Shown here: positions 1 to 64,000 of the stretch, piece by piece
Position numbering within the stretch: the stretch's first letter is position 1
How the letters are laid out: every line of letters starts with the position of its first letter
Virus record (IMG/VR): IMGVR_UViG_3300015195_000004
Coordinates: 1-64,000 of that record
DNA: 64,000 bases
Reading direction: 5' to 3' (one strand)
Origin: a virus
Notes under the pieces: generated by a model
Databases searched by the model: none
The model's input: the letters and a program-made list of their open reading frames with translations, nothing else
Told to the model about the DNA's origin: nothing
Position numbers and translations under genes: made by a program

Positions 1-759
1 ACTAGGCGCATTGGGCTAGGTATTATGGGCCTGCATTACATGCTTATAAATTTAGGAGTTAAATATTCTTCCCCAGAGGCTTTGGAAGTTTGTGACAAGG
101 TAGGGGCGTTTGTTAAACATGCTGCATATGATGCTAGTACTGCATTATCAATCGAAAAAGGGCCCTTTACTTTATGGGACAGAGAGAAGGCCCCTAATTG
201 TGGGTTTATCAAATATCTTAAGCCGTCCATCAAAAACAAGATTAAGGCATATGGGCTAAGGAACTGTGCTCTACTTACTTCAGCCCCCACAGGTACAACT
301 AGTATGGTGATGGGGGTTAGCTCAGGCGTAGAGCCTATCTTCGCTCCTGCTTATAGACGCAGGTACTTCCAGGGTGATGTATTACAACAAGAAGTGGTAG
401 TTGATCCTTTGTTTAAGGAATATGTATTAAATGGCGGCAATACAGAGCTATTTGAATCTGCTGCTGATTTATCTCCTGAACAGCACTTAGATATGCAGGT
501 AGTTTGGCAGAAACACATATGTAATGCCGTTTCCAAAACGATTAATATCCCGTTTAAGAAGTACTCAGAAGAGATGTTATCTGATTTGTATATGAAATAC
601 TTGCCGAAACTTAAAGGCATCACAGTGTACCCAGAAGGTACGCGCCCAGACGAACCTCTAGAGCGTATGTCTTTAGAAGAGGCAGTAGCCCTGATTAAAG
701 CGGGAGAAGGGTCAGAAGAGATTAGTGATGACTGTTCTTCAGGAACTTGCGGGCTATGA
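1..759 (+). CDS. nrdJ: Class II (B12-dependent) ribonucleotide reductase, C-terminal part (partial)
   Basis: The reading frame is open from the first base, so the gene starts left of the window. It would reduce ribonucleotides to deoxyribonucleotides in the cytoplasm to supply phage DNA synthesis. The fragment carries the hallmark late motif APTGTTSMVMGVSSGVEPIF, a variant of the TGT-(S/T)-GVSSGIEPxF region of class II and III large subunits. It ends in a cysteine pair (CSSGTCGL) typical of the swinging redox-active C terminus. No small-subunit gene follows it, which fits a class II enzyme, but class I cannot be fully excluded from a fragment. A promoter for the next gene begins 3 bases after the stop. 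Confidence 0.88.
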   Translation, partial: TRRIGLGIMGLHYMLINLGVKYSSPEALEVCDKVGAFVKHAAYDASTALSIEKGPFTLWDREKAPNCGFIKYLKPSIKNKIKAYGLRNCALLTSAPTGTTSMVMGVSSGVEPIFAPAYRRRYFQGDVLQQEVVVDPLFKEYVLNGGNTELFESAADLSPEQHLDMQVVWQKHICNAVSKTINIPFKKYSEEMLSDLYMKYLPKLKGITVYPEGTRPDEPLERMSLEEAVALIKAGEGSEEISDDCSSGTCGL

Positions 760-761
760 CC

Positions 762-790
762 TTGACACATCTAAAAATCTATGATAGGAT
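762..790 (+). promoter_or_regulatory. Sigma-70-like promoter, leaderless type
   Basis: TTGACA (762-767), a 17-base spacer and TAGGAT (785-790). The ATG at 797 lies 6 bases after the -10 box, at the expected transcription start, so the mRNA may be leaderless. The -10 context ATGATAGGAT recurs in the promoters at 42037 and 47310. Confidence 0.7.
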
Positions 791-796
791 ATGAAT

Positions 797-970
797 ATGG
801 AAGAACAGATGAAACAGTATGAGACATTCCTACAGGCTCAAGAAGAGCTTCTTACATCGGCACTAGCGGCTATTAAAGCACAAAAAGCTATGCTAGCAAT
901 AGGAAAATCCTATCTGCCACCCCTTAATGGTGCTTGCTGGCCCAGTAATTTGATAGGAAAGTTTGTCTAA
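797..970 (+). CDS. Small hypothetical protein, 57 aa
   Basis: This is a short helical protein, rich in Gln, Glu and Ala, with a Pro/Trp-containing tail (GACWPSN). I do not recognise it. An in-frame ATG two codons upstream (791) lies directly behind the -10 box, so 797, which falls on the predicted transcription start, is preferred. The stop abuts the ATG of the next gene with no gap, so the two are probably co-transcribed. Confidence 0.6.
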   Translation: MEEQMKQYETFLQAQEELLTSALAAIKAQKAMLAIGKSYLPPLNGACWPSNLIGKFV

Positions 971-1138
971 ATGAGAGCTTTACCAAGACAGATGTTTGCT
1001 GTGCAGAATGCACCTAAAAAAGACCCCAAACCTATTAACTATGATAGAGTAGGAATTTTGAAAGTTACTCGTCAACAAAAACGACATCTAGCTAGGATTA
1101 ATGCTAAGTTGGATGAAAGGGCTTATGGAAATGTCTAA
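971..1138 (+). CDS. Small basic hypothetical protein, 55 aa
   Basis: This basic protein has a Lys/Arg-rich second half (RQQKRHLARINAKL) that could bind nucleic acid, although no named domain is visible. It starts immediately after the previous stop and its own stop overlaps the next ATG by one base (TAATG). This is the tight packing of a translationally coupled phage operon. Confidence 0.6.
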   Translation: MRALPRQMFAVQNAPKKDPKPINYDRVGILKVTRQQKRHLARINAKLDERAYGNV

Positions 1139-1329
1139 TGGGTAGGTCAGGAGATAAAGATATAGAGATTAGACACGCCATAGAAAAATATGATACGGCG
1201 TACAAGTTATGTCAGTTTTATGTAGGACTTTTTGATAATAACTTATCTACTCCTGAGTATCAAACTTTGATTCTAGACAAACTAAGAGATTTTGAGTCAG
1301 ATAGCACATTAGCACACTATTTCTGGTAG
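1138..1329 (+). CDS. Hypothetical protein, 63 aa
   Basis: This small, mostly helical acidic protein has no motif that I recognise. It is coupled to the preceding gene by a one-base stop/start overlap and is the last gene of the small unit driven from 762. A strong hairpin follows at 1346-1373. Confidence 0.6.
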   Translation: MGRSGDKDIEIRHAIEKYDTAYKLCQFYVGLFDNNLSTPEYQTLILDKLRDFESDSTLAHYFW

Positions 1330-1345
1330 ACTAGACAAAAGAAAA

Positions 1346-1373
1346 GCCTCCCAGCCAATAAAGGCCAAGAGGC
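1346..1373 (+). other. Two-part hairpin before the 1389 gene
   Basis: GCCTC pairs with GAGGC and an inner GCC pairs with GGC around AATAAA, giving a symmetrical two-tier stem-loop. On the + strand no T-run follows, and the ribosome binding site of the next gene (AAGAAGGA) sits a few bases behind it. On the - strand it is followed by TTTTCTTTTG, so it would act as a terminator only for leftward transcripts. It may be an mRNA stability or translation element, or a block to antisense transcription. Confidence 0.45.
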
Positions 1374-1388
1374 AAGAAGGAATAATAT

Positions 1389-1604
1389 ATGAAGTTACCA
1401 TTTCAAGTATATCTAGGAATCCTAGTTCAGGCACTCCTAGGAACGGCATCATTCCGAGTAGGATCAAAAACAGTTACTTTAGTGCATGTTGCCGGAAACC
1501 CCGTCCATTTTACTAGTAGTCAAGCAATTGTTGCTGCTACAGAAGCATATGCGGGACTCACAGGTACTGCCCAAATCGGCAGCATCCAGATTAATATTCA
1601 GTGA
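1389..1604 (+). CDS. Hypothetical protein, 71 aa
   Basis: It starts behind a good ribosome binding site (AAGAAGGA). The sequence is rich in Ala, Thr, Gly and Val with a weakly hydrophobic N terminus, and it looks like a small beta-rich or exported protein. No domain is recognised. The HD-domain gene begins 4 bases after its stop, so both are probably on one transcript. Confidence 0.55.
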   Translation: MKLPFQVYLGILVQALLGTASFRVGSKTVTLVHVAGNPVHFTSSQAIVAATEAYAGLTGTAQIGSIQINIQ

Positions 1605-1608
1605 TATA

Positions 1609-2148
1609 ATGTCACAAGTAGGCGTAGCTAGGTTGATTGCAACAGTTGCCCATAAAGGTCAAAAACGGGCAGACGGCAAGACTGATTATATAACCCATCC
1701 ATTAAGAGTAGTAGAACTAGTTAATGAATGGAGCAAGTCTATTGAGTATAATAAAGATATGATTGCCGCCGCCTGGCTACACGATGTAGTCGAAGACACT
1801 AAAGTAACCTTACTGGACCTAGAAATTTGGGGAATAGAGAAACCTATTCTACTCTTAGTTGGACTCCTCACTAAATTTAAGGGCGGCCCAGCAGACAAAC
1901 ATTACTACGACAATATAAAGAATAACCTCGCAGCACTTATGATTAAATGCGCCGACAGGTGTAGTAATTTAGAAGATGCCATCAAGGAAGTTAAATCAAG
2001 TAGTAATATTCCCAGATGGGAGCGGTATTTAGATAAAACTAGAGCAGACTTGCTTCCTTTATTTGTACCTAGTAAACCACATTGTAACTACATACACCTC
2101 CTAACTCACCAATTAGCAGAAGCTATCAAAGAATCGAAAGGTAATTAA
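1609..2148 (+). CDS. RelA/SpoT-type HD-domain phosphohydrolase
   Basis: This 179-residue HD-superfamily protein resembles stand-alone (p)ppGpp hydrolases (MESH1-like) and the HD half of SpoT. Metal-binding signatures are in the expected order: His30 in THPLRVV, His58-Asp59 in WLHDVVEDT, and Asp116 in IKCADRCSN. There is no synthetase or regulatory domain. The family hydrolyses (p)ppGpp or related 3'-phosphorylated nucleotides, so the protein could damp the host stringent response, although that role is inference. The ATG at 1609 is preferred over an upstream in-frame ATG at 1486, which lies inside the previous gene. The next gene begins one base after its stop. Confidence 0.82.
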   Translation: MSQVGVARLIATVAHKGQKRADGKTDYITHPLRVVELVNEWSKSIEYNKDMIAAAWLHDVVEDTKVTLLDLEIWGIEKPILLLVGLLTKFKGGPADKHYYDNIKNNLAALMIKCADRCSNLEDAIKEVKSSSNIPRWERYLDKTRADLLPLFVPSKPHCNYIHLLTHQLAEAIKESKGN

Positions 2149-2149
2149 C

Positions 2150-2683
2150 TTGAACAAATTCACAATTATCCTAGTTGCATCCCTACTTACAGGCTGTGGA
2201 GGCGTCGTTGCGTCCAACCCACCCAATGAATACCTTATGAAGAATACAACACATGGATGTAAGAAGAAATGCCCTAGCCCAACACCCACCCCTACGGCAA
2301 TTCCAACAGCAACTCCTACTCCCGTCCCTACACCAACACCTGTTCCAACCCCCGTTCCTAGTCCTACACCAATAGTTGTTACTGTATCAAACACTACAGA
2401 CATCTTTGGTCAGAGTTGCCAAGAGATTCTAAGTGTGTCACAAGGGTATGCGTACAACCTCTACCTCACGTCTATGATATTGAACTCAGGAAACAGTGGA
2501 ACACTGACTATATGGACTGAAGCGACCTGCACGGCTCAGATGGTCGGAGGCCCCTACACACCAACTATTGGCGTACCATTAACTATGAATATTCCTATGG
2601 TAAACAACGCCATATTTGCACTCTATATTCCAACCCCATACTCTGATGCCTACTTTACAGTGACGGCAACTGGTCTGCAGTAG
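2150..2683 (+). CDS. Pro/Thr-rich lipoprotein
   Basis: This 177-residue protein has a lipoprotein signal (a hydrophobic stretch, then LLTGC with Cys16 as the lipid site), a run of about 13 Pro-Thr/Pro-Val repeats (residues 44-80), and a beta-rich C-terminal domain with two cysteines. Pro-Thr linkers typically span the cell wall or periplasm and present a domain away from the membrane. An outer-surface role such as superinfection exclusion is possible but unproven. The start is TTG, one base after the upstream stop. No ATG start is available before the signal sequence. Confidence 0.72.
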   Translation: MNKFTIILVASLLTGCGGVVASNPPNEYLMKNTTHGCKKKCPSPTPTPTAIPTATPTPVPTPTPVPTPVPSPTPIVVTVSNTTDIFGQSCQEILSVSQGYAYNLYLTSMILNSGNSGTLTIWTEATCTAQMVGGPYTPTIGVPLTMNIPMVNNAIFALYIPTPYSDAYFTVTATGLQ

Positions 2684-2688
2684 AGTAT

Positions 2689-2704
2689 ATTAAACCCGTT
2701 TAAT
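2689..2704. terminator. Weak bidirectional palindrome between convergent genes
   Basis: ATTAAAC-CC-GTTTAAT is a perfect AT-rich inverted repeat between the convergent stops of the lipoprotein and lysozyme genes. It could act as a weak terminator in either direction. There is no long T-run. Confidence 0.35.
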
Positions 2705-3397
2705 TAAGTCTAAGGGGACTTCTAAAATATCTCCATCAACTGGAGCAGAGGTCCCTATTACATGTTTATGGTCTGTGTTCTGCCACAGGCCTATTCTTTT
2801 TACTCCTTGAGGCATGTCAGGGTTCTCTTGGTTTGCATATTCAGCTATGTGGAAAAGGTGCCCAGAAAAGGCATCTGTACTCTTCATAATATCTCCCCAG
2901 AAACTATATCCTGTGTAGATAGTACATAATTTACCTTTTAGAGTAGCTTCTATTATTTGTAAGAACTGTGATAATCTATGAACTAAAACCCCAACATCAG
3001 TAACTCCGTCTTGTGATGCACCTTCTACATCAACCATAGGAACGAGTTGTCCTAGGTTCCCCTCAATAACAGATAGAAAGTTCTTAGACTGTTCTTCTGG
3101 AGTACTTGACCCCATGTGGAAGAAGTGATAGGGGCCGAATGGAATGCCTACAGATTTAGCTCCATCATGATACTCTCGAAACTTTGCGTCCTGGATAGTT
3201 CTACCTTCAGTAGCTTTAGCATATATAAATGCAGGCTTGGACGCGGATGAGCCCAGTTCAGCCCAGTTTATGTGACCTTGAGCCTCAGATATGTCTATCC
3301 CAAATAGTTTCTTTGGTTCTAATACTTTTGGTGCAGTCACTGGGGCAATAATTGGTGCAATAACCTCTACAGGCTTTGTCTCTAATTCTTCACTCAT
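2690..3397 (-). CDS. GH25 lysozyme (endolysin)
   Basis: This 235-residue endolysin would cut the beta-1,4 bonds of peptidoglycan at the end of infection. After a 30-residue Pro/Ala-rich linker, the GH25 barrel begins with LFGIDIS (Asp35). The catalytic DxE pair is in PMVDVEG (Asp123, Glu125), and YHFFH and a late LWQ/DGD segment complete the family pattern. No wall-binding domain follows. The ATG at 3397 has a good ribosome binding site (AGGAGA), whereas an upstream in-frame ATG at 3451 has none. It is the last gene of the leftward structural operon, the usual place for lysis. Confidence 0.93.
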   Translation of the reverse strand: MSEELETKPVEVIAPIIAPVTAPKVLEPKKLFGIDISEAQGHINWAELGSSASKPAFIYAKATEGRTIQDAKFREYHDGAKSVGIPFGPYHFFHMGSSTPEEQSKNFLSVIEGNLGQLVPMVDVEGASQDGVTDVGVLVHRLSQFLQIIEATLKGKLCTIYTGYSFWGDIMKSTDAFSGHLFHIAEYANQENPDMPQGVKRIGLWQNTDHKHVIGTSAPVDGDILEVPLDLIKRV

Positions 3398-3459
3398 TTT
3401 ATTTACTCTCCTAAATTGTTCTGGTGTTGTTCTAAACCTAAACATGCTCATAGGATATA

Positions 3460-3606
3460 TTAATCCCCTGTAACTGTAATTGTGGCATTATATTTTCTCC
3501 TCTTATCTACTTTTTCTTTTATTTTCTTAGTTAAAGCATGTACTTCTTCTGCTAATGCCTGCATCGCCGCAAGTTTATCTGGATTAGGAGGTTCGGGGCT
3601 ATTCAT
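3460..3606 (-). CDS. Small hypothetical protein, 48 aa
   Basis: This short protein has a Pro-rich start (MNSPEPPNPDK), a charged helix and a threonine-rich tail. The ribosome binding site AGGAGG is 8 bases before the ATG. It overlaps the end of the upstream frame by 8 bases and lies just before the lysozyme, in the lysis cassette. Function unknown. Confidence 0.6.
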   Translation of the reverse strand: MNSPEPPNPDKLAAMQALAEEVHALTKKIKEKVDKRRKYNATITVTGD

Positions 3607-3747
3607 CTTCAATAACCTCCTCAGTCTCTTCAGCCGATTCTAGATCGTCTGCTATTTCTTCTATATCTTCATGTAACTCATCCAAAGATTTTATGGTCTT
3701 TTTAGCCAAGGAAGTAAAAGGGCTATTAAAAAATGCACTGTACTCAC
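3599..3747 (-). CDS. Acidic small protein, probably made by -1 frameshift
   Basis: The frame ending here encodes a strongly acidic tail (TIKSLDELHEDIEEIADDLE and on to EDE) but has no in-frame ATG or GTG after the previous stop. A GTG at 3747, one base behind the upstream TAG and 5 bases after AAGG, opens the other frame (MSTVHFL). This frame runs directly into the heptamer T-TTT-TTA (3733-3727). A -1 slip there joins the acidic frame and gives a protein of about 49 residues. Without slipping, the product is a 17-residue hydrophobic peptide (HFLIALLLPWLKRP). A TTG start at about codon 16 of the acidic frame is the alternative. Confidence 0.45.
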
Positions 3748-4248
3748 CTATGCCTTAAAGTTAGGTTCTTCGGAAATAGGTTCCATACCAGCAGTCTTTA
3801 GTTGTCTAATAAGCTGCCTGCCCCAAACTAGTGCCAACTCTCGTTCAGCCTCTATCTTTTCCACTTCGTTTCTTTCTTCTTCTAATAATTCATTAACATG
3901 CTTTAGTAGCTCTTTTGCCGATTCTAGTTCTTCAGATAAGCGGTCTAGTCTAGACGATAGGTCATCTACAAAACCCTTAAAGTCGTCTCTACTAGACTCA
4001 ACAAATGCCAACTTAGCTTCTAGGGTTTTTGTCTTCATAGCTAAGGTTTGATTTTCTTCCACTACTCGTTTTACGTGGAACAGATGAATCCACAATCTTT
4101 CTATATTGTCTCTAATCTGGATTCTCCATCCAGTTATGGCCCCAGTTATGCCTAAGGCACTTAAGATTGTTATTATAGTTTGTATTTCTTGAGGAGTTAA
4201 GTTAGGAAGGAAGGGCAAATTTAGATTCATAATAGAGATTCCATTCAT
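3748..4248 (-). CDS. Membrane-anchored coiled-coil protein (lysis or holin/spanin candidate)
   Basis: This 166-residue protein has one hydrophobic segment near the N terminus (IQTIITILSALGITGAITGW, residues 22-41), followed by a long heptad-rich charged coiled coil (residues 60-145). One N-terminal membrane anchor plus a long coil, next to the lysozyme, is what an inner-membrane spanin (Rz-like) or a holin-associated protein looks like. No family match can be claimed from sequence alone. Its ATG follows the upstream stop directly (TAAATG). A second ATG 6 codons in (MNLNLP) has a better-spaced GGAA. Confidence 0.6.
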   Translation of the reverse strand: MNGISIMNLNLPFLPNLTPQEIQTIITILSALGITGAITGWRIQIRDNIERLWIHLFHVKRVVEENQTLAMKTKTLEAKLAFVESSRDDFKGFVDDLSSRLDRLSEELESAKELLKHVNELLEEERNEVEKIEAERELALVWGRQLIRQLKTAGMEPISEEPNFKA

Positions 4249-5019
4249 TTAGGATGCAGAAGTGTAAGAGCCAGAAACTACAAGATGTCCGCCAGATAAA
4301 GTAACATTTGCGTGGCCTCCGCCGCCTGTATTAGGAAGTGCGGGAAAGTAGGCATTAGTAGAACTTGCGGTAACAATACAACCAACATTAACATTAGTGC
4401 TATTTAAAACTACTGATAACCCCTGAAGGGTGCCTGTACAGGTAAATGGTAGAGAAATCATAGCCTGACTAGTATCAGCAGTAGTAGGGTAAGTTATATT
4501 TATTTGAACATTTACGTTTTTTCCTATTTTAATATAGGATGCGTTTGTAACAGTTAAAGTTAATCCTGCTCCTGATGTGTCAGTTAATACCCAAGTACCC
4601 ACTTCAAAATCATTCAGAGTGGATTGAGTCCCCCCGCCTGGATTGGCATTAAATGTTATCCCACCAGAAGCAGAAGTAATTAAACCACCAATAGTTGGTG
4701 TGGAACTGTATGACGGGGCAGTTGCTACTCCTCCAGACACCAGAACTGAATTAACAGCAACATCTGATAACCCTGCTAATGTGCCAGAGCCTGAAGCATA
4801 CAGAAGCTGTCCTGTAGTGTAGGAAGTAAGGTTAGTACCTCCTTGATTAACCGGCACTGTACCTGTAATCTTAGAAAAGGCTAAAGAAGGAATGTCGGTA
4901 GAGACTAAGGACCTAAATAGGCCAAACCCATGAGAACCATTCGGAGTAGCAAATACCTGATTCCCACTCTGGGCCTCTTCTTTAACTGGGGGGCCAAGTT
5001 CACGATCAAAATTCGGCAT
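4249..5019 (-). CDS. Tail fibre-like protein
   Basis: The N-terminal part has the repeat style of phage fibres (LAFSKITGTVPVNQGGTNL, followed by GQLLYASGSG). The rest is Gly/Ser/Thr-rich and beta-structured. It begins with the same attachment-like opening as the 5420 gene (MPNFDREL...PV compared with MSNYDARLGQ), so the two may share a docking segment. It would form part of the distal fibre for host recognition. It lies between the large tail protein and the lysis genes. Confidence 0.68.
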   Translation of the reverse strand: MPNFDRELGPPVKEEAQSGNQVFATPNGSHGFGLFRSLVSTDIPSLAFSKITGTVPVNQGGTNLTSYTTGQLLYASGSGTLAGLSDVAVNSVLVSGGVATAPSYSSTPTIGGLITSASGGITFNANPGGGTQSTLNDFEVGTWVLTDTSGAGLTLTVTNASYIKIGKNVNVQINITYPTTADTSQAMISLPFTCTGTLQGLSVVLNSTNVNVGCIVTASSTNAYFPALPNTGGGGHANVTLSGGHLVVSGSYTSAS

Positions 5020-5042
5020 ATACTACTCCTATTCTTTACTTA

Positions 5043-5390
5043 TTAAACTATGTGATTAACATAGCCTGAAATTAGGACTACGTTTGTCGTTCCTGCAAAT
5101 GCAGTAATTAATAATCCATTTTGAATCATACCGTTAGAAACAATTGGGAAGTTACCAGATTGTCCAGGGATAGAAACAACTATATTATTAGCTGCTCCTG
5201 CTGCTCCCCATTCTAAGGTTAATACTACTGCAGAAGCTGAAGTGTTGGTAGCAAATAGGGTTAAGACATCCCATGAAGATGTCCCCGCTACTGCTGTATG
5301 TACTGTAGTTCCTAAAGTTGCTGTCGCAGCAATTTGAACTTGTTTGCCATTTACCGAAGCCGACAAAGCCGACCGGGAATATACTGCCAT
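5043..5390 (-). CDS. Small virion-type protein, 115 aa
   Basis: This beta-rich protein is built of Ala/Thr/Val/Gly strands with almost no charged residues after position 20, as in fibre tips or decoration proteins. The GAGAAAAGAA sequence before the ATG is an acceptable ribosome binding site. It resembles the small protein at 27583 in style, with hydrophobic strands and QNG turns. Function is inferred from position among fibre genes. Confidence 0.55.
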   Translation of the reverse strand: MAVYSRSALSASVNGKQVQIAATATLGTTVHTAVAGTSSWDVLTLFATNTSASAVVLTLEWGAAGAANNIVVSIPGQSGNFPIVSNGMIQNGLLITAFAGTTNVVLISGYVNHIV

Positions 5391-5419
5391 TTCTTTTCTC
5401 CTTTATTGCGATAATTTAA

Positions 5420-5782
5420 TCACGCACTAAATAATTCATTAGCTACTTGAATACTGGTGTTTGCGAACGGGACATCAGATGCTAACATAAGTCTCCATGT
5501 AGGAGTACCACTAGACCCGTCTGGTCCCGCATGAAAGGTGTTAGCTGATTCTGATGCCCAAACTGCAGAAAGGGTTCCAGAGGTTGTTACTGGGCTTCCA
5601 GAGACTGTTAAATCGGCAGGAAGAGACAGAGCAACACTAGTTACAGTTCCTGCAGTAGGGTCTGTTGTTAATACGTAGTTCTGCCCATCACTAGTAACCG
5701 ATTTGCCGTTTTGCCCAATAGGTGAAGGTAGGTTAATTTCTTGATGAGTAAGTTGCCCAAGTCGGGCATCATAATTTGACAT
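5420..5782 (-). CDS. Tail fibre-associated protein, 120 aa
   Basis: It opens with MSNYDARLGQ, close to the start of the 4249 gene, then has an NGK-(S)VTSDG-Y segment and a Thr/Ser/Val beta region typical of phage fibre shafts (GTVTSVALSLPADLTVSGSP). The stop is followed by the 5390 gene 29 bases on. It is probably a fibre subunit or adaptor. Confidence 0.6.
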   Translation of the reverse strand: MSNYDARLGQLTHQEINLPSPIGQNGKSVTSDGQNYVLTTDPTAGTVTSVALSLPADLTVSGSPVTTSGTLSAVWASESANTFHAGPDGSSGTPTWRLMLASDVPFANTSIQVANELFSA

Positions 5783-5792
5783 AGTTAACTCC

Positions 5793-8700
5793 TTAAGAAA
5801 ATAGCTGTTGGGCTATTACTATATTTAAATCATCGGGTATAACTGATATTTGATTACTTGCCAAACTAATTGCCGTTCCTGCTGTATAAGTTCCTAAGAA
5901 GGCCCATACTGGAGAAGTGGCAACAAATGCAGTTTGTACATATACTGAACCTTGAAGGCCTGATCCAGGCTGAACTAATCTTGTACTTCCTTGAGGCTGT
6001 TTATCAAATGTACTAGCCCCTCCACCTGAGGTAGGGACTACAGTAGCGGCTGTAGTTGTTGGTGATGTCGAAATAGTGCTGGCGTCAAATCCAGTATTGT
6101 GAATAAAGACTTGAGCTACAGATAAAGGTGTTCTAGTAGAGCCGTCTGAGGCATCTGCTGGACCTACATTATATCCAGTAGAGATACTATTTTGTTCCAA
6201 CATCGGCAACGCAAATACTAAGTTTCCAGAACTGATAGTCATTGCATCTGAATGGAACATAAAGCAAACTTGGGTAACACCACCAGGAACAGTAAATGCA
6301 GTATCTAAATGAATAGTGCCTCTTTGACCAGCAGGTTGGTGTTTCTGAGCATATATTGTAGTAAAAGTAGCTAATCCTGTGTAGTCTACAATTGCTATGT
6401 AAGCTCCCCCTGTAGACCCCCCAGAGGAAGTGGTAGCATCAATATATCCAGATTCCATTAAGGTCTGGGCGGTAGCAACTGTGATAGGCTCTGAAATAGC
6501 TCTAAATACTAATCCACTAGCTACAGCAGGTACTGCTAAGAAGTTATTACCTTGGGCATCAGACCCTTTACCAATATATCCATTATTGATGCCATCTATG
6601 TTAAAGAATTTCCAGTTTAAATTAATACCTGATTTGGTAGACAATCCAGTAGGCCCAGCATTGTTATATCCCCACATAGACTTTGTAAATCCTGAATCTA
6701 CTACTAAATTAGCAGTTGATACAGTACCAGGAAAGGATAGTTTAATAGGACTAGTATAATTAGACTGAAATACAGTTCTTATACCATGTACATTATGAGT
6801 AGAAACGTATTGTATAGAAAAGTCATAAGGTATTCCTACAGCTAATTGTCCATAAGTCTGAACTTCTGCTTGTGTTTGTGGAGGTAGAGGAAGCCCTTTT
6901 AGGTTAGTGTATGAATAATCTGTCCAATCATATGTAGATGGAGTTTCTCCTTGGTTAATTAATAAGAAAGTAGTAACCCAGTTGGTGCTAGTAAGCTCAG
7001 AGCCGAATGTTCCTGTAGTAGAAATTGTACCTGTTCCAGTAGGAACAAGGTGAGATGAAAAGACAGTTGATACATTTCCACTTCCTGTATCATCTAATGA
7101 TGAAAACGTGTCATATACAAATCCATTAGTAAATGTAGGAGTAGTGGGAGAAGGGTCATTAGTCAGATATATGATCTGAAAGATCGCTAGTGATGCAGAG
7201 ATAGAGGAAGTTAATGACCCGGAAGGAACAGATATTCCTGGCCCACCAGCCACAGTATTAGTCATAGTACTAACTATTACTGATGAGTTGACACCACTAA
7301 CCTCTCGTCCAATATAATTTGTGTAATAGGTGCTTCCAAGTGAATGTGGGAATGAGTCTACTGATGCATCCCAAATTTTATAGTAAACCCATGATGATGT
7401 ATGAACGCCATCAGTAGCTAATGTGTACCCAAAACCAAGCATGTCAGAAGTTAAAGAAGCGTCGCCTAAACCAAAACAAAATATAACTAAATTGCCTGTT
7501 GACGGCTGATATGTCCCAGTTGCATCAAGTCGTATTGGAGTACGAACTCCTCGGCCATCTCCAGAGAAGTAGGGCAGTGCATATGTTTTAACTATACTTA
7601 AATCAGGAATCGGAGGAGAAGGAGCATTTTTCCTAAACCCCCAAAGAAGTCTATCAACAGAGTAGTCTTGTGGTACATTAGTTATTGTTAATGAAGTAGT
7701 TATATCCTGTAAAGACCCAGCAATAGCATTATTGTCAACTTGTGATACAAGGGCAGATAAGGAAACTGATCCCCCTTGGACTACTGGGGCAACTGGTATG
7801 CCTGTGGGAATGGGTAATGGAACTACAAAGATAGGAGGTTGTGCTGTCGTTCCTATTGTAGTGACAGAACCTCTAGTACCGGCAGTGTCTACATACCTTA
7901 TTCCAAGATCATAAGTAGATGCATTAAGTAGATCATTCCATATAGCTTGATAACTACCTGATACATTAGGGTCTAAGGTGCCTCGTTGTGTGTAAGTAGA
8001 AGTGCCAGTTGGGGCACTAACTAATTCAATAAATGCTAAAGTACTAGACGAAGATGTGCCACCACTATTTAAGTATATATTAGCTACTGCATCATAAGTC
8101 AATGCTCCAATATTCTCAATATATGAGAATTGGGTGCTGCCTTGTGTAGTAACTGGGGCTGTCCCTGGTCCTGCTGATCCTGTGACAACTCCTGGGTATG
8201 TTGCTGATCCAACTGTAGCAATAGTACTTATGGCCCCAGAGAGGTCTACAAAGGCTGCAGAGATCGTTCTGTTGCCTGTTAGCTTCATCAGGGCGTTATA
8301 CTGATTGTTAGAGGTCTGAGGTAGGTCTATATAGGCTCCAGTGCCATCTGAGACTCGTATTCCCTCCATCCAGGGTTGAGGAGAACCTCCTACCGTGAAG
8401 GCACAATCTGCATAGAAATTACCCGAAGAGATAGATAAGGGATAAGTTATTGTAACTGCAGAAATTACAGGAGCAGTTAGGGGAGAGGGATTATCAAGCT
8501 TTAGAGGATTATCACAAGTACCATAAAAATCCATCTCAAGATGTTTTACTTGATTAGCGGTGCATTTGAATGCTGGATATATGTGATTAGGATTAAGGGA
8601 TGAACCTGAATCAGTGAAGTCGAAGTAATTGGTACCATCAATCCAAGCCTTAAGTCTATAAGATGTTCCACCAAGAAATGTAATCGAAAAGACAAAGGTA

Positions 8701-9473
8701 TGAAGAACTGAAGGAGTTACTGAATGTATTACATCATAAATGTCTACTCCATTTTTAAACAGAGAGATATTGCCTGTAACAGAGGACATGTTAAACTGAT
8801 ATGTGTTAGTGCCGTCTGATATTACAGGACCCCAATCAGCAGTTCCAGTATTCTCAGAAGTCCAGTCAAAGAACATCCAAGAACCAACTGGCATTACGAT
8901 ACCAACTGTACTTACAGAACTGGCGGCAGTTTGTGTATATAAACCACCTGATAAGGACATACTAGGAAAAGCAGAACCAATAATATCACCAGAAGTTAAT
9001 ACTGGAGTAATAGTCTGAAGACTCGATAAGTAATAAGGAAATGCACCTGTTAAGGAATTAGAAGAATTAATTTGTATTGCTTCTACGATGGGAAATTCTG
9101 GTGGGTTAATATTGCCCACATGCGTACGAGTGCCTACGTTAGTAAATTTGGCCGATGGGGCAGACTTTGAGACCTGACCTGTAAAACTTAGAACTTTATG
9201 TTTATCTAAATCTACAGTAACAATTGATCCGCCTACATTTTGGGCATTATTATAGAAGAATTTGAATCCATGTGAACCACCAGGACCAAAAGGAGCAAAA
9301 GAAGAATCTATAGAATAAAGCGATTCCGCAGGAGTGTGATTATCAATTAATATTGTAACTAGGGTTGGGCTGTTTATGCTATCTACTGCCTGAATTACAC
9401 CGACCCCGATGCCACGCACTTGCTGAAGCGGGAGTCCTGTTGGACTGATAATTTTACTTGGGCCACCTAGCAT
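5793..9473 (-). CDS. Large tail/receptor-binding protein, 1226 aa
   Basis: This is a giant beta-rich protein of the tail tip or side fibre. An N-terminal domain (residues 1-100) contains LITxDxH-like and GGSHGFKFFY segments. A lectin-like region (about 140-310) includes WIDGTNYFDFTDSG. A series of fibronectin-III-like repeats follows (VGGSPQPWMEGIRV, YTQRGTLDP, YDLGIRYVDTAGT), then a carbohydrate-binding-like module (about 910-1060) with GYNVGPADASDGSTRT and a small C-terminal domain. The ATG at 9473 has GGGAG 7 bases upstream; a TTG two codons earlier is less likely. It is probably the main host-binding or central tail spike protein. Confidence 0.75.
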   Translation of the reverse strand: MLGGPSKIISPTGLPLQQVRGIGVGVIQAVDSINSPTLVTILIDNHTPAESLYSIDSSFAPFGPGGSHGFKFFYNNAQNVGGSIVTVDLDKHKVLSFTGQVSKSAPSAKFTNVGTRTHVGNINPPEFPIVEAIQINSSNSLTGAFPYYLSSLQTITPVLTSGDIIGSAFPSMSLSGGLYTQTAASSVSTVGIVMPVGSWMFFDWTSENTGTADWGPVISDGTNTYQFNMSSVTGNISLFKNGVDIYDVIHSVTPSVLHTFVFSITFLGGTSYRLKAWIDGTNYFDFTDSGSSLNPNHIYPAFKCTANQVKHLEMDFYGTCDNPLKLDNPSPLTAPVISAVTITYPLSISSGNFYADCAFTVGGSPQPWMEGIRVSDGTGAYIDLPQTSNNQYNALMKLTGNRTISAAFVDLSGAISTIATVGSATYPGVVTGSAGPGTAPVTTQGSTQFSYIENIGALTYDAVANIYLNSGGTSSSSTLAFIELVSAPTGTSTYTQRGTLDPNVSGSYQAIWNDLLNASTYDLGIRYVDTAGTRGSVTTIGTTAQPPIFVVPLPIPTGIPVAPVVQGGSVSLSALVSQVDNNAIAGSLQDITTSLTITNVPQDYSVDRLLWGFRKNAPSPPIPDLSIVKTYALPYFSGDGRGVRTPIRLDATGTYQPSTGNLVIFCFGLGDASLTSDMLGFGYTLATDGVHTSSWVYYKIWDASVDSFPHSLGSTYYTNYIGREVSGVNSSVIVSTMTNTVAGGPGISVPSGSLTSSISASLAIFQIIYLTNDPSPTTPTFTNGFVYDTFSSLDDTGSGNVSTVFSSHLVPTGTGTISTTGTFGSELTSTNWVTTFLLINQGETPSTYDWTDYSYTNLKGLPLPPQTQAEVQTYGQLAVGIPYDFSIQYVSTHNVHGIRTVFQSNYTSPIKLSFPGTVSTANLVVDSGFTKSMWGYNNAGPTGLSTKSGINLNWKFFNIDGINNGYIGKGSDAQGNNFLAVPAVASGLVFRAISEPITVATAQTLMESGYIDATTSSGGSTGGAYIAIVDYTGLATFTTIYAQKHQPAGQRGTIHLDTAFTVPGGVTQVCFMFHSDAMTISSGNLVFALPMLEQNSISTGYNVGPADASDGSTRTPLSVAQVFIHNTGFDASTISTSPTTTAATVVPTSGGGASTFDKQPQGSTRLVQPGSGLQGSVYVQTAFVATSPVWAFLGTYTAGTAISLASNQISVIPDDLNIVIAQQLFS

Positions 9474-9497
9474 AATCAATCTCCCTTCTTATCTATT

Positions 9498-11852
9498 CTA
9501 TAAACTTAACTGAAATGGAATTTTTCTTTGTTCGATTACGCCCGTGTCACTCATAAGCATAATCAACAGAACACAAGGCGTAATTTTGCGCTTGATTCCA
9601 TATACCATCGTCTTAGAGACTGTTGCTCCTGTGTCCCATCCGTAGCGGACTGTGGAGGACTGGCCTAATGCTGCTGCGCCAGGCGTCCCAGTACCATAAA
9701 GAGCCTGTCCTTGAAATCCAGCAGTTGTAGTACCAAAAAAATCACTCATTCCAAATCTACAATTTCCGTAAAGGCTTAATGTTCCTGATGCCCCAGGACC
9801 TTGTGTCCAGGTGTCCGAGAATGCTTGGGCGCTGGTGTATGCAGTGATTCCGTCATGAGTTACCCATGCTGCAGGGCGAAGTAAGGGACGGAAAAATCTA
9901 CGAGATTCTGCTGTGTCGAACGCTGCACGAAAATCATATCCCTGACAACTGGCCCCATAAAGAGAATTTTGGTAGCCTGTAAGGTCCATTACAGTAGCAT
10001 TGCTTGGCGTAGAGCTATTGCCACTATAAACATTTCCTCCCGTTAATGCATTTCCATTAGCTGTTGCTAAAGTAGTTGTGCTGCCAGATACAACATAAGC
10101 ATCTTCAAGAATATACATTGCCCTGAATATCCACAAATGGCTTTGTATCCCTGTTTGGATACCAGGAGCTACTGTGTTAATAGCTATTGTTAAATTGCCG
10201 CCATTCCATTGTGCTAGAACTGGGTTCAAACTTCCGTCTAAAACTGGTTGCCCATTCGAGATGACAGACGTGCCACCTATTGATACTGAGGCTAATAATG
10301 AAGTCTGCCCAATTCCTGTATTAGGTGTGCTTGGAATAGGTGCCCCTGTGTAAGCAGAATTACCACTAATATTAGTCTGTGCTTGTTTCTGCTGCTGCAG
10401 ACGAAGAGTTTGTTTAATATTCTCTCCATCAAATTCCTTAGTAATCTGTTGAATATAGAAATCCTGATTAACACCAGTTTTGTGTTCTCTAACTGTAACA
10501 CAGTCTCCAACCTGAAGTAAGGGATTATATAGAATTTCTATTTCTATGAATACAGTTGGTGTGCCGCCTTGGAATACCTGTGAAGAAGTTAATCCAGACA
10601 TGAACATAACTGCTGATCCTGGGTCCATTCCTCCAACAGTTGCTAAGAGGGCAGAATTTACTTGGTAGTCTGGGAACTGTGAAAATATGTTAATAGAGTC
10701 AACACTATAGGAAATAACCTCTATGGGTTGTGAGTTAATGCCCGTAGCAGAGGCTGTAACAACATTAGTAATATTTTGTGATTGATATTCCACGGGAGCA
10801 GAGAGGATGTCCTTTTGATCCACTAAGGTTACAACAGAAGGACCATCAATTGCTAATTCCCTGAAGTTTAGGTATCCCAATTCATCAAAGAACAGTTGCC
10901 ACTCAACTCCTCTAGGAGAGGTACACTTAGCTATAGTTTTGGCAATATCTAGGATTGAATTGCCTGAGACTGCCTGCATTATAGGAAGCATTGAACCAGA
11001 GTTATCAAACTTGAGGAAGTTAGGAGAGAAATTACCGAAGTCACAGAACAGATGCTTCAGCATTAGTTCGGGAGCCATCGACAGGGGTCTTACGTCTACA
11101 GATACAACAGAGTTGCTAGGAATTGCTGATCCAAAGGTTATAGTGCCTTTTGGGTAGTTTACGGTGTAGGCTAAAGTAGTTGCTGTATTAGCAGGACTAG
11201 CTGCTGTTCCTACATACACTGTTAGGGGAGTAAAATCTGATGCCCAAGCGGGTGCTGTTGTAGAATCTACCATCCAATTGACGGCATCACATATGTAAGT
11301 AGTTAAATCACCAGAAGGATTAGATAATTGATATGCAGAGTTAAAGAAACTAGAAGTCTGATTCCCATAAAGACGAGGAGGAAATTGAGTATAAATATCT
11401 CCATGAAACATTGCAAAGTTATCTAAGGCGTTAATAGTAGCTTTATTTTCTCCATTTTGTGACTGCTGATTGAATGCCTGGTTGATGAAGATACCCTCAG
11501 GAATGGCAGTTTCTATTCCTGCTCCGTCTACAATGCCGGAATAAATCTGTAACCTGTTTGCAACCACGCCCGGAAAGAAGTATCGGCCTAAAGAAGAGGT
11601 TGGAAGAATTGGTGAGGCTGATCCGTCTTGATTAGAAAATACAACATCTGCCGAATCACTTCCGGCCTCAAGAATCTTACTGATCCTCATAGAGAGGATA
11701 TTGTTAAGGATGATTTGTGAGCCAAGCTTACTCTCGTCAACAGTGCCCAGAACGGGGTCAATTAAAGTAGGGGTCTGACAAAAAACCCATGCTCTGGGTT
11801 GTCGAATTGCTGTCCTAAGCAAGCTGGTAAGATTGGCCGAAACTGGCAGCAT
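9498..11852 (-). CDS. Tail hub/baseplate-type minor tail protein, 784 aa
   Basis: The N-terminal 430 residues look like the phage tail hub (gp27-like/prophage endopeptidase tail) superfamily. They include RQPRAWVFCQTPT at the start, NALDNFAMFHG, WQLFFDELGYLNFREL, and LLQVGDCVTVREHK-(x)5-DFYIQQITKEF near residues 470-500, a pattern seen in hub proteins just before the end of the fold. The C-terminal part is Gly/Ser/Thr-rich and probably carries distal domains. It sits between the Dit-like gene and the large fibre gene, as a hub should. No peptidase motif is seen. Confidence 0.72.
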   Translation of the reverse strand: MLPVSANLTSLLRTAIRQPRAWVFCQTPTLIDPVLGTVDESKLGSQIILNNILSMRISKILEAGSDSADVVFSNQDGSASPILPTSSLGRYFFPGVVANRLQIYSGIVDGAGIETAIPEGIFINQAFNQQSQNGENKATINALDNFAMFHGDIYTQFPPRLYGNQTSSFFNSAYQLSNPSGDLTTYICDAVNWMVDSTTAPAWASDFTPLTVYVGTAASPANTATTLAYTVNYPKGTITFGSAIPSNSVVSVDVRPLSMAPELMLKHLFCDFGNFSPNFLKFDNSGSMLPIMQAVSGNSILDIAKTIAKCTSPRGVEWQLFFDELGYLNFRELAIDGPSVVTLVDQKDILSAPVEYQSQNITNVVTASATGINSQPIEVISYSVDSINIFSQFPDYQVNSALLATVGGMDPGSAVMFMSGLTSSQVFQGGTPTVFIEIEILYNPLLQVGDCVTVREHKTGVNQDFYIQQITKEFDGENIKQTLRLQQQKQAQTNISGNSAYTGAPIPSTPNTGIGQTSLLASVSIGGTSVISNGQPVLDGSLNPVLAQWNGGNLTIAINTVAPGIQTGIQSHLWIFRAMYILEDAYVVSGSTTTLATANGNALTGGNVYSGNSSTPSNATVMDLTGYQNSLYGASCQGYDFRAAFDTAESRRFFRPLLRPAAWVTHDGITAYTSAQAFSDTWTQGPGASGTLSLYGNCRFGMSDFFGTTTAGFQGQALYGTGTPGAAALGQSSTVRYGWDTGATVSKTMVYGIKRKITPCVLLIMLMSDTGVIEQRKIPFQLSL

Positions 11853-11882
11853 TTGACATTCTCCTCTCTTCTGTGATACTAT
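11853..11882 (+). promoter_or_regulatory. Promoter of the ligase module, leaderless type
   Basis: TTGACA (11853-11858) is followed either by TACTAT after 18 bases, 6 bases before the ATG at 11889, or by GATACT after 16 bases. Both place transcription start at or next to the ATG. It lies in the start region of the leftward tail gene and drives a rightward module inside the structural operon. Confidence 0.62.
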
Positions 11883-11888
11883 GGCGAT

Positions 11889-12095
11889 ATGAAAAAGGCG
11901 TACTTAATTATGATGCATGATTGGTGTGGAGAATACTCTTCTCCTACTTCTGTAGTTCTATCTCTACATAATGCCGAAGAATTGCAAGAAGAGTATAACC
12001 TGTCTGCTGAACTTGATGCCAAAATTGACCATCCTAAAGATTGGCATGAATATTGCGATTATTATACAATCCAGGAAGTGCCTTTGTATGATTAA
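11889..12095 (+). CDS. Hypothetical protein, 68 aa
   Basis: This small acidic protein (MHDWCGEYSSPT near the start) is of unknown function. It is the first gene of a four-gene rightward module and overlaps the DNA ligase start by 8 bases. No ribosome binding site is visible and the ATG lies at the predicted transcription start, consistent with leaderless translation. Confidence 0.6.
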   Translation: MKKAYLIMMHDWCGEYSSPTSVVLSLHNAEELQEEYNLSAELDAKIDHPKDWHEYCDYYTIQEVPLYD

Positions 12096-12975
12096 ACAGC
12101 CAATGCTTGCAGGCAAAGTAGAGGACATAGACAAACTGAAGTTCCCTGTTCTCGTTACGCCTAAAATAGATGGCATTAGAACGATTACAACGCCCACAGG
12201 GCCTGTCTCTCGTACCTTTAAGCCTGTTCCTAACCTTCATATACGAAAGCTCCTCAGTGCCCTTCCTCAGTGGCTAGACGGAGAGGCTATAATCCCAGAG
12301 GCAGAATTCAATGAAGTATCAGGTGCTTGGAGGAATGAACTAGGAGAACCCAATTTTATTTACATGATATTTGATTATGTTAGAGATGGAAATGAAGTTC
12401 CTTACCATGAGAGGATGCAGGATTTGCAAAAACTATGCTTGGCACAAAAAGGTCACACATTTGTTACTTTATTGTTGCCGGAAATTGTAAACAACAGAGA
12501 AGAGTTACTCATAGCCGAAGAGGCTTATCTTGCTTCAGGTTATGAAGGGCTGATGCTTCGTTCACCTGATGGTCCTTACAAGTTTGGACGGTCAACCTTT
12601 AAAGAGGGCTACTTGCTGAAACTTAAACGATTTAATGACTGCGAAGCGGTAGTTGTAGGCTTTGAAGAACTGATGCATAACGAGAATCCAAAAGAAGAAG
12701 ATGCCTTCGGCAGAAGCAAAAGAAGCGGGCACTCCGAGAATAAAACAGGAACAAATAGACTTGGTTCTTTAATATGCAGAGGACTTAATGAATGGAAAGG
12801 TGTAGAATTTAACATTGGAACAGGATTTGACCAGAAGACTAGAGAAGAAATCTGGCAAAGAAAGAACCTTTATGAAGGCCTACACGTATCATTTACATAT
12901 CAAAAAGGAACAGAAATCACAGATAGGCCTAGATTCCCTGTATTTAGAGGCTTTCGGGCAAAGGAAGATATATGA
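12088..12975 (+). CDS. ATP-dependent DNA ligase
   Basis: This 295-residue ligase seals nicks in duplex DNA using ATP. The adenylation domain shows motif I KIDGIR with the nucleotidyl Lys26, motif III IFDYV (94-98), motif IV EGLMLRS (153-159) and motif V with Lys178/Lys180 (LLKLKRF). An OB-fold follows (SLICR, GTGFDQKTREEIW, residues 228-290). It is a compact phage-type enzyme, like the T7 ligase class, without an N-terminal DNA-binding domain. The ATG at 12088 overlaps the upstream gene, and longer in-frame starts lie inside that gene. A replication gene carried on the opposite strand within tail genes suggests a mobile cargo module. Confidence 0.93.
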   Translation: MIKQPMLAGKVEDIDKLKFPVLVTPKIDGIRTITTPTGPVSRTFKPVPNLHIRKLLSALPQWLDGEAIIPEAEFNEVSGAWRNELGEPNFIYMIFDYVRDGNEVPYHERMQDLQKLCLAQKGHTFVTLLLPEIVNNREELLIAEEAYLASGYEGLMLRSPDGPYKFGRSTFKEGYLLKLKRFNDCEAVVVGFEELMHNENPKEEDAFGRSKRSGHSENKTGTNRLGSLICRGLNEWKGVEFNIGTGFDQKTREEIWQRKNLYEGLHVSFTYQKGTEITDRPRFPVFRGFRAKEDI

Positions 12976-13154
12976 AACTTGATGAATTCGTTAAAGCAGA
13001 AACACAAAAACTTGCAGACTTCTATTACTGGTATCAGTTGAGTGGGGAGGAAGACCTGTTCAAGAATCCTAATGGACATGCAAAATACCCCGCAGTGATG
13101 GCATCTTATGAATGGGCAGCTATGTTGAGAGTGTATAAGGCTAAGAATAAATGA
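12972..13154 (+). CDS. Hypothetical protein, 60 aa
   Basis: This short, probably helical protein (EFVKAETQKLADFYYWYQ) overlaps the ligase stop by 4 bases (ATGA) and the next start by 4 bases. Such tight coupling implies co-expression with the ligase. No domain recognised. Confidence 0.6.
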   Translation: MKLDEFVKAETQKLADFYYWYQLSGEEDLFKNPNGHAKYPAVMASYEWAAMLRVYKAKNK

Positions 13155-13327
13155 AAGTACTATTTGCTATATATTTCCTACATAACCAGCATTTTGGACT
13201 CATAGACGAAAGAATGTGGCATAATTTATATAAACAAGGATTATGTATAGAAGTATATGCTAGTCGTAGTGCTTATGTACAAACTTCTAAAGAGAATAGC
13301 CCAATAATGATTTGTGAACTTAAATAA
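13151..13327 (+). CDS. Hypothetical protein, 58 aa
   Basis: This small protein has an alternating hydrophobic pattern (MKVLFAIYFLHNQHFG and, later, CIEVYASRSAYVQT) that suggests a small alpha/beta fold. It starts by ATGA overlap and its stop abuts the stop of the convergent tail gene with no gap, so the module ends precisely at the structural gene. Confidence 0.55.
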   Translation: MKVLFAIYFLHNQHFGLIDERMWHNLYKQGLCIEVYASRSAYVQTSKENSPIMICELK

Positions 13328-14173
13328 CTAAGTCCCCTGAATCCACAAACTGCCGCCCCAATATCCTGGGAAGGCGGTACCGTATGTAGGAGGGTTCTCC
13401 GTATTATAGGCCACATAATTATTCCATAATGTAAAGCTGGAGGGCAGGTCCTGCGGAAAGCCACTTAAAACTTCAGTCAATAAAGTAGCCGTAGTAGGGG
13501 TGTTTGCAACTGCCCAGTATATTCTTAATTTAGAAAAATATAAACTGCTAGGTGGGGTCCAGGTCAAGTTATAGGCAACATTTGCAGAAGAGGTATGAAT
13601 GTGGGTAACTGTGCCCACAACGGATTCGCTTGTAGCACTTCTTGACGTAAAGACTGTGCTCCAAAGATAGAGGTCTTGCGCCGTAGGAATGAACCCGGCT
13701 GATCCAGAAAGTGTGGCTGTTATGGTTGGGGCTACTAGGGTATTTAGTGGTGTCCCTGTTCCAGAATAGGGCGAAATCACAAGAAAACTTGCCTGAACTG
13801 CCCAAATGTTACGGGTAAATCCTGCAAGCTGTTCACAGGAATCAATACACAGGACGCCCAAGTAACCAGTATTATTTTGGTCAATCATTACGATTGGGCT
13901 AATCTGAGTAAACGGCACTAGTAGCTGAAGCTGAGAGTAGTCAAGTTGGTTCCAACTGATACTGACCTCGGAAACCGGCCCCTCGAAGGCCCCAGTCAAA
14001 ATTGCTGTGGAATTTGTTGTGGCTACGTATTTTCTTAAATTTGCAGGTTTTCTCTTAACGGTGATTGGGTTAAGGTTTACGGTGAAAGTATTACCAGTAT
14101 TAGAAGGATCAAAAAAGGTGTAATAATTTACGGCACCTAGTGTAGTTGGAAAAATCTGATTGAGAGTTGCCAC
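13328..14173 (-). CDS. Distal tail (Dit-like) or minor tail protein, 281 aa
   Basis: Its position directly downstream of the tape measure and before the hub is that of distal tail proteins. The N-terminal part (FTVNLNPITVKRKPANLRKY, WNQLDYSQLQLLVPF) looks like the beta-sandwich that docks on the tail tube. Residues about 145-250 form a fibronectin-III-like domain (TPPSSLYFSKLRIYWA) of the kind that decorates tail proteins. Identification rests on position and style rather than a firm family signature. Confidence 0.6.
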   Translation of the reverse strand: MATLNQIFPTTLGAVNYYTFFDPSNTGNTFTVNLNPITVKRKPANLRKYVATTNSTAILTGAFEGPVSEVSISWNQLDYSQLQLLVPFTQISPIVMIDQNNTGYLGVLCIDSCEQLAGFTRNIWAVQASFLVISPYSGTGTPLNTLVAPTITATLSGSAGFIPTAQDLYLWSTVFTSRSATSESVVGTVTHIHTSSANVAYNLTWTPPSSLYFSKLRIYWAVANTPTTATLLTEVLSGFPQDLPSSFTLWNNYVAYNTENPPTYGTAFPGYWGGSLWIQGT

Positions 14174-14236
14174 AATTATTGTATCCTTTCTTCTTTATCT
14201 TACGTCATATAAGACCCTATTTTAGAGACAAGATAC

Positions 14237-17200
14237 CTATGAAACGTACTGGTATCCACTGTTATTTGCCCGAATATTGTATGCTTGTGTTGATTTAGCT
14301 ATTGTTTTGCCATCCAACTGGGTAGTTGTATTAAGTAGTATAGGTTGTGTACTTCTAGCTGCTGTATTAACTGTTGCAGTGGGTGTTACAGTGCCGGAAT
14401 TAGCATAGTTAGCTGGGTTAGCTGCTGAACCGGGAGTATTATAAGAGCCTGGCATACTAGCCATTCCAGTACCATATTGATTAAATACTACTAATGAAGC
14501 AGCACCGGCATTAAGTCCTCCATTAAAGGCCACTAAACTTTGAGTAGTATTATCTACTGAAGTTAATAAGTCTTTCCAATTCTGTGTAGAACCGGCAATT
14601 ACCTTACCTGAAGCATCAGTTAGCCCCTGTTGTCCGTTGTGCAGTTTAGAGAGGCCTGTAGCTGATCCTCCAGCCGTCTGGGCATTGGCCGTGTTCCATA
14701 GGTCCAATGAGGCTCCTGAGAGGCCTGAGCCCCCCGGATGAGCCTTTACAAACTTGTCTATGTACTGTAGTTCTGATCCGCCTAACCCTTGTTTTAGAGT
14801 AGCGTCCTCTAATACATTACCATTAGCTTGGGTATAGGATTTGCCCGCCACATTAGCTGCTCCTTGAGCATATCCTGAACCGGCAATTTGATCCGGGGTT
14901 AATGTAGCATTCTTCTTAGGACCAAAGAGCCCACCAAGCATTCCGCCTAAAGCAGAACCAATAGATGCCCCTACAGGGCCTCCAAAGGCCATTCCTGCTC
15001 CGCCGCCAATGAGAGAACCTATACCAGAATCTGCAGATGTACCAAAGGCATTAATGATATTACCAGCAGTTCCTATGTAGCTTCCAGTAGTACCTGCTCC
15101 GCCTTTTAGACTACCACCTGCTATAGATAATGCATTTCCTAGAGGAGTTTTACTCATTCCTAATCCCAGGGCTGTACCAATTCCTGCTACTCCACCTAAG
15201 GCTTTGACGGCATTCTCTACTCCACTGCCACCCCCTAAGTTCTGGCCTGTTAAAGCAGAATTACTAATAGAAGCTGAATAAGCTATAGAACCGTTAATAG
15301 GTCCTCCAGGAAACGACCCGCCGCCAGTTAGAGAACTAGTGCTTCCTCCAAAGTCAGCAACAGCCTGCACAAAGTTATTAACATTATTAGTTAAATCAAC
15401 TTTATTACTATCTACATAATCCTGTAAAGCTTTATTAGTTTCCTTTTGTGCTGTATCCTGCCCGCCAATAGAACCTAATAAACTACCCTGTAGCTGCTTA
15501 ATATAATTCTTAACATAGTCTTGGCTAATAGCCTGCATAGTGCCAGCTAAGAATCCTGGGTTAGCTAATTTATCTTTTTGTATCTGTGCTAGCTTTTGTT
15601 CTGCAGTAATCTTCTGCTGTATCTGAATTAGTGCCAATTTTTCATTAGCACTTTGCATAGCTGAATGAGTGTTACTAAGACTATACATCTCTTCTTGGAT
15701 AGTTTTCTGTTGATCTAAGGCAGAGATAGTTTGGTTAATTACATCAATGTTGGTGTTTCTTTTATTCTCACCAAACATAGAATTATTAATGCTTTTCTCA
15801 AGTGACTTACCAATGAAGTCAAACCCGGCACTAACCGCTTTGTACCAATCAGAGGACTGAAGGGCATCTAACTTCTCTTTAAACTGATCTACTGAATAAC
15901 CTACTGATATTACTTCATCATTTAGCCCATGAAGTTGATTAGCTTGTTGAGTTAGTGCAGTATTACCAGCAGTTTCAATAAGTTGATCTTTATATCTAAG
16001 TTGTTCATCCTTAAGTTCACGGATTAGCTTAATCTGGTCTGTAAGGGCCTGTGTGCTCTTAGAGCTACCAGCGCCTTTACCAAATGATAATAAAGTATCT
16101 AAGCCCTTTTGCTGCGCTTCATAAGTTCCCTTAGTCATTGATTCGCCAAGAGACTTAGCAAATTTTGTAGAAGAGTTTTCGGCAGCATCTGCCTTTTCTT
16201 TAGTACTTACATACGTATCATTAATTCTCTGTAATTCTTGTTCATACTTTACACTACCTATAAGAGCTACGGGCCATTGTGACAAAGAAGCCATAGCTGC
16301 TTTTCTATCAGACTCAGCACGATTTTCCATCTTACCAGATAGTGCGGATTTTCCGCCAGAGGATTTAGAATCACCAAACTGCTTGTCTAGTTGAGAGAAC
16401 GCAACAGACTGCGACTTAAGGAGTCCATCAAGATTTGTACTAGCTAAGGTTTCTTTAAATTGTAGAGCATCATCACTAATACCAGACATGTCCTTTTTAA
16501 GATTACTAATTTCAAGTCTAATACGTCTAGCTTCTGATTCAGCCTGATAATATTCGTTTAAGAATCCTTTTCCTTCTGTTGTTCCAAGTCCTGCGGCACT
16601 AGCTTTAGACTTATAAGAATCTGCAAGAGCCTTAAATTGGCCTTCTTGACCTGATAAGCTTCGTATCTCTGCAGTATCAAGTCTGCCCTTTTCTTGGAGG
16701 TCTTTAAGAAGGGGCTTAAGAGTTTCTGAAGTAAGCCCGAAAGTTTGGATTTTCTTTTTATCACTTGCAACAGACTCCTCTATAAGATTTTTATTCTCAC
16801 TTATCTGTTCGTTATAGTCCTGATATTTATTCTTGAGGTCTGATAAGGCTTCTCCAGCTAAGGCATAGTCTTTAAGTTGTCCAGCCCCGCCTTTATTATC
16901 AACAAGATTCCCACCATTTTGTGGATTATTTTTGTTCATAAGTGAGAGTATTCTTGCTTGTGCCGAGGTTAATCTATCTTTTAGTTTAGGATCATATGTA
17001 TTGCCAATATTTTGAACGGCAAGTGTCGCCTCTTGTCCTTGTAAATAACCCGGAACATCGGCAGGAGCACCAAACTGAGTTTGTTTGCTAGTTAAAAATG
17101 CTGCTTTATTAACAAATTCTCTTGTTTCGGTCTGTGTTTTGCCTTTTTGGTCTTGATATTTTCTAGTTGCCCAAACAGGACCACTATTCTGTGCTGCTAC

Positions 17201-19405
17201 TACTTTACCAAGGTCTTCTGAAGTACTATCTAGTATAGCCTGTCTAGCATCTAAACTAGCTAATTCTTGATTATAATCTTTTACAGCCTGAGCCTGTTTA
17301 TCAGGACTTCTTATATCCCAAGCTCCTGGTTGTTGGGCCTTCAAATTGGCCCTTTCGGCTAATAACTTGTCTTGAGCAAAGCTAAACGACATAAGTTTAG
17401 CCGCATTAGATGCCGCCTCACCCATACCAGCTAACATCGGTATTACAGAAGAGGCTGTATATTGGACAAAGGATTGCAGCATAGGAAGCATTCCCTGTCC
17501 TACAGCTATTTCTAAGCCTTCCCAAGCCGCTTCAGTCTTTGCTAATTCAACTTGATAAGTCCCCTGCATGTCCAGTGCAAGCTGATCTTCCAGTCCCATA
17601 TTCTTTGTTATCTCTGTTTGCATCTTTTTTGCATCAGAGAGATTCTCAAGAATTGCTATTAGAGCTTGGTACTGCCTAGCGCCAGTTAAATGTACTGCTA
17701 AGTCATTTCTTTGTGCAGTTGTTAACTTCTCATATGTGGCGGCAAGCTGATCCAGTACAGTTTTTTCCTGACCAGGGCCTTGAGCGGTAGTTAATTTTGA
17801 TACATCAATACCTTGTAGAGCCAAAGATTTATTTTTAGAGGGATCAGACAGCCCAGCTAATCCCCCAGCTAATCGGCCTATCTTTTCTGCAGCTTCTTCA
17901 GCAGCGGGTCCTGTGTTACCAAAAGACCTAATTAAACTTTGATTTAGTGCTACGGTTTGTAAAGTATTAAATCCTAAAGACTTTAAAGCAGCAGAATCTT
18001 TCTCTAATGACTTAACTAAAATGTCAGCACTATTTGCAGAACTTCCCATTGCTTCGCCATTTTTAGCTATGTTATGCAATCCTGCGCCTGCCGAGACGGC
18101 AGCAGCGGTTATCATCTCTAAAAGTTCGTGGGTGTGGCTAAGGTTAAATACTGTCTTTTCGTCTCCAAGACCTAACTTTTCTCCAGTTAGCTGAGAACCT
18201 AAAGCAGTTAAGGTCCTATAAGTGTCTTCTAATTGAGTACCTGTGGCATTTTGAAATTCTAATGCCTGGGCTGTCATGTAAGAAGCAGTTCCTATGTCAC
18301 CTGTACGCTTATACCAAAGAGCTAAGTCTTGAGCAGTATCATTTACGTTATCACCATATTGAGATGCTAAAGCTATTGATTTTGTTAATATGTCATTCTG
18401 GGTAGTATTATCTACAGTCTGGCCTGCATTTGTACGCGATTGCTGATAAGCCCCAAATAATACTCCCTGTACCTGAAATTCAGATGCAGCTTTTAATGAT
18501 TTCTCAAATGTTTGTGCTGCTACTGATGCTACCTCAAAGACTGCTCCTAAAGCAATCCAAGATACCATCATACGACCCATATAACCTAATTCTTTTTCTA
18601 AGGCACTAGGTCTAGCACGAAGCATTATCCCCTGAGATTCAAGAAGGGCATTAATTTCCTTTAGCTCAGACTTCTCCATGTTATTAGTCATGCCGAAGCC
18701 GGATAACCCACCCTGCTGTTCTACCTGAGACTTAAGTTGTCTGGCGTAAGACTCTCTATCAGCTAAGGACTTACGCATTGCAGCTTCTTCGTTAGATGAA
18801 GCCTGATTAAACATTCCTCCGTACATTCCCGTTTGAGCAGATCGCGCAGATAGTCCTGCCTGTCCTTGGTAGTTAGGAATAAGTTTAGAAAGCTGTGCCT
18901 CATTGTGCGAGGCATTCATTGCAGCTAAGTTAGCTACTCTACCAGCTTCAGCAGCCTGTACTTTAGCAGCAGCTAAGGCTTGGTATGCTCTTATAGAAAC
19001 GTAAGCATTTATACTATCTTGTTCTGCTTGCCTTGCACCCAAGGCTGTCTGTTTATTAACTTCAGTTTGCCAAACAGCAGTTGATTTAAGTAGTGCCTGC
19101 TGTTTCTTAAGTTCTGCCTGCTCAGTCTTAGTGGCGGCATTGACTTCAGCATCTACTGACCTTTGGAGATTTGATACGACGGCATTGACCTGTTTAATAA
19201 GTGCAGCCTGAGTTTTTAAGGCATTAGCTTCTATAGATTCAGCAGAGGTTTTAGAGGCTTTGGAAATTTTCTCGAAAGAAGTAGTAAGTCCTGAGATATT
19301 ATTAACCCCAAGAGATTTTAACGATTTTTCTATTTTGGAGAATTGAGCTAATACATCATCAACATTAACGGAAAGATTGATTAACGCATCATTACCTTCA
19401 GCCAT
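14237..19405 (-). CDS. Tail tape measure protein, 1722 aa
   Basis: This is the longest gene of the window, directly after the tail-assembly chaperones, as is universal in long-tailed phages. It sets tail length and is ejected with the DNA. The N-terminal 260 residues and the central part (about 840-1380) are long Gln/Lys/Ala-rich coiled coils. A hydrophobic segment near 273-295 (MMVSWIALGAVFEVASVAAQ) and Gly/Ala-rich stretches at 1430-1540 (GTAGNIINAFG, GGGAGMAFGGPVGA) are likely membrane-interacting parts. The ribosome binding site AAGGAGA is strong. At about 10 bases of DNA and roughly 1.5 angstrom of tail per residue, the tail would be of the order of 250 nm (family rule of thumb). Confidence 0.93.
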   Translation of the reverse strand: MAEGNDALINLSVNVDDVLAQFSKIEKSLKSLGVNNISGLTTSFEKISKASKTSAESIEANALKTQAALIKQVNAVVSNLQRSVDAEVNAATKTEQAELKKQQALLKSTAVWQTEVNKQTALGARQAEQDSINAYVSIRAYQALAAAKVQAAEAGRVANLAAMNASHNEAQLSKLIPNYQGQAGLSARSAQTGMYGGMFNQASSNEEAAMRKSLADRESYARQLKSQVEQQGGLSGFGMTNNMEKSELKEINALLESQGIMLRARPSALEKELGYMGRMMVSWIALGAVFEVASVAAQTFEKSLKAASEFQVQGVLFGAYQQSRTNAGQTVDNTTQNDILTKSIALASQYGDNVNDTAQDLALWYKRTGDIGTASYMTAQALEFQNATGTQLEDTYRTLTALGSQLTGEKLGLGDEKTVFNLSHTHELLEMITAAAVSAGAGLHNIAKNGEAMGSSANSADILVKSLEKDSAALKSLGFNTLQTVALNQSLIRSFGNTGPAAEEAAEKIGRLAGGLAGLSDPSKNKSLALQGIDVSKLTTAQGPGQEKTVLDQLAATYEKLTTAQRNDLAVHLTGARQYQALIAILENLSDAKKMQTEITKNMGLEDQLALDMQGTYQVELAKTEAAWEGLEIAVGQGMLPMLQSFVQYTASSVIPMLAGMGEAASNAAKLMSFSFAQDKLLAERANLKAQQPGAWDIRSPDKQAQAVKDYNQELASLDARQAILDSTSEDLGKVVAAQNSGPVWATRKYQDQKGKTQTETREFVNKAAFLTSKQTQFGAPADVPGYLQGQEATLAVQNIGNTYDPKLKDRLTSAQARILSLMNKNNPQNGGNLVDNKGGAGQLKDYALAGEALSDLKNKYQDYNEQISENKNLIEESVASDKKKIQTFGLTSETLKPLLKDLQEKGRLDTAEIRSLSGQEGQFKALADSYKSKASAAGLGTTEGKGFLNEYYQAESEARRIRLEISNLKKDMSGISDDALQFKETLASTNLDGLLKSQSVAFSQLDKQFGDSKSSGGKSALSGKMENRAESDRKAAMASLSQWPVALIGSVKYEQELQRINDTYVSTKEKADAAENSSTKFAKSLGESMTKGTYEAQQKGLDTLLSFGKGAGSSKSTQALTDQIKLIRELKDEQLRYKDQLIETAGNTALTQQANQLHGLNDEVISVGYSVDQFKEKLDALQSSDWYKAVSAGFDFIGKSLEKSINNSMFGENKRNTNIDVINQTISALDQQKTIQEEMYSLSNTHSAMQSANEKLALIQIQQKITAEQKLAQIQKDKLANPGFLAGTMQAISQDYVKNYIKQLQGSLLGSIGGQDTAQKETNKALQDYVDSNKVDLTNNVNNFVQAVADFGGSTSSLTGGGSFPGGPINGSIAYSASISNSALTGQNLGGGSGVENAVKALGGVAGIGTALGLGMSKTPLGNALSIAGGSLKGGAGTTGSYIGTAGNIINAFGTSADSGIGSLIGGGAGMAFGGPVGASIGSALGGMLGGLFGPKKNATLTPDQIAGSGYAQGAANVAGKSYTQANGNVLEDATLKQGLGGSELQYIDKFVKAHPGGSGLSGASLDLWNTANAQTAGGSATGLSKLHNGQQGLTDASGKVIAGSTQNWKDLLTSVDNTTQSLVAFNGGLNAGAASLVVFNQYGTGMASMPGSYNTPGSAANPANYANSGTVTPTATVNTAARSTQPILLNTTTQLDGKTIAKSTQAYNIRANNSGYQYVS

Positions 19406-19431
19406 ATATAATTCTCCTTAGTATAGTAAAC

Positions 19432-19482
19432 AAAAATAAGGACTGCCGCAAATATATCAAATGATACACTAATGACAGTCCT
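19432..19482 (-). terminator. Rho-independent terminator between chaperones and tape measure
   Basis: AGGACTG (19476-19482 in complement) pairs with CAGTCCT (19439-19445) around a 30-base loop containing a smaller hairpin. On the - strand the stem is followed by TATTTTTG. It may attenuate transcription after the highly expressed capsid, tube and chaperone genes. Confidence 0.6.
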
Positions 19483-19487
19483 CTCTT

Positions 19488-20485
19488 CTATCTCTGCAGA
19501 TTTGGATTGGAATAGTTAAATCGCTCAATTCCTTGAGGACCAACACCATTCTCTTCCTGATCTTTTCTTTTCTTCTTGGTTTCACGATCACTCACCCAAG
19601 CAGCAAGTGAACTGTATAGTTCTTCATCCCAAGCGAGGTCTTCTTCTGGAGTATATCTTTGACGATAGCCTTCAAGAAGTTCTCTAGTTGGTTGTTCATT
19701 ATAAGGTATGTTCGCGATAGCTTCACTTAACCCCGCTCTATTACATACCATATATAAAGTATCAATAACTGCCGGGTCTTGTTCTAGTAGCCATAGGAGC
19801 CCCTGTACGCCGCCCCCATATCGTTTTGTGAGAGTGTCTGCCTTACGAAGCGTTAGGCTGGCAGAGAGACTTTTGGGCTTAGTAAGCCTTCTGTAACTGC
19901 CTTATCAGCAGATGTAAGAAGAACTACTAGGTCATTAAATTCCAATTCAGAGGCATCTTTTATGTCTTTAAATACTACATTCTTTTCTACATCATGTATA
20001 ATATAAGCAGCAGTCTGTCTAGCAGTTGTTTCTGAGGCTCTATTAGACGCATAGAAGTGGGCTCTACGGGCATAGGCGAGGTTTCGTAAGTCCTCTAAGG
20101 GCAGAAGTACTAATTCTTCCTTCTTAGCCTCTAGGAGCTTTTCTAGGTCATTCTGCACTTCTATACTATCAACTGATTTCCCGTCATTCATTGCAAGCGC
20201 ATCAGGAACTAAATCGTTCTTGTCTGCCTGAGCAACGTAAGAGGCAAGGGTCTTAGCATCAGAGCGTTTAATCTGTGTAAAAATGGCACCAGTGTCAACT
20301 GATGTATCATCATACTTTAATCGTACTTCAGAGTATGTCTCTTCCCAAAGGTCTGAAATACTTTGACTCTCAGCTAGTGAGAGCTTGCGAGCTAGGAACG
20401 AAAAATCCTGCCCATTAATTGTTGAGGTAAAGGGTACGTAGGGGCGGCTTGCAGCGATTAACAAGTCCAAGATACTACTTGACAT
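19488..20485 (-). CDS. Tail assembly chaperone, long -1 frameshift product (gpGT-like)
   Basis: Ribosomes that slip -1 on C-CCA-AAA (19877-19871) leave the short chaperone frame and continue into a second frame that is open from the slip to 19488. This adds about 127 residues, beginning SLSASLTLRKADTLTKRYGG, continuing with LLWLLEQDPAVIDTLY, and ending in a basic/acidic tail. The second frame has no ribosome binding site of its own near its first ATG (19751), and coding-quality sequence extends well upstream of that ATG, so translation must come from the shift. Long and short forms together keep the tape measure soluble while the tube assembles around it. Confidence 0.88.
19853..20485 (-). 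CDS. Tail assembly chaperone, short form (gpG-like), 210 aa
   Basis: This is the gene directly upstream of the tape measure, in the position of lambda gpG. It is mostly helical and acidic. Most ribosomes end at 19853 and give the short form, and a fraction shifts to the long form. The 5' end has ATG behind GGAGATTATT. Only the conserved gene order and the frameshift identify it, because this family shares little sequence. Confidence 0.85.
   Translation of the reverse strand: MSSSILDLLIAASRPYVPFTSTINGQDFSFLARKLSLAESQSISDLWEETYSEVRLKYDDTSVDTGAIFTQIKRSDAKTLASYVAQADKNDLVPDALAMNDGKSVDSIEVQNDLEKLLEAKKEELVLLPLEDLRNLAYARRAHFYASNRASETTARQTAAYIIHDVEKNVVFKDIKDASELEFNDLVVLLTSADKAVTEGLLSPKVSLPA
19871..19877 (-). 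promoter_or_regulatory. Programmed -1 ribosomal frameshift site CCCAAAA
   Basis: In the zero frame the codons are AGC-CCA-AAA-GTC, an exact X-XXY-YYZ heptamer. After a -1 slip both tRNAs can re-pair (CCC, AAA). The short frame runs another 6 codons to its stop at 19855-19853. Confidence 0.88.
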
Positions 20486-20509
20486 AATAATCTCCTAATC
20501 TATTCTGTT

Positions 20510-21043
20510 CTAAAATCCCTCTGGGTTCGTATAACGCGAAATAGCTTGATAATGAGCCAAGCCTTCTGGGGGAGCACTATACAATAAAGTATGCATTTCT
20601 GTATCATACACTTTACCAAGAGTCGTTAAAAACGTCTCCATGTGAGTTTCCGGCACTAACAAATCGGCATAATCAATTAATCTCTTATGCAGCATTCTAA
20701 ATTGATTCTCTATTAAACAACGAAAATCTTTAGTAGGTCCGTCAACTTGGAAAGGCTTTAAATGCTTCTTTACAATAGCAAGCGGCACTATAGAATCTCT
20801 AACAATATTCTTGTGGAAATTCCTATGATACTTAGCCTGATTGTAGGCTTCTGCATATTTATAGTTAGCCTTAGGGTTCTTATTTCTCTCAGCTAAAGGA
20901 TAGGCATCATTAATAGCATAAAACACTGGCTTAATTAACTCTGAGGAACGCTTGTAGAAAATCTCTACACATTGCTCATCTAGACCTAGTGAAGAAAATT
21001 CCCTCTGTCCTGAGGATTTTGGCTTAATCATTTTGTTTCTCAT
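20510..21043 (-). CDS. Hypothetical protein between tail tube and chaperone genes, 177 aa
   Basis: This mainly helical, Lys/Tyr/His-rich protein (ANYKYAEAYNQAKYHRNFHKN) contains no motif that I recognise. An internal ATG at codon 5 (MIKPKSSG) is possible. It is probably a virion or assembly protein because it lies between the tail tube gene and the chaperones, but function is open. Confidence 0.65.
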   Translation of the reverse strand: MRNKMIKPKSSGQREFSSLGLDEQCVEIFYKRSSELIKPVFYAINDAYPLAERNKNPKANYKYAEAYNQAKYHRNFHKNIVRDSIVPLAIVKKHLKPFQVDGPTKDFRCLIENQFRMLHKRLIDYADLLVPETHMETFLTTLGKVYDTEMHTLLYSAPPEGLAHYQAISRYTNPEGF

Positions 21044-21232
21044 CTCATCTTTTATTTATAAAAGTGTTTGTTGTCGTAGTGTGACTACGATTCACCGCAT
21101 AAAGTGCGGCAAATGGGAGACCTAATCTCCGCATGAAAATTGAAGGCCCATTAAGCATATTCTATTTGCCTATCTTCTCCAGGGCCTAGGGAGCGTATAT
21201 TAGATAATTCCTTTAAAATTACTTCTCAGGAA
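21044..21232 (-). other. Noncoding gap with three tandem hairpins after the tail tube gene
   Basis: No gene fits this gap. Three perfect hairpins stand side by side: CGTAGT/ACTACG (21075-21089), CCGCA/TGCGG (21095-21109) and GGAGA/TCTCC (21116-21130). None is followed by a T-run on the - strand, so they look less like a terminator than like an RNA processing or stability element at the 3' end of an abundant mRNA. A tRNA was considered, but the loops do not match tRNA arms. Confidence 0.5.
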
Positions 21233-22963
21233 CTATGCAGGGACCACATATGAGACGGTTAGGGTCCCAGTTATGTCTTCTGCTGTAATTTTTATTGTAT
21301 TGTCCGCCTTGTTGGTAGAATCAAACGACAAATCTTTTATGACCAAATGAGGGCTGCTGTAGGTTGCAAGAGCAGTACTGATGTTGAATGGATCAAGAAG
21401 AGTAATAACGAAAGGAACCTTTGTTGCCAAACCAATTCTGGTTAGGTAATTCAAGTCCTGGAAGTCATTAGCAATTGTTCCGCCCTGTGAAGTTAGGTTC
21501 TGTGAACCTGTTGACAAGAGGGACAACATCTTCATGTCTGATTCTTTTACATCGAATGAGATAGCAACGTCTGGGATTTGAGCAACACCATAAACAATGG
21601 AGTTTTCTCCGAGGCCCTGAACGTGGTCTCTCTTCCATGAGAACTTAATGCTTGCACTTTGTACGCGGGCAAGATTTGCTGCATTAATAGATACTGGAAT
21701 CATACGGGAAGTAATACCGGCTCTATCATCCTTATTTAGGATGTCTGGTGTTGAAGAAGGGACAGTAAGGGGGAAGGAGTTTGTGTTATAAGACACAACT
21801 ACTAGCCGGAATACATCTCCTGCTACAAAGGCATCAGAAAGGGTTAGGTGCTTTGTGCCGTTGTTGTATGTAGCTGTCTTGCCGTTTGGTGAGAAAGCTT
21901 CATAGTAACGAACTGGAACTGCTGTTAGTGAGCCCAATGGAACCTTCTCAATCTTGAGGAAGTATTGTGCTCCATTTTGCTGCCAATATGAAGGTACGGC
22001 AGTTGTGTTTAGTGTTGGAAGGGGTTGTGTTGGGTCAAGAGTATCTGCACCAGTATCTGTGTAGGAATTGGTGAGTACGTTCTTAAGGAACACTTCTCCG
22101 CCTGCTGTACGGCCATAAACATCATAAGATGTTGCGGCAGTCTGATTGGTCCAAGCTAGAGCTACTGAGGAGGTTGATCCAGAAGCTACATAAGTGATTG
22201 TTTCTGCTGATGCTAGGGTTGTACCTGAGCCATTGCGGGCAGCAATTCTATATGTATAAGAAGCAGCAGGTAGGGTGCCGCCTGAGCCTGAGCCAGTTGC
22301 AACTTGTCCAACTACTGTTACTAAAGGAGTAGGAAGATAAATTTTTACTGTATCTTCATCTGCACCAAGAATGTTGGCAATATTTAGATAACCGGCAGAA
22401 ACGTCTGCTGAAGTTACCAAATAGGTCTTTGGAAGGAAGAAACCTGGGAAGGCAACTCCATTAGGACCACGGCCATTCATCGTATCCATAGCTAATCCAT
22501 TTTGTTTAACATCAATGGTGTAATCATCAATAATGCAGTCTTGCATATAAATTGATTCAAATATTGTGTTAGTTGGATCAGCAACCATGCGGATGAAGTC
22601 AACTGAGGCATTTTGGAACTGTGTTAATCCTGCAGTAAAAGTCTGACCTGAAGTTGTTGGGTCGAAAGGTAAGCCCATGATGTGAGCAAGGTTCCGTACG
22701 CCGACATCAGTCATATCAACTTTCCACTTGATTTCACCAAGTTCATCTGCTGCGCCTACGCGGGATTGGTCACCCATTTCTGAGACTTCTTGGATTGGTG
22801 TTGCCATTCCGAAGGAAGTAGAATTGACGCGGTTAAGGCGTACAACCGCTGCAGAAGATTGTGTTGTAACTACTGAAGTTTTGTTACAAACCCAGATTGG
22901 CGTAAGCCTATCGGGCACGCTTGAGACGGGGAACGGAACGAGCGAGCTAGTCAATATTGCCAT
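21233..22963 (-). CDS. Major tail tube protein with inserted Fn3-like domain, 576 aa
   Basis: It forms the tail tube. The position (after the head-tail joining genes and before chaperones and tape measure) and the beta-rich sequence fit. The N-terminal part (about 50-215) and the C-terminal part (about 330-576) look like one tube fold, including SASIKFSWKRDHVQGLGENSIV and ITAEDITGTLTVSYVVPA at the end. Between them lies a fibronectin-III-like domain (about 225-310: TLPAASYTYRIAARNGSG, AATSYDVYGRTAGG), as seen decorating other tubes. It is larger than the usual 150-400 residues because of this insert. AAGGAG lies about 12 bases before the ATG. Confidence 0.78.
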   Translation of the reverse strand: MAILTSSLVPFPVSSVPDRLTPIWVCNKTSVVTTQSSAAVVRLNRVNSTSFGMATPIQEVSEMGDQSRVGAADELGEIKWKVDMTDVGVRNLAHIMGLPFDPTTSGQTFTAGLTQFQNASVDFIRMVADPTNTIFESIYMQDCIIDDYTIDVKQNGLAMDTMNGRGPNGVAFPGFFLPKTYLVTSADVSAGYLNIANILGADEDTVKIYLPTPLVTVVGQVATGSGSGGTLPAASYTYRIAARNGSGTTLASAETITYVASGSTSSVALAWTNQTAATSYDVYGRTAGGEVFLKNVLTNSYTDTGADTLDPTQPLPTLNTTAVPSYWQQNGAQYFLKIEKVPLGSLTAVPVRYYEAFSPNGKTATYNNGTKHLTLSDAFVAGDVFRLVVVSYNTNSFPLTVPSSTPDILNKDDRAGITSRMIPVSINAANLARVQSASIKFSWKRDHVQGLGENSIVYGVAQIPDVAISFDVKESDMKMLSLLSTGSQNLTSQGGTIANDFQDLNYLTRIGLATKVPFVITLLDPFNISTALATYSSPHLVIKDLSFDSTNKADNTIKITAEDITGTLTVSYVVPA

Positions 22964-22997
22964 ATTAGTGTGGATTCTCCTTTGAGTGATATGGGGC

Positions 22998-23026
22998 TTG
23001 ACGTAGCCCGAAGACTGTGGTATAGT
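22998..23026 (+). promoter_or_regulatory. Promoter of the second rightward module
   Basis: TTGACG, 17 bases, TATAGT. Unlike the leaderless promoters it is followed by a leader of about 20 bases with AAAGGA before the ATG at 23054. It overlaps the 5' flank of the leftward tail tube gene. Confidence 0.75.
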
Positions 23027-23053
23027 TTAATGGTCTTAGAAAGGACTAAAAAA

Positions 23054-23203
23054 ATGTCTGATAATTATACAGTAGCTGATATGTTCCGAGGCTGGTCCTC
23101 TAAACCTAATGAAGGCAAAACGGCTTCAGAAATCGTTACAGAAAACTACAAAAATATGACACCTCAAGAACGGGATATTTATGAGGCATATTATGGTGGA
23201 TAG
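23054..23203 (+). CDS. Hypothetical protein, 49 aa
   Basis: This small protein (MSDNYTVADMF, then an acidic NMTPQERDIYEAYYGG tail) starts behind AAAGGACT. A longer in-frame start at 22970 lies upstream of the promoter and is rejected. It is the first gene of a rightward module of four overlapping small genes. Function unknown. Confidence 0.65.
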   Translation: MSDNYTVADMFRGWSSKPNEGKTASEIVTENYKNMTPQERDIYEAYYGG

Positions 23204-23354
23204 AGAAATCTCAATTACAATCTCAGCCCAATCCTTTAATGATGATCCTGAGACTGAAACAGAAGACCTTGAAGCCCTGTTTGCTGAAATTCTTGGGGAT
23301 AGAGGCTATAAGAACTTTTGGGTCAATGCCTCAAACTATGTTCATGTACAATGA
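23193..23354 (+). CDS. Hypothetical protein, 53 aa
   Basis: An acidic middle (DDPETETEDLEALFAEILGD) is followed by a short beta-like end. It overlaps the previous gene by 11 bases in another frame and the next by 4 (ATGA). No recognised family. Confidence 0.58.
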   Translation: MVDREISITISAQSFNDDPETETEDLEALFAEILGDRGYKNFWVNASNYVHVQ

Positions 23355-23464
23355 AGAACGAAGAACTTCCCTGTAATTTCCTACCTTGCCAAAATTTGCG
23401 GCATCAGGAATCAACACTTTGTAAAGAATGTCTAGAAGATATAGAAAAGGATAAACAGAAATGA
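23351..23464 (+). CDS. Small four-cysteine protein, 37 aa
   Basis: Four cysteines in the pattern C-x4-C-x10-C-x2-C (positions 8, 13, 24, 27) in 37 residues suggest a tiny zinc-binding knuckle. Both ends overlap neighbours by 4 bases. Function unknown. Confidence 0.55.
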   Translation: MKNEELPCNFLPCQNLRHQESTLCKECLEDIEKDKQK

Positions 23465-23637
23465 AATATTTTGTTACGGGGGAATCTGTATCTGTTATGG
23501 AGCCCCACACAAAGCTAAAAGATGCGAAGGGCGAAGCGGATGGCCTGTCAAAACAGTATAACGAATGCTTTATTGTTTTAACTTATGAAGATGATGTTTA
23601 TTTTGTAAAATATATATCTCATGAAAACCTAAACTAA
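23461..23637 (+). CDS. Hypothetical protein, 58 aa
   Basis: This small beta-rich protein (MKYFVTGESVSVM, CFIVLTYEDDVYFVKYI) ends the module. Its stop overlaps the stop of the convergent structural gene by 4 bases, so there is no room for a terminator. Confidence 0.58.
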   Translation: MKYFVTGESVSVMEPHTKLKDAKGEADGLSKQYNECFIVLTYEDDVYFVKYISHENLN

Positions 23638-24266
23638 AATTTAACTTCTTTAGCAATCTTATAAACAGATAATCTAAAGGTCTCAGTTTGAAAGCCCGAA
23701 TACATCCCCATCCGGGGGTAAGTCTTACTGGTTTGCCAGAACTGGGGGCCATCATCACCATAAGGTTTAAGTTTATAGTTATTGCCGAAAAGAGGAGATT
23801 GAGTAGCCTGAGAGCCATACTCGAACCAAGGGAATACTCCATACTCTGATGTATGAAGGATAGCTCCGTCTTTTTTATTATAGTTCTGCCATCCAAATGT
23901 ACTGCCTGATTCTAATGCCGCCAGATGCCCCAGAGATAGGCTCAGAGCACCAGGATTACTAGTCCAGGTAGTAGGAGACATAACAAGTTCTGATAACCAC
24001 TGACCGGGCTTCCTAATAAAGCTGATACGTTCTCCATTAGAGGAGATTACAGGATGTTCTCCCTCACCAGAAAAGACTCCGCCTTCATATCCCTGTATGT
24101 AATTATACTCTGTGGTGGGAGCAGGAGTACGGGAAGAAATATCTTTGAGGCATTCTACAGCAACTGATTCCCAATTACTTTCTAAAGCAGCTTTTAAATC
24201 CTCTACATACCTTGTATATCTTTGTTTGAAGCCTGAAGTATCAATACTGACTGAGGCACTTGCCAT
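23634..24266 (-). CDS. Head-tail joining/neck protein candidate, 210 aa
   Basis: It sits among the small head-tail connection genes upstream of the tail tube. It begins with SIDTSGFKQRYTRYVEDLKA and a helical segment in the manner of HK97 gp10-type proteins, then has a Trp/Tyr/Gly-rich middle and a C-terminal helix (FRLSVYKIAKEVKF). The ATG at 24266 follows GAGGAGA. An upstream in-frame start at 24338 would overlap the divergent promoter and is rejected. Confidence 0.6.
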   Translation of the reverse strand: MASASVSIDTSGFKQRYTRYVEDLKAALESNWESVAVECLKDISSRTPAPTTEYNYIQGYEGGVFSGEGEHPVISSNGERISFIRKPGQWLSELVMSPTTWTSNPGALSLSLGHLAALESGSTFGWQNYNKKDGAILHTSEYGVFPWFEYGSQATQSPLFGNNYKLKPYGDDGPQFWQTSKTYPRMGMYSGFQTETFRLSVYKIAKEVKF

Positions 24267-24288
24267 AATGTCTCCTCTGTGATATATT
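24260..24288 (+). promoter_or_regulatory. Promoter of the third rightward module, leaderless type
   Basis: TTGCCA, 17 bases, TATATT, then exactly 6 bases to the ATG at 24295. It overlaps the start of the leftward gene, so expression of the two may interfere. Confidence 0.6.
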
Positions 24289-24294
24289 AGATAC

Positions 24295-24528
24295 ATGAGT
24301 AAATATTTTGAATCTTCGGCAAAGTCTCTTATGACCAAACTCCTAGAGCCTCAACATCCCACAGACAACTATCTTGAAACTATAGAGAACCATCTTAAAC
24401 GAGTAGCTCTAGATGCAGTACTTGATAGTGAAGTAGAGGCTGAAGCAGCAGGTGATATTCCTGCCCGTAGGTGGATGCCTGATGCTTTTACCTCTTCACC
24501 TTGGGACTTAACACCAGAAGACTTTTAA
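24295..24528 (+). CDS. Hypothetical protein, 77 aa
   Basis: This acidic helical protein (LEPQHPTDNYLETIENHLKR, VEAEAAGDIPARRW) lies at the predicted transcription start with no ribosome binding site, so it is probably translated from a leaderless mRNA. It overlaps the next start by one base (TAATG). Confidence 0.6.
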   Translation: MSKYFESSAKSLMTKLLEPQHPTDNYLETIENHLKRVALDAVLDSEVEAEAAGDIPARRWMPDAFTSSPWDLTPEDF

Positions 24529-24719
24529 TGAAGAAGAGGTATTATGATAAAGCTGCTACATTCTCTCATGGTGCCGCTAGGTTCTATGAAACCTTCCCAG
24601 AAGTCAAGGCCTTTACAGAAAAAGTTAAATCTAGAGCTATTAGAGGTAATAACTTCGACTCCACAGGACTGTTAAAGTTACTAGATGCTCATTCCCTAAT
24701 AGCCATTTTGAGTCGGTAG
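24528..24719 (+). CDS. Small basic hypothetical protein, 63 aa
   Basis: A basic N terminus (MKKRYYDKAATFSHGAARFY) is followed by a helical rest. It is translationally coupled to the upstream gene. Its end overlaps the 3' end of the convergent structural gene by 24 bases, unusual for unrelated genes, and it may reflect insertion of the module. Confidence 0.58.
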   Translation: MKKRYYDKAATFSHGAARFYETFPEVKAFTEKVKSRAIRGNNFDSTGLLKLLDAHSLIAILSR

Positions 24720-25262
24720 AGGAAAAGTAAGCGTAAGACTAAAGTCAAAGCGCCTTTTCACGAGGGCTAAAATCGGCATCTTACCTTTAATATCGACTAT
24801 CCTTGCATCAATATAAGCATAATCAACTATTGCTGGAGTAATTAAACTATAGTCTGTTAGCCCCATCGTCAACTGGGTTGTTAAGCTCTTGAAGAGACTA
24901 CGTAAGATATAGGCAGACTGTAGGGAAGCCTTCTGAGCACCTGTACTAGGATCAACATATAACCCAGGATATACGCACATCATTATCTGTGTCTTATTCC
25001 ATACTAACTGGTCTGCATTACCCGTACTCCACACAGGACCTACGTCCATAGGGTCTTCTAGTACAATTGCAGGGACTGTGGAGATAAGAAGAAGGTCATC
25101 TGGATACTCTAGTAGTACTTGTATATGCTTACTATAGTTAGTAGAAGCTACTGCTGTATTATAAGGAGCCACTATATTAACGTCTAGTAACTGTTGTACA
25201 GAAGACATTACATTAGTTAGTAATGACTTTCCAAGAGGTAGGTGCGGAGTGATTGGAGGCAT
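24696..25262 (-). CDS. Tail terminator/completion protein candidate, 188 aa
   Basis: This alpha/beta protein lies in the slot between head-closure and tail genes. Features include IQVLLEYPDDLLLISTVPAIVLEDP, a segment with a purported strand-turn at MMCVYPGLYVDPSTG, and an RRFDFSLTLTFPL end. Tail terminators of siphoviruses are similar in size and place. The assignment rests on context. Confidence 0.55.
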   Translation of the reverse strand: MPPITPHLPLGKSLLTNVMSSVQQLLDVNIVAPYNTAVASTNYSKHIQVLLEYPDDLLLISTVPAIVLEDPMDVGPVWSTGNADQLVWNKTQIMMCVYPGLYVDPSTGAQKASLQSAYILRSLFKSLTTQLTMGLTDYSLITPAIVDYAYIDARIVDIKGKMPILALVKRRFDFSLTLTFPLPTQNGY

Positions 25263-25263
25263 A

Positions 25264-25707
25264 TTATACTATCTCCGATGTGCTCTTAAGATATACAGAC
25301 TGTATAGTACAAGTTGCCATAACTCTGCCTTCATCTACAACTCCACTAACTTTAGTGAAGCGACTTCCATCTAAAAATGGGTCAATATATTCAGCTTGTG
25401 CTAGTAGAGATTTATATAACATAGGAATAGTAATAGTCCCTTTAATTACTCTATTACGCCCTACTTCAGTAGGAACCATGGTATCGTCCTCTAAGAACTG
25501 GCCTTTTATATACCTGAATGTATAATGTGAAGAATCTTCAACTGGGTCGTTGTCAGACGTAAAGAGGTTTTGACCAGGGGTATAAGTAGCAGGAACACCT
25601 GATCCAATACGCATTACTAACTGCATTACAACACCAGTCATATTAAATATATTTAGTTGGTGCCTTAGCACACGCCTATATGAAAATTTCGGCACTATAA
25701 GCACCAA
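25264..25707 (-). CDS. Head closure protein candidate, 147 aa
   Basis: This small beta-rich protein (GQNLFTSDNDPVEDSSHYTF, RNRVIKGTITIPM) lies one base from the next gene and shares its transcription unit. Size and position fit a head-closure (stopper) protein; no motif proves it. Confidence 0.52.
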   Translation of the reverse strand: MVLIVPKFSYRRVLRHQLNIFNMTGVVMQLVMRIGSGVPATYTPGQNLFTSDNDPVEDSSHYTFRYIKGQFLEDDTMVPTEVGRNRVIKGTITIPMLYKSLLAQAEYIDPFLDGSRFTKVSGVVDEGRVMATCTIQSVYLKSTSEIV

Positions 25708-25722
25708 CCTTTTATATTATTC

Positions 25723-26250
25723 TTAGTGTCCTAAAACAACCCAGTCTACTGAGCAAGTTGAAGAAGCATCTCCACCAAATACTTGAATTGATATAGCTGC
25801 TGCTGTAGGGGCTGCACCATTTGGGTAAGCAGCTAGAATCTTTAATGTAGCTGATGTATGACTACGAATAGTCAATACAATGCTGTCTGTTGAAGTTGCA
25901 AAGGGAACTGCATAAGTTACAAGTGATGGCGCGGAACCGTCTGCTGCTACAGCAGTCTTTGTTCCTCGTTTAAGAACATTAGAACCAATTACTAGTGATT
26001 CTGCCCCGGCAGCACCAGATACAATAGCACTAGCAGCAATACTGATTGCTGGAGTTGCTCCGCCTGAGGATGCTATGGGGGAAGTTCCTGTTACTGATGT
26101 GACTGCGCCTTCACCAGAAGCTACTTGAGTTACTGTAGCCTTCTTATGTACTCCGCCTTGGGAAATTACTACAAGGTCTGAACCTGAAACGCTGCCTGCT
26201 GCAGATAAACTGGCAATAGCAACATCATGAATTGCAAAAAGATCGGACAT
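25723..26250 (-). CDS. Fibre-like small structural protein, 175 aa
   Basis: The N terminus has the T/S-rich repeat seen in phage fibres (GSVSGSDLVVISQGG, VTSVTGTSPIASSGG), followed by a beta domain (FATSTDSIVLTIRSHTSATL). It has very few charged residues. Ala-rich, abundant-protein codon use suggests a virion protein, perhaps a head or neck fibre. Confidence 0.55.
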   Translation of the reverse strand: MSDLFAIHDVAIASLSAAGSVSGSDLVVISQGGVHKKATVTQVASGEGAVTSVTGTSPIASSGGATPAISIAASAIVSGAAGAESLVIGSNVLKRGTKTAVAADGSAPSLVTYAVPFATSTDSIVLTIRSHTSATLKILAAYPNGAAPTAAAISIQVFGGDASSTCSVDWVVLGH

Positions 26251-26300
26251 ATTATGTTATTCTCCTTAGATTTTATCTATGGGCTAATGCCCGATTTAAA

Positions 26301-27290
26301 CTAGTCGCACGTTACATTGAAGGTGACTGTTCCACCCGCAGTCCACACGCTTGCTAATGTATATGTTACACTAAACCCATAGCCGCCGACGATTGGAGGG
26401 GCTGGTGGAGGTAACACATTGACTTCGCCTGTAATCGGAGAGGCCGGAGGTGCAGTTCCTTGTACGTTTGCGGAACAAAATAAATCTGGATTTTGTGTTG
26501 TGAATAAAGCCGTGCAGGTAGTCCCACCCGGAGCTATACTACAGGAAGGAGCGGTTAATGGGTGCCAGGGCCGGGAAACGGTCACGCCAGTATCCGAAGT
26601 TATGCCATTTGAATTATACAAAAGACCAGTAACAATAACTGAACCTGATGATCCGCCGCATAAGTTACTAGGACCGGCTTGTAATCCCAATGACCATGGA
26701 CCACAAGAACCGGGAGAGGCGCCCGATCCGCCTGATGAAAGTTGAGCTATTCCCCCACCAGTAGTTCCCCACGACACACCGCCACCGTCTACGCCGGTTG
26801 TGCCAATGGATAAAATACTGTTACCCCGCATATTTAGATAATTAGCACCAACAGAGTTTGTCTGCAGTCCTGCACACATGGCTACGGAGCCTAGATTAGT
26901 GTCAATAAGCAGGTAGGGGCCGTTATTGAAGGTATCATTTATCGCAAGGCCGTTTCCCGTAACTCCAAAGCAAGACTGTGAAGCGTCCGCGCCTATGTTT
27001 ATAATCGCCCCGGCACTTCCCGGAGCGCCTAGTATATTGATTAGAGACGGCCTATTCGTATTCACAACACCATAGTTATTCGTCCCCGTCCAGTTATTCG
27101 TGCCTGCGAAGGTTGGGCCGCCTCCACCACTTACTACCCAAGAAGGGGAGGTACCATTAGTGCCTAATACTTTACCAGACTGTCCTGTTTGGTTAGGAAG
27201 CTGGAAGTAGGGTTGAAATACGGCGTATGAATATCCTTGTAGGAGGATAAAACATAGAGAGACAAGAGTTAAAGAGCGTAGAATTTTCAT
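26301..27290 (-). CDS. Secreted fibre-like protein with signal peptide, 329 aa
   Basis: An N-terminal export signal (MKILRSLTLVSLCFILLQGYSYA, cleavage expected after residue 23) precedes a Gly/Asn/Thr-rich beta shaft (NQTGQSGKVLGTNGTSPSW, NNWTGTNNYG) and a cysteine-containing C-terminal domain (CSIAPGGTTC, CSANVQGT, ending FNVTCD). A signal peptide on a fibre-like protein is odd, because virion fibres are assembled in the cytoplasm. It may be displayed on the infected cell or be a captured host pilin or adhesin-like gene. Base composition is richer in GC than its neighbours. Confidence 0.6.
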   Translation of the reverse strand: MKILRSLTLVSLCFILLQGYSYAVFQPYFQLPNQTGQSGKVLGTNGTSPSWVVSGGGGPTFAGTNNWTGTNNYGVVNTNRPSLINILGAPGSAGAIINIGADASQSCFGVTGNGLAINDTFNNGPYLLIDTNLGSVAMCAGLQTNSVGANYLNMRGNSILSIGTTGVDGGGVSWGTTGGGIAQLSSGGSGASPGSCGPWSLGLQAGPSNLCGGSSGSVIVTGLLYNSNGITSDTGVTVSRPWHPLTAPSCSIAPGGTTCTALFTTQNPDLFCSANVQGTAPPASPITGEVNVLPPPAPPIVGGYGFSVTYTLASVWTAGGTVTFNVTCD

Positions 27291-27571
27291 TATGAACTAA
27301 CTCCAATCGAACCTTGCCAACCACCAGTACCAGTTACATAAATAGCCTTATGAGCCTGTCTACGTACAGGATAAGTCTGATTAGGGCCTGTGGCTGGAAT
27401 AACTGCAAGAATAGTGCCGGAACCTGCTGTATTATCATAAAATATTAAATCTCCACTAGGAGCACTGGCATTCTCTACAGTTACATCAAATAGGACGACT
27501 CCACCATAAGAGCATATAATGCCGTCTGATCCTGGAATAGGAATAAGTGTTTCAGCAAAATCATTTATCAT
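27290..27571 (-). CDS. Small structural protein, paralogue of the 28005 gene, 93 aa
   Basis: It shares a layout with the 28005 product: PxSDGI near residue 14, a VxVxN strand, DLIFYxN, and a closing GGW-x(3)-SIGVSS. The start at 27571 (MINDFAE) lies after GAGGTATA; an upstream in-frame start lies inside the neighbour. Its stop overlaps the next ATG by one base. It is a probable capsid decoration or neck-fibre subunit. Confidence 0.58.
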   Translation of the reverse strand: MINDFAETLIPIPGSDGIICSYGGVVLFDVTVENASAPSGDLIFYDNTAGSGTILAVIPATGPNQTYPVRRQAHKAIYVTGTGGWQGSIGVSS

Positions 27572-27582
27572 TATATACCTCT

Positions 27583-27984
27583 TTATGTTAGTTCTGTAAG
27601 ATGGGCAGTTCCATTTACTGCAGACCAAATCCCTGAAATTACACCAGTATAAGGAATGCCTGTTCCAGACATTTCCCAAGTATTACCTGCTAAAACCTCA
27701 TCTGTGTATATAACTAGGCTTGCTGTAGCGGCATAAGCTATAAATAGTGTTTTAGTACTTCCATTTTGCAGTATTGCACCTTTTCTAGATGCATTAGAAG
27801 CTAATAACACAACAGTAGTTGCAGATGAAGCAACACTGGTTAGAGTAGCGGTAGCCGATGTTGTAGGTGTGATAGTAACTGCAGGAGTGGATAAAAACTT
27901 TACTGACATTTCTCCTGTGGCAGACACTGTACCTACATTACCTGTAGAGGGGTCTAAAATAGCAACAAAAGGATTACTAGACAT
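27583..27984 (-). CDS. Small beta-rich structural protein, 133 aa
   Basis: Thr/Ala/Val/Ser strands dominate (VTITPTTSATATLTSVASSA), with a GAILQNGSTKTLFIAYA segment typical of small decoration or fibre proteins. It lies between the two paralogues at 27290 and 28005. Function is inferred from the neighbourhood. Confidence 0.55.
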   Translation of the reverse strand: MSSNPFVAILDPSTGNVGTVSATGEMSVKFLSTPAVTITPTTSATATLTSVASSATTVVLLASNASRKGAILQNGSTKTLFIAYAATASLVIYTDEVLAGNTWEMSGTGIPYTGVISGIWSAVNGTAHLTELT

Positions 27985-28004
27985 GAAGTTCTCCTAACGT
28001 ATAT

Positions 28005-28295
28005 TTAAGATGCAACACCAATTGTAGCGGCCCATCCAGCTACATTTTTTATATATAAAGGGGTTATACAATAAATTCCTATAAGCCAGGTGCCTGTAGG
28101 AGTATATTTATTAACTGCGGCGACTAATATACCTGATGGGTTTTCTAGATAAAAAAGCAAATCATCAGGAGGCACCGTTGGGTTATATACTGTTATGTTT
28201 ACCACTGTTATACTAGGGTAGGGAACTAAAATGCCATCCGAGGCAGGCAGAATGATATAGTTCGCCGCAAAAGGCGGTATCATAGAGGCTATCAC
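28005..28295 (-). CDS. Small structural protein, paralogue of the 27290 gene, 96 aa
   Basis: PASDGIL, VVNITVYN, DDLLFYLEN and a closing GWAATIGVAS line up with the 27290 product, so the pair arose by duplication. An internal ATG at codon 5 (MIPPFAANY) is an alternative start. Confidence 0.55.
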   Translation of the reverse strand: MIASMIPPFAANYIILPASDGILVPYPSITVVNITVYNPTVPPDDLLFYLENPSGILVAAVNKYTPTGTWLIGIYCITPLYIKNVAGWAATIGVAS

Positions 28296-28410
28296 CCTTC
28301 TTTTGTTCTAAATAAGAATTGGAGCAGGCGGCGGATAGAGACTCTTCATCATACCTGTCTACATGTACCTCAACAGGTCCTTTATCTCTGAGAAACAGAG
28401 GCCCACTTAT

Positions 28411-28500
28411 TTAATGAATAACCCCTAGTACTAAAAGTAGCAATATTACAACTAAAGGCGCTCCACAAAGCCAGAGTATTAGTGGAATAAGAAGCGGCAT
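28411..28500 (-). CDS. 29-residue membrane peptide
   Basis: It is almost entirely hydrophobic: MPLLIPLILW, then a second run ending VVILLLLVLG. It starts by one-base overlap with the stop of the 28500 gene, another membrane protein. The pair could be holin-type or membrane-remodelling peptides. Confidence 0.5.
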   Translation of the reverse strand: MPLLIPLILWLCGAPLVVILLLLVLGVIH

Positions 28501-28748
28501 TAGATGTGCAACCCATAATGGCTTATACCAAGGATAAGTACAGCAAGCCATAAGAATCCAGGAATGAACCTAGGAAGGGTTAGAGGAACGGCAGCAAGTG
28601 CCATGAAGATTACGAATAGAATTAGTGACATGCTCATAAAGAACACACTTTCGGAGATAACTTTTCTGGTTAAGAAATTGGCATGGTGCTCGGGTAACGC
28701 ACCCGTCTGTGGAGATTTGGAGGCTCTACTGATCCTTGATCTCACCAT
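28500..28748 (-). CDS. Small membrane protein, 82 aa (holin candidate)
   Basis: A basic N-terminal part (residues 1-30) precedes two hydrophobic segments (LILFVIFMALAAVPLTL and GFLWLAVLILGISHYG). GAGG lies 7 bases before the ATG at 28748. An internal MSMSL start (28637) would give a 45-residue two-segment peptide. It is adjacent to the 29-residue membrane peptide, far from the lysozyme. Confidence 0.5.
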   Translation of the reverse strand: MVRSRISRASKSPQTGALPEHHANFLTRKVISESVFFMSMSLILFVIFMALAAVPLTLPRFIPGFLWLAVLILGISHYGLHI

Positions 28749-29090
28749 ATAAGTGCCTCAGGTTACGGCTACTGAAGCTCCCACCAATCGTATCCCTGCA
28801 GAGACGGCGGATTACATATTATTTATTTAGTCTCTAATTATGCCTTAGAGAGGTCAGACGCAGTTCCATCCACAGAATGCTCAGGCTATACTTGCATTGG
28901 ACCTAAGATATAAATATCCATAGGAGGGGTATACCCAGGAAGCCATCCTGGCCCATTCACTAGACTTTATTTGTTAGTCTAGCCGACACGTCTACAAGGA
29001 CGGGTTTCAACTCCCACGGGGTAGAGGAGTGGTGTCTATGAAGCGGCTCACAGTTTATCGGAGTCCTTAATAGAAATCCCGTTAACATTT
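28749..29090 (-). other. Gene-free 342-base stretch with hairpins
   Basis: No reading frame here has a convincing ribosome binding site; the longest is 42 codons on the - strand from 29090. A 7-bp hairpin CTAGACT/AGTCTAG (28960-28982) and other inverted repeats are present, and the word TCACAGTTTAT (29047-29057 region) recurs in the leader at 44.67 kb. It may be a long untranslated leader or a small RNA. Confidence 0.4.
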
Positions 29091-29270
29091 TTATACTAGT
29101 GGAATTGTTGGTGGAAATACTGTGGCATTAATTGTAGCAATATCTAAATCCTGTGTTGCAGGAACAGCTTCTCCTGCTGCTACATCAAGTATATTAGTTA
29201 TATAGTTAATATTAGGAGCATCATTTACAATTATCTTATGTATGCCGCCGATTGTTACTTCGTGTGCCAT
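29091..29270 (-). CDS. Hypothetical protein, 59 aa
   Basis: MAHEVTIGGIHKIIVNDAPN is followed by DLDIATINATVFPPT; a small, beta-like acidic protein. GGAGG lies about 10 bases before the ATG. It follows the 29301 membrane gene in the accessory group of the structural operon. Function unknown. Confidence 0.55.
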   Translation of the reverse strand: MAHEVTIGGIHKIIVNDAPNINYITNILDVAAGEAVPATQDLDIATINATVFPPTIPLV

Positions 29271-29300
29271 CTAGAGGATACCTCCGATAGATTTATCCAT

Positions 29301-29636
29301 CTAGGGTTTGTTCTCAATCCCAAGGGGATGAGAGGGTCCTGATACTGTGGAAATTATGTTTAAAGAGGGGGCTGTTGCCTTAGGAGGGGACGAATCTGAT
29401 GGACTAGGAACAACTACCTGAGGAGAGAGGACGGTCCCTGAAGGGGCACCAATTACTCGTAAAACCTGACTAGAAACCATTCCTGCCATGCCTAAAAATG
29501 CTACAATCTTTGGACTATAAGAACCAAAAATGGCAGTTAAACTAGACTGAAATACGGAGTCAGCAACTATAGAAGAAAGGCCTACTATAAGAGACAAGAT
29601 ACTCGCTAGGTCCAGGGGATGAACATTTTTAAACAT
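29301..29636 (-). CDS. Membrane protein with Pro/Ser-rich tail, 111 aa (holin candidate)
   Basis: Residues 8-62 form two or three hydrophobic segments (LASILSLIVGLSSIVADSV, IVAFLGMAGMVSSQVL), and the C-terminal 45 residues are Pro/Ser-rich and exposed. Size and layout fit a class II holin, but a membrane virion protein is possible. The start overlaps the stop of the upstream gene by 8 bases. Confidence 0.55.
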   Translation of the reverse strand: MFKNVHPLDLASILSLIVGLSSIVADSVFQSSLTAIFGSYSPKIVAFLGMAGMVSSQVLRVIGAPSGTVLSPQVVVPSPSDSSPPKATAPSLNIISTVSGPSHPLGIENKP

Positions 29637-29997
29637 TATTTTCTCCTAAAGTTTTATTAGCTTCTCCAGCAATTAATCCCATTGCATACTTTAATCCTTC
29701 AATACCGCTTACCATTTCCGCTATCAGTAAGGTAAGATTACCATCCGGGGCAGTAAATAACTTCTCTGCAACTACATAACGCATTAGTTCAGGGTTGTGT
29801 TGGATGCCCGGCGACATTGTAATAATACACATATAAATGTTAGACAAGAAAGATGCCCGATCTACGAATTCTAACGGTCCTATACCATCTGGTACAAGGA
29901 GGATTTCCTCTTCATCCGTGATACAAAGTTTTGTCAAAATCGTCTGAATTCCGGCATTAATTTCGACTTTACGCTTATTTTCATATTCGTGATTCAT
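29629..29997 (-). CDS. Hypothetical protein, 122 aa
   Basis: This soluble helical protein (INAGIQTILTKLCITDEEEILL, MVSGIEGLKYAMGLIAGEANK) has no motif I can name. Its start shares a base with the stop of the upstream gene (TAATG-type coupling), so it belongs to the 30340 transcription unit. Confidence 0.58.
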   Translation of the reverse strand: MNHEYENKRKVEINAGIQTILTKLCITDEEEILLVPDGIGPLEFVDRASFLSNIYMCIITMSPGIQHNPELMRYVVAEKLFTAPDGNLTLLIAEMVSGIEGLKYAMGLIAGEANKTLGENNV

Positions 29998-30170
29998 TAA
30001 AAGTCACTATTCTTTACAAAAGAAGTTTCATTTTCAGTATGAGTGCAGATATTACCTGCTGGATTATAAGGATTCTCTTCAGAACCAATAGGATAGGAAC
30101 AGGGAATATGAATAGAAGTTGGATTTAGTCTCTTTTTGGGGGCATTAACTGTAATCTCAGAGTTGTCCAT
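29997..30170 (-). CDS. Hypothetical protein, 57 aa
   Basis: MDNSEITVNAPKKRL opens a polar, Asn/Pro/Glu-rich protein with two cysteines (IPCSYP, NICTHT). The start at 30170 overlaps the upstream stop by one base. An in-frame ATG at 30188 lies in the upstream gene. Confidence 0.55.
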   Translation of the reverse strand: MDNSEITVNAPKKRLNPTSIHIPCSYPIGSEENPYNPAGNICTHTENETSFVKNSDF

Positions 30171-30340
30171 TATGACTTCTTTACACATACATAATGTACA
30201 TAACCTTCAGTAACATTGCTCATTAAATCTGATGCCCAAGTATGACCGGCATTTTGGCAAGACACATTAGACGAGAATCCGGGTATTGCTACTGGAATAT
30301 TTGCAGAATCGCAAAGAAGGGTAAGAATTAATATCCACAT
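30170..30340 (-). CDS. Small secreted protein with signal peptide, 56 aa
   Basis: MWILILTLLCDSANIPVA is a short signal sequence or membrane anchor, followed by a polar domain with two cysteines (VSCQNAGHTW, HYVCVKK) that could form a disulphide. It is the first gene after a strong promoter and is coupled to the next by TAATG. Confidence 0.6.
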   Translation of the reverse strand: MWILILTLLCDSANIPVAIPGFSSNVSCQNAGHTWASDLMSNVTEGYVHYVCVKKS

Positions 30341-30349
30341 AATATAGAA

Positions 30350-30378
30350 ATTATACTATTAAATTTTCTACTTGTCAA
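30350..30378 (-). promoter_or_regulatory. Strong sigma-70-like promoter
   Basis: Consensus TTGACA, 17 bases, consensus TATAAT, then 9 bases to the ATG at 30340, so the leader is only a few bases. It gives the accessory group at 28-30 kb its own start inside the structural operon. Confidence 0.78.
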
Positions 30379-30394
30379 GTACCGAACATATGTT

Positions 30395-31483
30395 CTAGAG
30401 CCAAAATCCCATACTTGAACCGATATTCGCCCCGGCGACTATGAGAGAATATACCGGTAAAACGCCACTTACATCGAAGAAACTTTCAAATTCTCCGCGA
30501 CTCATGTAAGTCCTGGTGTTATAAATGTAATTATTACACCTAGCGGTAATCTCCGGTTCCAAGTCACTCAGCCTACTAGCAGCAGCCTGTAAAGCTCGTC
30601 CTGGATCAGCAGACCATTCAACCTTACCGTCTTTCCAAGATTCGGCTGTAGCTAAATCAGAAGACATCTGTTGGTCAATAATCTTTTTGAAGGAAATCAT
30701 CATTACTAGTTCTGCCAAATCCCTACTTGGGAAAGGAGTTACTAGGTAATATAGGTTATTAGAGTTATTTACTTGGTATCCGTTAATGCCGTAGTGACTC
30801 AACATACTAACTGAATTTAACATAAGATTACGTAATTCATCATTAGTATAATTAACTTTTGTGTATTCAACCCTCATATAGCTATTTAATGCCGGGGTTA
30901 CTTTAAAGTCAATGTAGCCGCCGATTTCATTAACAAAGAAATCAGTATACTGGACTAAAGAAACAGCAGCACCTTTATTAGCGCCTGCGTAAACAAGAGG
31001 ATTAGGGAGTAGTTTAATAGTATCATCATTTTGTAGGAAGGAGAGATAGAACCTGTTTGTTGCCGCGTCTGTGATAAACGGCATTACATTTGATCCCGTA
31101 CCCTCTGTTGGGGTTGTGGAATCAGTTAAGGGAATACCTATATCTCTAGCATATGACTGCCTGAAATTATCTAACAATGCCGAAATTTGAATATCATATA
31201 GAGGTTGTGTAGCATAAAACGGGCGAGACTGTGCAGTATCAAATACAACTCCAGAAGGTCCACCAGTAATATTGATGATAGGAGTTACCCGGTAAAGGTC
31301 TAGGGGGCCTCCTGTAGCATCATAGATATTAAGATTTGATGTAGTTCCTGTGTATCCTGAAAGGGCTACGTAGGTGCCCATTGGTGCAGGTGCGTTCGCA
31401 ACAGCACGAGAGACTACTACATTATAACCTACAGTTGTAAAACTGCCAGAAGGAACAAAAGAAGGAAAGCTAAACAAATTCAT
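30395..31483 (-). CDS. Head-tail connector/neck protein candidate, 362 aa
   Basis: This protein lies downstream of the capsid gene. A beta-rich N-terminal half (YVALSGYTGTTSNLNIYD) is followed by a helical half (NDELRNLMLNSVSMLSHYG, RDLAELVMMISFKKIIDQQM, ALQAAASRLSDLEPEI), the composition of head-completion adaptors. AAAGGAG precedes the ATG. The family could not be fixed from sequence alone. Confidence 0.6.
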   Translation of the reverse strand: MNLFSFPSFVPSGSFTTVGYNVVVSRAVANAPAPMGTYVALSGYTGTTSNLNIYDATGGPLDLYRVTPIINITGGPSGVVFDTAQSRPFYATQPLYDIQISALLDNFRQSYARDIGIPLTDSTTPTEGTGSNVMPFITDAATNRFYLSFLQNDDTIKLLPNPLVYAGANKGAAVSLVQYTDFFVNEIGGYIDFKVTPALNSYMRVEYTKVNYTNDELRNLMLNSVSMLSHYGINGYQVNNSNNLYYLVTPFPSRDLAELVMMISFKKIIDQQMSSDLATAESWKDGKVEWSADPGRALQAAASRLSDLEPEITARCNNYIYNTRTYMSRGEFESFFDVSGVLPVYSLIVAGANIGSSMGFWL

Positions 31484-31576
31484 GTAGTAACTCTCCTTTA
31501 TAACTTATATTAGATTTAACAGGACTGAGCCCTGATAAGCAATTCCTGTAATATCCGCCAGAAGGGCCGGTTTAAA

Positions 31577-32062
31577 TTATTCAGTTACTTTCTTAGGCCG
31601 TCCAACAGACTTAACTGCAGGATATGAAGTATCATCTTCTTCTGAGACTACTTTTTGTTCATCCATAAACGAATCTGATACTATCTTAATCAAACCCTGT
31701 TCTTCTTGATATGATAATTCATCTCTAATTTCATTATTAACTGTATGAACTTCGGCGGCAAGTTTTGCCTGCTCTACTTTATAAGCATTCTTAACGGTTT
31801 CATCTGAGTGCTTCGCAATGTGTCCTGGGAGACCTCTAACCGTCTCTGATTCTAACTCTACTTCAAAGATGTGATTAAAATCATATCCCTCTACCCATGC
31901 GTTGCCCGCAACTCCAGGAACCTGTACCATATTCATACCTTGCTTGGGGAAGAAGTTACCAAACTGCTTATCATTGTCGCCAGAGCGTCCAATACGGAAG
32001 CCTCCGGGCTTTAAAAACTTAAATTTTATAATTGTGGCTGTGCTGTGTATTGTTCTGCTCAT
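31577..32062 (-). CDS. Hypothetical protein after the capsid gene, 161 aa
   Basis: A beta-like N-terminal half (IIKFKFLKPGGFRIGRSGDND) is followed by a helical acidic middle and a short basic tail with the AT-hook-like core VGRPKK. It may assist head completion or bind DNA in the capsid. The ribosome binding site is AAGAGAT. Confidence 0.58.
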   Translation of the reverse strand: MSRTIHSTATIIKFKFLKPGGFRIGRSGDNDKQFGNFFPKQGMNMVQVPGVAGNAWVEGYDFNHIFEVELESETVRGLPGHIAKHSDETVKNAYKVEQAKLAAEVHTVNNEIRDELSYQEEQGLIKIVSDSFMDEQKVVSEEDDTSYPAVKSVGRPKKVTE

Positions 32063-32095
32063 CTTATCTCTTTTCTAATGTTAAATAAATTGTAA

Positions 32096-32119
32096 AGAGG
32101 GATCAATAAAGACCCCTCT
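32096..32119 (-). terminator. Terminator behind the major capsid gene
   Basis: On the - strand AGAGGG pairs with CCCTCT around a 12-base loop, followed by TTTACAATTTATTT. It lies 14 bases after the capsid stop and could raise capsid mRNA stability or trim read-through. Confidence 0.6.
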
Positions 32120-32132
32120 AAAACAAATATTC

Positions 32133-33371
32133 TTATGCGTTAACTTTTAATGTAAGGAAGTTGCGTAAGCAGTAGTCCGGGCGTGCTGTTGCAATATTCT
32201 TACTACGACTCCGCCTTGAGTAAAATCCATCGACTGGTGTTTCAAGAACGCCGTCGTGGGAATTACCACCAGTTAGCTCTAAACGGTCCCAAAGGATTAC
32301 TGAGGGCTGTTCAGAGAAGAGAACGAGGTAGCCAGCAGGCAACCAGTTCTGTTTACGGATTGAGAGGTTTAATCCGAACCAATTTACGATGATGTCTCCA
32401 CGGAAATCTTCCTGTTGGAACTGACTCCACATTTCGTGTGGAACTGCAGAAGCAGGATTAGAGTTTCCTGATCCAACAACAAGTGCTACAGGAGTAGCCA
32501 TGTTCTGGAGGCTTTCCCAAACGGGTGAATGTCCAGCAGTTGAACCAGTAGGAATGTACATACGGTTGAAATTGCGCTTGATTTGGATACCGTGTGTATT
32601 AACAGTCTGGAATACTTTCTTTGTGAGACCAGCTTCGGTAGCAGAAAGATCATATACGTTAACAGTTGGAACTGATGTTGTAATAACGCCTGGGTCCAAT
32701 TGATAAACTGTTTTGCCGGCAAATGAACCACCAGCAGCAAAGTAATTAACAATGCTATCAGCAGGATTATCTTTGACGACATCAGTAGATGAAGGGTTTG
32801 CAAAAACTGTGTTCACAAGAATATTGTGAAGGCCGATTTGCATGTATTCATCTTCGCGTTCTAGGAAGGACTTACGTTCCTCTAGGCGCTGCATGTCGTA
32901 TAGGTTATTAAGATTAGGGATCATTCCTTCTTCAGTTTTATATGTGAAGGGAACGACTTGTTGACCATACTGCTTTGTAGCGTAGTAGTTGGTTGAACCA
33001 ATACCGGCTAGTGAGCCTACTGTCAAACCGACTGGATTAATATACTTTGAACGGAAAATTGGCAATGTGCCTAAGGGCAGTTGGCGCATTTCAGCAAAGT
33101 CTAGGGCGATAGAATCACGGAAGATATTGAGGATTTCAAAGTCAGCTTCAATGTTCTGTAGTTCTGCAACTCCAGCAATTGAGGACTTTAGCTTGTTGAA
33201 GGAATCAACCTGCTTCTGTTTCTCTTCATGTGATGCACTTTTGGATGCTAATGATTTAGCGTAGGCTTCTGCAGCATATGCTTTGAATGCTGTTTTATCA
33301 AGCACTCTTTCATTTTCTTTACCAATACTCTCTTGTACTGGCTTTAGGAGGCTTTTGGGATCAATAAGCAT
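32133..33371 (-). CDS. Major capsid protein (HK97-like), 412 aa
   Basis: It builds the icosahedral head. It lies between the scaffold/decoration genes and the connector genes. Residues 1-90 form a helical, Lys/Ala/Glu-rich delta-domain-like region. The rest fits the HK97 fold pattern, with an E-loop-like extended part, a central spine (FLEREDEYMQIGLHNIL) and a C-terminal P/A-domain (LNLSIRKQNWLPAGYLVLFSE). Codon use is more biased than in neighbours, as expected for the most abundant protein. A terminator follows it directly. Identification is by position, length and composition. Confidence 0.82.
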   Translation of the reverse strand: MLIDPKSLLKPVQESIGKENERVLDKTAFKAYAAEAYAKSLASKSASHEEKQKQVDSFNKLKSSIAGVAELQNIEADFEILNIFRDSIALDFAEMRQLPLGTLPIFRSKYINPVGLTVGSLAGIGSTNYYATKQYGQQVVPFTYKTEEGMIPNLNNLYDMQRLEERKSFLEREDEYMQIGLHNILVNTVFANPSSTDVVKDNPADSIVNYFAAGGSFAGKTVYQLDPGVITTSVPTVNVYDLSATEAGLTKKVFQTVNTHGIQIKRNFNRMYIPTGSTAGHSPVWESLQNMATPVALVVGSGNSNPASAVPHEMWSQFQQEDFRGDIIVNWFGLNLSIRKQNWLPAGYLVLFSEQPSVILWDRLELTGGNSHDGVLETPVDGFYSRRSRSKNIATARPDYCLRNFLTLKVNA

Positions 33372-33401
33372 TTATTAGTTGCTCCTTTATAAGCAAGAGT
33401 A

Positions 33402-33911
33402 TTAGAGTATTAGGAACATTCCGCAAGGTATTGTGCGTTGAATTACCTGGCCTTTGTACTGCAAGCGGGGTTGATCGCCGCCCTGAAGTAGACGTGGTTG
33501 ACCGTTGAAGATACCAACAATGGTGTCTGGAGCGGTTGTTGCGAGATTAATGGCACCTGTGCCGCTGGCAACATACTGGTCTGTGGCAATTGTCTTGCCT
33601 GAGATTGATGCGACTACAGCAGCAGTTTGTCCAGCAGCAACTGACTCATCATAGATAGAGGCAAGTACTGAGAACACTGAAGGGCCTGTCAATGTAACAG
33701 GTTGAAGGAGCCAGCCGGTTTCGCGAAGTGTTCCAGCAGTTGTGCAAGAAACAGGAGCGATAGAGCCGAATGAGTTACCATAGGGGCTAGGGGTGTTAAC
33801 AGAAAGGTCGCCAACAACTGAACCTAGTGCAAGACCAGATTGTGCGGCGGCATTAACTGTGTAAATCCCCACGATTTCCCGATCAGAGAAACCAATTAAT
33901 GGTGATAACAT
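33402..33911 (-). CDS. Capsid decoration/stabilising protein candidate, 169 aa
   Basis: This Ala/Ser/Gly/Val-rich beta protein (GLALGSVVGDLSVNTPSPYG, SVLASIYDESVAAGQTAAVV) is immediately upstream of the capsid gene, where head decoration proteins are usually found. It has the same biased codon use as the capsid gene. Confidence 0.62.
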   Translation of the reverse strand: MLSPLIGFSDREIVGIYTVNAAAQSGLALGSVVGDLSVNTPSPYGNSFGSIAPVSCTTAGTLRETGWLLQPVTLTGPSVFSVLASIYDESVAAGQTAAVVASISGKTIATDQYVASGTGAINLATTAPDTIVGIFNGQPRLLQGGDQPRLQYKGQVIQRTIPCGMFLIL

Positions 33912-33949
33912 ATTTTAATGTACCTTATTCCTTATATTATTCTTATTAT

Positions 33950-35890
33950 TTAGTATGAGAAGCGTTCTGTAACGACTTCTTCGTTCCCGCTATAAGGAAC
34001 AGGATTTACGAGTGGCATCCCAGTTGTTTTAACTGAAGCTAGTGACTTAACTAGGAAAGCATTGGAACGCTTTAGAACTTCAATGTTGAACTGTTCTGAT
34101 GTTAATGCTGCGAGGCTCTTAACATACTCTGGATGTGTCTCAAGGGCTTTATCAGCATCTGAGAATGACAATACTTTGTCTAGTTCAGCAAATCGTGCTA
34201 CTGAAAGGGCTGCATCGGTTGTTTCTTTAATTGCAAGGTCACGTTCAGCAACTGCTGCAGTCAAAGTGGCAACTGACTTATTGATCTCTACGATTTGGGC
34301 TTCAAGAGCAACTTTAGCTGCTTCTGATGCGTCAAAATCAGCTTTTGATACTGATTTGATTTGGGTGGCTTCAAGGTCAATGATTTTCGCCTTCAATGCC
34401 TCAACTTCTTGTTCATTCATGGATGAATTTACCTTCTTTATTGGAGATGTTGATTTGAGACCTTGGCGAACAATCGCCATTGCGTGCATTTTGGAACCAC
34501 GGGGCATCTGTCTCATTTTATCTAGGTTGCCCCTAGTGCCCATTAATTGGTGATACGCTGCAATAAGTTTTCCTCTGTGAAGGTTTCCCTTATCGTCTTT
34601 TATACGAAGTGCTCGATGTTTAACTGTCTCAGTGCCAGTACCATCGACTTTAGTATTAGTATAATCGTTACTAGAATAACATGATGCAAAGTGATCATCA
34701 GGTATAGACTTGTCTAGGCCGTCTTTTTCATCACTCTTCATATGCTGATCTACATTAGATGAAAGGATGTCAGGATGTGTTAGTAAATCAGAGGCCCATA
34801 CATTCATATCTGCGCCAGTGGGGCCATTACCAGGCTCTACGTCGCCTGTAGCTCCATAAAGACCTGTGTAGTCTACTCCAGGGTTAGCACCTAAGGCATC
34901 ATCCATTCCAGCATAACCGGAGGTTGACTTGTCTGTAGGTTCTCCAAGAATCTCTTTAGCTCTCTTTACTTGAGCAGCTACTTGTTCTGGTGAAAGTTTA
35001 GTTACCTGATGTGCCCTAGTTAGTACCGCACGGGCATATTTCTTAGCCTCAGGATGTCCTTTAGGAGGAAGAGGGAGATGATACTTATCATCAGTGCCCT
35101 TAATGCCGTGTTTCTCGTAGAACTTAGGTGAAGGATTTAGACCAGAAACAAACTCTAAGGTTGGATTTTGGGCATTATCTACATTAACACCTAGGTTATC
35201 AGAGGTATTTTTAGAAGCAGCTAATTTATAAGTAATTGCCGACCGATCAGCAGGATCAACAACATGCCCTACTCCACTAAAGGAAATTGGCTTGACTGCG
35301 AAGTATGTTGGATTACCTTGGTATAATGAATATGCCCATTTACCGGAAGCATCTACATGGGATAAATCAAGATTTAGTGCCTGACCGTCTGCATATGAAA
35401 AGGAATGAAGAATTTTAGAAGGATCAGACTTATCTACAACTATATATTGGCCGTCATTTGGATTATAGTCTGATTCTTGGCTGTAGGTTCCTAATGAACC
35501 CCCAGGACCAAATGAGTCTGAATCAAACCCAAGTGCTTTAGCAACTGAACGTTCTAGTTTACAGGCAATATCAATGCCGTCATCATGCATCTCTACTTGT
35601 GTGATAGCGCCAAAAGTTGTGTTATTTGATCCACCAACATGGGCAGAAGAGGAACCATATCCTAGTTTAAGGTGTTCCATATCAACTGTAGAACCTAGCA
35701 ATGTGTTAGCTAATTCAGGGGTTACATCAGATTTAAGGAAGGTGTAGCCGTTTGCATTCACTGTAGGAAAATAACTTAAAATTCTTCCTGCTGTGAAAAA
35801 GTGTGTTACTGTAGATTCAGGAAGGGTAATTAAAGGTTTAGCAGTAGGGCTTGCGTACATCTTAACTGATGACATTAAAAGTTCAGGCAT
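33950..35890 (-). CDS. Prohead protease fused to scaffold, 646 aa
   Basis: The N-terminal 220 residues look like a capsid maturation protease. GAITQVEMHDDGIDIACKLE matches the GxVxxVxxxDDGlyaxxxl pattern of these families, MEHLKLGYGS supplies a candidate histidine, and VKPISFSGVGHVVDPADRSA a late strand. The middle (270-500) carries two lysine/alanine-rich phage modules (AKKYARAVLTRAHQ; HRALRIKDDKGNLHRGKLIAA). The last 155 residues are a coiled coil typical of scaffolds. A nested start at 34420 (MNEQEVEALK) behind AAGAAGG could yield free scaffold, as in lambda C/Nu3. The catalytic triad is not certain. Confidence 0.68.
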   Translation of the reverse strand: MPELLMSSVKMYASPTAKPLITLPESTVTHFFTAGRILSYFPTVNANGYTFLKSDVTPELANTLLGSTVDMEHLKLGYGSSSAHVGGSNNTTFGAITQVEMHDDGIDIACKLERSVAKALGFDSDSFGPGGSLGTYSQESDYNPNDGQYIVVDKSDPSKILHSFSYADGQALNLDLSHVDASGKWAYSLYQGNPTYFAVKPISFSGVGHVVDPADRSAITYKLAASKNTSDNLGVNVDNAQNPTLEFVSGLNPSPKFYEKHGIKGTDDKYHLPLPPKGHPEAKKYARAVLTRAHQVTKLSPEQVAAQVKRAKEILGEPTDKSTSGYAGMDDALGANPGVDYTGLYGATGDVEPGNGPTGADMNVWASDLLTHPDILSSNVDQHMKSDEKDGLDKSIPDDHFASCYSSNDYTNTKVDGTGTETVKHRALRIKDDKGNLHRGKLIAAYHQLMGTRGNLDKMRQMPRGSKMHAMAIVRQGLKSTSPIKKVNSSMNEQEVEALKAKIIDLEATQIKSVSKADFDASEAAKVALEAQIVEINKSVATLTAAVAERDLAIKETTDAALSVARFAELDKVLSFSDADKALETHPEYVKSLAALTSEQFNIEVLKRSNAFLVKSLASVKTTGMPLVNPVPYSGNEEVVTERFSY

Positions 35891-35961
35891 TTACTGCCTC
35901 CTTAAAGTTATCAGCCCCCAGATTTCTCCGAGGGCTGTCGTACCTTACGGTAGTTGTTCTA

Positions 35962-36363
35962 TTATGTTACTACGTTAACAGTTACGGGGCTTGATAGCCA
36001 AGCAACTGCTGATGCACCAGGGGCACTTACGTCTCCAACAAGTGTTACGCTTGCATGAAGGGCAAAAGAAACTCCTGCTGTAGCAATCCAAGCATCTCCA
36101 GAACCTGATGTATAGGTAGCTGAAGTGCCGTCTGCACCAAGAACTGTTGCTAGTGTCTGATGAACTGTTCCGTCAAGGGAATTAACAATCAACGAGACTG
36201 CTACAACTGTAGCTGTGGGGAATTCGCCGAGATATACTTTGATCGTATTTGATGCTGTTGCATGTGTAATTCCGAGCAATGGGGAAAAATCAACTGCTCC
36301 AGGAGGGGTTTGTTGATGAAGAGGGGAGACTGGAAGGTTAAGAATTTTAGCGGTAGCGGCCAT
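35962..36363 (-). CDS. Small head-region protein, 133 aa
   Basis: This beta-rich Ala/Thr/Val protein (IKVYLGEFPTATVVAVSLIV, VSFALHASVTLVGDVSA) lies between portal and protease genes. It has almost no charge, as in decoration or fibre-like proteins. Function not recognised. Confidence 0.58.
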   Translation of the reverse strand: MAATAKILNLPVSPLHQQTPPGAVDFSPLLGITHATASNTIKVYLGEFPTATVVAVSLIVNSLDGTVHQTLATVLGADGTSATYTSGSGDAWIATAGVSFALHASVTLVGDVSAPGASAVAWLSSPVTVNVVT

Positions 36364-36412
36364 TTAAGTATGTACTCCTAATATGTATTTTGTTGGGCAC
36401 ATGCCCTATTGG

Positions 36413-38080
36413 TTACTTGCCCGCTTTTCGTGGGGCTCTTGGTTGTGAAGAGGGGGATGTTCCTGGTTTCCCAGGATTACCACCCTTATCTTTAGCTTGT
36501 GTTGAACCTTGACTTGGCTCAAACAACGGCTTTGCTATTGTATTATTAAGTACTGTTGCATCAGGAGAAGTGTTGCCAAACTCGGCATGTTCCAACTTCT
36601 TCTGTTCCATTTCATACTCATAATCAAGATCACTTGTTTCCATAAGGGACTTAAGTGAGATAGCTCCCGCAGTAGAAAGTTCCCCAGCGTTCTGAAGCCA
36701 AATTGCTTCCTCGTGAAGGCTCTTTCTGTCGAAGGTTGGATAAGGAATATCACTAGGTTTAAATCCAGGTCTTCCTACTCCAGCACGTAGTCTATTATAT
36801 AAAGGATAGAATAGTTGTTCCTCTAGTAACATACGAATAGCATCTACTTCTTGTACTAGTAGCTTCATTTCTGCAATTGCTGCACCAAAAGTACCATTAC
36901 CTTCAGAATGCCACATAAAGGAAGGGAGATTCATTACCTCTTTGATTTCCTTCTCTGGTTGCTTGTACTTTTCAGTACCAAACACTTCCATAGGAGGCAC
37001 AAAGAAACGAATAGTAGTTGTAGGGTCGGCAAAGACTGTCTGTGAGTAATCAGGAGATAGGAAGATAGCTTCCAACTTCTGTAATCTTACTGAGTCTAAT
37101 GGGGTGTATGCCTTCGGATCAGTGTTCTTTGGATCACCTTCAGATATGATTGTTATCATATGTTTAATGTTCCAAGCAACTGCGAAGTCTCCAGCAGCTA
37201 ATAGTCTATAGCGTTGTAGGGCATCAAATGCCGCCTGAAGAGGCACACCATCAAGAGTGTTAATGGCTCTATTATATGCAGCATAACGGTTCTCTACTAC
37301 AGTATATGATCCATCCATAAGAGGGATAGTAGCAGAAGAGAGATTCCCTTTAGCAATAGCCTTCTTTATCTCTTCAATCCAGTATGGTGGCATTGAATCA
37401 TATTGACGCTTATTAGAGGGATTTGTTTTACCTTCTGGGTCCTTCACAGCATCTATCATTCTACTATCAATCTTTAGATATAGCTTCTGTTTACCTAAAA
37501 CCTCTTCGTAGTGGCAGGATAATGGATTAAGGACCTGAAGAAATTGAATTGCTCCGCCGTCTTCACCACCCCAATAAATAGGGGCCATACCAACAGTGCA
37601 GAGACTCCACACGATATTACGTAACTTGGTCTTGAGCAATAACTTACGAGCATAGTCATCATAAAAGTCTTTTGCAGATACTTTATGTGTTTTATGTTCA
37701 AAATCTTTACAGATAAAATCTGTTTTAACTTTAGCTGCCTTTGATACGAAGGAATTCTCTAGTGCATAACGCATAGATAACTGTATCATTGCAGTAGGAT
37801 TGCGAGGAATGTTTAAATCAGCTACAGTGTGCCGTTTTGAGAACCGATCATTAATGTTAGTATTGCCTACTGGTACTGATGAAGTAGTGAACCCTAGAAG
37901 TTTAATAACTTCCATTTCTTGAGCATCGTCCCACATAGGGTTGTTTCTACCTGTCATCCAGGAACCAAAGGCCTTAGCTGTTGATGTTAGCTCTTGTTGA
38001 GTAGCGGGCACTAGTTGACCAGAAGGTAGGATAATAGAAGGAGTTAGAGGTGCTTGAATTAATTTTTTACGAGCAGCCAT
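36413..38080 (-). CDS. Portal protein, 555 aa
   Basis: The gene directly downstream of the large terminase, with the right length for a portal. The clip/stem region contains WHSEGNGTFGAAIAEMKLLVQ followed by long helices (VDAIRMLLEEQLFYPLYNRL), as in the portal stem and wing. The C-terminal 60 residues are a Gly/Pro/Lys-rich flexible tail. The protein would form the dodecameric DNA gate at one capsid vertex. Start behind GAAGGAG. Confidence 0.8.
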   Translation of the reverse strand: MAARKKLIQAPLTPSIILPSGQLVPATQQELTSTAKAFGSWMTGRNNPMWDDAQEMEVIKLLGFTTSSVPVGNTNINDRFSKRHTVADLNIPRNPTAMIQLSMRYALENSFVSKAAKVKTDFICKDFEHKTHKVSAKDFYDDYARKLLLKTKLRNIVWSLCTVGMAPIYWGGEDGGAIQFLQVLNPLSCHYEEVLGKQKLYLKIDSRMIDAVKDPEGKTNPSNKRQYDSMPPYWIEEIKKAIAKGNLSSATIPLMDGSYTVVENRYAAYNRAINTLDGVPLQAAFDALQRYRLLAAGDFAVAWNIKHMITIISEGDPKNTDPKAYTPLDSVRLQKLEAIFLSPDYSQTVFADPTTTIRFFVPPMEVFGTEKYKQPEKEIKEVMNLPSFMWHSEGNGTFGAAIAEMKLLVQEVDAIRMLLEEQLFYPLYNRLRAGVGRPGFKPSDIPYPTFDRKSLHEEAIWLQNAGELSTAGAISLKSLMETSDLDYEYEMEQKKLEHAEFGNTSPDATVLNNTIAKPLFEPSQGSTQAKDKGGNPGKPGTSPSSQPRAPRKAGK

Positions 38081-38104
38081 TCAGTTTCTCCTTCATCTCA
38101 TCTT

Positions 38105-39925
38105 TTACCAAGCTTTATATATTTCCTCAGGTTTGATTTCTATCATCCCACGGAACTTATAATTTTCATCCATTATAGTAGGAACTGCCATAGCATCAAC
38201 CATTTGAGGGGCTTTACTGCCCCATCTATGTTGAATCCTATATAGAATATATCCGTAAGACAGTGCTGAAGCAGCATCATGTTCTGCGTTCTTCCATATA
38301 TATTTAGGCATTTTATTCGTAGTAGTTTTAACTATCTCTTGAGTGCCGGTTTCAGCATTCTTAACTGTCTTCATAGCAAGATACTTTAACTGCATTACTG
38401 AGTCTTTTATCCTGTCATGAATAACTGCTGTTGAATTCTCACCATCTCCACCGTCTTCTTGATAGACAGCAGGGATTAAGATTGGACATTCTTCTCTAGA
38501 AAGAATCTTACGTAATCCATCATACATTAGATGAATCATAATATCTTCTGAGTGAATATTCTCTCCACCTCTAGAACGATCATTAGCAAATCCTGCCCGT
38601 ACCATCTCATCAGATGCACGATTTAGGATTAACTTACGCTGTCCAGAAATAGTTCTATATTCATCATGTTGCAGAATTGGGGTATCAATTTCATGAATAG
38701 TCCCGTCTCTTAAAGAAAGAGTCGGCTTCATCAGAGAATCAGTTACTTGTAGTCCCCCGCCGCCCTTATCCATTACAATCCACTCAGGATTGAAGGACTT
38801 GTTCAGCTTGTGAATCTCCCAAGCGGCATCATCAGTACTTAAACCTTTATTCCAGTAGGTGTAAACCAATCCCATTTTTTCATTAGGGAGGAATTTCCAT
38901 ACGTGAATAACAAAGTAGTCTCCGTGAAGTTGCGTAGCAACGTCAATAGAGAACCCATAGGTAAAGCCCTTTTCAGCCTTATATTCAATATTAATCTCAT
39001 TTGACGACATACGTTCAATTAGATCGCCAGGAAGGAATTGACCAGAACGGCCAACCCACTTGTTGTATAAAACCTGCTGCTTCTCTTCTTCAGACGCACC
39101 ATCAAGTTGCTGTTCTAAAATATCCCAGTCAACAGTATAGCCTTCTTTTTCGAGGTCATTAACATTAATGTCAATAATAATATACTTACGTTTATAGTTA
39201 TCGTCCTGTTGAGCCTTAATGTCTTCACCCTGTATATTCTTAATGAAGTTCTGTAGAACTGTATAGGCAAAGCAGTCTTGATACTCAGCAGAGGTCATTA
39301 CTACCAACTTAGGGCCATATGAACCTTGACCTTTGTGACCCTTTAGGAACGAAAGAACGTGGTCTTTATACATACTGCGTTCAATAGCAAAGAATTCGTC
39401 AATTACTAGAACATCTGCCCGCTCGCCTCGGATTCCTTCACCTTTTCCCATAGGGAGGGCCACATGCTGACTGCCATTCTTTAGCTTCAACCGGGACAAC
39501 ATCATTCCGCGAATAACTTGTCCATCTACTTCATTAGTTAAATCTAATGGTAGGTTTTCGTCTTGATTTTCTAGAATAGTGTTTACTGCATAGTTCCAAG
39601 GATGGAGTGCCTGCCTATAAGTAGGGGCAGCATAAACGATCTTAATTTTTCTTGTCATTGATTCGGCTGCTAGTGCTCTGCCGACCGAAAAGGACTTCGC
39701 GGCTCCTCTTATTGCTTGAATAAAGATGAACTTATGATCCCTAATGGCTTCTCTTATGTTATGCTGAGTGGGGAAGAGGCTAAAAGAGTTGGGGAAGAAC
39801 ATTGCATCAGCAAGATAAGAATTTTCTCGTAAATCAGAAATAAGACCAGGAACAGTAAAAGTGTCTGGATTTTCAACAGGAAATTTATAAGGTTTCGGGC
39901 ACCAAATCTTCTGTGGGTTCTCCAT
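38105..39925 (-). CDS. terL: Terminase large subunit, 606 aa
   Basis: This is the ATPase and nuclease that packages DNA. The ATPase shows a variant Walker A AIRGAAKSFS (71-80), Walker B VLVIDEF (172-178, Asp176-Glu177) and a motif III-like VVMTSAEY (208-215). The RNase H-type nuclease begins with FSIDVA (Asp328), continues with WIVMDKGGG (about 375) and ends near DAMAVP (about 583). The N terminus overlaps the small-subunit candidate by 41 bases, and translation is probably coupled. It heads the structural operon. Confidence 0.92.
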   Translation of the reverse strand: MENPQKIWCPKPYKFPVENPDTFTVPGLISDLRENSYLADAMFFPNSFSLFPTQHNIREAIRDHKFIFIQAIRGAAKSFSVGRALAAESMTRKIKIVYAAPTYRQALHPWNYAVNTILENQDENLPLDLTNEVDGQVIRGMMLSRLKLKNGSQHVALPMGKGEGIRGERADVLVIDEFFAIERSMYKDHVLSFLKGHKGQGSYGPKLVVMTSAEYQDCFAYTVLQNFIKNIQGEDIKAQQDDNYKRKYIIIDINVNDLEKEGYTVDWDILEQQLDGASEEEKQQVLYNKWVGRSGQFLPGDLIERMSSNEINIEYKAEKGFTYGFSIDVATQLHGDYFVIHVWKFLPNEKMGLVYTYWNKGLSTDDAAWEIHKLNKSFNPEWIVMDKGGGGLQVTDSLMKPTLSLRDGTIHEIDTPILQHDEYRTISGQRKLILNRASDEMVRAGFANDRSRGGENIHSEDIMIHLMYDGLRKILSREECPILIPAVYQEDGGDGENSTAVIHDRIKDSVMQLKYLAMKTVKNAETGTQEIVKTTTNKMPKYIWKNAEHDAASALSYGYILYRIQHRWGSKAPQMVDAMAVPTIMDENYKFRGMIEIKPEEIYKAW

Positions 39926-40595
39926 CTGTCTTACCTATCTCTGTTACATATTCTTTACTTAATGAATCAAAGTTTCGTCTCAGTCTAGCTGCACTCTCCA
40001 GCATATCTTCATTCATTCTTCGTATAACTTCTGAATTAGAAGTCTTTAGGAAGTTTTCTAATGCCGACACTAGCCGAGAGGGCGTAGTCTGAACGCTTTG
40101 CTTACTTTCCTTCTTAGCCTTACGGGTAAGAGAGAGGGCATTCATTGCATCCAAATTAGACTTCTGCGCTTCTTTTACAAGCTTCGCAAGAGTAGCAATA
40201 ATTTCTAGGTTTCCAATATCTTTTAGATCAATATCAGAGTATTCGCTTATCATTTTCTGATAGCGGGCAATAGCTTCTTCATTTTTAACAATTTCTCTAA
40301 TACTTGGTTCTAAAGCAGGGTCTTCTTCCGCCTGCATAAATAATACTTTGTACCTAGCATTGAAGTCTGTAGGTTGTACCTTTAAAGGGGCTATGATTGC
40401 CTCAGGAGGGGGTGTTCCTGGCCTTTTGGTAGGCTTAGTGCTGTGCTGAACCGTCCACCCAATTTCAGGGGCTACACCATCAATAGTAAACTTTTCTCTA
40501 TATTCGGCTAACTTGATGCCGTGCGCTTTTAAATGCGGAGAAATTGATTTAACCTGAGCTTTACAAATGAGGCACTCTATCATTGCGCTATCCAT
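39885..40595 (-). CDS. MucR/Ros-type zinc-finger protein, probable small terminase, 236 aa
   Basis: The N terminus has a C2H2-type Ros/MucR finger, CLICKAQVKSISPHLKAHG, followed by IKLAEYREKF, a hallmark of that family. The rest is helical, with a coil (about 95-165) and a basic stretch (TRKAKKESKQ). It directly precedes and overlaps the large terminase, the place of the small subunit that recognises packaging sites. A DNA-binding finger there makes sense, though MucR-type fingers usually belong to transcription regulators. The ATG overlaps the upstream stop. Confidence 0.65.
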   Translation of the reverse strand: MDSAMIECLICKAQVKSISPHLKAHGIKLAEYREKFTIDGVAPEIGWTVQHSTKPTKRPGTPPPEAIIAPLKVQPTDFNARYKVLFMQAEEDPALEPSIREIVKNEEAIARYQKMISEYSDIDLKDIGNLEIIATLAKLVKEAQKSNLDAMNALSLTRKAKKESKQSVQTTPSRLVSALENFLKTSNSEVIRRMNEDMLESAARLRRNFDSLSKEYVTEIGKTDGEPTEDLVPETL

Positions 40596-41283
40596 TAGAA
40601 TTCTCCAAATATGTAATTGCTGACTTTAATGTAGAAATGTTATCTTTTGCATTACCCAATAGAAAATTACAATTTTCACACAGGATTCCTCTAACCTTTA
40701 GAGATGTGTGACAGTGATCTACTGCTATTTTTGGACTCATAGGATGAATAGAAATAAAACAAATCTTACAAAGGTTATTCTGAATTTCAAACATGTGTAA
40801 ATATTCTTGAACAGTTAACCCATAATTTTTTCTCAAATTAAATGCCTTAACTGTGCATTTTTTACTACAATAAACTGCGTCGGTTCTCATGGTCTTAGAT
40901 GTACTACATATGGGACATATTGTGGGGTCTTCTATCCTACCCCTAGAGTGTCTAGTTGAACATCTACCACTACAATAAAATCTTCCTTCAGGAATAGTGG
41001 TATCGCATTGAAGACAAACCCCTATCGGTTCTAGGGTTCTATCGGTATTACCGTTCCTTCTGATGCGACCGTAATGCTTTTCACAATACAATGCGTATTT
41101 ACTCCTTGGCGGAGTTAGACAATCTTCAACTGCACATTCAGAGGTTCCTGGGCGTTCTGACAACTTAAAGCCCTTTCTGTTTTCTCTGACATAGCAAGCA
41201 TTACAATTATACACATCTGGCTTTGTTTTATCTACACCACAAGAACCACATACAGGACTGTTACTTTTCCCTCTAGAAGCCAT
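40588..41283 (-). CDS. Recombination endonuclease VII-like protein, 231 aa
   Basis: The C-terminal 80 residues fit the endonuclease VII (T4 gp49) fold: YGLTVQEYLHMFEIQNNLCK, the zinc knuckles CKIC and CENC, and the catalytic VDHCHTSLKVRGILC. Upstream lie at least four more CxxC pairs (CGSC, CNAC, CLQC, CPIC), an unusually cysteine-rich front. The enzyme resolves branched DNA before packaging, consistent with its place next to terminase. It overlaps both neighbours by 8-11 bases. Confidence 0.88.
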   Translation of the reverse strand: MASRGKSNSPVCGSCGVDKTKPDVYNCNACYVRENRKGFKLSERPGTSECAVEDCLTPPRSKYALYCEKHYGRIRRNGNTDRTLEPIGVCLQCDTTIPEGRFYCSGRCSTRHSRGRIEDPTICPICSTSKTMRTDAVYCSKKCTVKAFNLRKNYGLTVQEYLHMFEIQNNLCKICFISIHPMSPKIAVDHCHTSLKVRGILCENCNFLLGNAKDNISTLKSAITYLENSNG

Positions 41284-41686
41284 TTACCCAGTTCCTAACT
41301 GATTTTCTTATGGCCCTTTGGCTTTTAGTAATTAGAACATGTTCCTTGTGACAAACTACTTGGAGATTCGATAAATGGTGTTTATGGGAGGGTCCATACC
41401 CCGAACCTACCAGAGGTACGCGGTGATTTACTTCTAGTTTACCCTCTTTACCAATCCCACAAAGTTCACATTTATAGTTGGCCCTCTTTAGTGCCGCCTT
41501 ACGGGCATGCCCCCAGTAGTGGTTATCTAAAAGAGAATGCTCGTACCTTAGTCTACATTTGTTTGAGCACCACCTGCGGCGGCGTTTTGGAAGCAAATTC
41601 CCACAAATTATCAATGCACAATAATCATCCTGGTCTTTTACATCCAGAATGTCAAGTACTAGGGGGCAATCTTTAAATGATTCCAT
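41273..41686 (-). CDS. HNH endonuclease, 137 aa
   Basis: Zinc pairs (CALIICGN, then CSNKC, then CELCG) and the HNH core LEVNHRVPLVGSG are followed by HHLSNLQVVCHKEH, giving His-Asn-His order. Many phages carry an HNH nuclease beside terminase, where it stimulates packaging cleavage or acts as a homing enzyme. The stop overlaps the endonuclease VII-like start by 11 bases. Confidence 0.85.
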   Translation of the reverse strand: MESFKDCPLVLDILDVKDQDDYCALIICGNLLPKRRRRWCSNKCRLRYEHSLLDNHYWGHARKAALKRANYKCELCGIGKEGKLEVNHRVPLVGSGYGPSHKHHLSNLQVVCHKEHVLITKSQRAIRKSVRNWVNGF

Positions 41687-41868
41687 TAAAACTTGTAATC
41701 TACATCCACACCCTCAATGGAGTCTGGGAAATTATTACGGAACGACTCGTTTAGAAGCCAGATTGAGACACCGTGCTTAGAAACCTGGAAGCCTGTACAA
41801 CCAGGCATATCACCAAAGTAACTCTGCCACTTATTACGTATCTTTTTTACATCATGTTCATTAAGCAT
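41686..41868 (-). CDS. Hypothetical protein, 60 aa
   Basis: This small basic protein (EHDVKKIRNKWQSYFGDMPG) has no known domain. Its ends share single bases with both neighbours (TAATG coupling), so it is co-translated with the HNH gene. Confidence 0.58.
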   Translation of the reverse strand: MLNEHDVKKIRNKWQSYFGDMPGCTGFQVSKHGVSIWLLNESFRNNFPDSIEGVDVDYKF

Positions 41869-42029
41869 TAAATATGTCCATCTTGCTGTAGGCCTGTGCG
41901 GGTAGGTATAGATTTGCTATCCAAAAATGGTGCCACCATATCAAGAGGCTCCATATCTTTACCTTTGCAGGCATGGGCCAAATCATCTACAAAAGAATTG
42001 CAGGGAATGCAGAAAATATCTGATCTCAT
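41868..42029 (-). CDS. Hypothetical protein, 53 aa
   Basis: MRSDIFCIPCNSFVDDLAHA begins a small protein with C-x2-C and one further Cys. The ATG at 42029 lies 7 bases from a clear -10 box, so the mRNA is probably leaderless. A longer in-frame start at 42065 falls within the promoter and is rejected. Confidence 0.6.
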   Translation of the reverse strand: MRSDIFCIPCNSFVDDLAHACKGKDMEPLDMVAPFLDSKSIPTRTGLQQDGHI

Positions 42030-42036
42030 TTGTCTT

Positions 42037-42065
42037 ATCCTATCATACTTAAAACTATTTGTCAA
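42037..42065 (-). promoter_or_regulatory. Promoter heading the HNH/terminase unit, leaderless type
   Basis: TTGACA, 17 bases, TAGGAT, 7 bases to ATG, with the ATGATAGGAT context shared with 785 and 47310. It may drive the HNH, endonuclease VII and terminase genes, and so be the start of the structural operon. Confidence 0.72.
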
Positions 42066-42368
42066 CTAAATCCCGCCGCCCAGTTGGGGCCGGTTCGGTG
42101 CCTCGGCAGATACCCAATTACCTACACCAGAGATACAGAATTCATTTAGGTAATGAACCCTCATACCCTCATTATTAGGGCATTGATGAGATTCTATAGC
42201 AGAAAGTTCAGTGTTCGTGCCATTAACTACAACTACCCATTTAATAGCATACTTAGAATTGCACCAGGGGCATAAATACACATGAGAAATCTGTCCGTGG
42301 TTATCCAGAGTCTTCTCGGGCTCTACATGCTGTAGTCTACCTATCCAGTAGCCCTTATCTACGCTCAT
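42066..42368 (-). CDS. Hypothetical protein with zinc-knuckle-like motif, 100 aa
   Basis: A LCPWCNSKY knuckle (C-x2-C) and a later HQC suggest one bound zinc. Otherwise it is a beta-rich small protein (WVVVVNGTNTEL). The stop lies one base from the promoter of the next unit. Function unknown. Confidence 0.58.
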   Translation of the reverse strand: MSVDKGYWIGRLQHVEPEKTLDNHGQISHVYLCPWCNSKYAIKWVVVVNGTNTELSAIESHQCPNNEGMRVHYLNEFCISGVGNWVSAEAPNRPQLGGGI

Positions 42369-42562
42369 AGTGTATATCCCATCTGTTCTAGTACTTTTAT
42401 CTTCTTATTCCGCTTAAATCGCTTTTCTCTACATCTTTTACTACAAGTCTTCCTATAAGACCAGTAGGAGTCCATTAACATACTACACTCATCACAAAGG
42501 AGAGTATAGCGTTTAATCCTCTTCATATTAGAAGAAGGATAGATATTAGAGACACCATTCAT
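42365..42562 (-). CDS. Zinc-binding basic protein, 65 aa
   Basis: Two C-x2-C-like pairs, LCDECS and CSKRC, precede a strongly basic tail (REKRFKRNKKIKV). This is a small zinc-finger layout suited to nucleic acid binding. The start is the ATG at 42562; the upstream in-frame codon is only a TTG. It overlaps the next gene by 4 bases. Confidence 0.58.
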   Translation of the reverse strand: MNGVSNIYPSSNMKRIKRYTLLCDECSMLMDSYWSYRKTCSKRCREKRFKRNKKIKVLEQMGYTL

Positions 42563-42588
42563 ACTTTCTTTACACAATCTTTACAAAA

Positions 42589-43137
42589 CTATAGAATTTG
42601 ATAATCATTAGTTAATTCGTTCCATCTAAGTAAGTGACACTTCTTCCCCATCTTACCAGCTAGGAAGATTCCGAAGGCTGTTCCTCCAGTCGGAGTTAAG
42701 TATTCTGTAGGTCCATAGGGAGTAGCATTGTCTATTACCGAATCCCAGCCGGGCGCTGCATATACTTCACAACAGTCTGTTATCATCATTAAATTCCTGG
42801 CTTGTAATGACTTAGTGCCGAATTTTAGTTTATCCCAAGGTGCCTTTTTAGTTAATTCAGCATACTCATTCCAATAAGGCTCAGTAAGGGTCCTATATTC
42901 TTCGTTAACTACATCATAAGATGCCCCCACAGGTCTAGCCTGTCTTTCATAGTTTACCCAGGGGAGATAAAGTACATATTGTCCTATAGTTAATTTACTT
43001 ACCCAAGCTTGGTCTGCCCCGAGGGCATTGCCTGATAATATACAATTATTAGAATCAGCTAGGCTCTTGCCCTTATTAGCCAGTATCTCTACTTGTTCTG
43101 GTGAGAGGCACCTTGTACCTATTAGTGCCAGATTCAC
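42589..43137 (-). CDS. SLOG/LOG-like nucleotide-binding protein, 182 aa
   Basis: MNLALIGTRCLSPEQVEIL followed by CILSGNALGADQAW is the opening of the Rossmann-like SLOG superfamily (DprA/LOG/TIR-associated relatives), which bind nucleotides or nucleotide-derived ligands. A late GGTAFGIFLAGKMGKKCHLL strand-helix completes the fold. Phage relatives occur without known substrate. The start is a GTG overlapping the upstream stop by 4 bases. Possible roles are NAD-related or modified-nucleoside metabolism, or counter-defence. Confidence 0.72.
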   Translation of the reverse strand: MNLALIGTRCLSPEQVEILANKGKSLADSNNCILSGNALGADQAWVSKLTIGQYVLYLPWVNYERQARPVGASYDVVNEEYRTLTEPYWNEYAELTKKAPWDKLKFGTKSLQARNLMMITDCCEVYAAPGWDSVIDNATPYGPTEYLTPTGGTAFGIFLAGKMGKKCHLLRWNELTNDYQIL

Positions 43138-43313
43138 AAGATACCGCAGTTTTCATGTGTACATAAACATTTATCTAGTCTTGAAAGATCATCAGACATA
43201 GAATCAGACTCTTCTTCCAATTCGTCAACACGGGACTCAAGATAGGAAATGTATTCCTGTACTTCGTCTAAAGCTTCCGAATACCTATTATCTTTAATTG
43301 CAAAAGACTTCAT
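43134..43313 (-). CDS. Small coiled-coil protein, 59 aa
   Basis: A helical coil (SEALDEVQEYISYLESRVDE) with a strongly acidic continuation ends in a Cys pair (CLCTHENCG). The ATG at 43313 is preferred to an upstream TTG. It overlaps the downstream GTG-start gene by 4 bases. Confidence 0.55.
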   Translation of the reverse strand: MKSFAIKDNRYSEALDEVQEYISYLESRVDELEEESDSMSDDLSRLDKCLCTHENCGIL

Positions 43314-43314
43314 C

Positions 43315-43464
43315 TTATTTATTGCACTCAAGTAATACAGTATCTTCAAGACTTTCTGACCACATTAAATCATCAATTTCTAAAAAGAACCCTGCGCCTA
43401 TAACTGCAACTTGAGAATCTAAATCATAGTCTGCTAGTTCTTTAATCAAATCCCTAACTGTCAT
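43315..43464 (-). CDS. MTVxDLI-type small phage protein, 49 aa
   Basis: MTVRDLIKELADYDLDSQVA belongs to a widespread phage style of small protein that starts M-T/K-V/I-x-x-L-I and has a hydrophobic strand after LxxxxxV. Three more members of this type lie in the window (51089, 51795, 57880). GAAGAAAA precedes the ATG. Function unknown. Confidence 0.6.
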   Translation of the reverse strand: MTVRDLIKELADYDLDSQVAVIGAGFFLEIDDLMWSESLEDTVLLECNK

Positions 43465-43934
43465 TTTTCTTCTTTAACCAATCCTTCTACAATTTTATAA
43501 ATTGACTGTTCAGCATCTTTTATGTTCTTTTGTTCTGTCTCAACTAACTCATTGTGCATCTTGTTAGTTAAATAGCTACAGATTGCCGAATTATGATCGG
43601 AAGACATCTCCATAGTATCCTTGAGGGCGTTTGTAAGGGCCTGAGAGGTTCTGTACGTACTCAGCAGGTCAAATCCCATTACTGATACTGCAGCCCTTGC
43701 TGTAGGGTCCTTAGTGCCCAAATAGACTAATGCTATTAGAGTTTCTACTAATGATTCGATGCCGTTTGTGTCATATACTTGCTGTCCTGTAGGTAATCTA
43801 CTTACTATACAAGACATATATACTTTTATTTCATCTGCCTTAGATAATACAGGTTCTGCCGGTGCTGCAGAATTAACTACAACCTTTGGGCCATTAATAA
43901 ATACATCTAAGGCTTGTTTAAAACGACTAAGCAT
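43461..43934 (-). CDS. Hypothetical protein, 157 aa
   Basis: This soluble helical protein (ESLVETLIALVYLGTKDPTA, LTNKMHNELVETEQKN) has no motif I recognise. It overlaps both neighbours by 4-8 bases and is part of the unit started at 44785. Confidence 0.6.
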   Translation of the reverse strand: MLSRFKQALDVFINGPKVVVNSAAPAEPVLSKADEIKVYMSCIVSRLPTGQQVYDTNGIESLVETLIALVYLGTKDPTARAAVSVMGFDLLSTYRTSQALTNALKDTMEMSSDHNSAICSYLTNKMHNELVETEQKNIKDAEQSIYKIVEGLVKEEK

Positions 43935-44202
43935 TCTTCCACTTTCTATCCCGTTCTTTAATCATCTTGTTTAGTTCTCTATCTGACACTCCTGGCTGAA
44001 CTACTATTTCCACATAGTAGGGCCGTTCCCAAAACAGAATCCTCGCTGTACCTTCGATAAAGCGGGTTCTTCGTTTAAGAGGCTCCGCAAATTCACAACC
44101 TCTATTGGGGCAAATACCATTCAAAAGGAGTCTTACCCCACATACACATCTTGGTTGGGCTAGGAAGGCTTCTCTTTGAGCCTCAGACCAGTTTCTGCAC
44201 AT
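43927..44202 (-). CDS. Zinc-ribbon-like small protein, 91 aa
   Basis: CVCGVRLLLNGICPNRGCEF provides four or five cysteines of a ribbon near residues 19-36, followed by a basic segment and a helix (DRELNKMIKERDRKW). It could bind nucleic acid or a host protein. Start by direct ATG, two bases after the previous stop. Confidence 0.6.
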   Translation of the reverse strand: MCRNWSEAQREAFLAQPRCVCGVRLLLNGICPNRGCEFAEPLKRRTRFIEGTARILFWERPYYVEIVVQPGVSDRELNKMIKERDRKWKNA

Positions 44203-44204
44203 TA

Positions 44205-44357
44205 TTAGTGTGATTGCCTATAAATATGTAGTTGGTCATTTAGCACATGAACAGCATTAGTTAATGATTCAATGGCCTCTACAATTTTATTAGTACAAAT
44301 TGTTATAGTCTGCGTCTCTTCTGTTTGGTTATGTGGGGCTTTGTTATAATCTAACAT
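44205..44357 (-). CDS. Hypothetical protein, 50 aa
   Basis: A Thr/Asn-rich helical protein (TEETQTITICTNKIVEAIES). Its ATG follows the upstream TAA directly (TAAATG), so it is translationally coupled to the 44358 gene. No function visible. Confidence 0.55.
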   Translation of the reverse strand: MLDYNKAPHNQTEETQTITICTNKIVEAIESLTNAVHVLNDQLHIYRQSH

Positions 44358-44537
44358 TTAGGCAGTATGATCCTTGTATCCTTGTTCAATAGCCTGATTC
44401 TCAGCTACTTGTGCTGCATCTGCTTTACGAAGCACCCACGCTGCTTTTTGTGATGCTGCGAGCTTAAGGCGTGATTCTTGGCTCATCTTGTAGCCGATTT
44501 TCCGACCCTTTTTCTTAATTTCAACTGTAATACTCAT
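44358..44537 (-). CDS. Small basic protein, 59 aa
   Basis: A Lys/Arg-rich start (EIKKKGRKIGYKMSQESRLK) and Ala/Gln-rich helix suggest a DNA- or RNA-binding peptide related in style to NUMOD3/homing-type helices (SQESRLKLAASQKAAW). GGAAGAATAAAG precedes the ATG. It is the first gene after a 210-base leader. Confidence 0.6.
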   Translation of the reverse strand: MSITVEIKKKGRKIGYKMSQESRLKLAASQKAAWVLRKADAAQVAENQAIEQGYKDHTA

Positions 44538-44750
44538 CTTTATTCTTCCTTTATTTTTTAGTGGTGAGAGCCTTTGGCCCCTCGTAGGACTCTCTTGCTA
44601 CCTGGGCCTCAAAGTCTCCCAGTTTACTATACGGTTCTTATGTAATACGAATGTGGCTCTTGAGGGATCACAGTTTATTTAGCCTAGTCTGTGTCCTATG
44701 GGTATAGTATCGTCATGCCGTCTCTCAGACCCTATCGACCTAACTTAGAC
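44538..44750 (-). ncRNA. Long structured 5' leader (candidate regulatory RNA)
   Basis: Transcription from the promoter at 44757-44785 should start near 44750, leaving about 210 bases before the first ATG. No frame has a ribosome binding site. Several inverted repeats can be read (for example GAGAG...CTCTC and GGCCC...GGGCC near 44570-44620). A shared TCACAGTTTAT word also occurs in the gene-free stretch at 29.05 kb. It may be a riboregulator; no known riboswitch consensus is seen. Confidence 0.4.
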
Positions 44751-44756
44751 TATGTA

Positions 44757-44785
44757 ATTATATACTATTATTCTACAATTGTCAA
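44757..44785 (-). promoter_or_regulatory. Consensus promoter with long leader
   Basis: TTGACA, 17 bases, TATAAT: a perfect consensus pair. It drives the 44537-42066 group of small genes through a leader of about 210 bases. Confidence 0.8.
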
Positions 44786-44788
44786 GCC

Positions 44789-45025
44789 TTAAAAAGGCCA
44801 ATCTTTAGGTAATGTTGCTTTAAGCTGATTCTGCCATTTTCTATTCTGAAATAGTGCCGCTATGCACTCCTCAGAGCAGAAGTGAAATTCCGGGGTGCAG
44901 TCTAGGTTTTCTGAGCCATAGCCGAAACTGAGGCTAACTGTGTTAAAATCAGTAACTATTTGGCACTGATCACAAATAAAGCCAGTTTGTATCCAAGTCT
45001 TTTGTAGTTCTGTTCTTATACTCAT
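44789..45025 (-). CDS. Zinc-binding small protein, 78 aa
   Basis: FICDQCQIV (C-x2-C) and HFCSEECIAAL (C-x3-C) form a likely zinc site, similar to host-modulating small phage proteins. The ATG at 45025 overlaps the upstream stop (ATGA). It is the last gene before the next promoter, which starts one base away. Confidence 0.6.
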   Translation of the reverse strand: MSIRTELQKTWIQTGFICDQCQIVTDFNTVSLSFGYGSENLDCTPEFHFCSEECIAALFQNRKWQNQLKATLPKDWPF

Positions 45026-45396
45026 ACAAATGTTCCAATCTCCCATTTCTTTGCCTGATATTCGGGGCAGTTCGTTTGAAAAATAAATTCCAACTTAGTA
45101 GCCTTCGCAAAATAATACTCTGTCAAAGCCCCAGGGGACTTTTCCCAACCGTCTAGTAAATAAATTGCCTGGCAAGTAGCTATAAGTTTTATATCATGTA
45201 CTAGAATGTCTGTATAGTTAAAGTTTGCCGGATGGCCCTTACTCCAGTCATGAAAAGGATAGAGCCTGCGGTCCTCTGAGGCTGGTGAAATTACTTCCCA
45301 TCCTTGTTTGGTAAGAAGCTTCTCAGCAGAATCAAATGCTGGAAAGTTAAGGTCTTTGTAGCCGCTTATACCCCCGCATATATATAGACGTTTCAT
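45022..45396 (-). CDS. Nucleoside 2-deoxyribosyltransferase-like protein, 124 aa
   Basis: MKRLYICGGISGYKDLNFPA, AEKLLTKQGWEVISPASED and IYLLDGWEKSPGALTEYYFA match the phage family often annotated DUF4406/nucleoside 2-deoxyribosyltransferase-like: a Rossmann-like fold with a G-G-I-S/T-G start, a DGWxxSxGAxxE motif and a predicted nucleotide ligand. It may salvage or modify deoxynucleosides, which fits the two deaminase-like genes nearby. Confidence 0.82.
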   Translation of the reverse strand: MKRLYICGGISGYKDLNFPAFDSAEKLLTKQGWEVISPASEDRRLYPFHDWSKGHPANFNYTDILVHDIKLIATCQAIYLLDGWEKSPGALTEYYFAKATKLEFIFQTNCPEYQAKKWEIGTFV

Positions 45397-45687
45397 TCAG
45401 TAAACGTCGCCTGATTCGGAAATTTTCTTGTCCTCATAAGGATTAACCATTCTACGCACCATCTCAAGTTTGCAAGCTTCTAATGCACCAATGGCACCAT
45501 TCAAATCTGAATAACAAGGAGTAACCTTGCCGCCGCACTTAAGGAAAGCCTGAAGGATTACTGTGAATACGTAGTTAAGATGCCCTACCTCGAAGTTGCA
45601 GTCATATGATTCGTTCTCAATATGGTCGCATAATGGAGTAAGGAACTGGCGGAGATTTTCTCTCTCAGATTGCTTAATGTAGGGCAC
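45397..45687 (-). CDS. DUF6899-type phage protein, 96 aa
   Basis: MPYIKQSERENL at the start, GH-LNYVFTVILQAFL in the middle and IGALEACKLEMVRRMVNPYEDKKI at the end are the signature of a common, functionally unknown phage and bacterial family. The closing ENGDVY-like SESGDVY is also typical. It is coupled to the next gene with no gap. Confidence 0.8.
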   Translation of the reverse strand: MPYIKQSERENLRQFLTPLCDHIENESYDCNFEVGHLNYVFTVILQAFLKCGGKVTPCYSDLNGAIGALEACKLEMVRRMVNPYEDKKISESGDVY

Positions 45688-45690
45688 TCT

Positions 45691-45972
45691 TTACTCCTTT
45701 ACAACCTTAGCATATTTTTGAACTAAGTCTAGTGCAGTACGATAACCCATTTCCATATCCCTAACACTAACCCAATCAATTCCATCTTGAATCCCAGGAA
45801 GTTTTGCTCCATATGGAATTGTAAATATAGCTTCAAGGGAATCAAGCACCCCAAGAAGTTCACCAGCTAAAAACCTCACCTCTGATCCTTTCTCATTACG
45901 GTCCCAAGATGCTAAAGCCTCTTGACGACATACAGCGAGATCAATGGGTCCAAATTTGGCTTGTATTTTCAT
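45691..45972 (-). CDS. Hypothetical protein, 93 aa
   Basis: An alpha-rich protein (EVRFLAGELLGVLDSLEAIF, YRTALDLVQKYAKVV). GGAGAAATT precedes its ATG, which overlaps the upstream stop. It lies between two conserved phage genes in a nucleotide-related unit. Function unknown. Confidence 0.6.
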   Translation of the reverse strand: MKIQAKFGPIDLAVCRQEALASWDRNEKGSEVRFLAGELLGVLDSLEAIFTIPYGAKLPGIQDGIDWVSVRDMEMGYRTALDLVQKYAKVVKE

Positions 45973-46265
45973 AATTTCTCCTTACTCCTTTTTTGGTAGT
46001 TTAATATAATATCATCCACAGTAAGATTACATACTATGGTTTCTGATAATTCTTTACTAGCAGTGTGCCAAAACCCTTCTGAATCTTGGTATTCAGGAAC
46101 TTCTTTAAATTTAAAACTGACAGTACCTTTTACACTACCCAGCGGATCAGAATAGTGTCTAGTAGCATAGATGTCACATTTCGGGCATTTAATATCATTC
46201 TGTATTTGTTCTAGAATTTCTAAGCATGTAGTGGGTTTCTTTTTAAGTTTAAGAAAATTAAACAT
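45969..46265 (-). CDS. Hypothetical protein with one zinc knuckle, 98 aa
   Basis: KCPKCDIYATRH (C-x2-C) near the N terminus and another Cys at CNLTVDD could hold a metal; the middle is beta-rich. Start at 46265 (MFNFLKLKKKP) in an 8-base overlap with the upstream stop; a longer start lies inside that gene. Confidence 0.58.
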   Translation of the reverse strand: MFNFLKLKKKPTTCLEILEQIQNDIKCPKCDIYATRHYSDPLGSVKGTVSFKFKEVPEYQDSEGFWHTASKELSETIVCNLTVDDIILNYQKRSKEKL

Positions 46266-46530
46266 TTTGGTATCCAAGTACAGTTGCGGTGCCATCACAC
46301 AGTTCAATCCATGTAGAAACTGATGTCTCTTTGAAGTTATCTGAACTGCTTCCTACTGGAAAAGGGAAGGTAAGAAGTTTTGTTCCGTATAAAGGTTTAC
46401 TAACAGTATATGTATCTGTATCAGGAAGTTCAATACCTAATCTTACTTGATCCCTTAGGTATGTATTCAGTGCCTCAAGTCGATCCTCGGCTATTACGTA
46501 TGCATCGTTCTCTACTAAATACATTCTCAT
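46258..46530 (-). CDS. Hypothetical protein, 90 aa
   Basis: MRMYLVENDAYVIAEDRLEAL with TYTVSKPLYGTKLLTFPF gives a small alpha/beta protein. No gap separates it from the deaminase-like gene upstream. Function unknown. Confidence 0.58.
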   Translation of the reverse strand: MRMYLVENDAYVIAEDRLEALNTYLRDQVRLGIELPDTDTYTVSKPLYGTKLLTFPFPVGSSSDNFKETSVSTWIELCDGTATVLGYQNV

Positions 46531-46893
46531 CTATAACACTCTTTCTGAAGCAAATCCAAGCTCTGTGGTGTAAACAAACTTTCTGATTTTCCCTGTTGCC
46601 TTAATTAATTCGAGGCATTCTTTACAGGGTCTGCTCATTCCTAATGATCCATCATGCTTACTGCGATAAATATATAATACAGCATTTCTATCCTCTTTGT
46701 CAAGGTGCCGCATTACGGCCAATTCGCAGTGTATCCAGTTCTCCCTACTTTTGCTAGAAGGGTGCGTTTTAAATATATTGGACGAAACTGCCATCTTATT
46801 ACCTACCATAAGAACAGCTACCATTTTTTTACGTTTCCAGCCATCTTTATTAAAGTAATTACGTGCCATCTTCAGGCCAAAAGGTAGTTTCAT
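46531..46893 (-). CDS. Cytidine deaminase-fold protein, 120 aa
   Basis: The two zinc motifs of the cytidine deaminase superfamily are present: HCELAV (His55, Glu57) and RPCKECLEL (Cys90, Cys93). Length and spacing (about 33 residues) fit small nucleoside, tRNA or DNA deaminases. Substrate is unknown; a basic surface (KRKKM, SSKSRENW) leaves nucleic acid possible. It sits in a nucleotide-metabolism cluster with a deoxyribosyltransferase-like gene and a second deaminase at 47342. Confidence 0.78.
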   Translation of the reverse strand: MKLPFGLKMARNYFNKDGWKRKKMVAVLMVGNKMAVSSNIFKTHPSSKSRENWIHCELAVMRHLDKEDRNAVLYIYRSKHDGSLGMSRPCKECLELIKATGKIRKFVYTTELGFASERVL

Positions 46894-46901
46894 ATAATCC
46901 T

Positions 46902-47303
46902 TTATCTAACGCAGTTACTACAAGTAGATGTCAGTTTAACGATGATGTCGTGAGCTATAGCGACTTGTGGGTAAAATACTGCCACCCAGTTCCATACATA
47001 CAAAAGGTTCCCTAAAGCTATACAATATCCTATGACAGGGACGAAATACAGCATAATCGCCGGAGTTGGGCCCCCATCAGAATAAAACATAGTATGTTTT
47101 AGTGGATTTAAGCATACATACAACGCTAATGAAGCAAGAATCAGGAAGAGAATGCCGACTATAATACCTTCCAGTCCCATAACTCGCTCTACACCTAATA
47201 CTAGGTCTATGGTCTGGGGGCCATATTGATGGGCTGCTACGCTGACAGTCTTGGTAATTTCAGAGCCGATTTTCTCTAACTCTGAGAAATATTCATTATT
47301 CAT
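46902..47303 (-). CDS. Membrane protein, 133 aa
   Basis: Three hydrophobic segments are visible (GIIVGILFLILASLALYVCL, ILYFVPVIGYCIALGNLLYV, and one weaker segment around WVAVFYP). A C-terminal Cys pair (CSNC) follows. The ATG is 6 bases from the -10 box: probable leaderless start. No homologous family named. Confidence 0.62.
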   Translation of the reverse strand: MNNEYFSELEKIGSEITKTVSVAAHQYGPQTIDLVLGVERVMGLEGIIVGILFLILASLALYVCLNPLKHTMFYSDGGPTPAIMLYFVPVIGYCIALGNLLYVWNWVAVFYPQVAIAHDIIVKLTSTCSNCVR

Positions 47304-47309
47304 GTACTT

Positions 47310-47338
47310 ATCCTATCATAGTATTTAAACTAAGTCAA
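47310..47338 (-). promoter_or_regulatory. Promoter, leaderless type
   Basis: TTGACT, 17 bases, TAGGAT, 6 bases, ATG (47303). ATGATAGGAT context as at 785 and 42037. It can drive the nucleotide-metabolism unit down to 44789. Confidence 0.75.
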
Positions 47339-47341
47339 GTG

Positions 47342-47695
47342 TTATTCTTGTGTCCAGAACATTTTCTGAATGCCTGCTTGCTTAAGGCGCATTTCGCAAC
47401 GGGCACACGGTTTGTGGGTAGCATATAAAATACTACCATCAACACTAATGCCGAATTTTGCGGCAGTCAACAGGGCATTTTCTGAATCATGAATAGTTCT
47501 TTGGCAGTGATTAGACTCCACAAGACATCCTACTTCATCACACTCAGGAGCACCTGACTGACTTCCGTTATAACCAGTAGCGAGAATCCTATTATCCCGT
47601 ACTAAAACACATCCTACTCGTTTTCTAGGACATGTAGCTCTAGTAGAAATTACTTGAGCCAAGTTAAGGAAATAAGTTTCCCATGAAGGTTTCAT
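47342..47695 (-). CDS. dCMP deaminase-family protein with altered active site, 117 aa
   Basis: The family converts dCMP to dUMP for thymidylate synthesis. Zinc ligands His69 (RTIHDSENAL) and Cys97/Cys100 (KPCARC), and the N-terminal GCVLVRDNRILATGYNGS segment, are family-typical. The usual H-A-E-x-N-A signature reads H-D-S-E-N-A: the catalytic glutamate position is Ser71, with Glu72 next to it. Activity may be lost, shifted, or regulated. It overlaps the RlmN-like gene by 4 bases. Confidence 0.85.
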   Translation of the reverse strand: MKPSWETYFLNLAQVISTRATCPRKRVGCVLVRDNRILATGYNGSQSGAPECDEVGCLVESNHCQRTIHDSENALLTAAKFGISVDGSILYATHKPCARCEMRLKQAGIQKMFWTQE

Positions 47696-48567
47696 TTTCC
47701 TACGAACATCCCGCAGGACGCCTTAACATCGAATCCGACCTTACCTATTATTTTAACATCTGACCCAGGCAGAGAATCTTTAAGGAACTGAGCATTTCGT
47801 TCAATAATACACACTTCAGGTTCTTTACCTTGCAGAGTTGAATAAGGATTATATCTCACCACATTAAAATCAACTCGTAGATTAAAGGCCTTTATTGCTT
47901 CTACAATACTAGTCAAAGTTTCTATAGAATCATTCTCGCCCTCAATAAATGCCCAGTGCAACTTAATAATCTTGTGGGACTCGTCTTGATAGTCCTTCAG
48001 TTTCTCTAGGGCTAGAAGGGGGTCTAATGCCTTAGGCAACCACCTCTTACGGAATGTGGGGTCCATACTATAGAGGGAATAGTAAATGTCTGGTGTGTAG
48101 TCCTGGAAAATCTCTGAGAGGTTCTTATCCTTCATTTCAAGAGGCATAATAGTTGAATACTTAAACTTAGGAATTACATTATAATCTCTAGCAATGTCTC
48201 CAAGGGCTCTGCATAGCCTACTTCCTCCCTGGTTATCAATTACACGAGGGTTACAGAATACTTCTCCGCGTGACATAAAATTAAAATGCATAGACTTAGC
48301 AGGTTCTTTAGTTACATAATGCTCGCACACTTGCCAAGCCTGTTCCTGGTAATCCTCAATATCAAGGAACTTATACTTCGTTTGTCCTGTTTGAGTAAGG
48401 TGACACATTCTGCAGGCTTTATCACAGCCAGTCATACTAGACAGATAGCAGATAAAGTACTCATCAGTACGTCTTACATACCTGGCCTCAATCTTACCAG
48501 GAAAGTCGCCTTCTGTTACAAAGTTAACTGAGGCGTCTTCTTGACTATGAAATATTGTATTTGACAT
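47692..48567 (-). CDS. RlmN-like radical SAM protein (adenine C2-methyltransferase family), 291 aa
   Basis: RlmN/Cfr enzymes methylate adenine C2/C8 of 23S rRNA and tRNA. The iron-sulphur motif C-x3-C-x2-C is CDKACRMC (48, 52, 55). Other RlmN landmarks are FMSRGE, the FKYSTI strand, the RKRWLP region, FNVVRYNP and a C-terminal VKASCGMF (Cys285), the position of the methyl-carrier cysteine. Cys40 may be its partner. It lacks the usual N-terminal accessory domain (normal length about 370-380), so substrate contact should differ. Phage RlmN-like proteins are known in metagenomes, but their target is not settled. Confidence 0.85.
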   Translation of the reverse strand: MSNTIFHSQEDASVNFVTEGDFPGKIEARYVRRTDEYFICYLSSMTGCDKACRMCHLTQTGQTKYKFLDIEDYQEQAWQVCEHYVTKEPAKSMHFNFMSRGEVFCNPRVIDNQGGSRLCRALGDIARDYNVIPKFKYSTIMPLEMKDKNLSEIFQDYTPDIYYSLYSMDPTFRKRWLPKALDPLLALEKLKDYQDESHKIIKLHWAFIEGENDSIETLTSIVEAIKAFNLRVDFNVVRYNPYSTLQGKEPEVCIIERNAQFLKDSLPGSDVKIIGKVGFDVKASCGMFVGK

Positions 48568-48589
48568 TAACTACATCCTTGTTATACAT

Positions 48590-49285
48590 TTACTTCTCTA
48601 ACTCCTCTAAAAACTTCTTGTATATAATAGCTCCGTATGTTCCTACTTCTGTTATTCCTGCACTTATTAATGTTCCGTTCATTTTTGCAGCTAATGCCGC
48701 ATTTAGGGCAGCAGACATAAGTTCTGGTATCACTTTGTACTTACTAGGGAACCTAGCATAATCATTCCATAGATCAAAAGTAGGGTCAGGAACACTAACA
48801 TCAATTCCCTTAGTGGCTTCTTGGTATGCAGATTCTATACTATTGCATAATGCTTGATTATAGTTCTGGGCTTGAGATTTATCAAATCCTCCCCAATAGT
48901 TCTCATGAAGCTCAATAGGTATGTGGTTATCGTTCAGAAATTTATAATCTTCCATATTAGGATTAGCTTGTGACACAACGCACTCTTCACAGGTTTTAGG
49001 ATCATGAGGATGCAGCATAGTTTCACTTTGATAATCATCAGAGGCCGAACTATCGTAGTAGTCTGATTCCCAGTCAGCAATATCCTCATTCACAAACTCT
49101 AGTTCATGGTCCTTAAACACGTTCCCTTCTCCAGGAAATGGAGTTAGCACTATCCAGCCTGTGGAATCGAATTCCTTAACAGTATATACCTGGTCTGTGG
49201 CATAAACATAATCCGATTGTGTTGGAGTTTTAATCCTAACCAAATCTCCAATTTCAAAAATACTTCTCATCTGGCTCCCTATCAT
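48590..49285 (-). CDS. Hypothetical protein with KOW/SH3-like N terminus, 231 aa
   Basis: The N-terminal 55 residues (IFEIGDLVRIKTPTQSDYVY, DQVYTVKEFD) look like a small SH3-like beta barrel. A CEECV motif and HPHDPKTC suggest a metal site in the middle, and the C-terminal part is helical. The ATG at 49285 follows GAGGAGA and overlaps the upstream stop by 4 bases. Function unknown. Confidence 0.6.
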   Translation of the reverse strand: MIGSQMRSIFEIGDLVRIKTPTQSDYVYATDQVYTVKEFDSTGWIVLTPFPGEGNVFKDHELEFVNEDIADWESDYYDSSASDDYQSETMLHPHDPKTCEECVVSQANPNMEDYKFLNDNHIPIELHENYWGGFDKSQAQNYNQALCNSIESAYQEATKGIDVSVPDPTFDLWNDYARFPSKYKVIPELMSAALNAALAAKMNGTLISAGITEVGTYGAIIYKKFLEELEK

Positions 49286-49515
49286 ATCTTTTCTCCTCTG
49301 TGATTCCACAATCCTAGTAAACACATAATTAAGTACACTGAATAGCTGCAAAATAAGCCCCAAGCGTGATAGTGCCATGCAACCGGCATTAAGGCTACAT
49401 CAGATAAAGTGCCTAACAAAAACCCCTGGTTAGGCCTCTTATAGGCCAGCATCATTGATCCTAAGGGACCAGCAACAGAACCTAGTATCTCCAGTACCCA
49501 ATAAGGATTAAGCAA
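49282..49515 (-). CDS. Small membrane protein, PnuC-like half, 77 aa
   Basis: Two or three hydrophobic segments (GSVAGPLGSMMLAYK, VYLIMCLLGLW) and the arrangement GxxxGPLG...YKRPNQGFLLG...AWGLFCSY...GLWNHRG recall one repeat of PnuC/YgjV-type nicotinamide riboside transporters. As only a half-size unit, it would have to dimerise. Moderate-to-low certainty. Its start overlaps the previous stop by 8 bases. Confidence 0.58.
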   Translation of the reverse strand: MLNPYWVLEILGSVAGPLGSMMLAYKRPNQGFLLGTLSDVALMPVAWHYHAWGLFCSYSVYLIMCLLGLWNHRGEKI

Positions 49516-50080
49516 CTTCTTTATATCCTTTAGTACAAGGACAATCTTTTTCTCTACACTGTTTTACTGCATGTTGCCATCTTACATGTGGGCATTCTTT
49601 ACATAGATCATAATGCCGGATGTTGGATTCCACCATGTCCTCAAAAAGTTCTACTTCATTTCCTTCTAAGAAAATATCTACTGGATAATTAGAGCTTTCT
49701 TTGAATTGAAAGAAGTAACAATGCTCTTTCGTTTCTCTTACTGTTTTATAAAATCCGTGGCATCCCCACATTGTTTCATATTCAGTAGACTTGGTGGCAT
49801 ATACAGGCACGGCATCTACTTTAGCTTGAGCTTCTTGCCAGGTTGAAGCCAACACCCCTACATAAGTTACAGGTCCACCACCCATCGGGTCTCCCAGCCT
49901 AACTACTCCCCAAAAACGGCCTTCACATATCTTTTTAATCTCTTCTAGTAATGCGGCCCTATTATCTATCCCGGCATTCTTCTCTACTTCGAGAATCTGA
50001 TTAATAGATAAGTAAGAGTCATCCTTCTTGTATCTATAAAGAAGAGGGGTATCTATGGGGTTTATAGCAGAGATGTACAT
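49508..50080 (-). CDS. Hypothetical protein with Cys-rich tail, 190 aa
   Basis: The middle (RFWGVVRLGDPMGGGPVTYV) is alpha/beta. The last 35 residues carry five cysteines (CKECPHVRWQHAVKQCREKD and CPC), a likely zinc-binding tail. The ATG at 50080 shares one base with the preceding stop; an upstream in-frame start has no support. Function unknown. Confidence 0.6.
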   Translation of the reverse strand: MYISAINPIDTPLLYRYKKDDSYLSINQILEVEKNAGIDNRAALLEEIKKICEGRFWGVVRLGDPMGGGPVTYVGVLASTWQEAQAKVDAVPVYATKSTEYETMWGCHGFYKTVRETKEHCYFFQFKESSNYPVDIFLEGNEVELFEDMVESNIRHYDLCKECPHVRWQHAVKQCREKDCPCTKGYKEVA

Positions 50081-50448
50081 TAATCGTGGCAATAACAATC
50101 TGAATCAGTACAACCATTATCATCTGATTCTGAATTGTCCCCAAAGATTTCATCTGGGTCCAGTTCTTCTAGTTTATCAATTAGAACTTGAACTTCGTCT
50201 TCTACATTATTCCAGAAACTATATCCTTGAGGGGTCAGTGACCAGCTAATGCCAGATATTAGGAGGTCTTGCAACTTCCGTATATCCTGTACGGTGTGAC
50301 CATCAAGCAAGAAGGTCTCCTCTTCGTCTTCAGTACATTCTGTATATTCATCAATAACTGCCAATGCCGATTTGGGGTAGGAAGTGCCATAAGCCGCTTC
50401 AATAGCGTACTTAAGAGTCTCTGCCTGTTCTTTAGTTAATTGTTGCAT
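50080..50448 (-). CDS. Acidic hypothetical protein, 122 aa
   Basis: A helical start (LTKEQAETLKYAIEAAYGTS), an acidic middle and a closing Asp/Cys-rich tail (CTDSDCYCHD). AAAGGATAG precedes the ATG. It is the first gene of a unit that leads to the RlmN-like gene and follows a leader of about 70 bases. Confidence 0.6.
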   Translation of the reverse strand: MQQLTKEQAETLKYAIEAAYGTSYPKSALAVIDEYTECTEDEEETFLLDGHTVQDIRKLQDLLISGISWSLTPQGYSFWNNVEDEVQVLIDKLEELDPDEIFGDNSESDDNGCTDSDCYCHD

Positions 50449-50523
50449 TTCTTTTCTATCCTTTTCTTAAGTTTTTCTTTATGTAAGGTTAGTGCCCGTC
50501 GCAAAGACGAGCACCGTTCTTGT

Positions 50524-50552
50524 ATCTTACTAGGTTTTGTAGTTCTTGTCAA
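50524..50552 (-). promoter_or_regulatory. Promoter inside the 3' end of the preceding gene
   Basis: TTGACA, 17 bases, TAAGAT. It overlaps the last codons and stop of the 50530 gene. The leader of about 70 bases has an inverted repeat (GTGCTCGTC/GACGGGCAC) near 50490-50510. Confidence 0.68.
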
Positions 50553-50988
50553 GTCCTAGTATATTAATATTTGGGTATGTAGTTATGATGCCCGGCATCT
50601 CAGCATGGAGAATCCTACAAACAACTTCTGTTACTTCCTCAGGTTTACATTTGATCTTAACTACATTATTCTTAGTATAGAAGTCTAGTGATATAGTAAT
50701 TACTCCATCATAGTGCCAGTCTTTTACTGGCCCAGAGGTAATGTAGTCTTCCTGAAGACGAATTCTATACAAATCCTTGCCAAGGAAATTATCCTCTTCC
50801 TGTTTAACATATAGTTCAATACACTCAAAAGCCCCTACCTTCTTAATTCCTAGAAACCCTAAGGTATAAGAATAGTTAAAAAAGTTAGCTGGCTTTGTAG
50901 TGTTCGGATAGTCTCCGTCTGGATGATTGGCCCTAAGGTACTCAAGAGTTATTTCCTTAGGTACTAAGGTTGTTTCTTGATTTGACAT
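50530..50988 (-). CDS. Hypothetical protein, 152 aa
   Basis: An alpha/beta protein with FFNYSYTLGFLGIKKVGAFE and VVKIKCKPEEVTEVVCRILH; the last part could be an RNA-binding-like beta-alpha-beta. No family recognised. The ATG lies behind AAAGGAAAATAAA and its own promoter. Confidence 0.6.
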   Translation of the reverse strand: MSNQETTLVPKEITLEYLRANHPDGDYPNTTKPANFFNYSYTLGFLGIKKVGAFECIELYVKQEEDNFLGKDLYRIRLQEDYITSGPVKDWHYDGVITISLDFYTKNNVVKIKCKPEEVTEVVCRILHAEMPGIITTYPNINILGLDKNYKT

Positions 50989-51032
50989 TTTATTTTCCTT
51001 TAGTTTATTATTTAAGCTTTATGCCTTCTTAT

Positions 51033-51061
51033 ATTATATACTATTTAATGCTGCCTGTCAA
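51033..51061 (-). promoter_or_regulatory. Consensus promoter upstream of the 50530 gene
   Basis: TTGACA, 17 bases, TATAAT. A leader of about 40 bases with AAAGGAAAA leads to the ATG at 50988. Confidence 0.78.
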
Positions 51062-51088
51062 TACTATGGTGCCGGATTTTGGTATAGC

Positions 51089-51298
51089 TTATTCAAAAGA
51101 TTCAAAATGAGATAGGTTATGTATAACTATAGCCCGGCGAGGAGGGATTATATCATTCTCTACCTCTTCCCAGGATTCACCTGCATCTACTGTATCCACA
51201 ATGAGCATAACAGGTTCATCATTAATTAGTGCCGGGTAGAAAACTTCCGCATTTAGGTTCTCAGTAGCTAGAAGGCCTATTAACTGTTTTACAGTCAT
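51089..51298 (-). CDS. MTVxxLI-type small phage protein, 69 aa
   Basis: MTVKQLIGLLATENLNAEVF opens this member of the small-protein type also seen at 43315, 51795 and 57880. An acidic middle and an RRAIVIHNL strand close the fold. GGGAGTTATAG precedes the ATG. Function unknown. Confidence 0.6.
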   Translation of the reverse strand: MTVKQLIGLLATENLNAEVFYPALINDEPVMLIVDTVDAGESWEEVENDIIPPRRAIVIHNLSHFESFE

Positions 51299-51301
51299 TA
51301 A

Positions 51302-51559
51302 CTATAACTCCCTGCTGTTTTCTAATTCATATACTTTTGGATAGTGTCGTTTTAAGGTTTCGGCCTTTTGATGAGGTAGGCATCCATACCCACAACCACA
51401 ATCTCTATTCCTCAGACTTTCGGCAAAGTCCCAGGCTTTCCAGAGGGCCACAGAAGTTGAATCATTACACATGCTTGTAATCCGGCCATCATATAGCCCC
51501 ATTATCTCATATATGTGTTTAATGCCGTTTTCGTCATACTTAAATTCAACTTTGGACAT
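51302..51559 (-). CDS. Hypothetical protein with Cys-rich loop, 85 aa
   Basis: A beta-rich start (KVEFKYDENGIKHIYEIMG), an alpha segment and a CGCGYGCLPH loop with four cysteines (RDCGCGYGC) that could bind metal. It lies between two short genes of the 51983 unit. Confidence 0.58.
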   Translation of the reverse strand: MSKVEFKYDENGIKHIYEIMGLYDGRITSMCNDSTSVALWKAWDFAESLRNRDCGCGYGCLPHQKAETLKRHYPKVYELENSREL

Positions 51560-51562
51560 ATA

Positions 51563-51793
51563 TTAATAACACCCAAGCTTCCACAGGATTTGGCACAATG
51601 GCCCCACTACCTTGGCGGCAGTATTTAAGTATAACTTATGATACCACTCTACCTTATTACACATAGGGGTAATAATATACTTAAATTCCAGCATTAGTAT
51701 ATTAACAGGCAGAAACTTATAGTACTTAAATAAGGTCCAAGGAAATAATCCTACAATAAGGATTAGGAGGAATAAACTATATCCTAATAACAT
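51563..51793 (-). CDS. Small membrane protein, 76 aa
   Basis: The N terminus (LLGYSLFLLILIVGLFPWTL) is a clear membrane segment; the rest is amphipathic with a hydrophobic C-terminal piece (VVGPLCQILWKLGCY). It starts one base after the upstream stop. Function unknown. Confidence 0.58.
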   Translation of the reverse strand: MLLGYSLFLLILIVGLFPWTLFKYYKFLPVNILMLEFKYIITPMCNKVEWYHKLYLNTAAKVVGPLCQILWKLGCY

Positions 51794-51794
51794 A

Positions 51795-51983
51795 TTAATC
51801 TAGGATAACCCATTCAGGATTAGAATTAACTACAGTGACCCCACGGGTAGTGGTAATGTCTGGGGTAGACCGTTTATCATCATAAAGGAAGACTTTAGTC
51901 TCAGGCGGCAAATTAAGCCCCTGAAGAGTTGTAATAAGGTCTCCTATAGAAAAGGTAGCTTGTTCGGTTGTCGGCTTATACAT
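51795..51983 (-). CDS. Small phage protein of the xDLI type, 62 aa
   Basis: SIGDLITTLQGLNLPPETKV and VFLYDD mark it as a relative in style of the 51089 and 57880 products, with an N-terminal extension. The ATG lies exactly 6 bases after a -10 box and has no ribosome binding site: leaderless start. Confidence 0.62.
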   Translation of the reverse strand: MYKPTTEQATFSIGDLITTLQGLNLPPETKVFLYDDKRSTPDITTTRGVTVVNSNPEWVILD

Positions 51984-51989
51984 AAATTA

Positions 51990-52018
51990 ACTATACAACA
52001 CTTTCTATATAATGTCAA
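51990..52018 (-). promoter_or_regulatory. Near-consensus promoter, leaderless type
   Basis: TTGACA, 17 bases, TATAGT, 6 bases, ATG (51983). One of the clearest examples of the leaderless arrangement. Confidence 0.8.
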
Positions 52019-52320
52019 GCCTATATGACGGATATGGTGGAGGATTTCTGCTATATGATAATGTGCCTTTTCTATATGGAGAGCTATATGGTTTTAATTG
52101 AAGAAAGGCTATTGGTAGAGTCCATATTTGCTTGACATATTAATACCTTAAACTAGCCAAAATGGGGCAATTCATACTCTCATATAAAATATCATTAAAT
52201 TAGGCACATTTCTTAGTTTAATCTGTTCTTTTCACTTGCTTACCTTACTACGAACATAAGTATGTATGATTAATACATAGAATAGCATAAGAAGTGTCGT
52301 GTTTTTGCAGATTTTGGTAG
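52019..52320. other. Gene-free 300 bases with CTATATG repeats
   Basis: No gene fits. CTATATG occurs four times within 70 bases (52021, 52051, 52072, 52084). A lone TTGACA on the + strand at 52132 has no matching -10 box, and an ATACTCTCATAT word related to the right-hand promoters occurs at 52174. It may be a regulatory or replication element. Confidence 0.4.
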
Positions 52321-52518
52321 TTAATTGTTGATTAAAAAATTTCCGTGATAGTCAAAATTGAATGTATAAAGCTTCAAAGGTTCCTTGCCCACACATACCC
52401 CAGGCACCCCATTACCAATCATGATTAATGATGGAACCTCTACATACTCAATATTTCTTTTATTTAGTTCCTGTATAAGGAGGTACTTGTGTGATAACTT
52501 AGTTGGCATATTAATCAT
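52321..52518 (-). CDS. Hypothetical protein, 65 aa
   Basis: A helical start (KLSHKYLLIQELNKRNIEYV) and beta-like end (LYTFNFDYHGNFLIN). Start could be codon 1 or the second Met at codon 4. It is the last gene of the unit that begins at 53029. Confidence 0.55.
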   Translation of the reverse strand: MINMPTKLSHKYLLIQELNKRNIEYVEVPSLIMIGNGVPGVCVGKEPLKLYTFNFDYHGNFLINN

Positions 52519-52526
52519 ATCTTTCT

Positions 52527-52841
52527 TTAGTATTTTAATCCTAAGTCTGCAATTACAATGCCGGTTTCTTCGGCAGTTAAATTAGGGTAAGCGTATCCTA
52601 AAGCCGGTCCTAGTCTCTTAAAATCGTAGAACTGCTTAATAGCAGCTAGGGCATCAAGATTGTCCCATGTGAACATAACCTGGGGACCATAAGGCTCCGC
52701 ACCACCTTCACCAATAGTCCCCTGACAGCTTGCCAGAGTCCTAATTCCAGGTATAGTGTTCATGTGAATAACCATAGGGGCTATCCCCTCATCAATATCC
52801 ACAACTACTTTAACCGGGAGGGTTTTATGAGGTTCAGCCAT
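52527..52841 (-). CDS. Hypothetical protein, 104 aa
   Basis: KVVVDIDEGIAPMVIHMNTI followed by GIRTLASCQGTIGEGG and VMFTWDN is a recurrent phage pattern (a short domain with an SCQGxxGEGG turn), but no activity is established to my knowledge. The start shares a base with the upstream stop (TAATG). Confidence 0.62.
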   Translation of the reverse strand: MAEPHKTLPVKVVVDIDEGIAPMVIHMNTIPGIRTLASCQGTIGEGGAEPYGPQVMFTWDNLDALAAIKQFYDFKRLGPALGYAYPNLTAEETGIVIADLGLKY

Positions 52842-53029
52842 TAGGTATATTCTCCATTAGCTTGTGCTTCTTCTGTTAGTGTATCTAGTATTAACTCTCC
52901 AAGATGCTGGTTTAGTTTAACTAATGCAGAATCCAAAGGCTTACCCTCTTTATATAGAAAGTTAAAGCCGGGCAGTTTATTCAATAAACTAACTAAAGAT
53001 TGGCACTCTTCTCTTGTTAAATTAAGCAT
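52841..53029 (-). CDS. Hypothetical protein, 62 aa
   Basis: A helical protein (NLTREECQSLVSLLNKLPGF, KLNQHLGELILDTLTEEAQ). The ATG is 6 bases after a consensus -10 box, with no ribosome binding site: leaderless. It starts a three-gene unit. Confidence 0.62.
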   Translation of the reverse strand: MLNLTREECQSLVSLLNKLPGFNFLYKEGKPLDSALVKLNQHLGELILDTLTEEAQANGEYT

Positions 53030-53035
53030 ACTACT

Positions 53036-53064
53036 ATTATACCTCTTATATCTTTATATGTCAA
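53036..53064 (-). promoter_or_regulatory. Consensus promoter, leaderless type
   Basis: TTGACA, 17 bases, TATAAT, 6 bases, ATG (53029). Perfect consensus boxes. Confidence 0.83.
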
Positions 53065-53113
53065 GCTGCAGTTTATATAGAAAGGGCCAGAGATTGCCTC
53101 CAGCCCCGGTTCC

Positions 53114-53269
53114 CTATAGAATTGCCTGTGGTCCTTCCCTAGTAACCGGAGGATGCCATCGTGCCCATGCCTTCCTATAGGCTTCAGCTTCCTCACTAGT
53201 ACTTCCATTAGGCTCAAAGAACTGGACTGATTCGGGCGTAGGTGCTTCGGGAGCAGCCTGCTTAGACAT
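53114..53269 (-). CDS. Small hypothetical protein, 51 aa
   Basis: MSKQAAPEAPTPESVQFFEP opens a Pro/Glu-rich, Trp-containing protein (AYRKAWARWHPPVTREGP). AGGACCAGGG gives a ribosome binding site 6 bases before the ATG. Another 66-codon frame overlaps it (53017-53217) but covers the neighbouring promoter and reads as noise. Function unknown. Confidence 0.6.
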   Translation of the reverse strand: MSKQAAPEAPTPESVQFFEPNGSTSEEAEAYRKAWARWHPPVTREGPQAIL

Positions 53270-53313
53270 CCCTGGTCCTGGCTTTACCCAAGTGGGGACG
53301 GCAGTCTCATTGT

Positions 53314-53646
53314 TTAAAATAGAGTAGTTACTTTATTAGGATCATTAAATGTTTTTTCTAGTGAAGATAATCTAGTATATTCTATATCGTCGGCATCATA
53401 TACGAGGTCCCTAAGGGGTTGTGCTAGTTCTGCAGGTAATGATTTAATACTTAATGGTACAAGTTCCTGTATAGTTAGTGCCCGGAACCTTAATTTCGTT
53501 CGGCATCGGCCTGACATTTCATACTCAGGGGTAAATTGAATATTTAATTCATACTTCCCCGAATCCGCCTGAGCGATAATCATAGATGTAGCGATGTGTA
53601 GGTCTACAACCTTGTAATAGGTAGTCTTCTGTAAAATGGGTCTCAT
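53314..53646 (-). CDS. Hypothetical protein, 110 aa
   Basis: A beta-rich N-terminal half (YYKVVDLHIATSMIIAQADS, YELNIQFTPEYEM) and a helical, acidic C-terminal half. GAAAGAAGAAGAATATG gives an acceptable start region. Own promoter 65 bases upstream. Function unknown. Confidence 0.6.
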   Translation of the reverse strand: MRPILQKTTYYKVVDLHIATSMIIAQADSGKYELNIQFTPEYEMSGRCRTKLRFRALTIQELVPLSIKSLPAELAQPLRDLVYDADDIEYTRLSSLEKTFNDPNKVTTLF

Positions 53647-53710
53647 ATTCTTCTTCTTTCATAGGTAGAGATTTTGAGACTGAGGCATTACATACCCAAG
53701 CTCAGTCTCT

Positions 53711-53739
53711 ACTATAACACAAAGAATACTACTTGTCAA
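53711..53739 (-). promoter_or_regulatory. Near-consensus promoter for the 53314 gene
   Basis: TTGACA, 17 bases, TATAGT. The -35 box touches the last codons of the 53736 gene. Leader of about 58 bases. Confidence 0.78.
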
Positions 53740-53963
53740 CTAAAATCAGAGTGCCCGCTATGATAAGGTCTCCAGGTTTGTGGCCCTAATGTGCGGCAAA
53801 GTATCATTAGTACCCTACCATTTACCTGTCCCCATTGGGCTAGGAATTCAACATCCGGGGCACTAAATACATAAGTTCTAAGATTCTTATCAATAATACA
53901 TTGTAATAAGGTACGGACTAGACCTGGGAATGCTTTTAAAGCAGTAAGGTATAGTTTATTCAT
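53736..53963 (-). CDS. Hypothetical protein, 75 aa
   Basis: A hydrophobic-helical protein (LYLTALKAFPGLVRTLLQCI, GRVLMILCRTLGPQTW). No ribosome binding site is obvious; upstream lies the 53988 gene with a 24-base gap. Function unknown. Confidence 0.5.
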   Translation of the reverse strand: MNKLYLTALKAFPGLVRTLLQCIIDKNLRTYVFSAPDVEFLAQWGQVNGRVLMILCRTLGPQTWRPYHSGHSDFS

Positions 53964-53987
53964 TATTTAAACTAAGGCCTTTAATAT

Positions 53988-54218
53988 TTAACTTACTAGA
54001 GAATAGGAGGCAGGATTTATGATAAGACCTAGCTCCCCATTGCAAAAGTGGCACGTTATATCCACCTGCTTTAAGGGTTTAGATTTAAATACTTTAGGCG
54101 GATTATAATACTCTACCCCGTTTAATATAATCCTAGCATCTTGTGTATTAGGATTAATGTCCCCATATAATATCCCTGGGTGGAGGTTCCCTGTGGGGGT
54201 TAAATCATCTGCGTACAT
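53988..54218 (-). CDS. Hypothetical protein, 76 aa
   Basis: A beta-rich protein with one C-x2-C pair (ITCHFCNGELGLII). It follows the 54222 membrane gene by 3 bases, hence the same unit. Function unknown. Confidence 0.55.
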   Translation of the reverse strand: MYADDLTPTGNLHPGILYGDINPNTQDARIILNGVEYYNPPKVFKSKPLKQVDITCHFCNGELGLIINPASYSLVS

Positions 54219-54221
54219 ACC

Positions 54222-54422
54222 CTACCAACTAAGCCCCACAAGAACCTTTAAGGTAAAGACAGTAAAGGCGGTAAGTACTACACCTGATATAAGTTTATGA
54301 CAAGCACATTGTCCTAATATTAAACCTAAGAAACTGCCCAGATATGCAGCTACATAGATAGCTATGCCCAAAAGGCCTAGAATTACTCCATGAACTGTAT
54401 GAGGATTAAATAAGTTATTCAT
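54222..54422 (-). CDS. Small membrane protein, 66 aa
   Basis: Two hydrophobic segments (VILGLLGIAIYVAAYLGSFL and SGVVLTAFTVFTLKVLVG) with a short loop containing Cys. The ATG lies 6 bases after the -10 box: leaderless. Possibly a superinfection or holin-like protein; no proof. Confidence 0.62.
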   Translation of the reverse strand: MNNLFNPHTVHGVILGLLGIAIYVAAYLGSFLGLILGQCACHKLISGVVLTAFTVFTLKVLVGLSW

Positions 54423-54428
54423 AGTCCT

Positions 54429-54457
54429 ATTCTATCATATTCCTACTAACCTGTCAA
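54429..54457 (-). promoter_or_regulatory. Promoter, leaderless type
   Basis: TTGACA, 17 bases, TAGAAT, 6 bases, ATG (54422). The ATGATAGAAT context resembles the ATGATAGGAT group. Confidence 0.78.
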
Positions 54458-54510
54458 TATGTACAAAACTAATAAGAACTATGCCCCACCCCTCCCTACT
54501 TATATACAAA

Positions 54511-55014
54511 TTAAGCACTTCTTTTCTCAGTAGGAGCAGCAACATAGCCCGGCATATGTATTAGCCTAGCTTCGTGAACCGCCTTGGCGGCATCCTCTAG
54601 ATTCTGAAAATTACCTAAATTGATTTTCTTCCTAGCCTTCCTACCACCTATCCATATATTGGTCCTCCAGTAACCTTCCTGGCCCGGTCGCCGAGGCTTT
54701 GACCACCAGACTCCACTTACCCCCGAAGTGTTTGTAGGATGAAGGAACCTATAGTTTTGCCCGTTCTCAGTCCTAGTTACGGTTCGTAGGTTAACCCGTC
54801 TATTATCTAGAGTGTTGCCGTTTATATGATCCACTTCTAGCCCTATGCACTTATCACCCATAATTACTCTATGTAAAGATTCTTTAGGATAACATTTAAA
54901 TACATAGCTGGTATGCTGGTTTTGGGTATATAAATACCAATTATATTTATCTAATAAGTATTCATCCTCTGGATCAATAAGTACCCCTAGGGTGATTAAT
55001 TCGTGTTTAGTCAT
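54511..55014 (-). CDS. HNH homing endonuclease with AP2 domain, 167 aa
   Basis: The HNH core is LEVDHINGNTLDNRRVNLR followed by TVTRTENGQNYR (residues about 60-90), the standard free-standing phage HNH. An AP2/ERF-like DNA-binding domain follows (SGVSGVWWSKPRRPGQEGYW, INLGNFQNLEDAAKAVHEAR). Such genes spread by cutting homologues that lack them. The ATG is 7 bases from a -10 box and has no ribosome binding site. No intron halves are evident around it, so it is free-standing. Confidence 0.92.
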   Translation of the reverse strand: MTKHELITLGVLIDPEDEYLLDKYNWYLYTQNQHTSYVFKCYPKESLHRVIMGDKCIGLEVDHINGNTLDNRRVNLRTVTRTENGQNYRFLHPTNTSGVSGVWWSKPRRPGQEGYWRTNIWIGGRKARKKINLGNFQNLEDAAKAVHEARLIHMPGYVAAPTEKRSA

Positions 55015-55021
55015 TATGAAT

Positions 55022-55050
55022 ACTATATCAAGTTAGCAGACAAGAGTCAA
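55022..55050 (-). promoter_or_regulatory. Promoter of the homing endonuclease, leaderless type
   Basis: TTGACT, 17 bases, TATAGT, 7 bases, ATG (55014). Confidence 0.72.
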
Positions 55051-55235
55051 ATAAAACGAGAGCTTAGTGGGCAGTTGGTGTGTCCCGTTTCGAGAATCAA
55101 TTTTGATTTGATCTCGCAACTACCCCCAGGGAGGGGGGGGGGTACCCCTCTAGCGGTCTAAGGTTCCTGCTCCTGCTTCATACGGATGAAGGTCGAAAGA
55201 CCAGAACCACCGGTATATACTTGCTGCTATTTTAC
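55051..55235. other. Intergenic stretch with G10 tract and three-way-junction RNA-like fold
   Basis: No gene fits. A run of ten G (55133-55142) continues into GGGGTACCCC, a perfect palindrome. Further on, GGTTC...GAACC (55162-55208) encloses two perfect hairpins: CTTCAT-ACGG-ATGAAG and GGTC-GAAA-GACC (GNRA-type tetraloop on the + strand). The stretch separates the homing endonuclease unit from the right-hand small genes. Confidence 0.45.
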
Positions 55236-55355
55236 TCATAATGCCGCCTTTATTGCCTCACGTACTTCCCGCAATAGATTAGCCATCGGGAGGGAAGAGA
55301 CGTAGTAGTGGTTAGGATGCTCTAGGAGGTTGATTAGGTCCTGTGAGAGTCTCAT
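55236..55355 (-). CDS. Small protein, paralogue of the 58158 product, 39 aa
   Basis: MRLSQDLINLLEHPNHYYVS aligns with MILSADILELIQNPSHYVIH of the 58158 product, so the two are duplicates. AAGGAACTACC precedes the ATG. A longer reading frame upstream (to 55559) contains the neighbour and the promoter and is rejected. Function unknown. Confidence 0.6.
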   Translation of the reverse strand: MRLSQDLINLLEHPNHYYVSSLPMANLLREVREAIKAAL

Positions 55356-55384
55356 GGTAGTTCCTTGCCTTGTAGGGCAGTTCT

Positions 55385-55486
55385 CTAGAAGGGGAGTGCT
55401 GCTACTGCCGTCTGTGCGGCGTGCGCTAGGAAGAGGACTGCTATGACTGCGGAGGCTATGAGGGCGGCGGTTACTGCTTGGAACAT
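55385..55486 (-). CDS. Small Ala-rich membrane or exported peptide, 33 aa
   Basis: VTAALIASAVIAVLFLAHAA spans a membrane or serves as a signal. AAGGAGAG is 8 bases before the ATG; 16 bases at this start (CATATCGTCTCTCCTT) are identical to the start of the 57262 gene. Codons are GC-rich compared with the rest of the window, possible recent acquisition. Confidence 0.55.
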   Translation of the reverse strand: MFQAVTAALIASAVIAVLFLAHAAQTAVAALPF

Positions 55487-55527
55487 ATCGTCTCTCCTTA
55501 GTTCTGAGTGAGTCTTTCTGTATCTCT

Positions 55528-55556
55528 ATACTACCATATGGAGGGTACGATGTCAA
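55528..55556 (-). promoter_or_regulatory. Promoter of the 55486/55355 pair
   Basis: TTGACA, 17 bases, TAGTAT, then a leader of about 35 bases with AAGGAGAG. Confidence 0.72.
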
Positions 55557-55766
55557 CAATAGAGTATGTGTATACTCTTATCTTTACGTTCCATACAATC
55601 GGGAATCGTTTATGTTATTCTGTTTAATGCTTACTTGTACAGTGTAGTAAGGACAGTAGTCTCATGCGTGTGAGTGCTTGCATGCAGGAAAGTGTAGTTA
55701 ATTACCGAGAAGAATCTGCTAAGAAGAGAATGGTTATAAGAATAATATATCTTTCTTCTACCTAAC
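55557..55766. other. Gene-free stretch with AGAGTA/TACTCT inverted repeat
   Basis: The only clear structure is AGAGTA-TGTGTA-TACTCT (55561-55578), directly behind the -35 box of the 55528 promoter; it combines both orientations of the motif found in the other right-hand promoters. The rest shows no gene and no obvious repeat. Confidence 0.45.
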
Positions 55767-55791
55767 AAAAAAGAAAGGGCCTATTTCCCTT
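55767..55791 (-). terminator. Rho-independent terminator
   Basis: On the - strand AAGGG pairs with CCCTT around AAATAGG, followed by TCTTTTTT. The stop codon of the 55781 gene lies in the loop. Confidence 0.72.
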
Positions 55792-55954
55792 CCTCTTGAA
55801 ATTCAGGCCAATCACCATACCGTATATCCTGTAGGTCCTCTCTTCCCTTTTGACATTCCTTACCTATAGGTTGTATCACGCTGCCAATATAAATGCCCTT
55901 GGAGGCTCTCTTCATCCTCTTATCACATATAATGCAGGTTAGGTAGTTAATCAT
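55781..55954 (-). CDS. Hypothetical protein with C-x2-C, 57 aa
   Basis: MINYLTCIICDKRMKRASKG opens with a single zinc-knuckle half and a basic stretch; another Cys is at 34. The ATG lies 6 bases after a -10 box: leaderless. A terminator overlaps its 3' end, so it is a monocistronic unit. Confidence 0.62.
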   Translation of the reverse strand: MINYLTCIICDKRMKRASKGIYIGSVIQPIGKECQKGREDLQDIRYGDWPEFQEEGK

Positions 55955-55960
55955 AGTAGT

Positions 55961-55989
55961 ATTATCTCATAATGCCGACAACTTGTCAA
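55961..55989 (-). promoter_or_regulatory. Promoter, leaderless type
   Basis: TTGACA, 17 bases, GATAAT, 6 bases, ATG (55954). An AATGCCG heptamer sits in the spacer. Confidence 0.72.
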
Positions 55990-56088
55990 TACACTTGACA
56001 GGAAGATAAAAGTATGCTGAGAAGAATACGTCTATTCATTAGAATGATATATCATTCACGGGATATAAAGAATCCTCTAGGAGGCTGT

Positions 56089-56325
56089 TTAGTTCATTCC
56101 TATAAGATAGGACAAGGGAAGGGAGATCGGAGGCTTGTAAGCCCCCTGTGTTTCAACAATTTTGAGGGGGAGAGTGAATCCGTATTCCTTTTGAGCTTTC
56201 TTGCCGGAGAACTTCTTAACCGCCTTCTGTGCCGATTCTAGCGTCTTATGGCGGGAGTTTATATATTGGCCGTCTGCTGCTACGATATAGTAGGGGTATT
56301 CATTTTTTAGTCCTAAGCTACTCAT
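56089..56325 (-). CDS. Hypothetical protein, 78 aa
   Basis: MSSLGLKNEYPYYIVAADGQ followed by QYINSRHKTLESAQKAVKKF is a small alpha/beta protein of the kind that carries an S-x-ExAxKAVKK helix. Start at 56325 behind AAGGGAGAAA. A + strand frame across it (56014-56241) lacks coding features. Confidence 0.62.
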   Translation of the reverse strand: MSSLGLKNEYPYYIVAADGQYINSRHKTLESAQKAVKKFSGKKAQKEYGFTLPLKIVETQGAYKPPISLPLSYLIGMN

Positions 56326-56346
56326 GGTTATTTCTCCCTTAAACAC

Positions 56347-56375
56347 ATAATACTCTCATCTGCATAAGATGTCAA
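56347..56375 (-). promoter_or_regulatory. Promoter with GAGAGTAT overlapping the -10
   Basis: TTGACA, 17 bases, TATTAT. The spacer end and -10 read ATGAGAGTATTAT, the shared motif of the right-hand promoters. Confidence 0.75.
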
Positions 56376-56380
56376 GAGGG

Positions 56381-56409
56381 AAAATAAAAAGGCACCTTGT
56401 TAGATGCCT
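56381..56409 (-). terminator. Rho-independent terminator
   Basis: AGGCA pairs with TGCCT around a 10-base loop, followed on the - strand by TTTTATTTT. It ends the 57135-56435 unit just before the next promoter. Confidence 0.72.
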
Positions 56410-56434
56410 AGTAAGAAGGGGGAGGGAAGAGGGA

Positions 56435-56710
56435 CTAAGATAGGGAGTTATATACAGTGCAAGCTTCATCCATTGCCGCGCGGGCAAGGACTACAGAAGC
56501 CTTTGCATTAACTATCTCATTATATAGAGATTCTACTTTTAAGACTCTTTCAGGATGCATCTTTGTCTTTACATATATAAGATGCGGGGTTTTATAGATA
56601 GTATTGTAAGCTTCATAGTAAGAAGGGGAAAGATTAAAGACTACTTCATTAGCTATACTTAATGCCGCGTTCGCGGTGTTGTACGCCTCCAAAGCTTCCT
56701 TCTTAGTCAT
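56435..56710 (-). CDS. Hypothetical helical protein, 91 aa
   Basis: MTKKEALEAYNTANAALSIA begins a helix-rich Ala protein (VVLARAAMDEACTVYNSL at the end). The start at 56710 overlaps the stop of the broken gene next to it. Its first residues resemble those of that broken gene (MTKYEKALEAHNAA), so the two are probable duplicates. Confidence 0.62.
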   Translation of the reverse strand: MTKKEALEAYNTANAALSIANEVVFNLSPSYYEAYNTIYKTPHLIYVKTKMHPERVLKVESLYNEIVNAKASVVLARAAMDEACTVYNSLS

Positions 56711-56827
56711 TAGACGCCTTTCTTTGGGCAATGAAGGCTAAGTATGCGGCCGCTTTGGCGGGATTATGTACGTTCTTGAGGACTCTTGCGGCGTTGTGAG
56801 CTTCTAGGGCTTTTCATACTTTGTCAT
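56703..56827 (-). pseudogene. Frameshifted small gene, paralogue of the 56435 product
   Basis: From the ATG at 56827 (behind AAAGGAGA) the frame reads MTKYEK and then stops at once. One extra A in the AAAA run (about 56811-56814) restores an open frame of 41 codons: MTKYEKALEAHNAARVLKN and so on to QRKASND. The -1 frame in the sequence indeed runs without interruption to 56703. This is either a one-base deletion, a sequencing error in an A-run, or unusual frameshifting. Confidence 0.6.
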
Positions 56828-56892
56828 TTCATTTCTCCTTTTGTATATTATCGTCTAATTAATGCCCGAAAACAAGGTAGTTTATATAATCT

Positions 56893-57135
56893 TTACATTC
56901 CTGGGGACCAAGGAGAAAAACCGTCAATATACGTTGTGTTGGTATCGTCATAGGTTATTGCAGAAACTAGAGGAAAGTTCAAGTCTGAGTCCTTTTCGTG
57001 CGGAGGAGTAGAAGGCTGGTCCTCAATTAATACCGCAAGCCTGTTACTTGCTTCTAAGGCTTCTTTACTTCCCGATACAGTATTCCCCATTACATCTAAA
57101 GTAGAGATTAATCGAATGGTTTTTGATACAAGCAT
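56893..57135 (-). CDS. Hypothetical protein, 80 aa
   Basis: MLVSKTIRLISTLDVMGNTV followed by SKEALEASNRLAVLIEDQP is an alpha-rich small protein with a polar C terminus. The ATG at 57135 has AAGGAGAA; a longer in-frame start (57183) overlaps the promoter and is rejected. Confidence 0.62.
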   Translation of the reverse strand: MLVSKTIRLISTLDVMGNTVSGSKEALEASNRLAVLIEDQPSTPPHEKDSDLNFPLVSAITYDDTNTTYIDGFSPWSPGM

Positions 57136-57154
57136 GTGTATTCTCCTTACTGCT

Positions 57155-57183
57155 ATAATAACATAAGAGTATAGTTTAATCAA
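57155..57183 (-). promoter_or_regulatory. Promoter with ATACTCTTATG in spacer
   Basis: TTGATT, 17 bases, TATTAT. The spacer carries ATACTCTTATG on the - strand, nearly the same as in the promoters at 59608 and 60257. Confidence 0.72.
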
Positions 57184-57261
57184 GTATGAAATGCCGGTTT
57201 TATGTAAAGATTAGGACCTTAAAATCGCCTACTAATCTTGGTTACGGGACGGTTACGGTGT

Positions 57262-57381
57262 CTAAACCGCGTATTTTATTGTACAATGCCTCACATTGTT
57301 GCTGGAATGGACTAGTTGGTGTATCGGCGCGCGCCCTAGCGCGAACAGTATAGTGGCTAGTTGTTGGCTATTAAGCTTCAT
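57262..57381 (-). CDS. Small hypothetical protein, 39 aa
   Basis: MKLNSQQLATILFALGRAPI starts behind AAGGAGAG; the 16 bases at the start are identical to those of the 55385 gene. The ATG overlaps the upstream stop (ATGA). Function unknown. Confidence 0.55.
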   Translation of the reverse strand: MKLNSQQLATILFALGRAPIHQLVHSSNNVRHCTIKYAV

Positions 57382-57515
57382 ATCGTCTCTCCTTGTCCGT
57401 TGCATCCGTTGTTTTCGTTTACAGCCTTCAAGTAGGCCACACAGGCGGCACATGGTATGCCTGTTTCCTTTAGTTGCTTATCGCAGGCGTCCGTTTCTTC
57501 TTGCCTAACACGCAT
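57378..57515 (-). CDS. Small Cys-containing protein, 45 aa
   Basis: MRVRQEETDACDKQLKETGI followed by PCAACVAYL: four cysteines with a C-x2-C. AAGGAGAA precedes the ATG. Encoded in a locally GC-rich block of small overlapping genes. Confidence 0.58.
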   Translation of the reverse strand: MRVRQEETDACDKQLKETGIPCAACVAYLKAVNENNGCNGQGETI

Positions 57516-57529
57516 TGTCAGTTCTCCTT

Positions 57530-57634
57530 CTACTTCGCGTTGCGGGCTAGGAGTTCCAGCCCTGCGAGCGCGTTCTCGGCGATGAACTTGGACTTCGTTG
57601 TTGCCAGGTGGTTGAGTGAGGGTGAGAGTTTCAT
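57530..57634 (-). CDS. Small hypothetical protein, 34 aa
   Basis: MKLSPSLNHLATTKSKFIAE, then an Ala/Leu helix (ENALAGLELLARNAK). AAGGAGAA precedes the ATG. A TATAAC box at 57658-57663 on the - strand, preceded by CTAGAG, may be its -10 element; the -35 is unclear. Confidence 0.55.
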   Translation of the reverse strand: MKLSPSLNHLATTKSKFIAENALAGLELLARNAK

Positions 57635-57724
57635 GTCGATTCTCCTTCTGTGCTTTGGTTATACTCTAGTGATCGGCAGTTCACATCCCCACTTTAGCCC
57701 TTCTGTGTATCAGTACTGTAAAGG

Positions 57725-57853
57725 TTACGACTTGCCCCACAAATGCCCCAGGAGACCGCCTTTCGCCCCCTTACCATCACCCATCCTATCGACCCAAAGC
57801 GTCTCCTGTGCCCTCCTGTGAGTAAGCAAGCGTCTACTATCTTGAGCACACAT
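57725..57853 (-). CDS. Uncertain small gene, 42 aa
   Basis: MCAQDSRRLLTHRRAQETLW and a Gly/Lys-rich end (GDGKGAKGGLLGHLWGKS). It has no convincing ribosome binding site at 57853; an internal ATG at 57784 follows GATAGG. A second - strand frame over the same stretch (57694-57876, MACSPYYACVLK...) is equally possible. GC-rich like its neighbours. Only one of these can be the main gene. Confidence 0.3.
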   Translation of the reverse strand: MCAQDSRRLLTHRRAQETLWVDRMGDGKGAKGGLLGHLWGKS

Positions 57854-57879
57854 GCATAGTAAGGCGAGCATGCCATTTG

Positions 57880-58062
57880 CTAGTTTTCCCGAAGGTCGTT
57901 GAGAAGCGATAGTGACAGCAAGAATCCCATCGCGTCTTTTCGTGGTTCAATGCCGGTGATGATGACTTCTTCGCCCGGATCATTTTGCCCGTTTGCGTCT
58001 ATGAAAACTTCTAGGTTGCTTGGATATTGGGACAGGGCGTGAACTAAGTCTTTAATTTTCAT
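57880..58062 (-). CDS. Small phage protein of the MKIKDL type, 60 aa
   Basis: MKIKDLVHALSQYPSNLEVF then IDANGQNDPGEEVIITGIE fits the same small-protein type as 43315, 51089 and 51795 (start M-x-V/I-x-x-L, LxxxxxV/F strand, acidic loop). It starts 1 base after the upstream stop. Function unknown. Confidence 0.62.
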   Translation of the reverse strand: MKIKDLVHALSQYPSNLEVFIDANGQNDPGEEVIITGIEPRKDAMGFLLSLSLLNDLREN

Positions 58063-58063
58063 C

Positions 58064-58156
58064 TCACACCGCCAATGCGGATTGGTAGGCTTCGTAATCA
58101 GCAGGGCTATCAAGCTTATGCTTGCAAAAGTCTTTAAGTACTTCGTCCTGCGTCAT
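58064..58156 (-). CDS. Small acidic protein, 30 aa
   Basis: MTQDEVLKDFCKHKLDSPAD is a single amphipathic helix with an AYQSALAV end. AAAGGTAA precedes the ATG, and it lies between two coupled genes. Function unknown. Confidence 0.52.
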   Translation of the reverse strand: MTQDEVLKDFCKHKLDSPADYEAYQSALAV

Positions 58157-58157
58157 G

Positions 58158-58274
58158 TTAATTACCTTTCAAGATTTCATGTAGATTAAGGAAGAAAATC
58201 GCCATTCCTTCAGTATGTATTACGTAATGTGAGGGATTTTGTATTAGTTCCAGAATGTCGGCTGAAAGTATCAT
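58158..58274 (-). CDS. Small protein, paralogue of the 55236 product, 38 aa
   Basis: MILSADILELIQNPSHYVIH aligns with the 55236 product (MRLSQDLINLLEHPNHYYVS). ATGA overlap with the upstream gene. Function unknown. Confidence 0.58.
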   Translation of the reverse strand: MILSADILELIQNPSHYVIHTEGMAIFFLNLHEILKGN

Positions 58275-58408
58275 TTGATGCCCGCGATCGTAATTTCCAT
58301 ATAAAGGTACTCTCTAGTAGGCCATGAGACCTTGCAGGAGTGGAGGATGTAGTCCTTCCAAGATTTAGATTGTCCTGAGAACCAGTATAAGCTTCTTGAG
58401 ACTTCCAT
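58271..58408 (-). CDS. Small hypothetical protein, 45 aa
   Basis: MEVSRSLYWFSGQSKSWKDY is an aromatic-rich small protein, ending EITIAGIK. GGGAGAAA precedes the ATG. First gene of a unit from its own promoter; coupled to the next. Confidence 0.58.
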   Translation of the reverse strand: MEVSRSLYWFSGQSKSWKDYILHSCKVSWPTREYLYMEITIAGIK

Positions 58409-58429
58409 TTGAATTTCTCCCTTTTCTAG

Positions 58430-58458
58430 ATTATACTCTTATTAAGTACAAAATGCAA
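58430..58458 (-). promoter_or_regulatory. Promoter with AAGAGTATAAT
   Basis: TTGCAT, 17 bases, TATAAT; the junction reads AATAAGAGTATAAT, the shared right-hand motif overlapping the -10. Confidence 0.72.
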
Positions 58459-58462
58459 GCTT

Positions 58463-58756
58463 TTAAGTAGGGGTATTTGCTTCCTTTACATACTCTTCAA
58501 GGAGCCTCGCTTCGCAGGTATTACGATTACAATACGCAGAAATTGTTTGAGTATTGAAGAAAACTTCCCATACTCCACCCCTCGAACGCATTCCCCAACC
58601 ACCTTTTACCATGTATTGAAGCTTGGCCGATCTAGAATACTTGCATGTTACATAATGCCCGTTTTCTTGATTAATCGGTACTTCACAGTAAACGCATATC
58701 CCTTTTTCAAGGTTTTCAGTTTCGCGTTCCTTGTATAGTTCGGTTGGGGTTTTCAT
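58463..58756 (-). CDS. Hypothetical zinc-finger-like protein, 97 aa
   Basis: GICVYCEVPINQENGHYVTC (C-x2-C, then HxxxC) followed by CNRNTCEARLL gives five or six metal-type residues. Middle is basic with Gly/Trp (MVKGGWGMRSRGGVWEVFF). Ribosome binding site GAGGAG. Possible RNA or DNA binding. Confidence 0.65.
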   Translation of the reverse strand: MKTPTELYKERETENLEKGICVYCEVPINQENGHYVTCKYSRSAKLQYMVKGGWGMRSRGGVWEVFFNTQTISAYCNRNTCEARLLEEYVKEANTPT

Positions 58757-58778
58757 ATTCTGTACTCCTCTTTTATAT

Positions 58779-58807
58779 ATAATAGCAGAGTATACTTATA
58801 TCGTCAA
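58779..58807 (-). promoter_or_regulatory. Promoter with AGTATACTCTGC spacer
   Basis: TTGACG, 17 bases, TATTAT; the spacer contains GTATACTCTGC next to the -10. Confidence 0.75.
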
Positions 58808-58833
58808 GTAGTTAATTGTAAAGAAATTGCCGG

Positions 58834-58888
58834 AAAAAGAGAAAAGCCTCTACCGGAACCCCGCTATAACCCAGGGTAAGGGGAGGCT
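58834..58888 (-). terminator. Rho-independent terminator
   Basis: AGCCTC pairs with GAGGCT across a GC-rich inner structure; on the - strand the stem is followed by TTTTCTCTTTTT. It ends the 59012 transcript. Confidence 0.7.
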
Positions 58889-58925
58889 ATTAGTTTTGGT
58901 ACGGTAAACTTTATTGCTTTTATCC

Positions 58926-59012
58926 TCAAATTAGCAGGAGTTTACTTCCAGGGGTTAAAATTAGTGCCCTTTTTAAGTACCATCTAGGGCTAAGATGTAA
59001 GGAGTCTTTCAT
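58926..59012 (-). CDS. Possible 28-aa peptide
   Basis: MKDSLHLSPRWYLKRALILT follows a good promoter by about 10 bases, with only GAGG touching the ATG. The rest of the 130-base transcript to the terminator is open for RNA structure. It could be a small RNA rather than a gene. Confidence 0.3.
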   Translation of the reverse strand: MKDSLHLSPRWYLKRALILTPGSKLLLI

Positions 59013-59027
59013 CCTCGGTGTATCTAT

Positions 59028-59056
59028 ACTATACTACCTTTTTAGTTTATTGTCAA
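59028..59056 (-). promoter_or_regulatory. Near-consensus promoter of a short transcript
   Basis: TTGACA, 17 bases, TATAGT. The transcript would run about 190 bases to the terminator at 58834 and contains at most a 28-codon frame. Confidence 0.75.
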
Positions 59057-59064
59057 GTGTTATT

Positions 59065-59193
59065 TTAGGGGTTTACGATGTCGTTACGATAGAGAAGAAT
59101 AAATCCTAGAAATTTCCAATCGGTCCTAAGGACAGGCTTGGCATAGCCTAAAATGTCGCGCGGTTGGAAAACATACGTTTTCTTAGTGATCAT
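59065..59193 (-). CDS. Small hypothetical protein, 42 aa
   Basis: MITKKTYVFQPRDILGYAKP, then VLRTDWKFLGFILLYRNDIV. GGAAGA lies 6 bases before the ATG, one base after the stop of the upstream gene. Function unknown. Confidence 0.57.
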   Translation of the reverse strand: MITKKTYVFQPRDILGYAKPVLRTDWKFLGFILLYRNDIVNP

Positions 59194-59194
59194 A

Positions 59195-59311
59195 TCAATT
59201 CTTCCTTTTCTCCGCATTTATAGCAGAATATATTTTCATAAGATGTTCTACAGGAAGGGTGCCGTTTTTAATCATCGGCAGTAGGCGTTGAAATTCTTCG
59301 CATGCAGTCAT
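59195..59311 (-). CDS. Small protein MTACEEFQRL type, 38 aa
   Basis: MTACEEFQRLLPMIKNGTLP is repeated in shorter form at 59941 (MTACEELQRLLP). Helical. It follows the 59323 gene as the 59941 gene follows the 59997 gene, so the two-gene block is duplicated. Confidence 0.6.
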   Translation of the reverse strand: MTACEEFQRLLPMIKNGTLPVEHLMKIYSAINAEKRKN

Positions 59312-59322
59312 TTTTTGACCTT

Positions 59323-59589
59323 TTAGTGCCTATGAGACTTTTGCGGGAGCGGAATACTGATCGGACCTACTCCGGTTTTAGGATTCGCCTTGAAAAACAG
59401 TGTAGCGGAAAACTGAGACAATGCGGCCTGAGCATAGGGTACAGGCTCTTTGCCATTGTACAAATCGTGGTATAGTGGAGGAGTTACCGTTTCATAAAAT
59501 GCGTTGCCGTTCGTCACTCCATACTCATACCTTGTGTAGCCAATAGTTGGTTTTGTAGTTAATACTTCTAGAGTGTCTGAAAGTTTCAT
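59323..59589 (-). CDS. Hypothetical protein, paralogue of the 59997 product, 88 aa
   Basis: MKLSDTLEVLTTKPTIGYTR with LYHDLYNGKEPVPYAQAALS and QFSATLFF; the paralogue has MKVSTSIRILATHNP, NLYHELRGNRG and RFSAKLF in the same order. GGAGTAGAAC precedes the ATG. Function unknown. Confidence 0.62.
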   Translation of the reverse strand: MKLSDTLEVLTTKPTIGYTRYEYGVTNGNAFYETVTPPLYHDLYNGKEPVPYAQAALSQFSATLFFKANPKTGVGPISIPLPQKSHRH

Positions 59590-59607
59590 GTTCTACTCCT
59601 TTAATAT

Positions 59608-59636
59608 ATAATAACACATAAGAGTATAGAAGTCAA
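59608..59636 (-). promoter_or_regulatory. Promoter with ATACTCTTATGTG spacer
   Basis: TTGACT, 17 bases, TATTAT. The spacer reads TCTATACTCTTATGTGT on the - strand, close to those at 57155 and 60257. Confidence 0.75.
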
Positions 59637-59651
59637 GATCGTTATGTAAAG

Positions 59652-59674
59652 AAAAAAGAGAACCGGAGTCCTCT
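59652..59674 (-). terminator. Rho-independent terminator
   Basis: AGAGGAC pairs with GTTCTCT (one G-T pair) around TCCG, then TTTTT on the - strand. It ends the lipoprotein unit, just before the next promoter. Confidence 0.75.
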
Positions 59675-59688
59675 AGTTTCATTCCTTT

Positions 59689-59829
59689 TTAGTGAACGAT
59701 ACAGAATGGGGAGGGATGTCCTGGTTGGCAAGGGAAGCTTAGGGTTGTGTGATTTGCCGGAATGGTTCCGGCACTAGGACTACATGCCGATACGGCAAGA
59801 AGGGTAAGGATTGTGATTAGTTTATTCAT
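59689..59829 (-). CDS. Small lipoprotein, 46 aa
   Basis: MNKLITILTLLAVSACSPSA is a lipoprotein signal with the lipid Cys at position 16; the mature part of 30 residues has two cysteines (SFPCQPG, PFCIVH). The ATG lies 6 bases after TATAGT, with TTGCAA 18 bases further up, so the message may be leaderless. A terminator follows: a one-gene unit, like a lysogenic or host-surface gene. Confidence 0.66.
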   Translation of the reverse strand: MNKLITILTLLAVSACSPSAGTIPANHTTLSFPCQPGHPSPFCIVH

Positions 59830-59940
59830 ATTTGTACTATACTATATATTTTTGCCTTTTTGCAATAGTCAAGAAGGGTCTTGCTTGCTTTAGCCAGGGA
59901 TTTGAGCAGCAGCGTAAGCTTCCGGGTTAGTTATTTCTTT

Positions 59941-59997
59941 TTAATGTATTTCCAGGAAGATCGGCAGCAGTCTTTGCAATTCTTCGCAGGCAGTCAT
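59941..59997 (-). CDS. Truncated paralogue of the 59195 product, 18 aa
   Basis: MTACEELQRLLPIFLEIH matches the first 12 residues of the 38-residue product at 59195 and then ends early. It is coupled by TAATG to the 59997 gene. It is probably a degenerating copy. Confidence 0.45.
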   Translation of the reverse strand: MTACEELQRLLPIFLEIH

Positions 59998-60221
59998 TAT
60001 AAATACCTACTTGTCGAAGTGCTTCCGAACCCACTAAAGAGTTTAGCGGAGAAGCGAGATTTTCCGGCACGGCCTACAAACGACCCTCTATTTCCTCTTA
60101 ATTCATGGTAAAGATTTACCGCCCTTTCCTCTTGTCCTACTGTGCCGGAATTGTGAGGAATGATTAAGTAGTCATTAGGATTATGAGTAGCTAGGATTCT
60201 AATTGAAGTTGAAACTTTCAT
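59997..60221 (-). CDS. Hypothetical protein, paralogue of the 59323 product, 74 aa
   Basis: MKVSTSIRILATHNPNDYLI and NLYHELRGNRGSFVGRAGKS align with the 59323 product. Basic C terminus. AAGGAGAAAC precedes the ATG. Function unknown. Confidence 0.6.
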   Translation of the reverse strand: MKVSTSIRILATHNPNDYLIIPHNSGTVGQEERAVNLYHELRGNRGSFVGRAGKSRFSAKLFSGFGSTSTSRYL

Positions 60222-60256
60222 GTCTGTTTCTCCTTAAGTGTTTAGTGCTTTAATAC

Positions 60257-60286
60257 ATAATAACACATGAGAGTATAGGATGTCAA
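60257..60286 (-). promoter_or_regulatory. Promoter with ATACTCTCATGTG spacer
   Basis: TTGACA, 18 bases, TATTAT. The spacer reads ATACTCTCATGTGT. The -35 box overlaps the stop codon of the regulator gene at 60283. Confidence 0.72.
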
Positions 60287-60534
60287 GTGATTAACCCTGT
60301 TCTCACAGCAATCATTACAGCATGGGTGCGATTATCAGCACCTAGTTTTTGAAACATATCGCATAAATGGTTCTTTACCGTTTTTTCGGAAATTCCTAGC
60401 ATTTTGCCGATTTCGGGATTAGTTCTTCCTTCTGCGAGAATGTCAAGAATTTGTGTTTGTCTTTCCGATAAAGCATTAAGGTCTTTAGGTACAAACCTTT
60501 TTGCTCTAGCAGTAACAATTTCTGTATAATTCAT
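60283..60534 (-). CDS. LuxR/NarL-type HTH transcription regulator, 83 aa
   Basis: LSERQTQILDILAEGRTNPE followed by IGKMLGISEKTVKNHLCDMF and QKLGADNRTHAVMIAVRTGL is a complete LuxR-type helix-turn-helix domain, with the usual EKTVKNH recognition helix. There is no receiver or ligand domain, so it acts as a stand-alone DNA binder, as in small phage or GerE-like regulators. It is the last gene of the 61239 unit and overlaps the next promoter. A natural candidate to bind the AGAGTATA motif in the neighbouring promoters; that link is inference. Confidence 0.88.
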   Translation of the reverse strand: MNYTEIVTARAKRFVPKDLNALSERQTQILDILAEGRTNPEIGKMLGISEKTVKNHLCDMFQKLGADNRTHAVMIAVRTGLIT

Positions 60535-60695
60535 CAGAATGGTCCCGTATAGTGAAGGGCATCAACTGCTAAGAACATTGCTTCCGTCTCGTCAAAAGCT
60601 TCTTGTAATTGATCTTCGGTAGAAACTTGTGGCAAAAATCCTAAAAGATAGCGTTTATATTCAGGGTTGCCTAAAGATTGGTGGTTGGAGTACAT
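60534..60695 (-). CDS. Hypothetical protein, 53 aa
   Basis: MYSNHQSLGNPEYKRYLLGF then LPQVSTEDQLQEAFDETEAM: helical and acidic. The stop overlaps the regulator start (TGATG), so the two are co-translated; it may partner with the regulator. Confidence 0.6.
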   Translation of the reverse strand: MYSNHQSLGNPEYKRYLLGFLPQVSTEDQLQEAFDETEAMFLAVDALHYTGPF

Positions 60696-60696
60696 T

Positions 60697-61239
60697 TTAG
60701 AACGCATTCTCATTAAGATATTCGTTTTCCTCGTCTGTGAGGTCTTTATAGATTAGGTATCCGTCATTTGATATTACAGTATATCCGGCTTCAAATAATT
60801 TGGTTTCCATTTCGGTAGCAATTTCGTATATATTGCCGTTTTCGTCTGGTTCTGAATACTCCTCAATGCCTTCTGGTACTTCTTGCTCCAGCAACCCGCA
60901 GGCATCAAGGATTAAGCAATTTGATAAAAACCTTCCTCTAGAACCATCCCGCGCGATTATACATTTTGAATCTATAGAAAATTGTAGTCTGTCCTCTTTC
61001 TCCTCATCTGTTTCATCTAAAATTTCATTGCAAGTTGTTTCAGATAGATTCCCATGATCGGATAGTATATATGCAGAAGGAAAGAAATTCGGTCCTATTG
61101 CGTCTAAAACGTCCTTCTTATTGTCATAAAATTTCCCGTTATAGTTCCAGCCGGTTTTCGATCCTAGGAGACCATATGATACTTCTACTACTGATTCGTA
61201 AAGTTCATCTTGTGAGGGATTCTCATTATCTTCGGACAT
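60697..61239 (-). CDS. Acidic hypothetical protein, 180 aa
   Basis: Strongly acidic (Glu/Asp-rich ends), with KCIIARDGSRGRFLSNCLIL in the middle. The DG-x-RG-x-FL element resembles DDGRGHFLAAYD in the 61429 product, a recurrent phage sequence. AAGGAGAAA precedes the ATG; the -10 TATACT (61277-61282) has CATAAGAG in front and a weak -35. First gene of the regulator unit. Confidence 0.65.
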   Translation of the reverse strand: MSEDNENPSQDELYESVVEVSYGLLGSKTGWNYNGKFYDNKKDVLDAIGPNFFPSAYILSDHGNLSETTCNEILDETDEEKEDRLQFSIDSKCIIARDGSRGRFLSNCLILDACGLLEQEVPEGIEEYSEPDENGNIYEIATEMETKLFEAGYTVISNDGYLIYKDLTDEENEYLNENAF

Positions 61240-61359
61240 CGGTTTTCTCCTTATGTGAGAAGTTCTGTTCCCTCAGTATACTCTTATGGTTCTAGGAACG
61301 TAAGGGCTATTCTGCAATAAATTGTAAAGAAACACTAACAAAATGCCGCACGGTAAGCA

Positions 61360-61388
61360 TTGACATTCTTATGATATGAGAGTATACT
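61360..61388 (+). promoter_or_regulatory. Promoter of the rightward small-gene chain
   Basis: TTGACA, 17 bases, TATACT; junction ATGAGAGTATACT, again the AGAGTATA motif. It is divergent from the 61239 unit. A hairpin GAGGC-AAT-GCCTC (61402-61414) lies in the leader before AAAAGGAA. Confidence 0.8.
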
Positions 61389-61428
61389 ATGGATGTCTTC
61401 GAGGCAATGCCTCAGAAAAGGAAATAAC

Positions 61429-61845
61429 ATGATTACCGGAACAGATGTTGAAACCGAGAAGATTCAAGCACTAGCGCAGCATCTTGACATTGGCCTAGAT
61501 TCGGCAGCATTTAAGTTTGATGCTAGAGATTACAAAGTCCTTACAGATGAGGAAGCGGATGAAGCAGTTAAGGATTATATTTGCGAATCTGCCTGGGCGT
61601 TTAAGGCATCCTTCATTCTGGAGCATACAAAGCTTCCTTACGAAGCAAAGGAAATGATTGAAAATTTCCAAGAGAAATGCGAAGGAGCAAATGATACGAT
61701 TCTTGCATTAATCACGGATTTTGATAAGTTTCGTAAAGATGCAGTTAGCGACGATGGTAGGGGGCATTTTCTAGCAGCATACGATTCTGAAGAGAATGAA
61801 GAAGTTGTAAATGGAACTACCTACTTCATCTATAGGGATAACTAG
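61429..61845 (+). CDS. Conserved phage-type protein, 138 aa
   Basis: A helical protein (KIQALAQHLDIGLDSAAFKF, FKASFILEHTKLPYEAKEMI) ending with DDGRGHFLAAYDSEENEEVV and a YFIYR strand, a recurrent ending in phage proteins of unknown function. Start at 61429 behind AAAAGGAAA; an upstream in-frame ATG at 61393 lies at the transcription start. First gene of a seven-gene + strand chain. Confidence 0.7.
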   Translation: MITGTDVETEKIQALAQHLDIGLDSAAFKFDARDYKVLTDEEADEAVKDYICESAWAFKASFILEHTKLPYEAKEMIENFQEKCEGANDTILALITDFDKFRKDAVSDDGRGHFLAAYDSEENEEVVNGTTYFIYRDN

Positions 61846-61846
61846 G

Positions 61847-61972
61847 ATGAAGCAAGCATTAGTATTAGTCCTTACCCTTAATGTAATCCTCTATATGCCT
61901 TCTGCCGGATTAGCAAGAGGGGGAGGACATCATTCAAGCAGTCACCACTCTTACCACCATAGGAGCAGATAA
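61847..61972 (+). CDS. Small secreted His/Ser-rich protein, 41 aa
   Basis: MKQALVLVLTLNVILYMPSA is a signal peptide, cleavable after SAG-LA; the mature end GGGHHSSSHHSYHH has seven histidines and could bind metal. The ATG is one base after the previous stop. Function unknown. Confidence 0.6.
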   Translation: MKQALVLVLTLNVILYMPSAGLARGGGHHSSSHHSYHHRSR

Positions 61973-62124
61973 TGCCGACTTTTGTAGAGCAAGCAGAATC
62001 TTGGGCAAGCGATAAATACCCAAATCATACATTTTGTGATATGGAAATTTCCGACTGGATTCAACTTATAGAAATGAATTACATAGGAGGTTGGAGGCAG
62101 TTTGTTTCTGAGAGGTATCAATGA
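61972..62124 (+). CDS. Hypothetical protein, 50 aa
   Basis: MPTFVEQAESWASDKYPNHT then FCDMEISDWIQLIEMNYIGG: acidic small protein with several Trp. TAATG coupling with the previous gene and ATGA with the next. Confidence 0.58.
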   Translation: MPTFVEQAESWASDKYPNHTFCDMEISDWIQLIEMNYIGGWRQFVSERYQ

Positions 62125-62261
62125 CTAAACAAGAATTACAAGGAATGTTTGACCGTTTAATTAAAGAACGGCAGCATTTATTCCTTACATATCAATTTAC
62201 AGCACTAATACAATACATATATCATAATGGGTATAAAGTAGAAGGAAAGGTTATTATATAA
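62121..62261 (+). CDS. Hypothetical protein, 46 aa
   Basis: MTKQELQGMFDRLIKERQHL then FLTYQFTALIQYIYHNGYK: an amphipathic helix of unknown role. Overlaps both neighbours by 1-4 bases. Confidence 0.58.
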   Translation: MTKQELQGMFDRLIKERQHLFLTYQFTALIQYIYHNGYKVEGKVII

Positions 62262-62422
62262 TGCCGGATTACAAAACAAATTTCCTGAACATTGAATCTT
62301 GGTTGAGGTGTGGTACTACCAGCATTAAGATTGTTAGGCTTTCAACCCCTTCGGAACCGAACCTAGTATTTCTTCGTGCTGAAGGATTAACTACTTGGGA
62401 TAGCTATGAGGTTAGGGTATGA
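62261..62422 (+). CDS. Hypothetical protein, 53 aa
   Basis: MPDYKTNFLNIESWLRCGTT then SIKIVRLSTPSEPNLVFLRA: a small beta-rich protein. Starts by TAATG and ends by ATGA overlap. Function unknown. Confidence 0.58.
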   Translation: MPDYKTNFLNIESWLRCGTTSIKIVRLSTPSEPNLVFLRAEGLTTWDSYEVRV

Positions 62423-62610
62423 GAGATGTATCACGTATAGACAGAATCCTTGCGTTAGTTCGGGCATATTGGATTAGGAATCCTGACCAGCGTTTCGGGC
62501 AAGTTCTACTTAATACTGCATTTCTTGCAAGTGATGCCCCCGTACCGTTTATGTGGAATCAAGAAGATGATGTCACAGAAAAATGCATCTGGTTTTGGGG
62601 CAATGACTAA
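62419..62610 (+). CDS. Hypothetical protein, 63 aa
   Basis: MRDVSRIDRILALVRAYWIR followed by NPDQRFGQVLLNTAFLASDA resembles small phage proteins with a DP-x-RFGQLL turn. Coupled to neighbours on both sides. Confidence 0.62.
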   Translation: MRDVSRIDRILALVRAYWIRNPDQRFGQVLLNTAFLASDAPVPFMWNQEDDVTEKCIWFWGND

Positions 62611-62723
62611 TGCTACTTCTTGCAGCACATTTGGTAGTTTTATCCTTCATTATACTAGGATTAAAACTAATAGAATCTCCAGAGTATAAGAAATACAGAA
62701 AGCAACGTGGCTACTTCTTGTAA
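62610..62723 (+). CDS. Small membrane peptide, 37 aa
   Basis: One hydrophobic segment (LLLAAHLVVLSFIILGLKLI) and a basic tail (YKKYRKQRGYF): an N-out/C-in membrane peptide. TAATG coupling to the previous gene; the recombinase starts 16 bases later. Confidence 0.56.
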   Translation: MLLLAAHLVVLSFIILGLKLIESPEYKKYRKQRGYFL

Positions 62724-62739
62724 GCCTAAAGGAATTATT

Positions 62740-63528
62740 ATGAACCTCGAAAATGCCTTTTCTGATTATGTAAAGTGGATGCTCCAGAATCGGAAATCTC
62801 CTCTATCTGCGAAATCTTATGCCGAAACTTTTAACCAGTTTTCAAGAGCAGGCTATGGGATTGTTGAAGATACGGCAGTTGAATCCTTCCTACAGGCTTT
62901 CCCCACCCTCTCTACGAGAAATAAGAAGATAGCTCACCTTCGGGCATTTAGTTCTTGGGTTAATCGGAAGCCTAGTTTACGCGAAGCAGGATTAGTTAAG
63001 GACTTTACCTTCCAGCAGACTAAGCTGCCGGTTTCTTTGCCGGTTATCGTTTCGCAGGAGGTTCTGGACCCATTCCTTGAACGCCTAGAAGACGAAAACC
63101 CTTTCGTTTGGGCACACGCGGTCCTTCTAAAATACACGGGATTACGCTTCACTGAAGCATGGAGTTTACGAGAGGGTCATTTATGTTACCCCTCACCTGG
63201 GGTCGCTTGTATTAAGTTTCGAGGCAAGCGGCAGAATGAAAGAATCGTCGTTTTGAATAAGGAGGGGCTTGCAGCATTCAAAATATGGACCAAGCAGAAC
63301 GCTTTCGTTTCTCCAGCAGTGATTAGAACCACCTGGAAGAGGCTACAAGAGGGTTCAGAGGCGTTTGTGCCTCATGTTGTGCGGCATACTACAGCAAGCA
63401 ATATGCGGGCCTCTGGGGCATCTTATGACCAGATTGCGGATTTGCTTGGCAACTCAGTTTCCGTTTGTCGAGAGCGGTATTCGCGTGTTGATATTAATGG
63501 AATGAAGGATATTATGGATAAGCTCTAA
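62740..63528 (+). CDS. Tyrosine recombinase/integrase, 262 aa
   Basis: A SAM-like core-binding domain (1-90) is followed by the catalytic domain. Arg136 in YTGLRFTEAW, Lys163 in FRGKRQNE, His212-x2-Arg215 in HVVRH and Tyr247 in RERYSRVD fit the R-K-HxxR-Y set. The second His/Trp position is Asn238 (LLGNS) instead of the usual LGH. It is XerC/D-sized, without an N-terminal arm-binding domain. It could integrate the phage or resolve genome multimers; no att repeat was found in the window. The ATG at 62740 has AAAGGA. Confidence 0.88.
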   Translation: MNLENAFSDYVKWMLQNRKSPLSAKSYAETFNQFSRAGYGIVEDTAVESFLQAFPTLSTRNKKIAHLRAFSSWVNRKPSLREAGLVKDFTFQQTKLPVSLPVIVSQEVLDPFLERLEDENPFVWAHAVLLKYTGLRFTEAWSLREGHLCYPSPGVACIKFRGKRQNERIVVLNKEGLAAFKIWTKQNAFVSPAVIRTTWKRLQEGSEAFVPHVVRHTTASNMRASGASYDQIADLLGNSVSVCRERYSRVDINGMKDIMDKL

Positions 63529-63785
63529 AGGTTATCCCAATATGCAGCATATGTTTCATCATCATAAGGGGTAGGAATGTGGAGGTAACGACAAGCTCTG
63601 CATTGCCCTGACCCTTGTCCCTCAAATCCTGGGTTTAGCTTCAAAATGCCGCATTTGGAGCAGGCTACAGCATCCTTTACTTCATATCCATATAAATCTG
63701 ACCAAACTGGAGCATGGGAATTTTCTATCCAAAGCTCAAAGCATTCTCTACGATGCTGACAGGTTTCACATTCACAATACTTCAT
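63525..63785 (-). CDS. Zinc-ribbon-type protein, 86 aa (start uncertain)
   Basis: CECETCQHRREC and CSKCG...CRACR give seven or eight cysteines in CxxC-like pairs, a double zinc site. ATG at 63785 with AAGGAAG 12 bases up is chosen because the frame at 63772-64000 looks coding; an ATG at 63890 would lengthen it to 121 residues. The stop overlaps the recombinase stop by 4 bases (convergent). Confidence 0.62.
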   Translation of the reverse strand: MKYCECETCQHRRECFELWIENSHAPVWSDLYGYEVKDAVACSKCGILKLNPGFEGQGSGQCRACRYLHIPTPYDDETYAAYWDNL

Positions 63786-64000
63786 AACATGTGCAGCTTC
63801 CTTCTTCAGTCTTCCAGTGAATCCCATTATGCTCTCTAAAAGGTCTTGGGAACCCATTACAAGGTCCCTGTCCTTTGGCTGTACATACATGATCTCTAAT
63901 ACAGGTTTGTGGGATCAGTTCTGCATCATTAAATGTTGCCGGTTTTGTAGGAATTATAGGCTTATTAGGGAAGGTTAAGGCTTTATCTACCCTATCCTGT
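63772..64000 (-). CDS. Partial hypothetical protein (runs off the window)
   Basis: The frame is open from the window edge to 63772: RVDKALTFPNKPIIPTKPAT, CIRDHVCTAKGQGPCNGFPR, ending SCTCYEVL. Six cysteines suggest a zinc-binding or disulphide protein. It overlaps the next gene by 14 bases if that gene starts at 63785. Without the 5' part certainty is limited. Confidence 0.5.
   Translation of the reverse strand, partial: QDRVDKALTFPNKPIIPTKPATFNDAELIPQTCIRDHVCTAKGQGPCNGFPRPFREHNGIHWKTEEGSCTCYEVL

Follow-up and report, generated by a model that had tools for sequence, protein, structure and literature searches.

Promoters placed 6 or 7 nt before the ATG suggest leaderless mRNAs for operon-head genes of an uncultivated phage

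The window analysed here, a stretch of 64,000 nt, is part of an 88.7-kb phage contig that carries strong sigma70-type promoters with an ATG 6 nt past the -10 box in nine cases and 7 nt past it in three. Ten of these 12 leaderless-type starts lie in the window (Table 1), while 67039+ and 84256+ fall beyond it. Most of the starts belong to the first gene of a cluster, and some of the clusters lead to terminase/portal and primase-helicase genes. Thus the series from 42029 (-) runs to the terminase (38105-39925) and a portal-like gene (36413-38080). At ten of the 12 ATGs an in-frame stop is found 6-27 nt upstream, hence no earlier start is available there. At 797 one in-frame ATG is located 6 nt upstream, within the space between stop and ATG. 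Coding scores are modest for the genes at 42029, 47303, 54422, 55954 and 84256. Neither Rfam hits nor tRNAs were found in the window.

Table 1. Promoters and the genes behind them in the window. Architecture is given as -35 box, spacer (nt), -10 box, distance (nt), start codon.
Class	Promoter and ATG	Strand	Architecture	Gene	Product	Context
Leaderless type	762..799	+	TTGACA-17-TAGGAT-6-ATG	797-970	57 aa	heads + cluster to ~2683
Leaderless type	11853..11891	+	TTGACA-18-TACTAT-6-ATG	11889..12095	68 aa	heads + island within - strand structural genes
Leaderless type	24260..24297	+	TTGCCA-17-TATATT-6-ATG	24295..24528	77 aa	heads + strand island
Leaderless type	42027..42065	-	TTGACA-17-TAGGAT-7-ATG	41868..42029	53 aa	first in tight series
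Leaderless type	47301..47338	-	TTGACT-17-TAGGAT-6-ATG	46902..47303	133 aa, hydrophobic	heads series to ~44789
Leaderless type	51981..52018	-	TTGACA-17-TATAGT-6-ATG	51795..51983	62 aa	heads four-gene series to 51089
Leaderless type	53027..53064	-	TTGACA-17-TATAAT-6-ATG	52841..53029	62 aa	heads series to 52321
Leaderless type	54420..54457	-	TTGACA-17-TAGAAT-6-ATG	54222..54422	66 aa, hydrophobic	heads series to 53736
Leaderless type	55012..55050	-	TTGACT-17-TATAGT-7-ATG	54511..55014	167 aa, HNH endonuclease family	
Leaderless type	55952..55989	-	TTGACA-17-GATAAT-6-ATG	55781..55954	57 aa	
Doubtful member	59827..59865	-	TTGCAA-18-TATAGT-6-ATG	59689-59829	46 aa, lipoprotein-like ORF	promoter below threshold
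Leadered	59608..59636	-	TTGACT-17-TATTAT, AAAGGAG site, ATG 18 nt past -10			
Leadered, siblings of the above	-10 at 57160, 58784, 60262	-				

The promoters show a TTGACA-like -35 box, a spacer of 17 +/- 1 nt and a TATAAT-like -10 box with TGn, as in sigma70 extended -10 promoters. TG precedes the -10 box in 10 of the 12 leaderless sites, the exceptions being 51995 and 53041. A terminator-like hairpin (53107-53083) is located directly upstream of the 53029 promoter. All ten starts listed in the earlier note could be confirmed from sequence to have a promoter ending 6 or 7 nt before the ATG; the distance is 6 nt throughout save for 42029 and 55014 (both 7 nt). Its description as TTGACA-17(18)-TATAAT type holds overall, with variants in the -35 box of 24295 (TTGCCA), the -10 box of 55954 (GATAAT) and the 18-nt spacer of 11889. 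The start at 59829, named there as a possible member, is weak (TTGCAA, 18-nt spacer) and stays under the score threshold. A sequence context said to be common to a subset is indeed present as TATGATAGRATA at four window sites, but the ATGATAGGAT noted at 785 sits at 781-790.

The distance between -10 box and ATG was counted for promoters with a score of at least 10.5, taking only ATGs that open an ORF of 30 aa or more. All other distances together hold 27 ATGs over 58 positions, i.e. ~0.5 each, and 0-5 as well as 8-17 nt are at background level. A comparison with shuffled sequence, which the earlier note had proposed, places the excess at 6-7 nt far above chance. The strict pattern TTGACN{17,19}TANNNTN{6,7}ATG has 11 matches in the contig, whereas Markov shuffles (orders 1, 3 and 5) average 0.22-0.48, and the reversed pattern has no match in the same contig. 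One of the 11 matches, 35292+, lies antisense within a gene and is probably due to chance. The slot at 6-7 nt is occupied by ATG in 11 cases and never by GTG, TTG or CTG. The leaderless type makes up 12 of the 41 strong promoters of this phage. At a loose threshold, promoter-like matches are about as frequent in the sequence as in shuffles (54 versus 48). The distance peak is limited to promoters bearing a -35 box: TANNNT without it shows no excess 6-7 nt upstream of the remaining 133 called genes.

Shine-Dalgarno pairing upstream of the leaderless starts has a median of -2.25 kcal/mol versus -4.8 kcal/mol for other genes (p=0.005), random ATGs being at -1.1 kcal/mol. The proposed lack of a ribosome binding site is stated too broadly: pairing is weaker on average, but four of the 12 sites have an SD-like sequence inside the promoter. 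The TAGGAT -10 box contains AGGA at 797, 42029 and 47303, and at 53029 GAGG overlaps the -10 box. At these four sites the SD-like sequence would be part of the RNA if transcription began further upstream.

Classified by sequence, the promoters comprise 12 leaderless and 11 leadered ones, and two initiation modes are thus present in one phage as had been proposed. The leadered set (-10 box TATTAT, AAGGAG site, ATG 18-35 nt away) is confined to ~56-66 kb, where all seven classified promoters are leadered. This segregation on the map suggests that both modes might be used at different times of infection.

The TATGATAGNAT context alone does not mark a gene as leaderless, as the majority of promoters with it in viral contigs are leadered. 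An unconstrained scan of 111 such promoters found the ATG at 6 nt in 10, versus ~3 per other distance.

Searches by megablast of 20 kb, with the terminase, or with the DNA polymerase as a single protein in IMG/VR brought up no close relative. Polymerase alignment revealed one syntenic relative (G001, 56% GC); portal alignment yielded no further relative, and no prophage was found in GTDB genomes. G001 has zero leaderless-type ATG sites and only two GTG ones. The leaderless genes are without homologue in G001, hence alignment with relatives cannot serve as a check on their starts. The arrangement recurs in other phages. An unrelated environmental contig (G002) carries 25 leaderless-type sites in 41 kb, a higher density than in the present phage. 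About half of the strong promoters (20/39) of contig IMGVR_UViG_3300029985_000077 are of the leaderless type. Among homologous genes in other phages the -35 box, -10 box, distance and ATG are kept while the spacer letters vary. When genome contigs were scanned with the pattern to find the host, the sites listed came mainly from Clostridia and Saccharibacteria; this says little on the host, since just 35% of them headed ORFs of at least 50 aa.

The classic phage leaderless mRNA is that of lambda cI, which begins at the AUG. In lambda it concerns one gene, whereas the present phage has about a dozen such promoters; a scan of the lambda genome for the pattern produced 0 hits. Lambda is also mentioned in PMC3160421. 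Most other cultured phages likewise score at background in the pattern test. For the Thermus phage phiYS40 the same test gave 10 versus 2, and two of its matches that were checked are both on annotated starts. A passage in a review (PMC3594737) reports phiYS40 middle/late mRNAs as leaderless. Both phages combine many leaderless promoters with leadered ones in one genome. However, phiYS40 infects a thermophile from a phylum with common leaderless mRNA, and the leaderless class of phiYS40 belongs to middle/late time; the present phage usually has complete -35 boxes, and its sites lie at the front of gene clusters. phiYS40 was absent among the matches listed in tblastn searches with the terminase, portal-like and primase-helicase proteins against a collection holding it. 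In Deinococcus-Thermus, genes with a -10 motif adjacent to the ORF have TANNNT likewise 6-7 bp before the ORF, and in Deinococcus the same distance was tested experimentally (PMC12340547). Those are bacterial genes, often without a -35 box, while the peak in this phage is seen only with one. Gp113 of Pelagibacter phage HTVC008M and its marine-contig homologues show TTGAC-spacer-TATGATAGGAT-7-ATG, with the annotated start of gp113 at that ATG. The HTVC008M sites are mostly isolated (5 in 147 kb, against 1 in the control) and form no genome-wide set as seen here.

Very probably, the operon-head genes are expressed from leaderless mRNAs that host RNA polymerase would start at the A of the ATG. 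The polymerase would read the -35 box, the 17-18 nt spacer and the usually extended (TGn) -10 box, whose placement would set the transcription start on the A or at most one base earlier, and therefore the first gene of each transcript would be leaderless. The ribosome would recognise the 5'-terminal AUG of this gene; most downstream genes on the same transcript would use their own Shine-Dalgarno sites or coupling, and the leadered set near the genome centre ordinary Shine-Dalgarno starts. Leaderless transcription is well supported by the exact spacing, the restriction to ATG, weak SD pairing, the known-phage control and the parallels in phages.

An unlikely alternative assigns two roles to the TAGGAT box, which would also act as Shine-Dalgarno site (AGGA 7-8 nt before the ATG) whenever an upstream promoter yields a longer RNA. 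One ATG would then be leaderless when transcribed from its own promoter but leadered in RNA that reads through. AGGA within the -10 box at three of the 12 sites and the GAGG at one fit this idea, and in viral contigs the G of the TAGGAT type is commoner at leaderless TATGATAGNAT promoters (34/69 versus 25/110). By sequence cluster this signal becomes weak (15/34 versus 18/75, p=0.04). Moreover AGGA is missing from most sites here and from nearly all 25 in G002, and the hairpin ahead of 53029 argues against read-through there. It is most improbable that TATGATAGGAT is an operator bound by a phage regulator rather than a promoter element. TATGATAGRATA is common to four window sites, but the motif fits the extended -10 form TATGnTAnnnT, here always lies ~17 nt from a -35 box, occurs in many unrelated phages mainly ahead of leadered genes, and is absent from the other eight leaderless sites. 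Equally improbable are true starts at downstream codons with short leaders and own Shine-Dalgarno sites: 11889 does have an in-frame ATG 21 nt on with AAAGG upstream of it, but most of the genes lack such a site, and this reading would not explain why ATG alone occurs exactly 6-7 nt past the -10 box. Crowding of promoters onto start codons by short intergenic gaps, conceivable in a dense genome with plentiful promoter-like matches in AT-rich DNA, would not yield a sharp peak at 6-7 nt and is, given the distance profile that already refutes it, the lack of reversed matches and the missing GTG and TTG, extremely unlikely.

Phages that start their mRNAs at the start codon are known from few examples; here the arrangement is used systematically. 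Documented cases of systematic leaderless expression in phages are very few, mainly phiYS40. With due reserve, leaderless operon-head starts could perhaps be a main expression mode of unrelated uncultivated phages, based on a ~38 bp module of promoter and ATG whose -10 box sometimes doubles as Shine-Dalgarno site. If true, such a self-contained module would switch on accessory gene clusters. The signature, readable without RNA data, could be used to ask how common leaderless phages are and which hosts allow them, and it corrects start-codon calls that presume a Shine-Dalgarno site. It also raises the question whether such phages shift their host to 70S or low-IF3 initiation, a shift that has been proposed in the case of phiYS40.

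Promoters of the sigma70 type that place an ATG 6 or 7 nt behind the -10 box are, with practical certainty, a real feature of this phage. The whole contig (88,709 bases, ~40% GC; the window is its bases 1-64000) was scanned with a single fixed scoring (TTGACA, 16-18 nt spacer, TATAAT, TG bonus; cut-off score ≥10.5), yielding 41 promoter matches compared to 9.5 in Markov shuffles. Nine of these 41 strong promoters have an ATG at exactly 6 nt and three at 7 nt past the -10, while both placements combined amount to 0.3 in the shuffles. Demanding an ORF of ≥30 aa leaves 9 + 3, with the remaining distances from 0 to 59 summing to 27. ATG is the sole codon found in this slot. A strict pattern (TTGAC, 17-19 nt, TANNNT, 6-7 nt, ATG) matches 11 times versus 0.22-0.48 in shuffles of orders 1, 3 and 5. 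The distance count bears out the promoter arrangement described in the earlier note, and all sites listed there are present when each sequence is read directly; solely 59829, a "perhaps" member, is a weak candidate. Ten of the twelve leaderless sites lie inside the window, 67039+ and 84256+ outside.

Further strong promoters at 30355- (window), 70506+ and 79726+ (contig) show an ATG 9-10 nt past the -10, implying leaders of 2-3 nt. Near-perfect promoters at 44762-, 55533-, 59033- (window) and 66016+ (contig) have no ATG ORF of ≥35 aa starting within 150 nt and possibly drive small RNAs. No Rfam match was found in the window.

No close match to the contig was found among annotated phages (megablast of 20 kb; terminase and other protein searches). 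The RlmN-like radical SAM protein shows ~47% identity to proteins from jumbo phages of Pseudomonas, Brevundimonas and Caulobacter; its gene is located directly upstream of the 47342-47695 gene and leaderless gene 47303.

Genes of the phage contig and starts of the putative leaderless genes
Feature	Positions	Strand	Remark
Terminase	38105-39925	-	
Portal-like gene		-	named by position and size, no family match
Capsid-like gene		-	named by position and size, no family match
Tape measure protein gene		-	
Endolysin gene		-	
RlmN-like gene	47692-48567	-	
Lipoprotein-like ORF	59689-59829	-	46 aa, lipobox LAVSAC
Integrase	62707-63528		
Primase-helicase, RecA, DNA polymerase A genes	beyond window	+	
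Leaderless starts	797, 11889, 24295, 67039, 84256	+	
Leaderless starts	42029, 47303, 51983, 53029, 54422, 55014, 55954	-	

In 9/12 leaderless ORFs an in-frame stop is located 6-21 nt 5' of the ATG; it lies 27 nt upstream in the 53029 ORF and at greater distance in 42029 and 67039. In-frame coding scores are positive for all twelve, modest in five. One leaderless gene encodes an HNH endonuclease according to its family match, and no convincing match was found for the other nine in the window. Median pairing energies with the 16S tail are -4.8 kcal/mol for other genes, -2.25 for the leaderless set and -1.1 for random ATGs, the leaderless set pairing more weakly than other genes (p=0.005). An outright absence of ribosome binding sites is too strong a claim for four genes: AGGA forms part of the -10 box TAGGAT of 797, 42029 and 47303, and a GAGG overlaps that of 53029.

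Two initiation modes do coexist by sequence, as had been suggested: 12 strong promoters were classified as leaderless and 11 as leadered, the latter with a good Shine-Dalgarno start 16-44 nt on. All seven classified promoters at 56.3-66 kb are leadered compared to 12 leaderless and 4 leadered elsewhere, a split counted after the map was seen. The -10 TATTAT occurs at five leadered and no leaderless promoters, TATACTCTTATGTGTTATTATATATTAAAGGAG is common to several leadered ones, and the window phage's TATGATAGRAT promoters are leaderless in 4/4 cases. It is plausible that both classes are used at different times of infection. The TATTAT family (-10 at 57160-, 58784-, 59613-, 60262- in the window, 65926- outside) shares a TATACTCTTATGTG...AAAGGAG context, each member having a Shine-Dalgarno start 18-35 nt downstream. 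The lipoprotein-like ORF possibly encodes an outer-membrane spanin, which would hint at a Gram-negative host.

Most leaderless genes head a tight same-strand gene series. That of 42029 reaches the terminase and portal-like gene, that of 67039 the primase-helicase, while 47303 opens a run of about eight genes and 51983 one of four; 55014 and 55954 appear to be single. A Shine-Dalgarno of ≤ -4 kcal/mol precedes 22/44 follower genes at the listed start (26/44 allowing nearby starts), and among the rest are genes that overlap or directly adjoin the one before them and could be translationally coupled. A terminator-like hairpin (53107-53083) lies immediately upstream of the 53029 promoter.

Leaderless mRNA is the best reading of this arrangement and very probably the right one. 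Host RNA polymerase would start 7-8 nt after the -10, such that the A of the ATG becomes +1, and ribosomes would then initiate on the 5'-terminal AUG; both steps are deduced from the DNA arrangement. Such initiation is established for lambda cI. It is likewise established for Deinococcus leaderless genes (PMC12340547), and bacterial leaderless genes occupy single and operon-proximal positions, varying by phylum (PMC3160421, PMC4535381).

The comparison with related phages proposed in the earlier note went against a conserved trait. IMGVR_UViG_3300037418_000775 (92.6 kb, 56% GC) is syntenic with the window phage, its main structural and replication proteins being mostly 40-54% identical. It contains no ATG matches to the pattern and two GTG matches, and no homologues of the leaderless genes were found in it. 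Hence the leaderless trait is not conserved over this distance, and the leaderless genes are fast-changing accessory genes.

Middle and late mRNAs of Thermus phage phiYS40 are reported as leaderless (PMC3594737). As a positive control it gave 10 matches versus 2 for the reversed pattern, exceeding the control as the window phage does; both matches looked up fall on annotated starts. HTVC008M gave 5 versus 1, one exactly on the annotated start of gp113. T4, lambda, P-SSM2, Syn9, CcrColossus, Listeria P70, SPbeta, N4, phiKZ and others show the pattern only at background. Among bacterial genomes, Sutterella seckii gave 28 matches in 2.8 Mb and a Saccharibacteria genome 17 in 0.7 Mb, with no control match in either, counts suggesting that leaderless genes exist there.

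Within IMG/VR, TTGAC-N-TATGATAGNAT-N6/7-ATG occurs in at least 119 stretches. In homologous genes among the matches listed, the spacer varies but the -35, the -10, the ATG and its distance from the -10 are preserved. For 111 distinct TTGAC-N-TATGATAGNAT promoters, ATG not demanded, 10 ATGs lie at 6 nt compared to ~3 at each other distance; the majority of these promoters are leadered or unassigned, and extra ATG peaks occur at 20-36 nt. The TATGATAGNAT motif is therefore an extended -10 of a general kind, with leaderless placement being a minority use among viruses at large. In viral contigs, leaderless TATGATAGNAT promoters carry the AGGA-containing -10 variant TAGGAT more often than the other promoters with this motif do (cluster-level p=0.04). 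The densest case seen is IMGVR_UViG_3300029985_000077 (40,879 bases) with 25 matches, located at 19-41 kb, where shuffles give 0.1-0.3 and the control none, and with 20/39 strong promoters leaderless; its terminase alone bears a faint resemblance to that of the window phage (21% identity). Leaderless mRNA as such is already known; what stands out here is its putative use at most operon heads and the second, denser phage.

Follow-up and report, generated by a model that had tools for sequence, protein, structure and literature searches.

The window analysed here, a 64,000-nucleotide stretch of viral DNA (positions 1 to 64,000 of IMG/VR record IMGVR_UViG_3300015195_000004), encodes a 291 aa radical-SAM protein that shares the RlmN/Cfr fold and retains the methyl-carrier cysteine, and that has tyrosine at the position of the essential resolving cysteine. 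Judged from alignments and a sequence tree, proteins of this tyrosine type form a clade distinct from both RlmN and Cfr, and are found in large phages, tRNA-rich plasmids and some bacterial chromosomes. We propose, with moderate confidence, that the protein is an RNA base-modifying radical-SAM enzyme of this clade with altered crosslink resolution; its substrate, which we infer, is probably tRNA.

A radical-SAM gene in phage DNA

The window is phage DNA, since it carries a terminase large subunit gene and an integrase-like gene. The source record is 88,709 bases long and may be a fragment. The integrase-like gene, on a phage that also has a ribonucleotide reductase piece, may indicate a temperate phage. 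The features of the window are as follows.

47692..48567, minus strand: radical-SAM protein, RlmN/Cfr fold, 291 aa, PHROG_27142 family (from ORF, profile matches and predicted structure)
48403..48426, minus strand: [4Fe-4S] motif C48-X3-C52-X2-C55, found in 58/58 non-redundant viral members and aligned with RlmN C125/C129/C132
48445..48447, minus strand: Tyr41 codon, aligned with the resolving cysteine of RlmN (C118) and Cfr (C105) by family alignment and HHalign
47713..47715, minus strand: Cys285 codon, aligned with the methyl carrier of RlmN (C355) and Cfr (C338); cysteine in 80/80 family members with letters there
47342..47695, minus strand: dCMP-deaminase-like gene, next downstream of the radical-SAM gene (PHROG_174, E 3.8e-36)
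48590..49378, minus strand: upstream ORF of 262 aa, with no PHROG or Pfam match and no sequence sign of the RlmN N-terminal domain
46531-46893, minus strand: second small deaminase-like ORF near the dCMP deaminase gene (PHROG_18355, E 6.6e-6; PHROG_174, E 3e-5)
45022-45396, minus strand: DUF4406 / nucleoside 2-deoxyribosyltransferase-like gene (PHROG_355, E 1.1e-21)
25-759: ribonucleotide reductase piece
38105-39925: terminase large subunit
62707-63528, plus strand: integrase-like gene (PHROG_1, E 5.8e-15)

The ORF at 47692-48567, which the sequence-only reading had taken to be a short phage RlmN-like methyltransferase, is a real ORF, with an ATG start and an AAGGA-like ribosome-binding sequence, read from the sequence, directly 5' of it on the minus strand. 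Its best NCBIfam match was TIGR00048 (RlmN; E 3.6e-13), at a score of 49.2 bits that lies below the curated RlmN cut-off of 290. Cfr models of NCBIfam matched at E of about 1e-6, where TIGR04432 (Cfr) gave 26.7 bits, below its curated cut-off of 550, and the radical-SAM matches in a Pfam search were all sub-threshold. PHROG_27142 matched over its full length, with residues 5-289 of the protein on positions 8-299 of 300 (E 2.1e-104). As profile evidence, the match to RlmN-type and PHROG_27142 models, together with the 23 phage records described below, is far above chance.

An AlphaFold model of the protein, built with 56 sequences, had a mean pLDDT of 94.2 and a pTM of 0.91. Structural comparison with RlmN and Cfr, which had been suggested as a check, showed a shared core fold. 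VIA-align placed RlmN entries at Z 26-28, with the top value of 28.4 for 5hr7, the RlmN-tRNA crosslink structure; the Sphaerobacter radical-SAM methyltransferase 6fz6 followed at 28.1 and Cfr (9p0p) at 19.9, with pyruvate formate-lyase activase next at 16.9. The best match in the viral structure library was B3FJU2 of phage 201phi2-1.

The missing N-terminal domain and the local gene order

The absence of the N-terminal accessory domain, noted earlier from the sequence, was borne out. HHalign started at RlmN residue 85, leaving the HhH2 RNA-binding domain without counterpart, and all structural alignments to E. coli RlmN started at residue 80 or 81. In RlmN/Cfr the core touches the anticodon stem or H90, and the N-terminal domain touches other arms, according to passages of PMC13001441. 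An adjacent gene as supplier of the domain was rejected, as BLASTP of RlmN residues 1-95 against 5157 ORFs from 85 loci, which detects only a sequence-similar domain, gave a best E of 0.37. Loss of the domain is not a distinguishing mark of the tyrosine family, because the RlmN-like proteins of Vibrio phage 166E36-1 and Salmonella phage Arash have an about equally short stretch ahead of the cluster motif and yet keep the cysteine.

The radical-SAM gene and the dCMP-deaminase-like gene overlap, with the stop codon of the former and the start codon of the latter sharing the letters ATGA. This overlap, the deoxyribosyltransferase-like gene (45022-45396) and reductase piece (25-759) in the same window, and the lack of the RNA-binding N-terminal domain would all suit an enzyme that acts on nucleotides or DNA bases within phage nucleotide metabolism and has no RNA substrate. 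We consider this role unlikely, because a dCMP-deaminase homologue lies near only 3/85 loci, the window locus included, because the closest relatives act on RNA, and because the wider context consists of tRNA genes, RtcB and CCA-adding enzyme. A conserved operon with dCMP deaminase was rejected on the same 3/85 loci.

Tyrosine replaces the resolving cysteine

In RlmN and Cfr, the crosslink between protein and RNA is broken when C118 or C105, respectively, abstracts the proton from C2/C8; this cysteine is essential in both enzymes, and C118A RlmN and C105A Cfr remain crosslinked to RNA (passages of PMC13001441 and PMC9692996). When the window protein was compared with an RlmN alignment by HHalign (probability 99.8), its Y41 fell on RlmN C118 and its residue 6 on residue 85 of RlmN. 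The neighbouring C40 was examined as a replacement for C118 and rejected, since Y41 falls on C118 with a gapless stretch to the cluster and since position 40 is cysteine in only 9/58 viral members.

The C118/C105 position was tyrosine in 81/81 family members from phages, plasmids and chromosomes, a count that leaves out L016 and L076 with V/I at the position, and was cysteine in 22/22 RlmN/Cfr sequences, of which 20, the non-coli RlmN rows, were taken as tblastn segments out of gene-carrying genomes and do not make up a broad RlmN sample. Removal of exact copies and of sequences at least 90% identical reduced the viral set from 63 to 58; the residue seven positions before the first cluster cysteine was tyrosine in 56 of these, valine and isoleucine in two divergent members and cysteine in none. 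L103, L106, L072, L073 and L077 were dropped as fragments, L017 was grouped with the other phage proteins, and the plasmid loci L137 and L138 lie outside the alignment.

The cluster cysteines and the C-terminal methyl-carrier cysteine, both reported by the sequence-only reading, were confirmed: C48/C52/C55 and C285 align with RlmN C125/C129/C132 and C355. The cluster cysteines were kept in 58/58 non-redundant viral members and C285 in 57/57, the missing row being truncated; C285 was also present in all 80 viral, plasmid and cellular members with letters at that position. The aligned C355 was absent in 1/21 RlmN rows. The carrier cysteine sits in a loop, D-V-x-A-S-C-G, that is almost invariant in the family.

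The further statement that other landmarks of RlmN/Cfr are present did not hold. Besides the resolving cysteine, which is Tyr41, the arginine RlmN R344 / Cfr R327 aligns with Ile274 of the window protein. This position was Arg in 22/22 RlmN/Cfr sequences versus Ile/Val in 79/80 of the tyrosine family, with the equivalence of Cfr Arg327 and RlmN R344 set by counting from the carrier cysteine. Cfr Arg327 touches the ribose of A2503, as described in passages of a preprint (PMC13001441). The switches relative to RlmN/Cfr were K94 to N15, V107 to R29, M178 to R100, H235 to Y166, E278 to H204 and R344 to I/V, and further family-wide switches were found at T58 and N96. Kept residues were E27 (RlmN E105), M98, G101, E102, S138, N212, N240 and C285. 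Class A radical-SAM methylases are defined by two conserved cysteines serving methyl transfer (a passage of PMC9692996); the carrier cysteine is the only conserved non-cluster cysteine of the family, which thus falls outside that definition.

With N15, R29, R100, Y166, H204 and I/V at R344 all switched from residues conserved in RlmN/Cfr, the RlmN fold might serve a wholly different reaction, for example on a peptide or a small molecule. We judge this quite unlikely, given the association with tRNA genes and the near-invariant D-V-x-A-S-C-G loop, which makes a methyl(ene)-carrier reaction likely. Loss of the cysteine also brings to mind a trapping enzyme, which would form a lasting covalent protein-RNA adduct, like C118A RlmN, and so tag or block host RNA. 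The position is never cysteine in the family, and C118A RlmN and C105A Cfr pile up crosslinks (passages of PMC13001441 and PMC9692996). The tyrosine, however, is invariant and does not drift, pointing to a role in catalysis or structure, and some members are chromosomal, a setting in which a suicidal trap for RNA would carry a high cost. Trapping seems to us very unlikely.

A distinct clade in phages, plasmids and chromosomes

Homologues were found by tblastn in 23 phage records, 21 of them at 43-48% identity and two distant ones at 24-26%. Carriers at 43-48% identity included the Pseudomonas phages 201phi2-1, Phabio, Psa21 and RVTF4 and large phages of Caulobacter and Brevundimonas. Eight plasmids among 72,556 plasmid records carried the gene (tblastn, 41-51% identity). 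The search of IMG/VR gave 6 loci with a single-sequence query and 60 with an alignment query, and that of GTDB genome contigs gave 21 loci from Nocardia, Planctomycetota, Myxococcales, Alphaproteobacteria, Pseudomonas, Achromobacter and others.

In a tree computed without the C118 column, 80 tyrosine sequences lay on one side of a branch with SH-aLRT 98. The Val/Ile pair adjoined this clade, and RlmN, Cfr and the other phage proteins were placed opposite. The tree was made by a quick method, with midpoint rooting for drawing only and the truncated L062 left out; Tunturi_5, L129, L102 and L105 form long branches. By this placement the tyrosine-type proteins are a clade distinct from RlmN and Cfr.

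An RlmN above the curated cut-off was also present in 14/18 bacterial/archaeal genomes carrying the tyrosine-type gene, which is thus no stand-in for RlmN. This bears on the simplest reading, an ordinary phage-borne RlmN/Cfr that makes m2A or m8A at A2503/A37, in which tyrosine would do the job of the cysteine and the N-terminal domain would be dispensable. The fold shared from RlmN residue 80 on, the retained cluster and carrier cysteine and the best NCBIfam match to RlmN are in keeping with it. Against these stand the tyrosine in 81/81 at an essential position, the lost nucleotide-contact Arg, scores of 49 against 290 (RlmN) and 26.7 against 550 (Cfr) bits, the separate clade and the RlmN already owned by 14/18 cellular carriers. 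An ordinary RlmN/Cfr is therefore improbable in our view, to the same degree as the nucleotide or DNA-base enzyme considered above. Of the original proposal, the phage gene and the RlmN/Cfr-type fold are retained and an RNA-modification role is plausible, but methylation of A2503/A37 in the manner of RlmN/Cfr is disfavoured.

None of the open-licence papers found on jumbo-phage RlmN, radical SAM and phage tRNA modification showed a functional study of the tyrosine-type family, as far as their abstracts and passages go. The terms 'radical SAM', 'RlmN' and 'Cfr' were absent from the text passages of PMC7824862 on jumbo phages, as were 'RlmN' and 'radical SAM' from those of PMC13191261 on tRNA modification in viruses. 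In the passages on 201phi2-1 and radical SAM, the sole radical SAM passage concerned Ralstonia phage genes.

Association with tRNA genes and other neighbours

All 8 gene-carrying plasmids had tRNA genes (37, 52, 56, 37, 9, 55, 44 and 41, counted record-wide), as against 0, 0, 1, 1 and 0 on 5 large plasmids without the gene, controls that were hand-picked as 3 large records from an unrelated chemotaxis-protein search and 2 well-known Sinorhizobium megaplasmids. The Acidiphilium plasmid NZ_CP041717.1 (L083; 268,632 bases) has 37 tRNA genes, an unusual density for a plasmid. Carriage of tRNAs was not sufficient for presence of the gene, as 497 plasmid records matched the tRNA stretch of pMPPla107 versus 8 plasmids with the gene. 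Among viral records of the tyrosine clade, tRNAs were found in 33/35 of those tested of at least 100 kb, with at least 20 tRNAs in 15 of the 33, and the five shorter records tested had 0, 0, 0, 30 and 29. Since large phages often carry tRNAs anyway (a passage of PMC7824862), the phage counts are weak evidence for the association. The tRNA scan gave no match in phage 201phi2-1 and record G037.

In 18/60 viral loci, tRNA genes lay within about 6 kb of the gene; of the chromosomal and plasmid loci, 1/27 had one close to it. Up to 21 surrounded it (L031; 13 in L078 and 9 in L029), and in some contigs the gene lay inside a tRNA array. Position 37 was A in 89/107 tRNAs adjoining the gene, a raw proportion. 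Within 6.5 kb, RtcB was present at 7/85 loci, CCA-adding enzyme at 4, an AbiEii-type nucleotidyltransferase at 8 and a WGR-PARP protein at 6. The last, an ADP-ribosyltransferase, was seen in the large-phage contigs L035, L037, L038, L042 and L044 and also in L016. In 8 bacterial contigs from Planctomycetota, Myxococcales and others (L087, L089, L090, L091, L092, L094, L095 and L097), the homologue is divergent from a conserved pair of AbiEii-type nucleotidyltransferase and leucine-rich-repeat protein, which lies about 1-2 kb upstream. For the window itself, a tRNA scan of the 64 kb found none and an Rfam scan gave no match; the whole 88.7-kb record was likewise negative for tRNA, RtcB and the CCA-adding type (PF01743).

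Proposed role

RlmN-like working is expected only up to the methyl-carrier step. In the RNA-modifying enzyme that we favour, a first SAM would methylate Cys285, as in RlmN; the cluster would then cleave a second SAM to give a methylene radical on Cys285, which would add to an sp2 carbon of the RNA base. Since Cys118 is absent, the adduct would be resolved by another route, by Tyr41 and/or family-specific residues such as Y166, H204, R100 and R276, or the substrate may differ such that a cysteine base is not needed. The gene context makes tRNA the likeliest substrate, and the anticodon stem-loop would be the probable target, as the retained catalytic core contacts it in RlmN/Cfr. The modified tRNAs may be those travelling with the large mobile elements, or those of the host, and would thereby keep decoding well or be shielded from anticodon-cutting defences; phage tRNAs have been described as an answer to tRNA-targeting defences (PMC10264068, PMC11555353). 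The likeliest benefit would be to the translation fitness of large mobile elements, perhaps in the face of anticodon nucleases. Several observations weigh against this reading: the 88.7-kb record of the window lacks tRNA, RtcB and PF01743 and has the gene beside nucleotide-metabolism genes, 201phi2-1 and G037 are without tRNA, most chromosomal/plasmid loci have no close tRNA, and tyrosine is no obvious stand-in for a cysteine base. A bolder version, which we offer only tentatively, is an RNA methylase clade that uses tyrosine in place of the cysteine base, resolves or exploits the crosslink by new chemistry, and installs an undescribed modification on the tRNAs of jumbo phages and megaplasmids, probably against anticodon nucleases.

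More than 80 sequences from phages, plasmids and chromosomes that keep the carrier cysteine and always have tyrosine at the resolving position amount to a natural test of the RlmN/Cfr mechanism. If the substrate is tRNA, the family would consist of modification enzymes that move together with mobile sets of tRNAs, and would bear on the reason such elements carry tRNAs. The name 'RlmN' on such phage genes is unsafe.

Comparison with known systems

With RlmN (E. coli b2517; TIGR00048; PDB 5hr7, 3rfa) the window protein shares the core fold (Z 28.4, rmsd 2.4 over 270 residues, 17% identity), the CX3CX2C motif, the carrier cysteine and equivalents of E105, M176 and N312. It differs from RlmN in lacking the N-terminal HhH2 domain, in having tyrosine for C118 and, across the family, Ile/Val for R344, and in its separate clade. 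With Cfr (PDB 9p0p; cfr of Staphylococcus plasmids) it shares the core fold (Z 19.9), the cluster motif and the carrier cysteine, but C105 is replaced by tyrosine, the R327 contact is lost, the N-terminal domain is missing and the score is 26.7 against 550 bits. The short phage RlmN-like proteins of Vibrio phage 166E36-1, Salmonella phage Arash and Tunturiibacter phage Tunturi_5 also lack the N-terminal domain and have 50-52 residues before the cluster motif; unlike the window protein, 3/3 keep the resolving cysteine and fall, in the tree, on the side of RlmN and Cfr, Tunturi_5 as a long branch. The first two are encoded at 3992-4918 (L145) and 3887-4816 (L146), respectively, and in Vibrio phage 166E36-1 a nicotinamide phosphoribosyl transferase gene adjoins the gene. 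PHROG_27142, 'Fe-S-cluster redox domain-containing' (201phi2-1 gp434, Phabio, Psa21, CcrColossus and others), is the window protein's own family, and the names in its records go no further than RlmN-like and Fe-S. By the sequence criteria tested here, the window protein is neither RlmN nor Cfr, and its annotation as an A2503/A37 methylase should be avoided.
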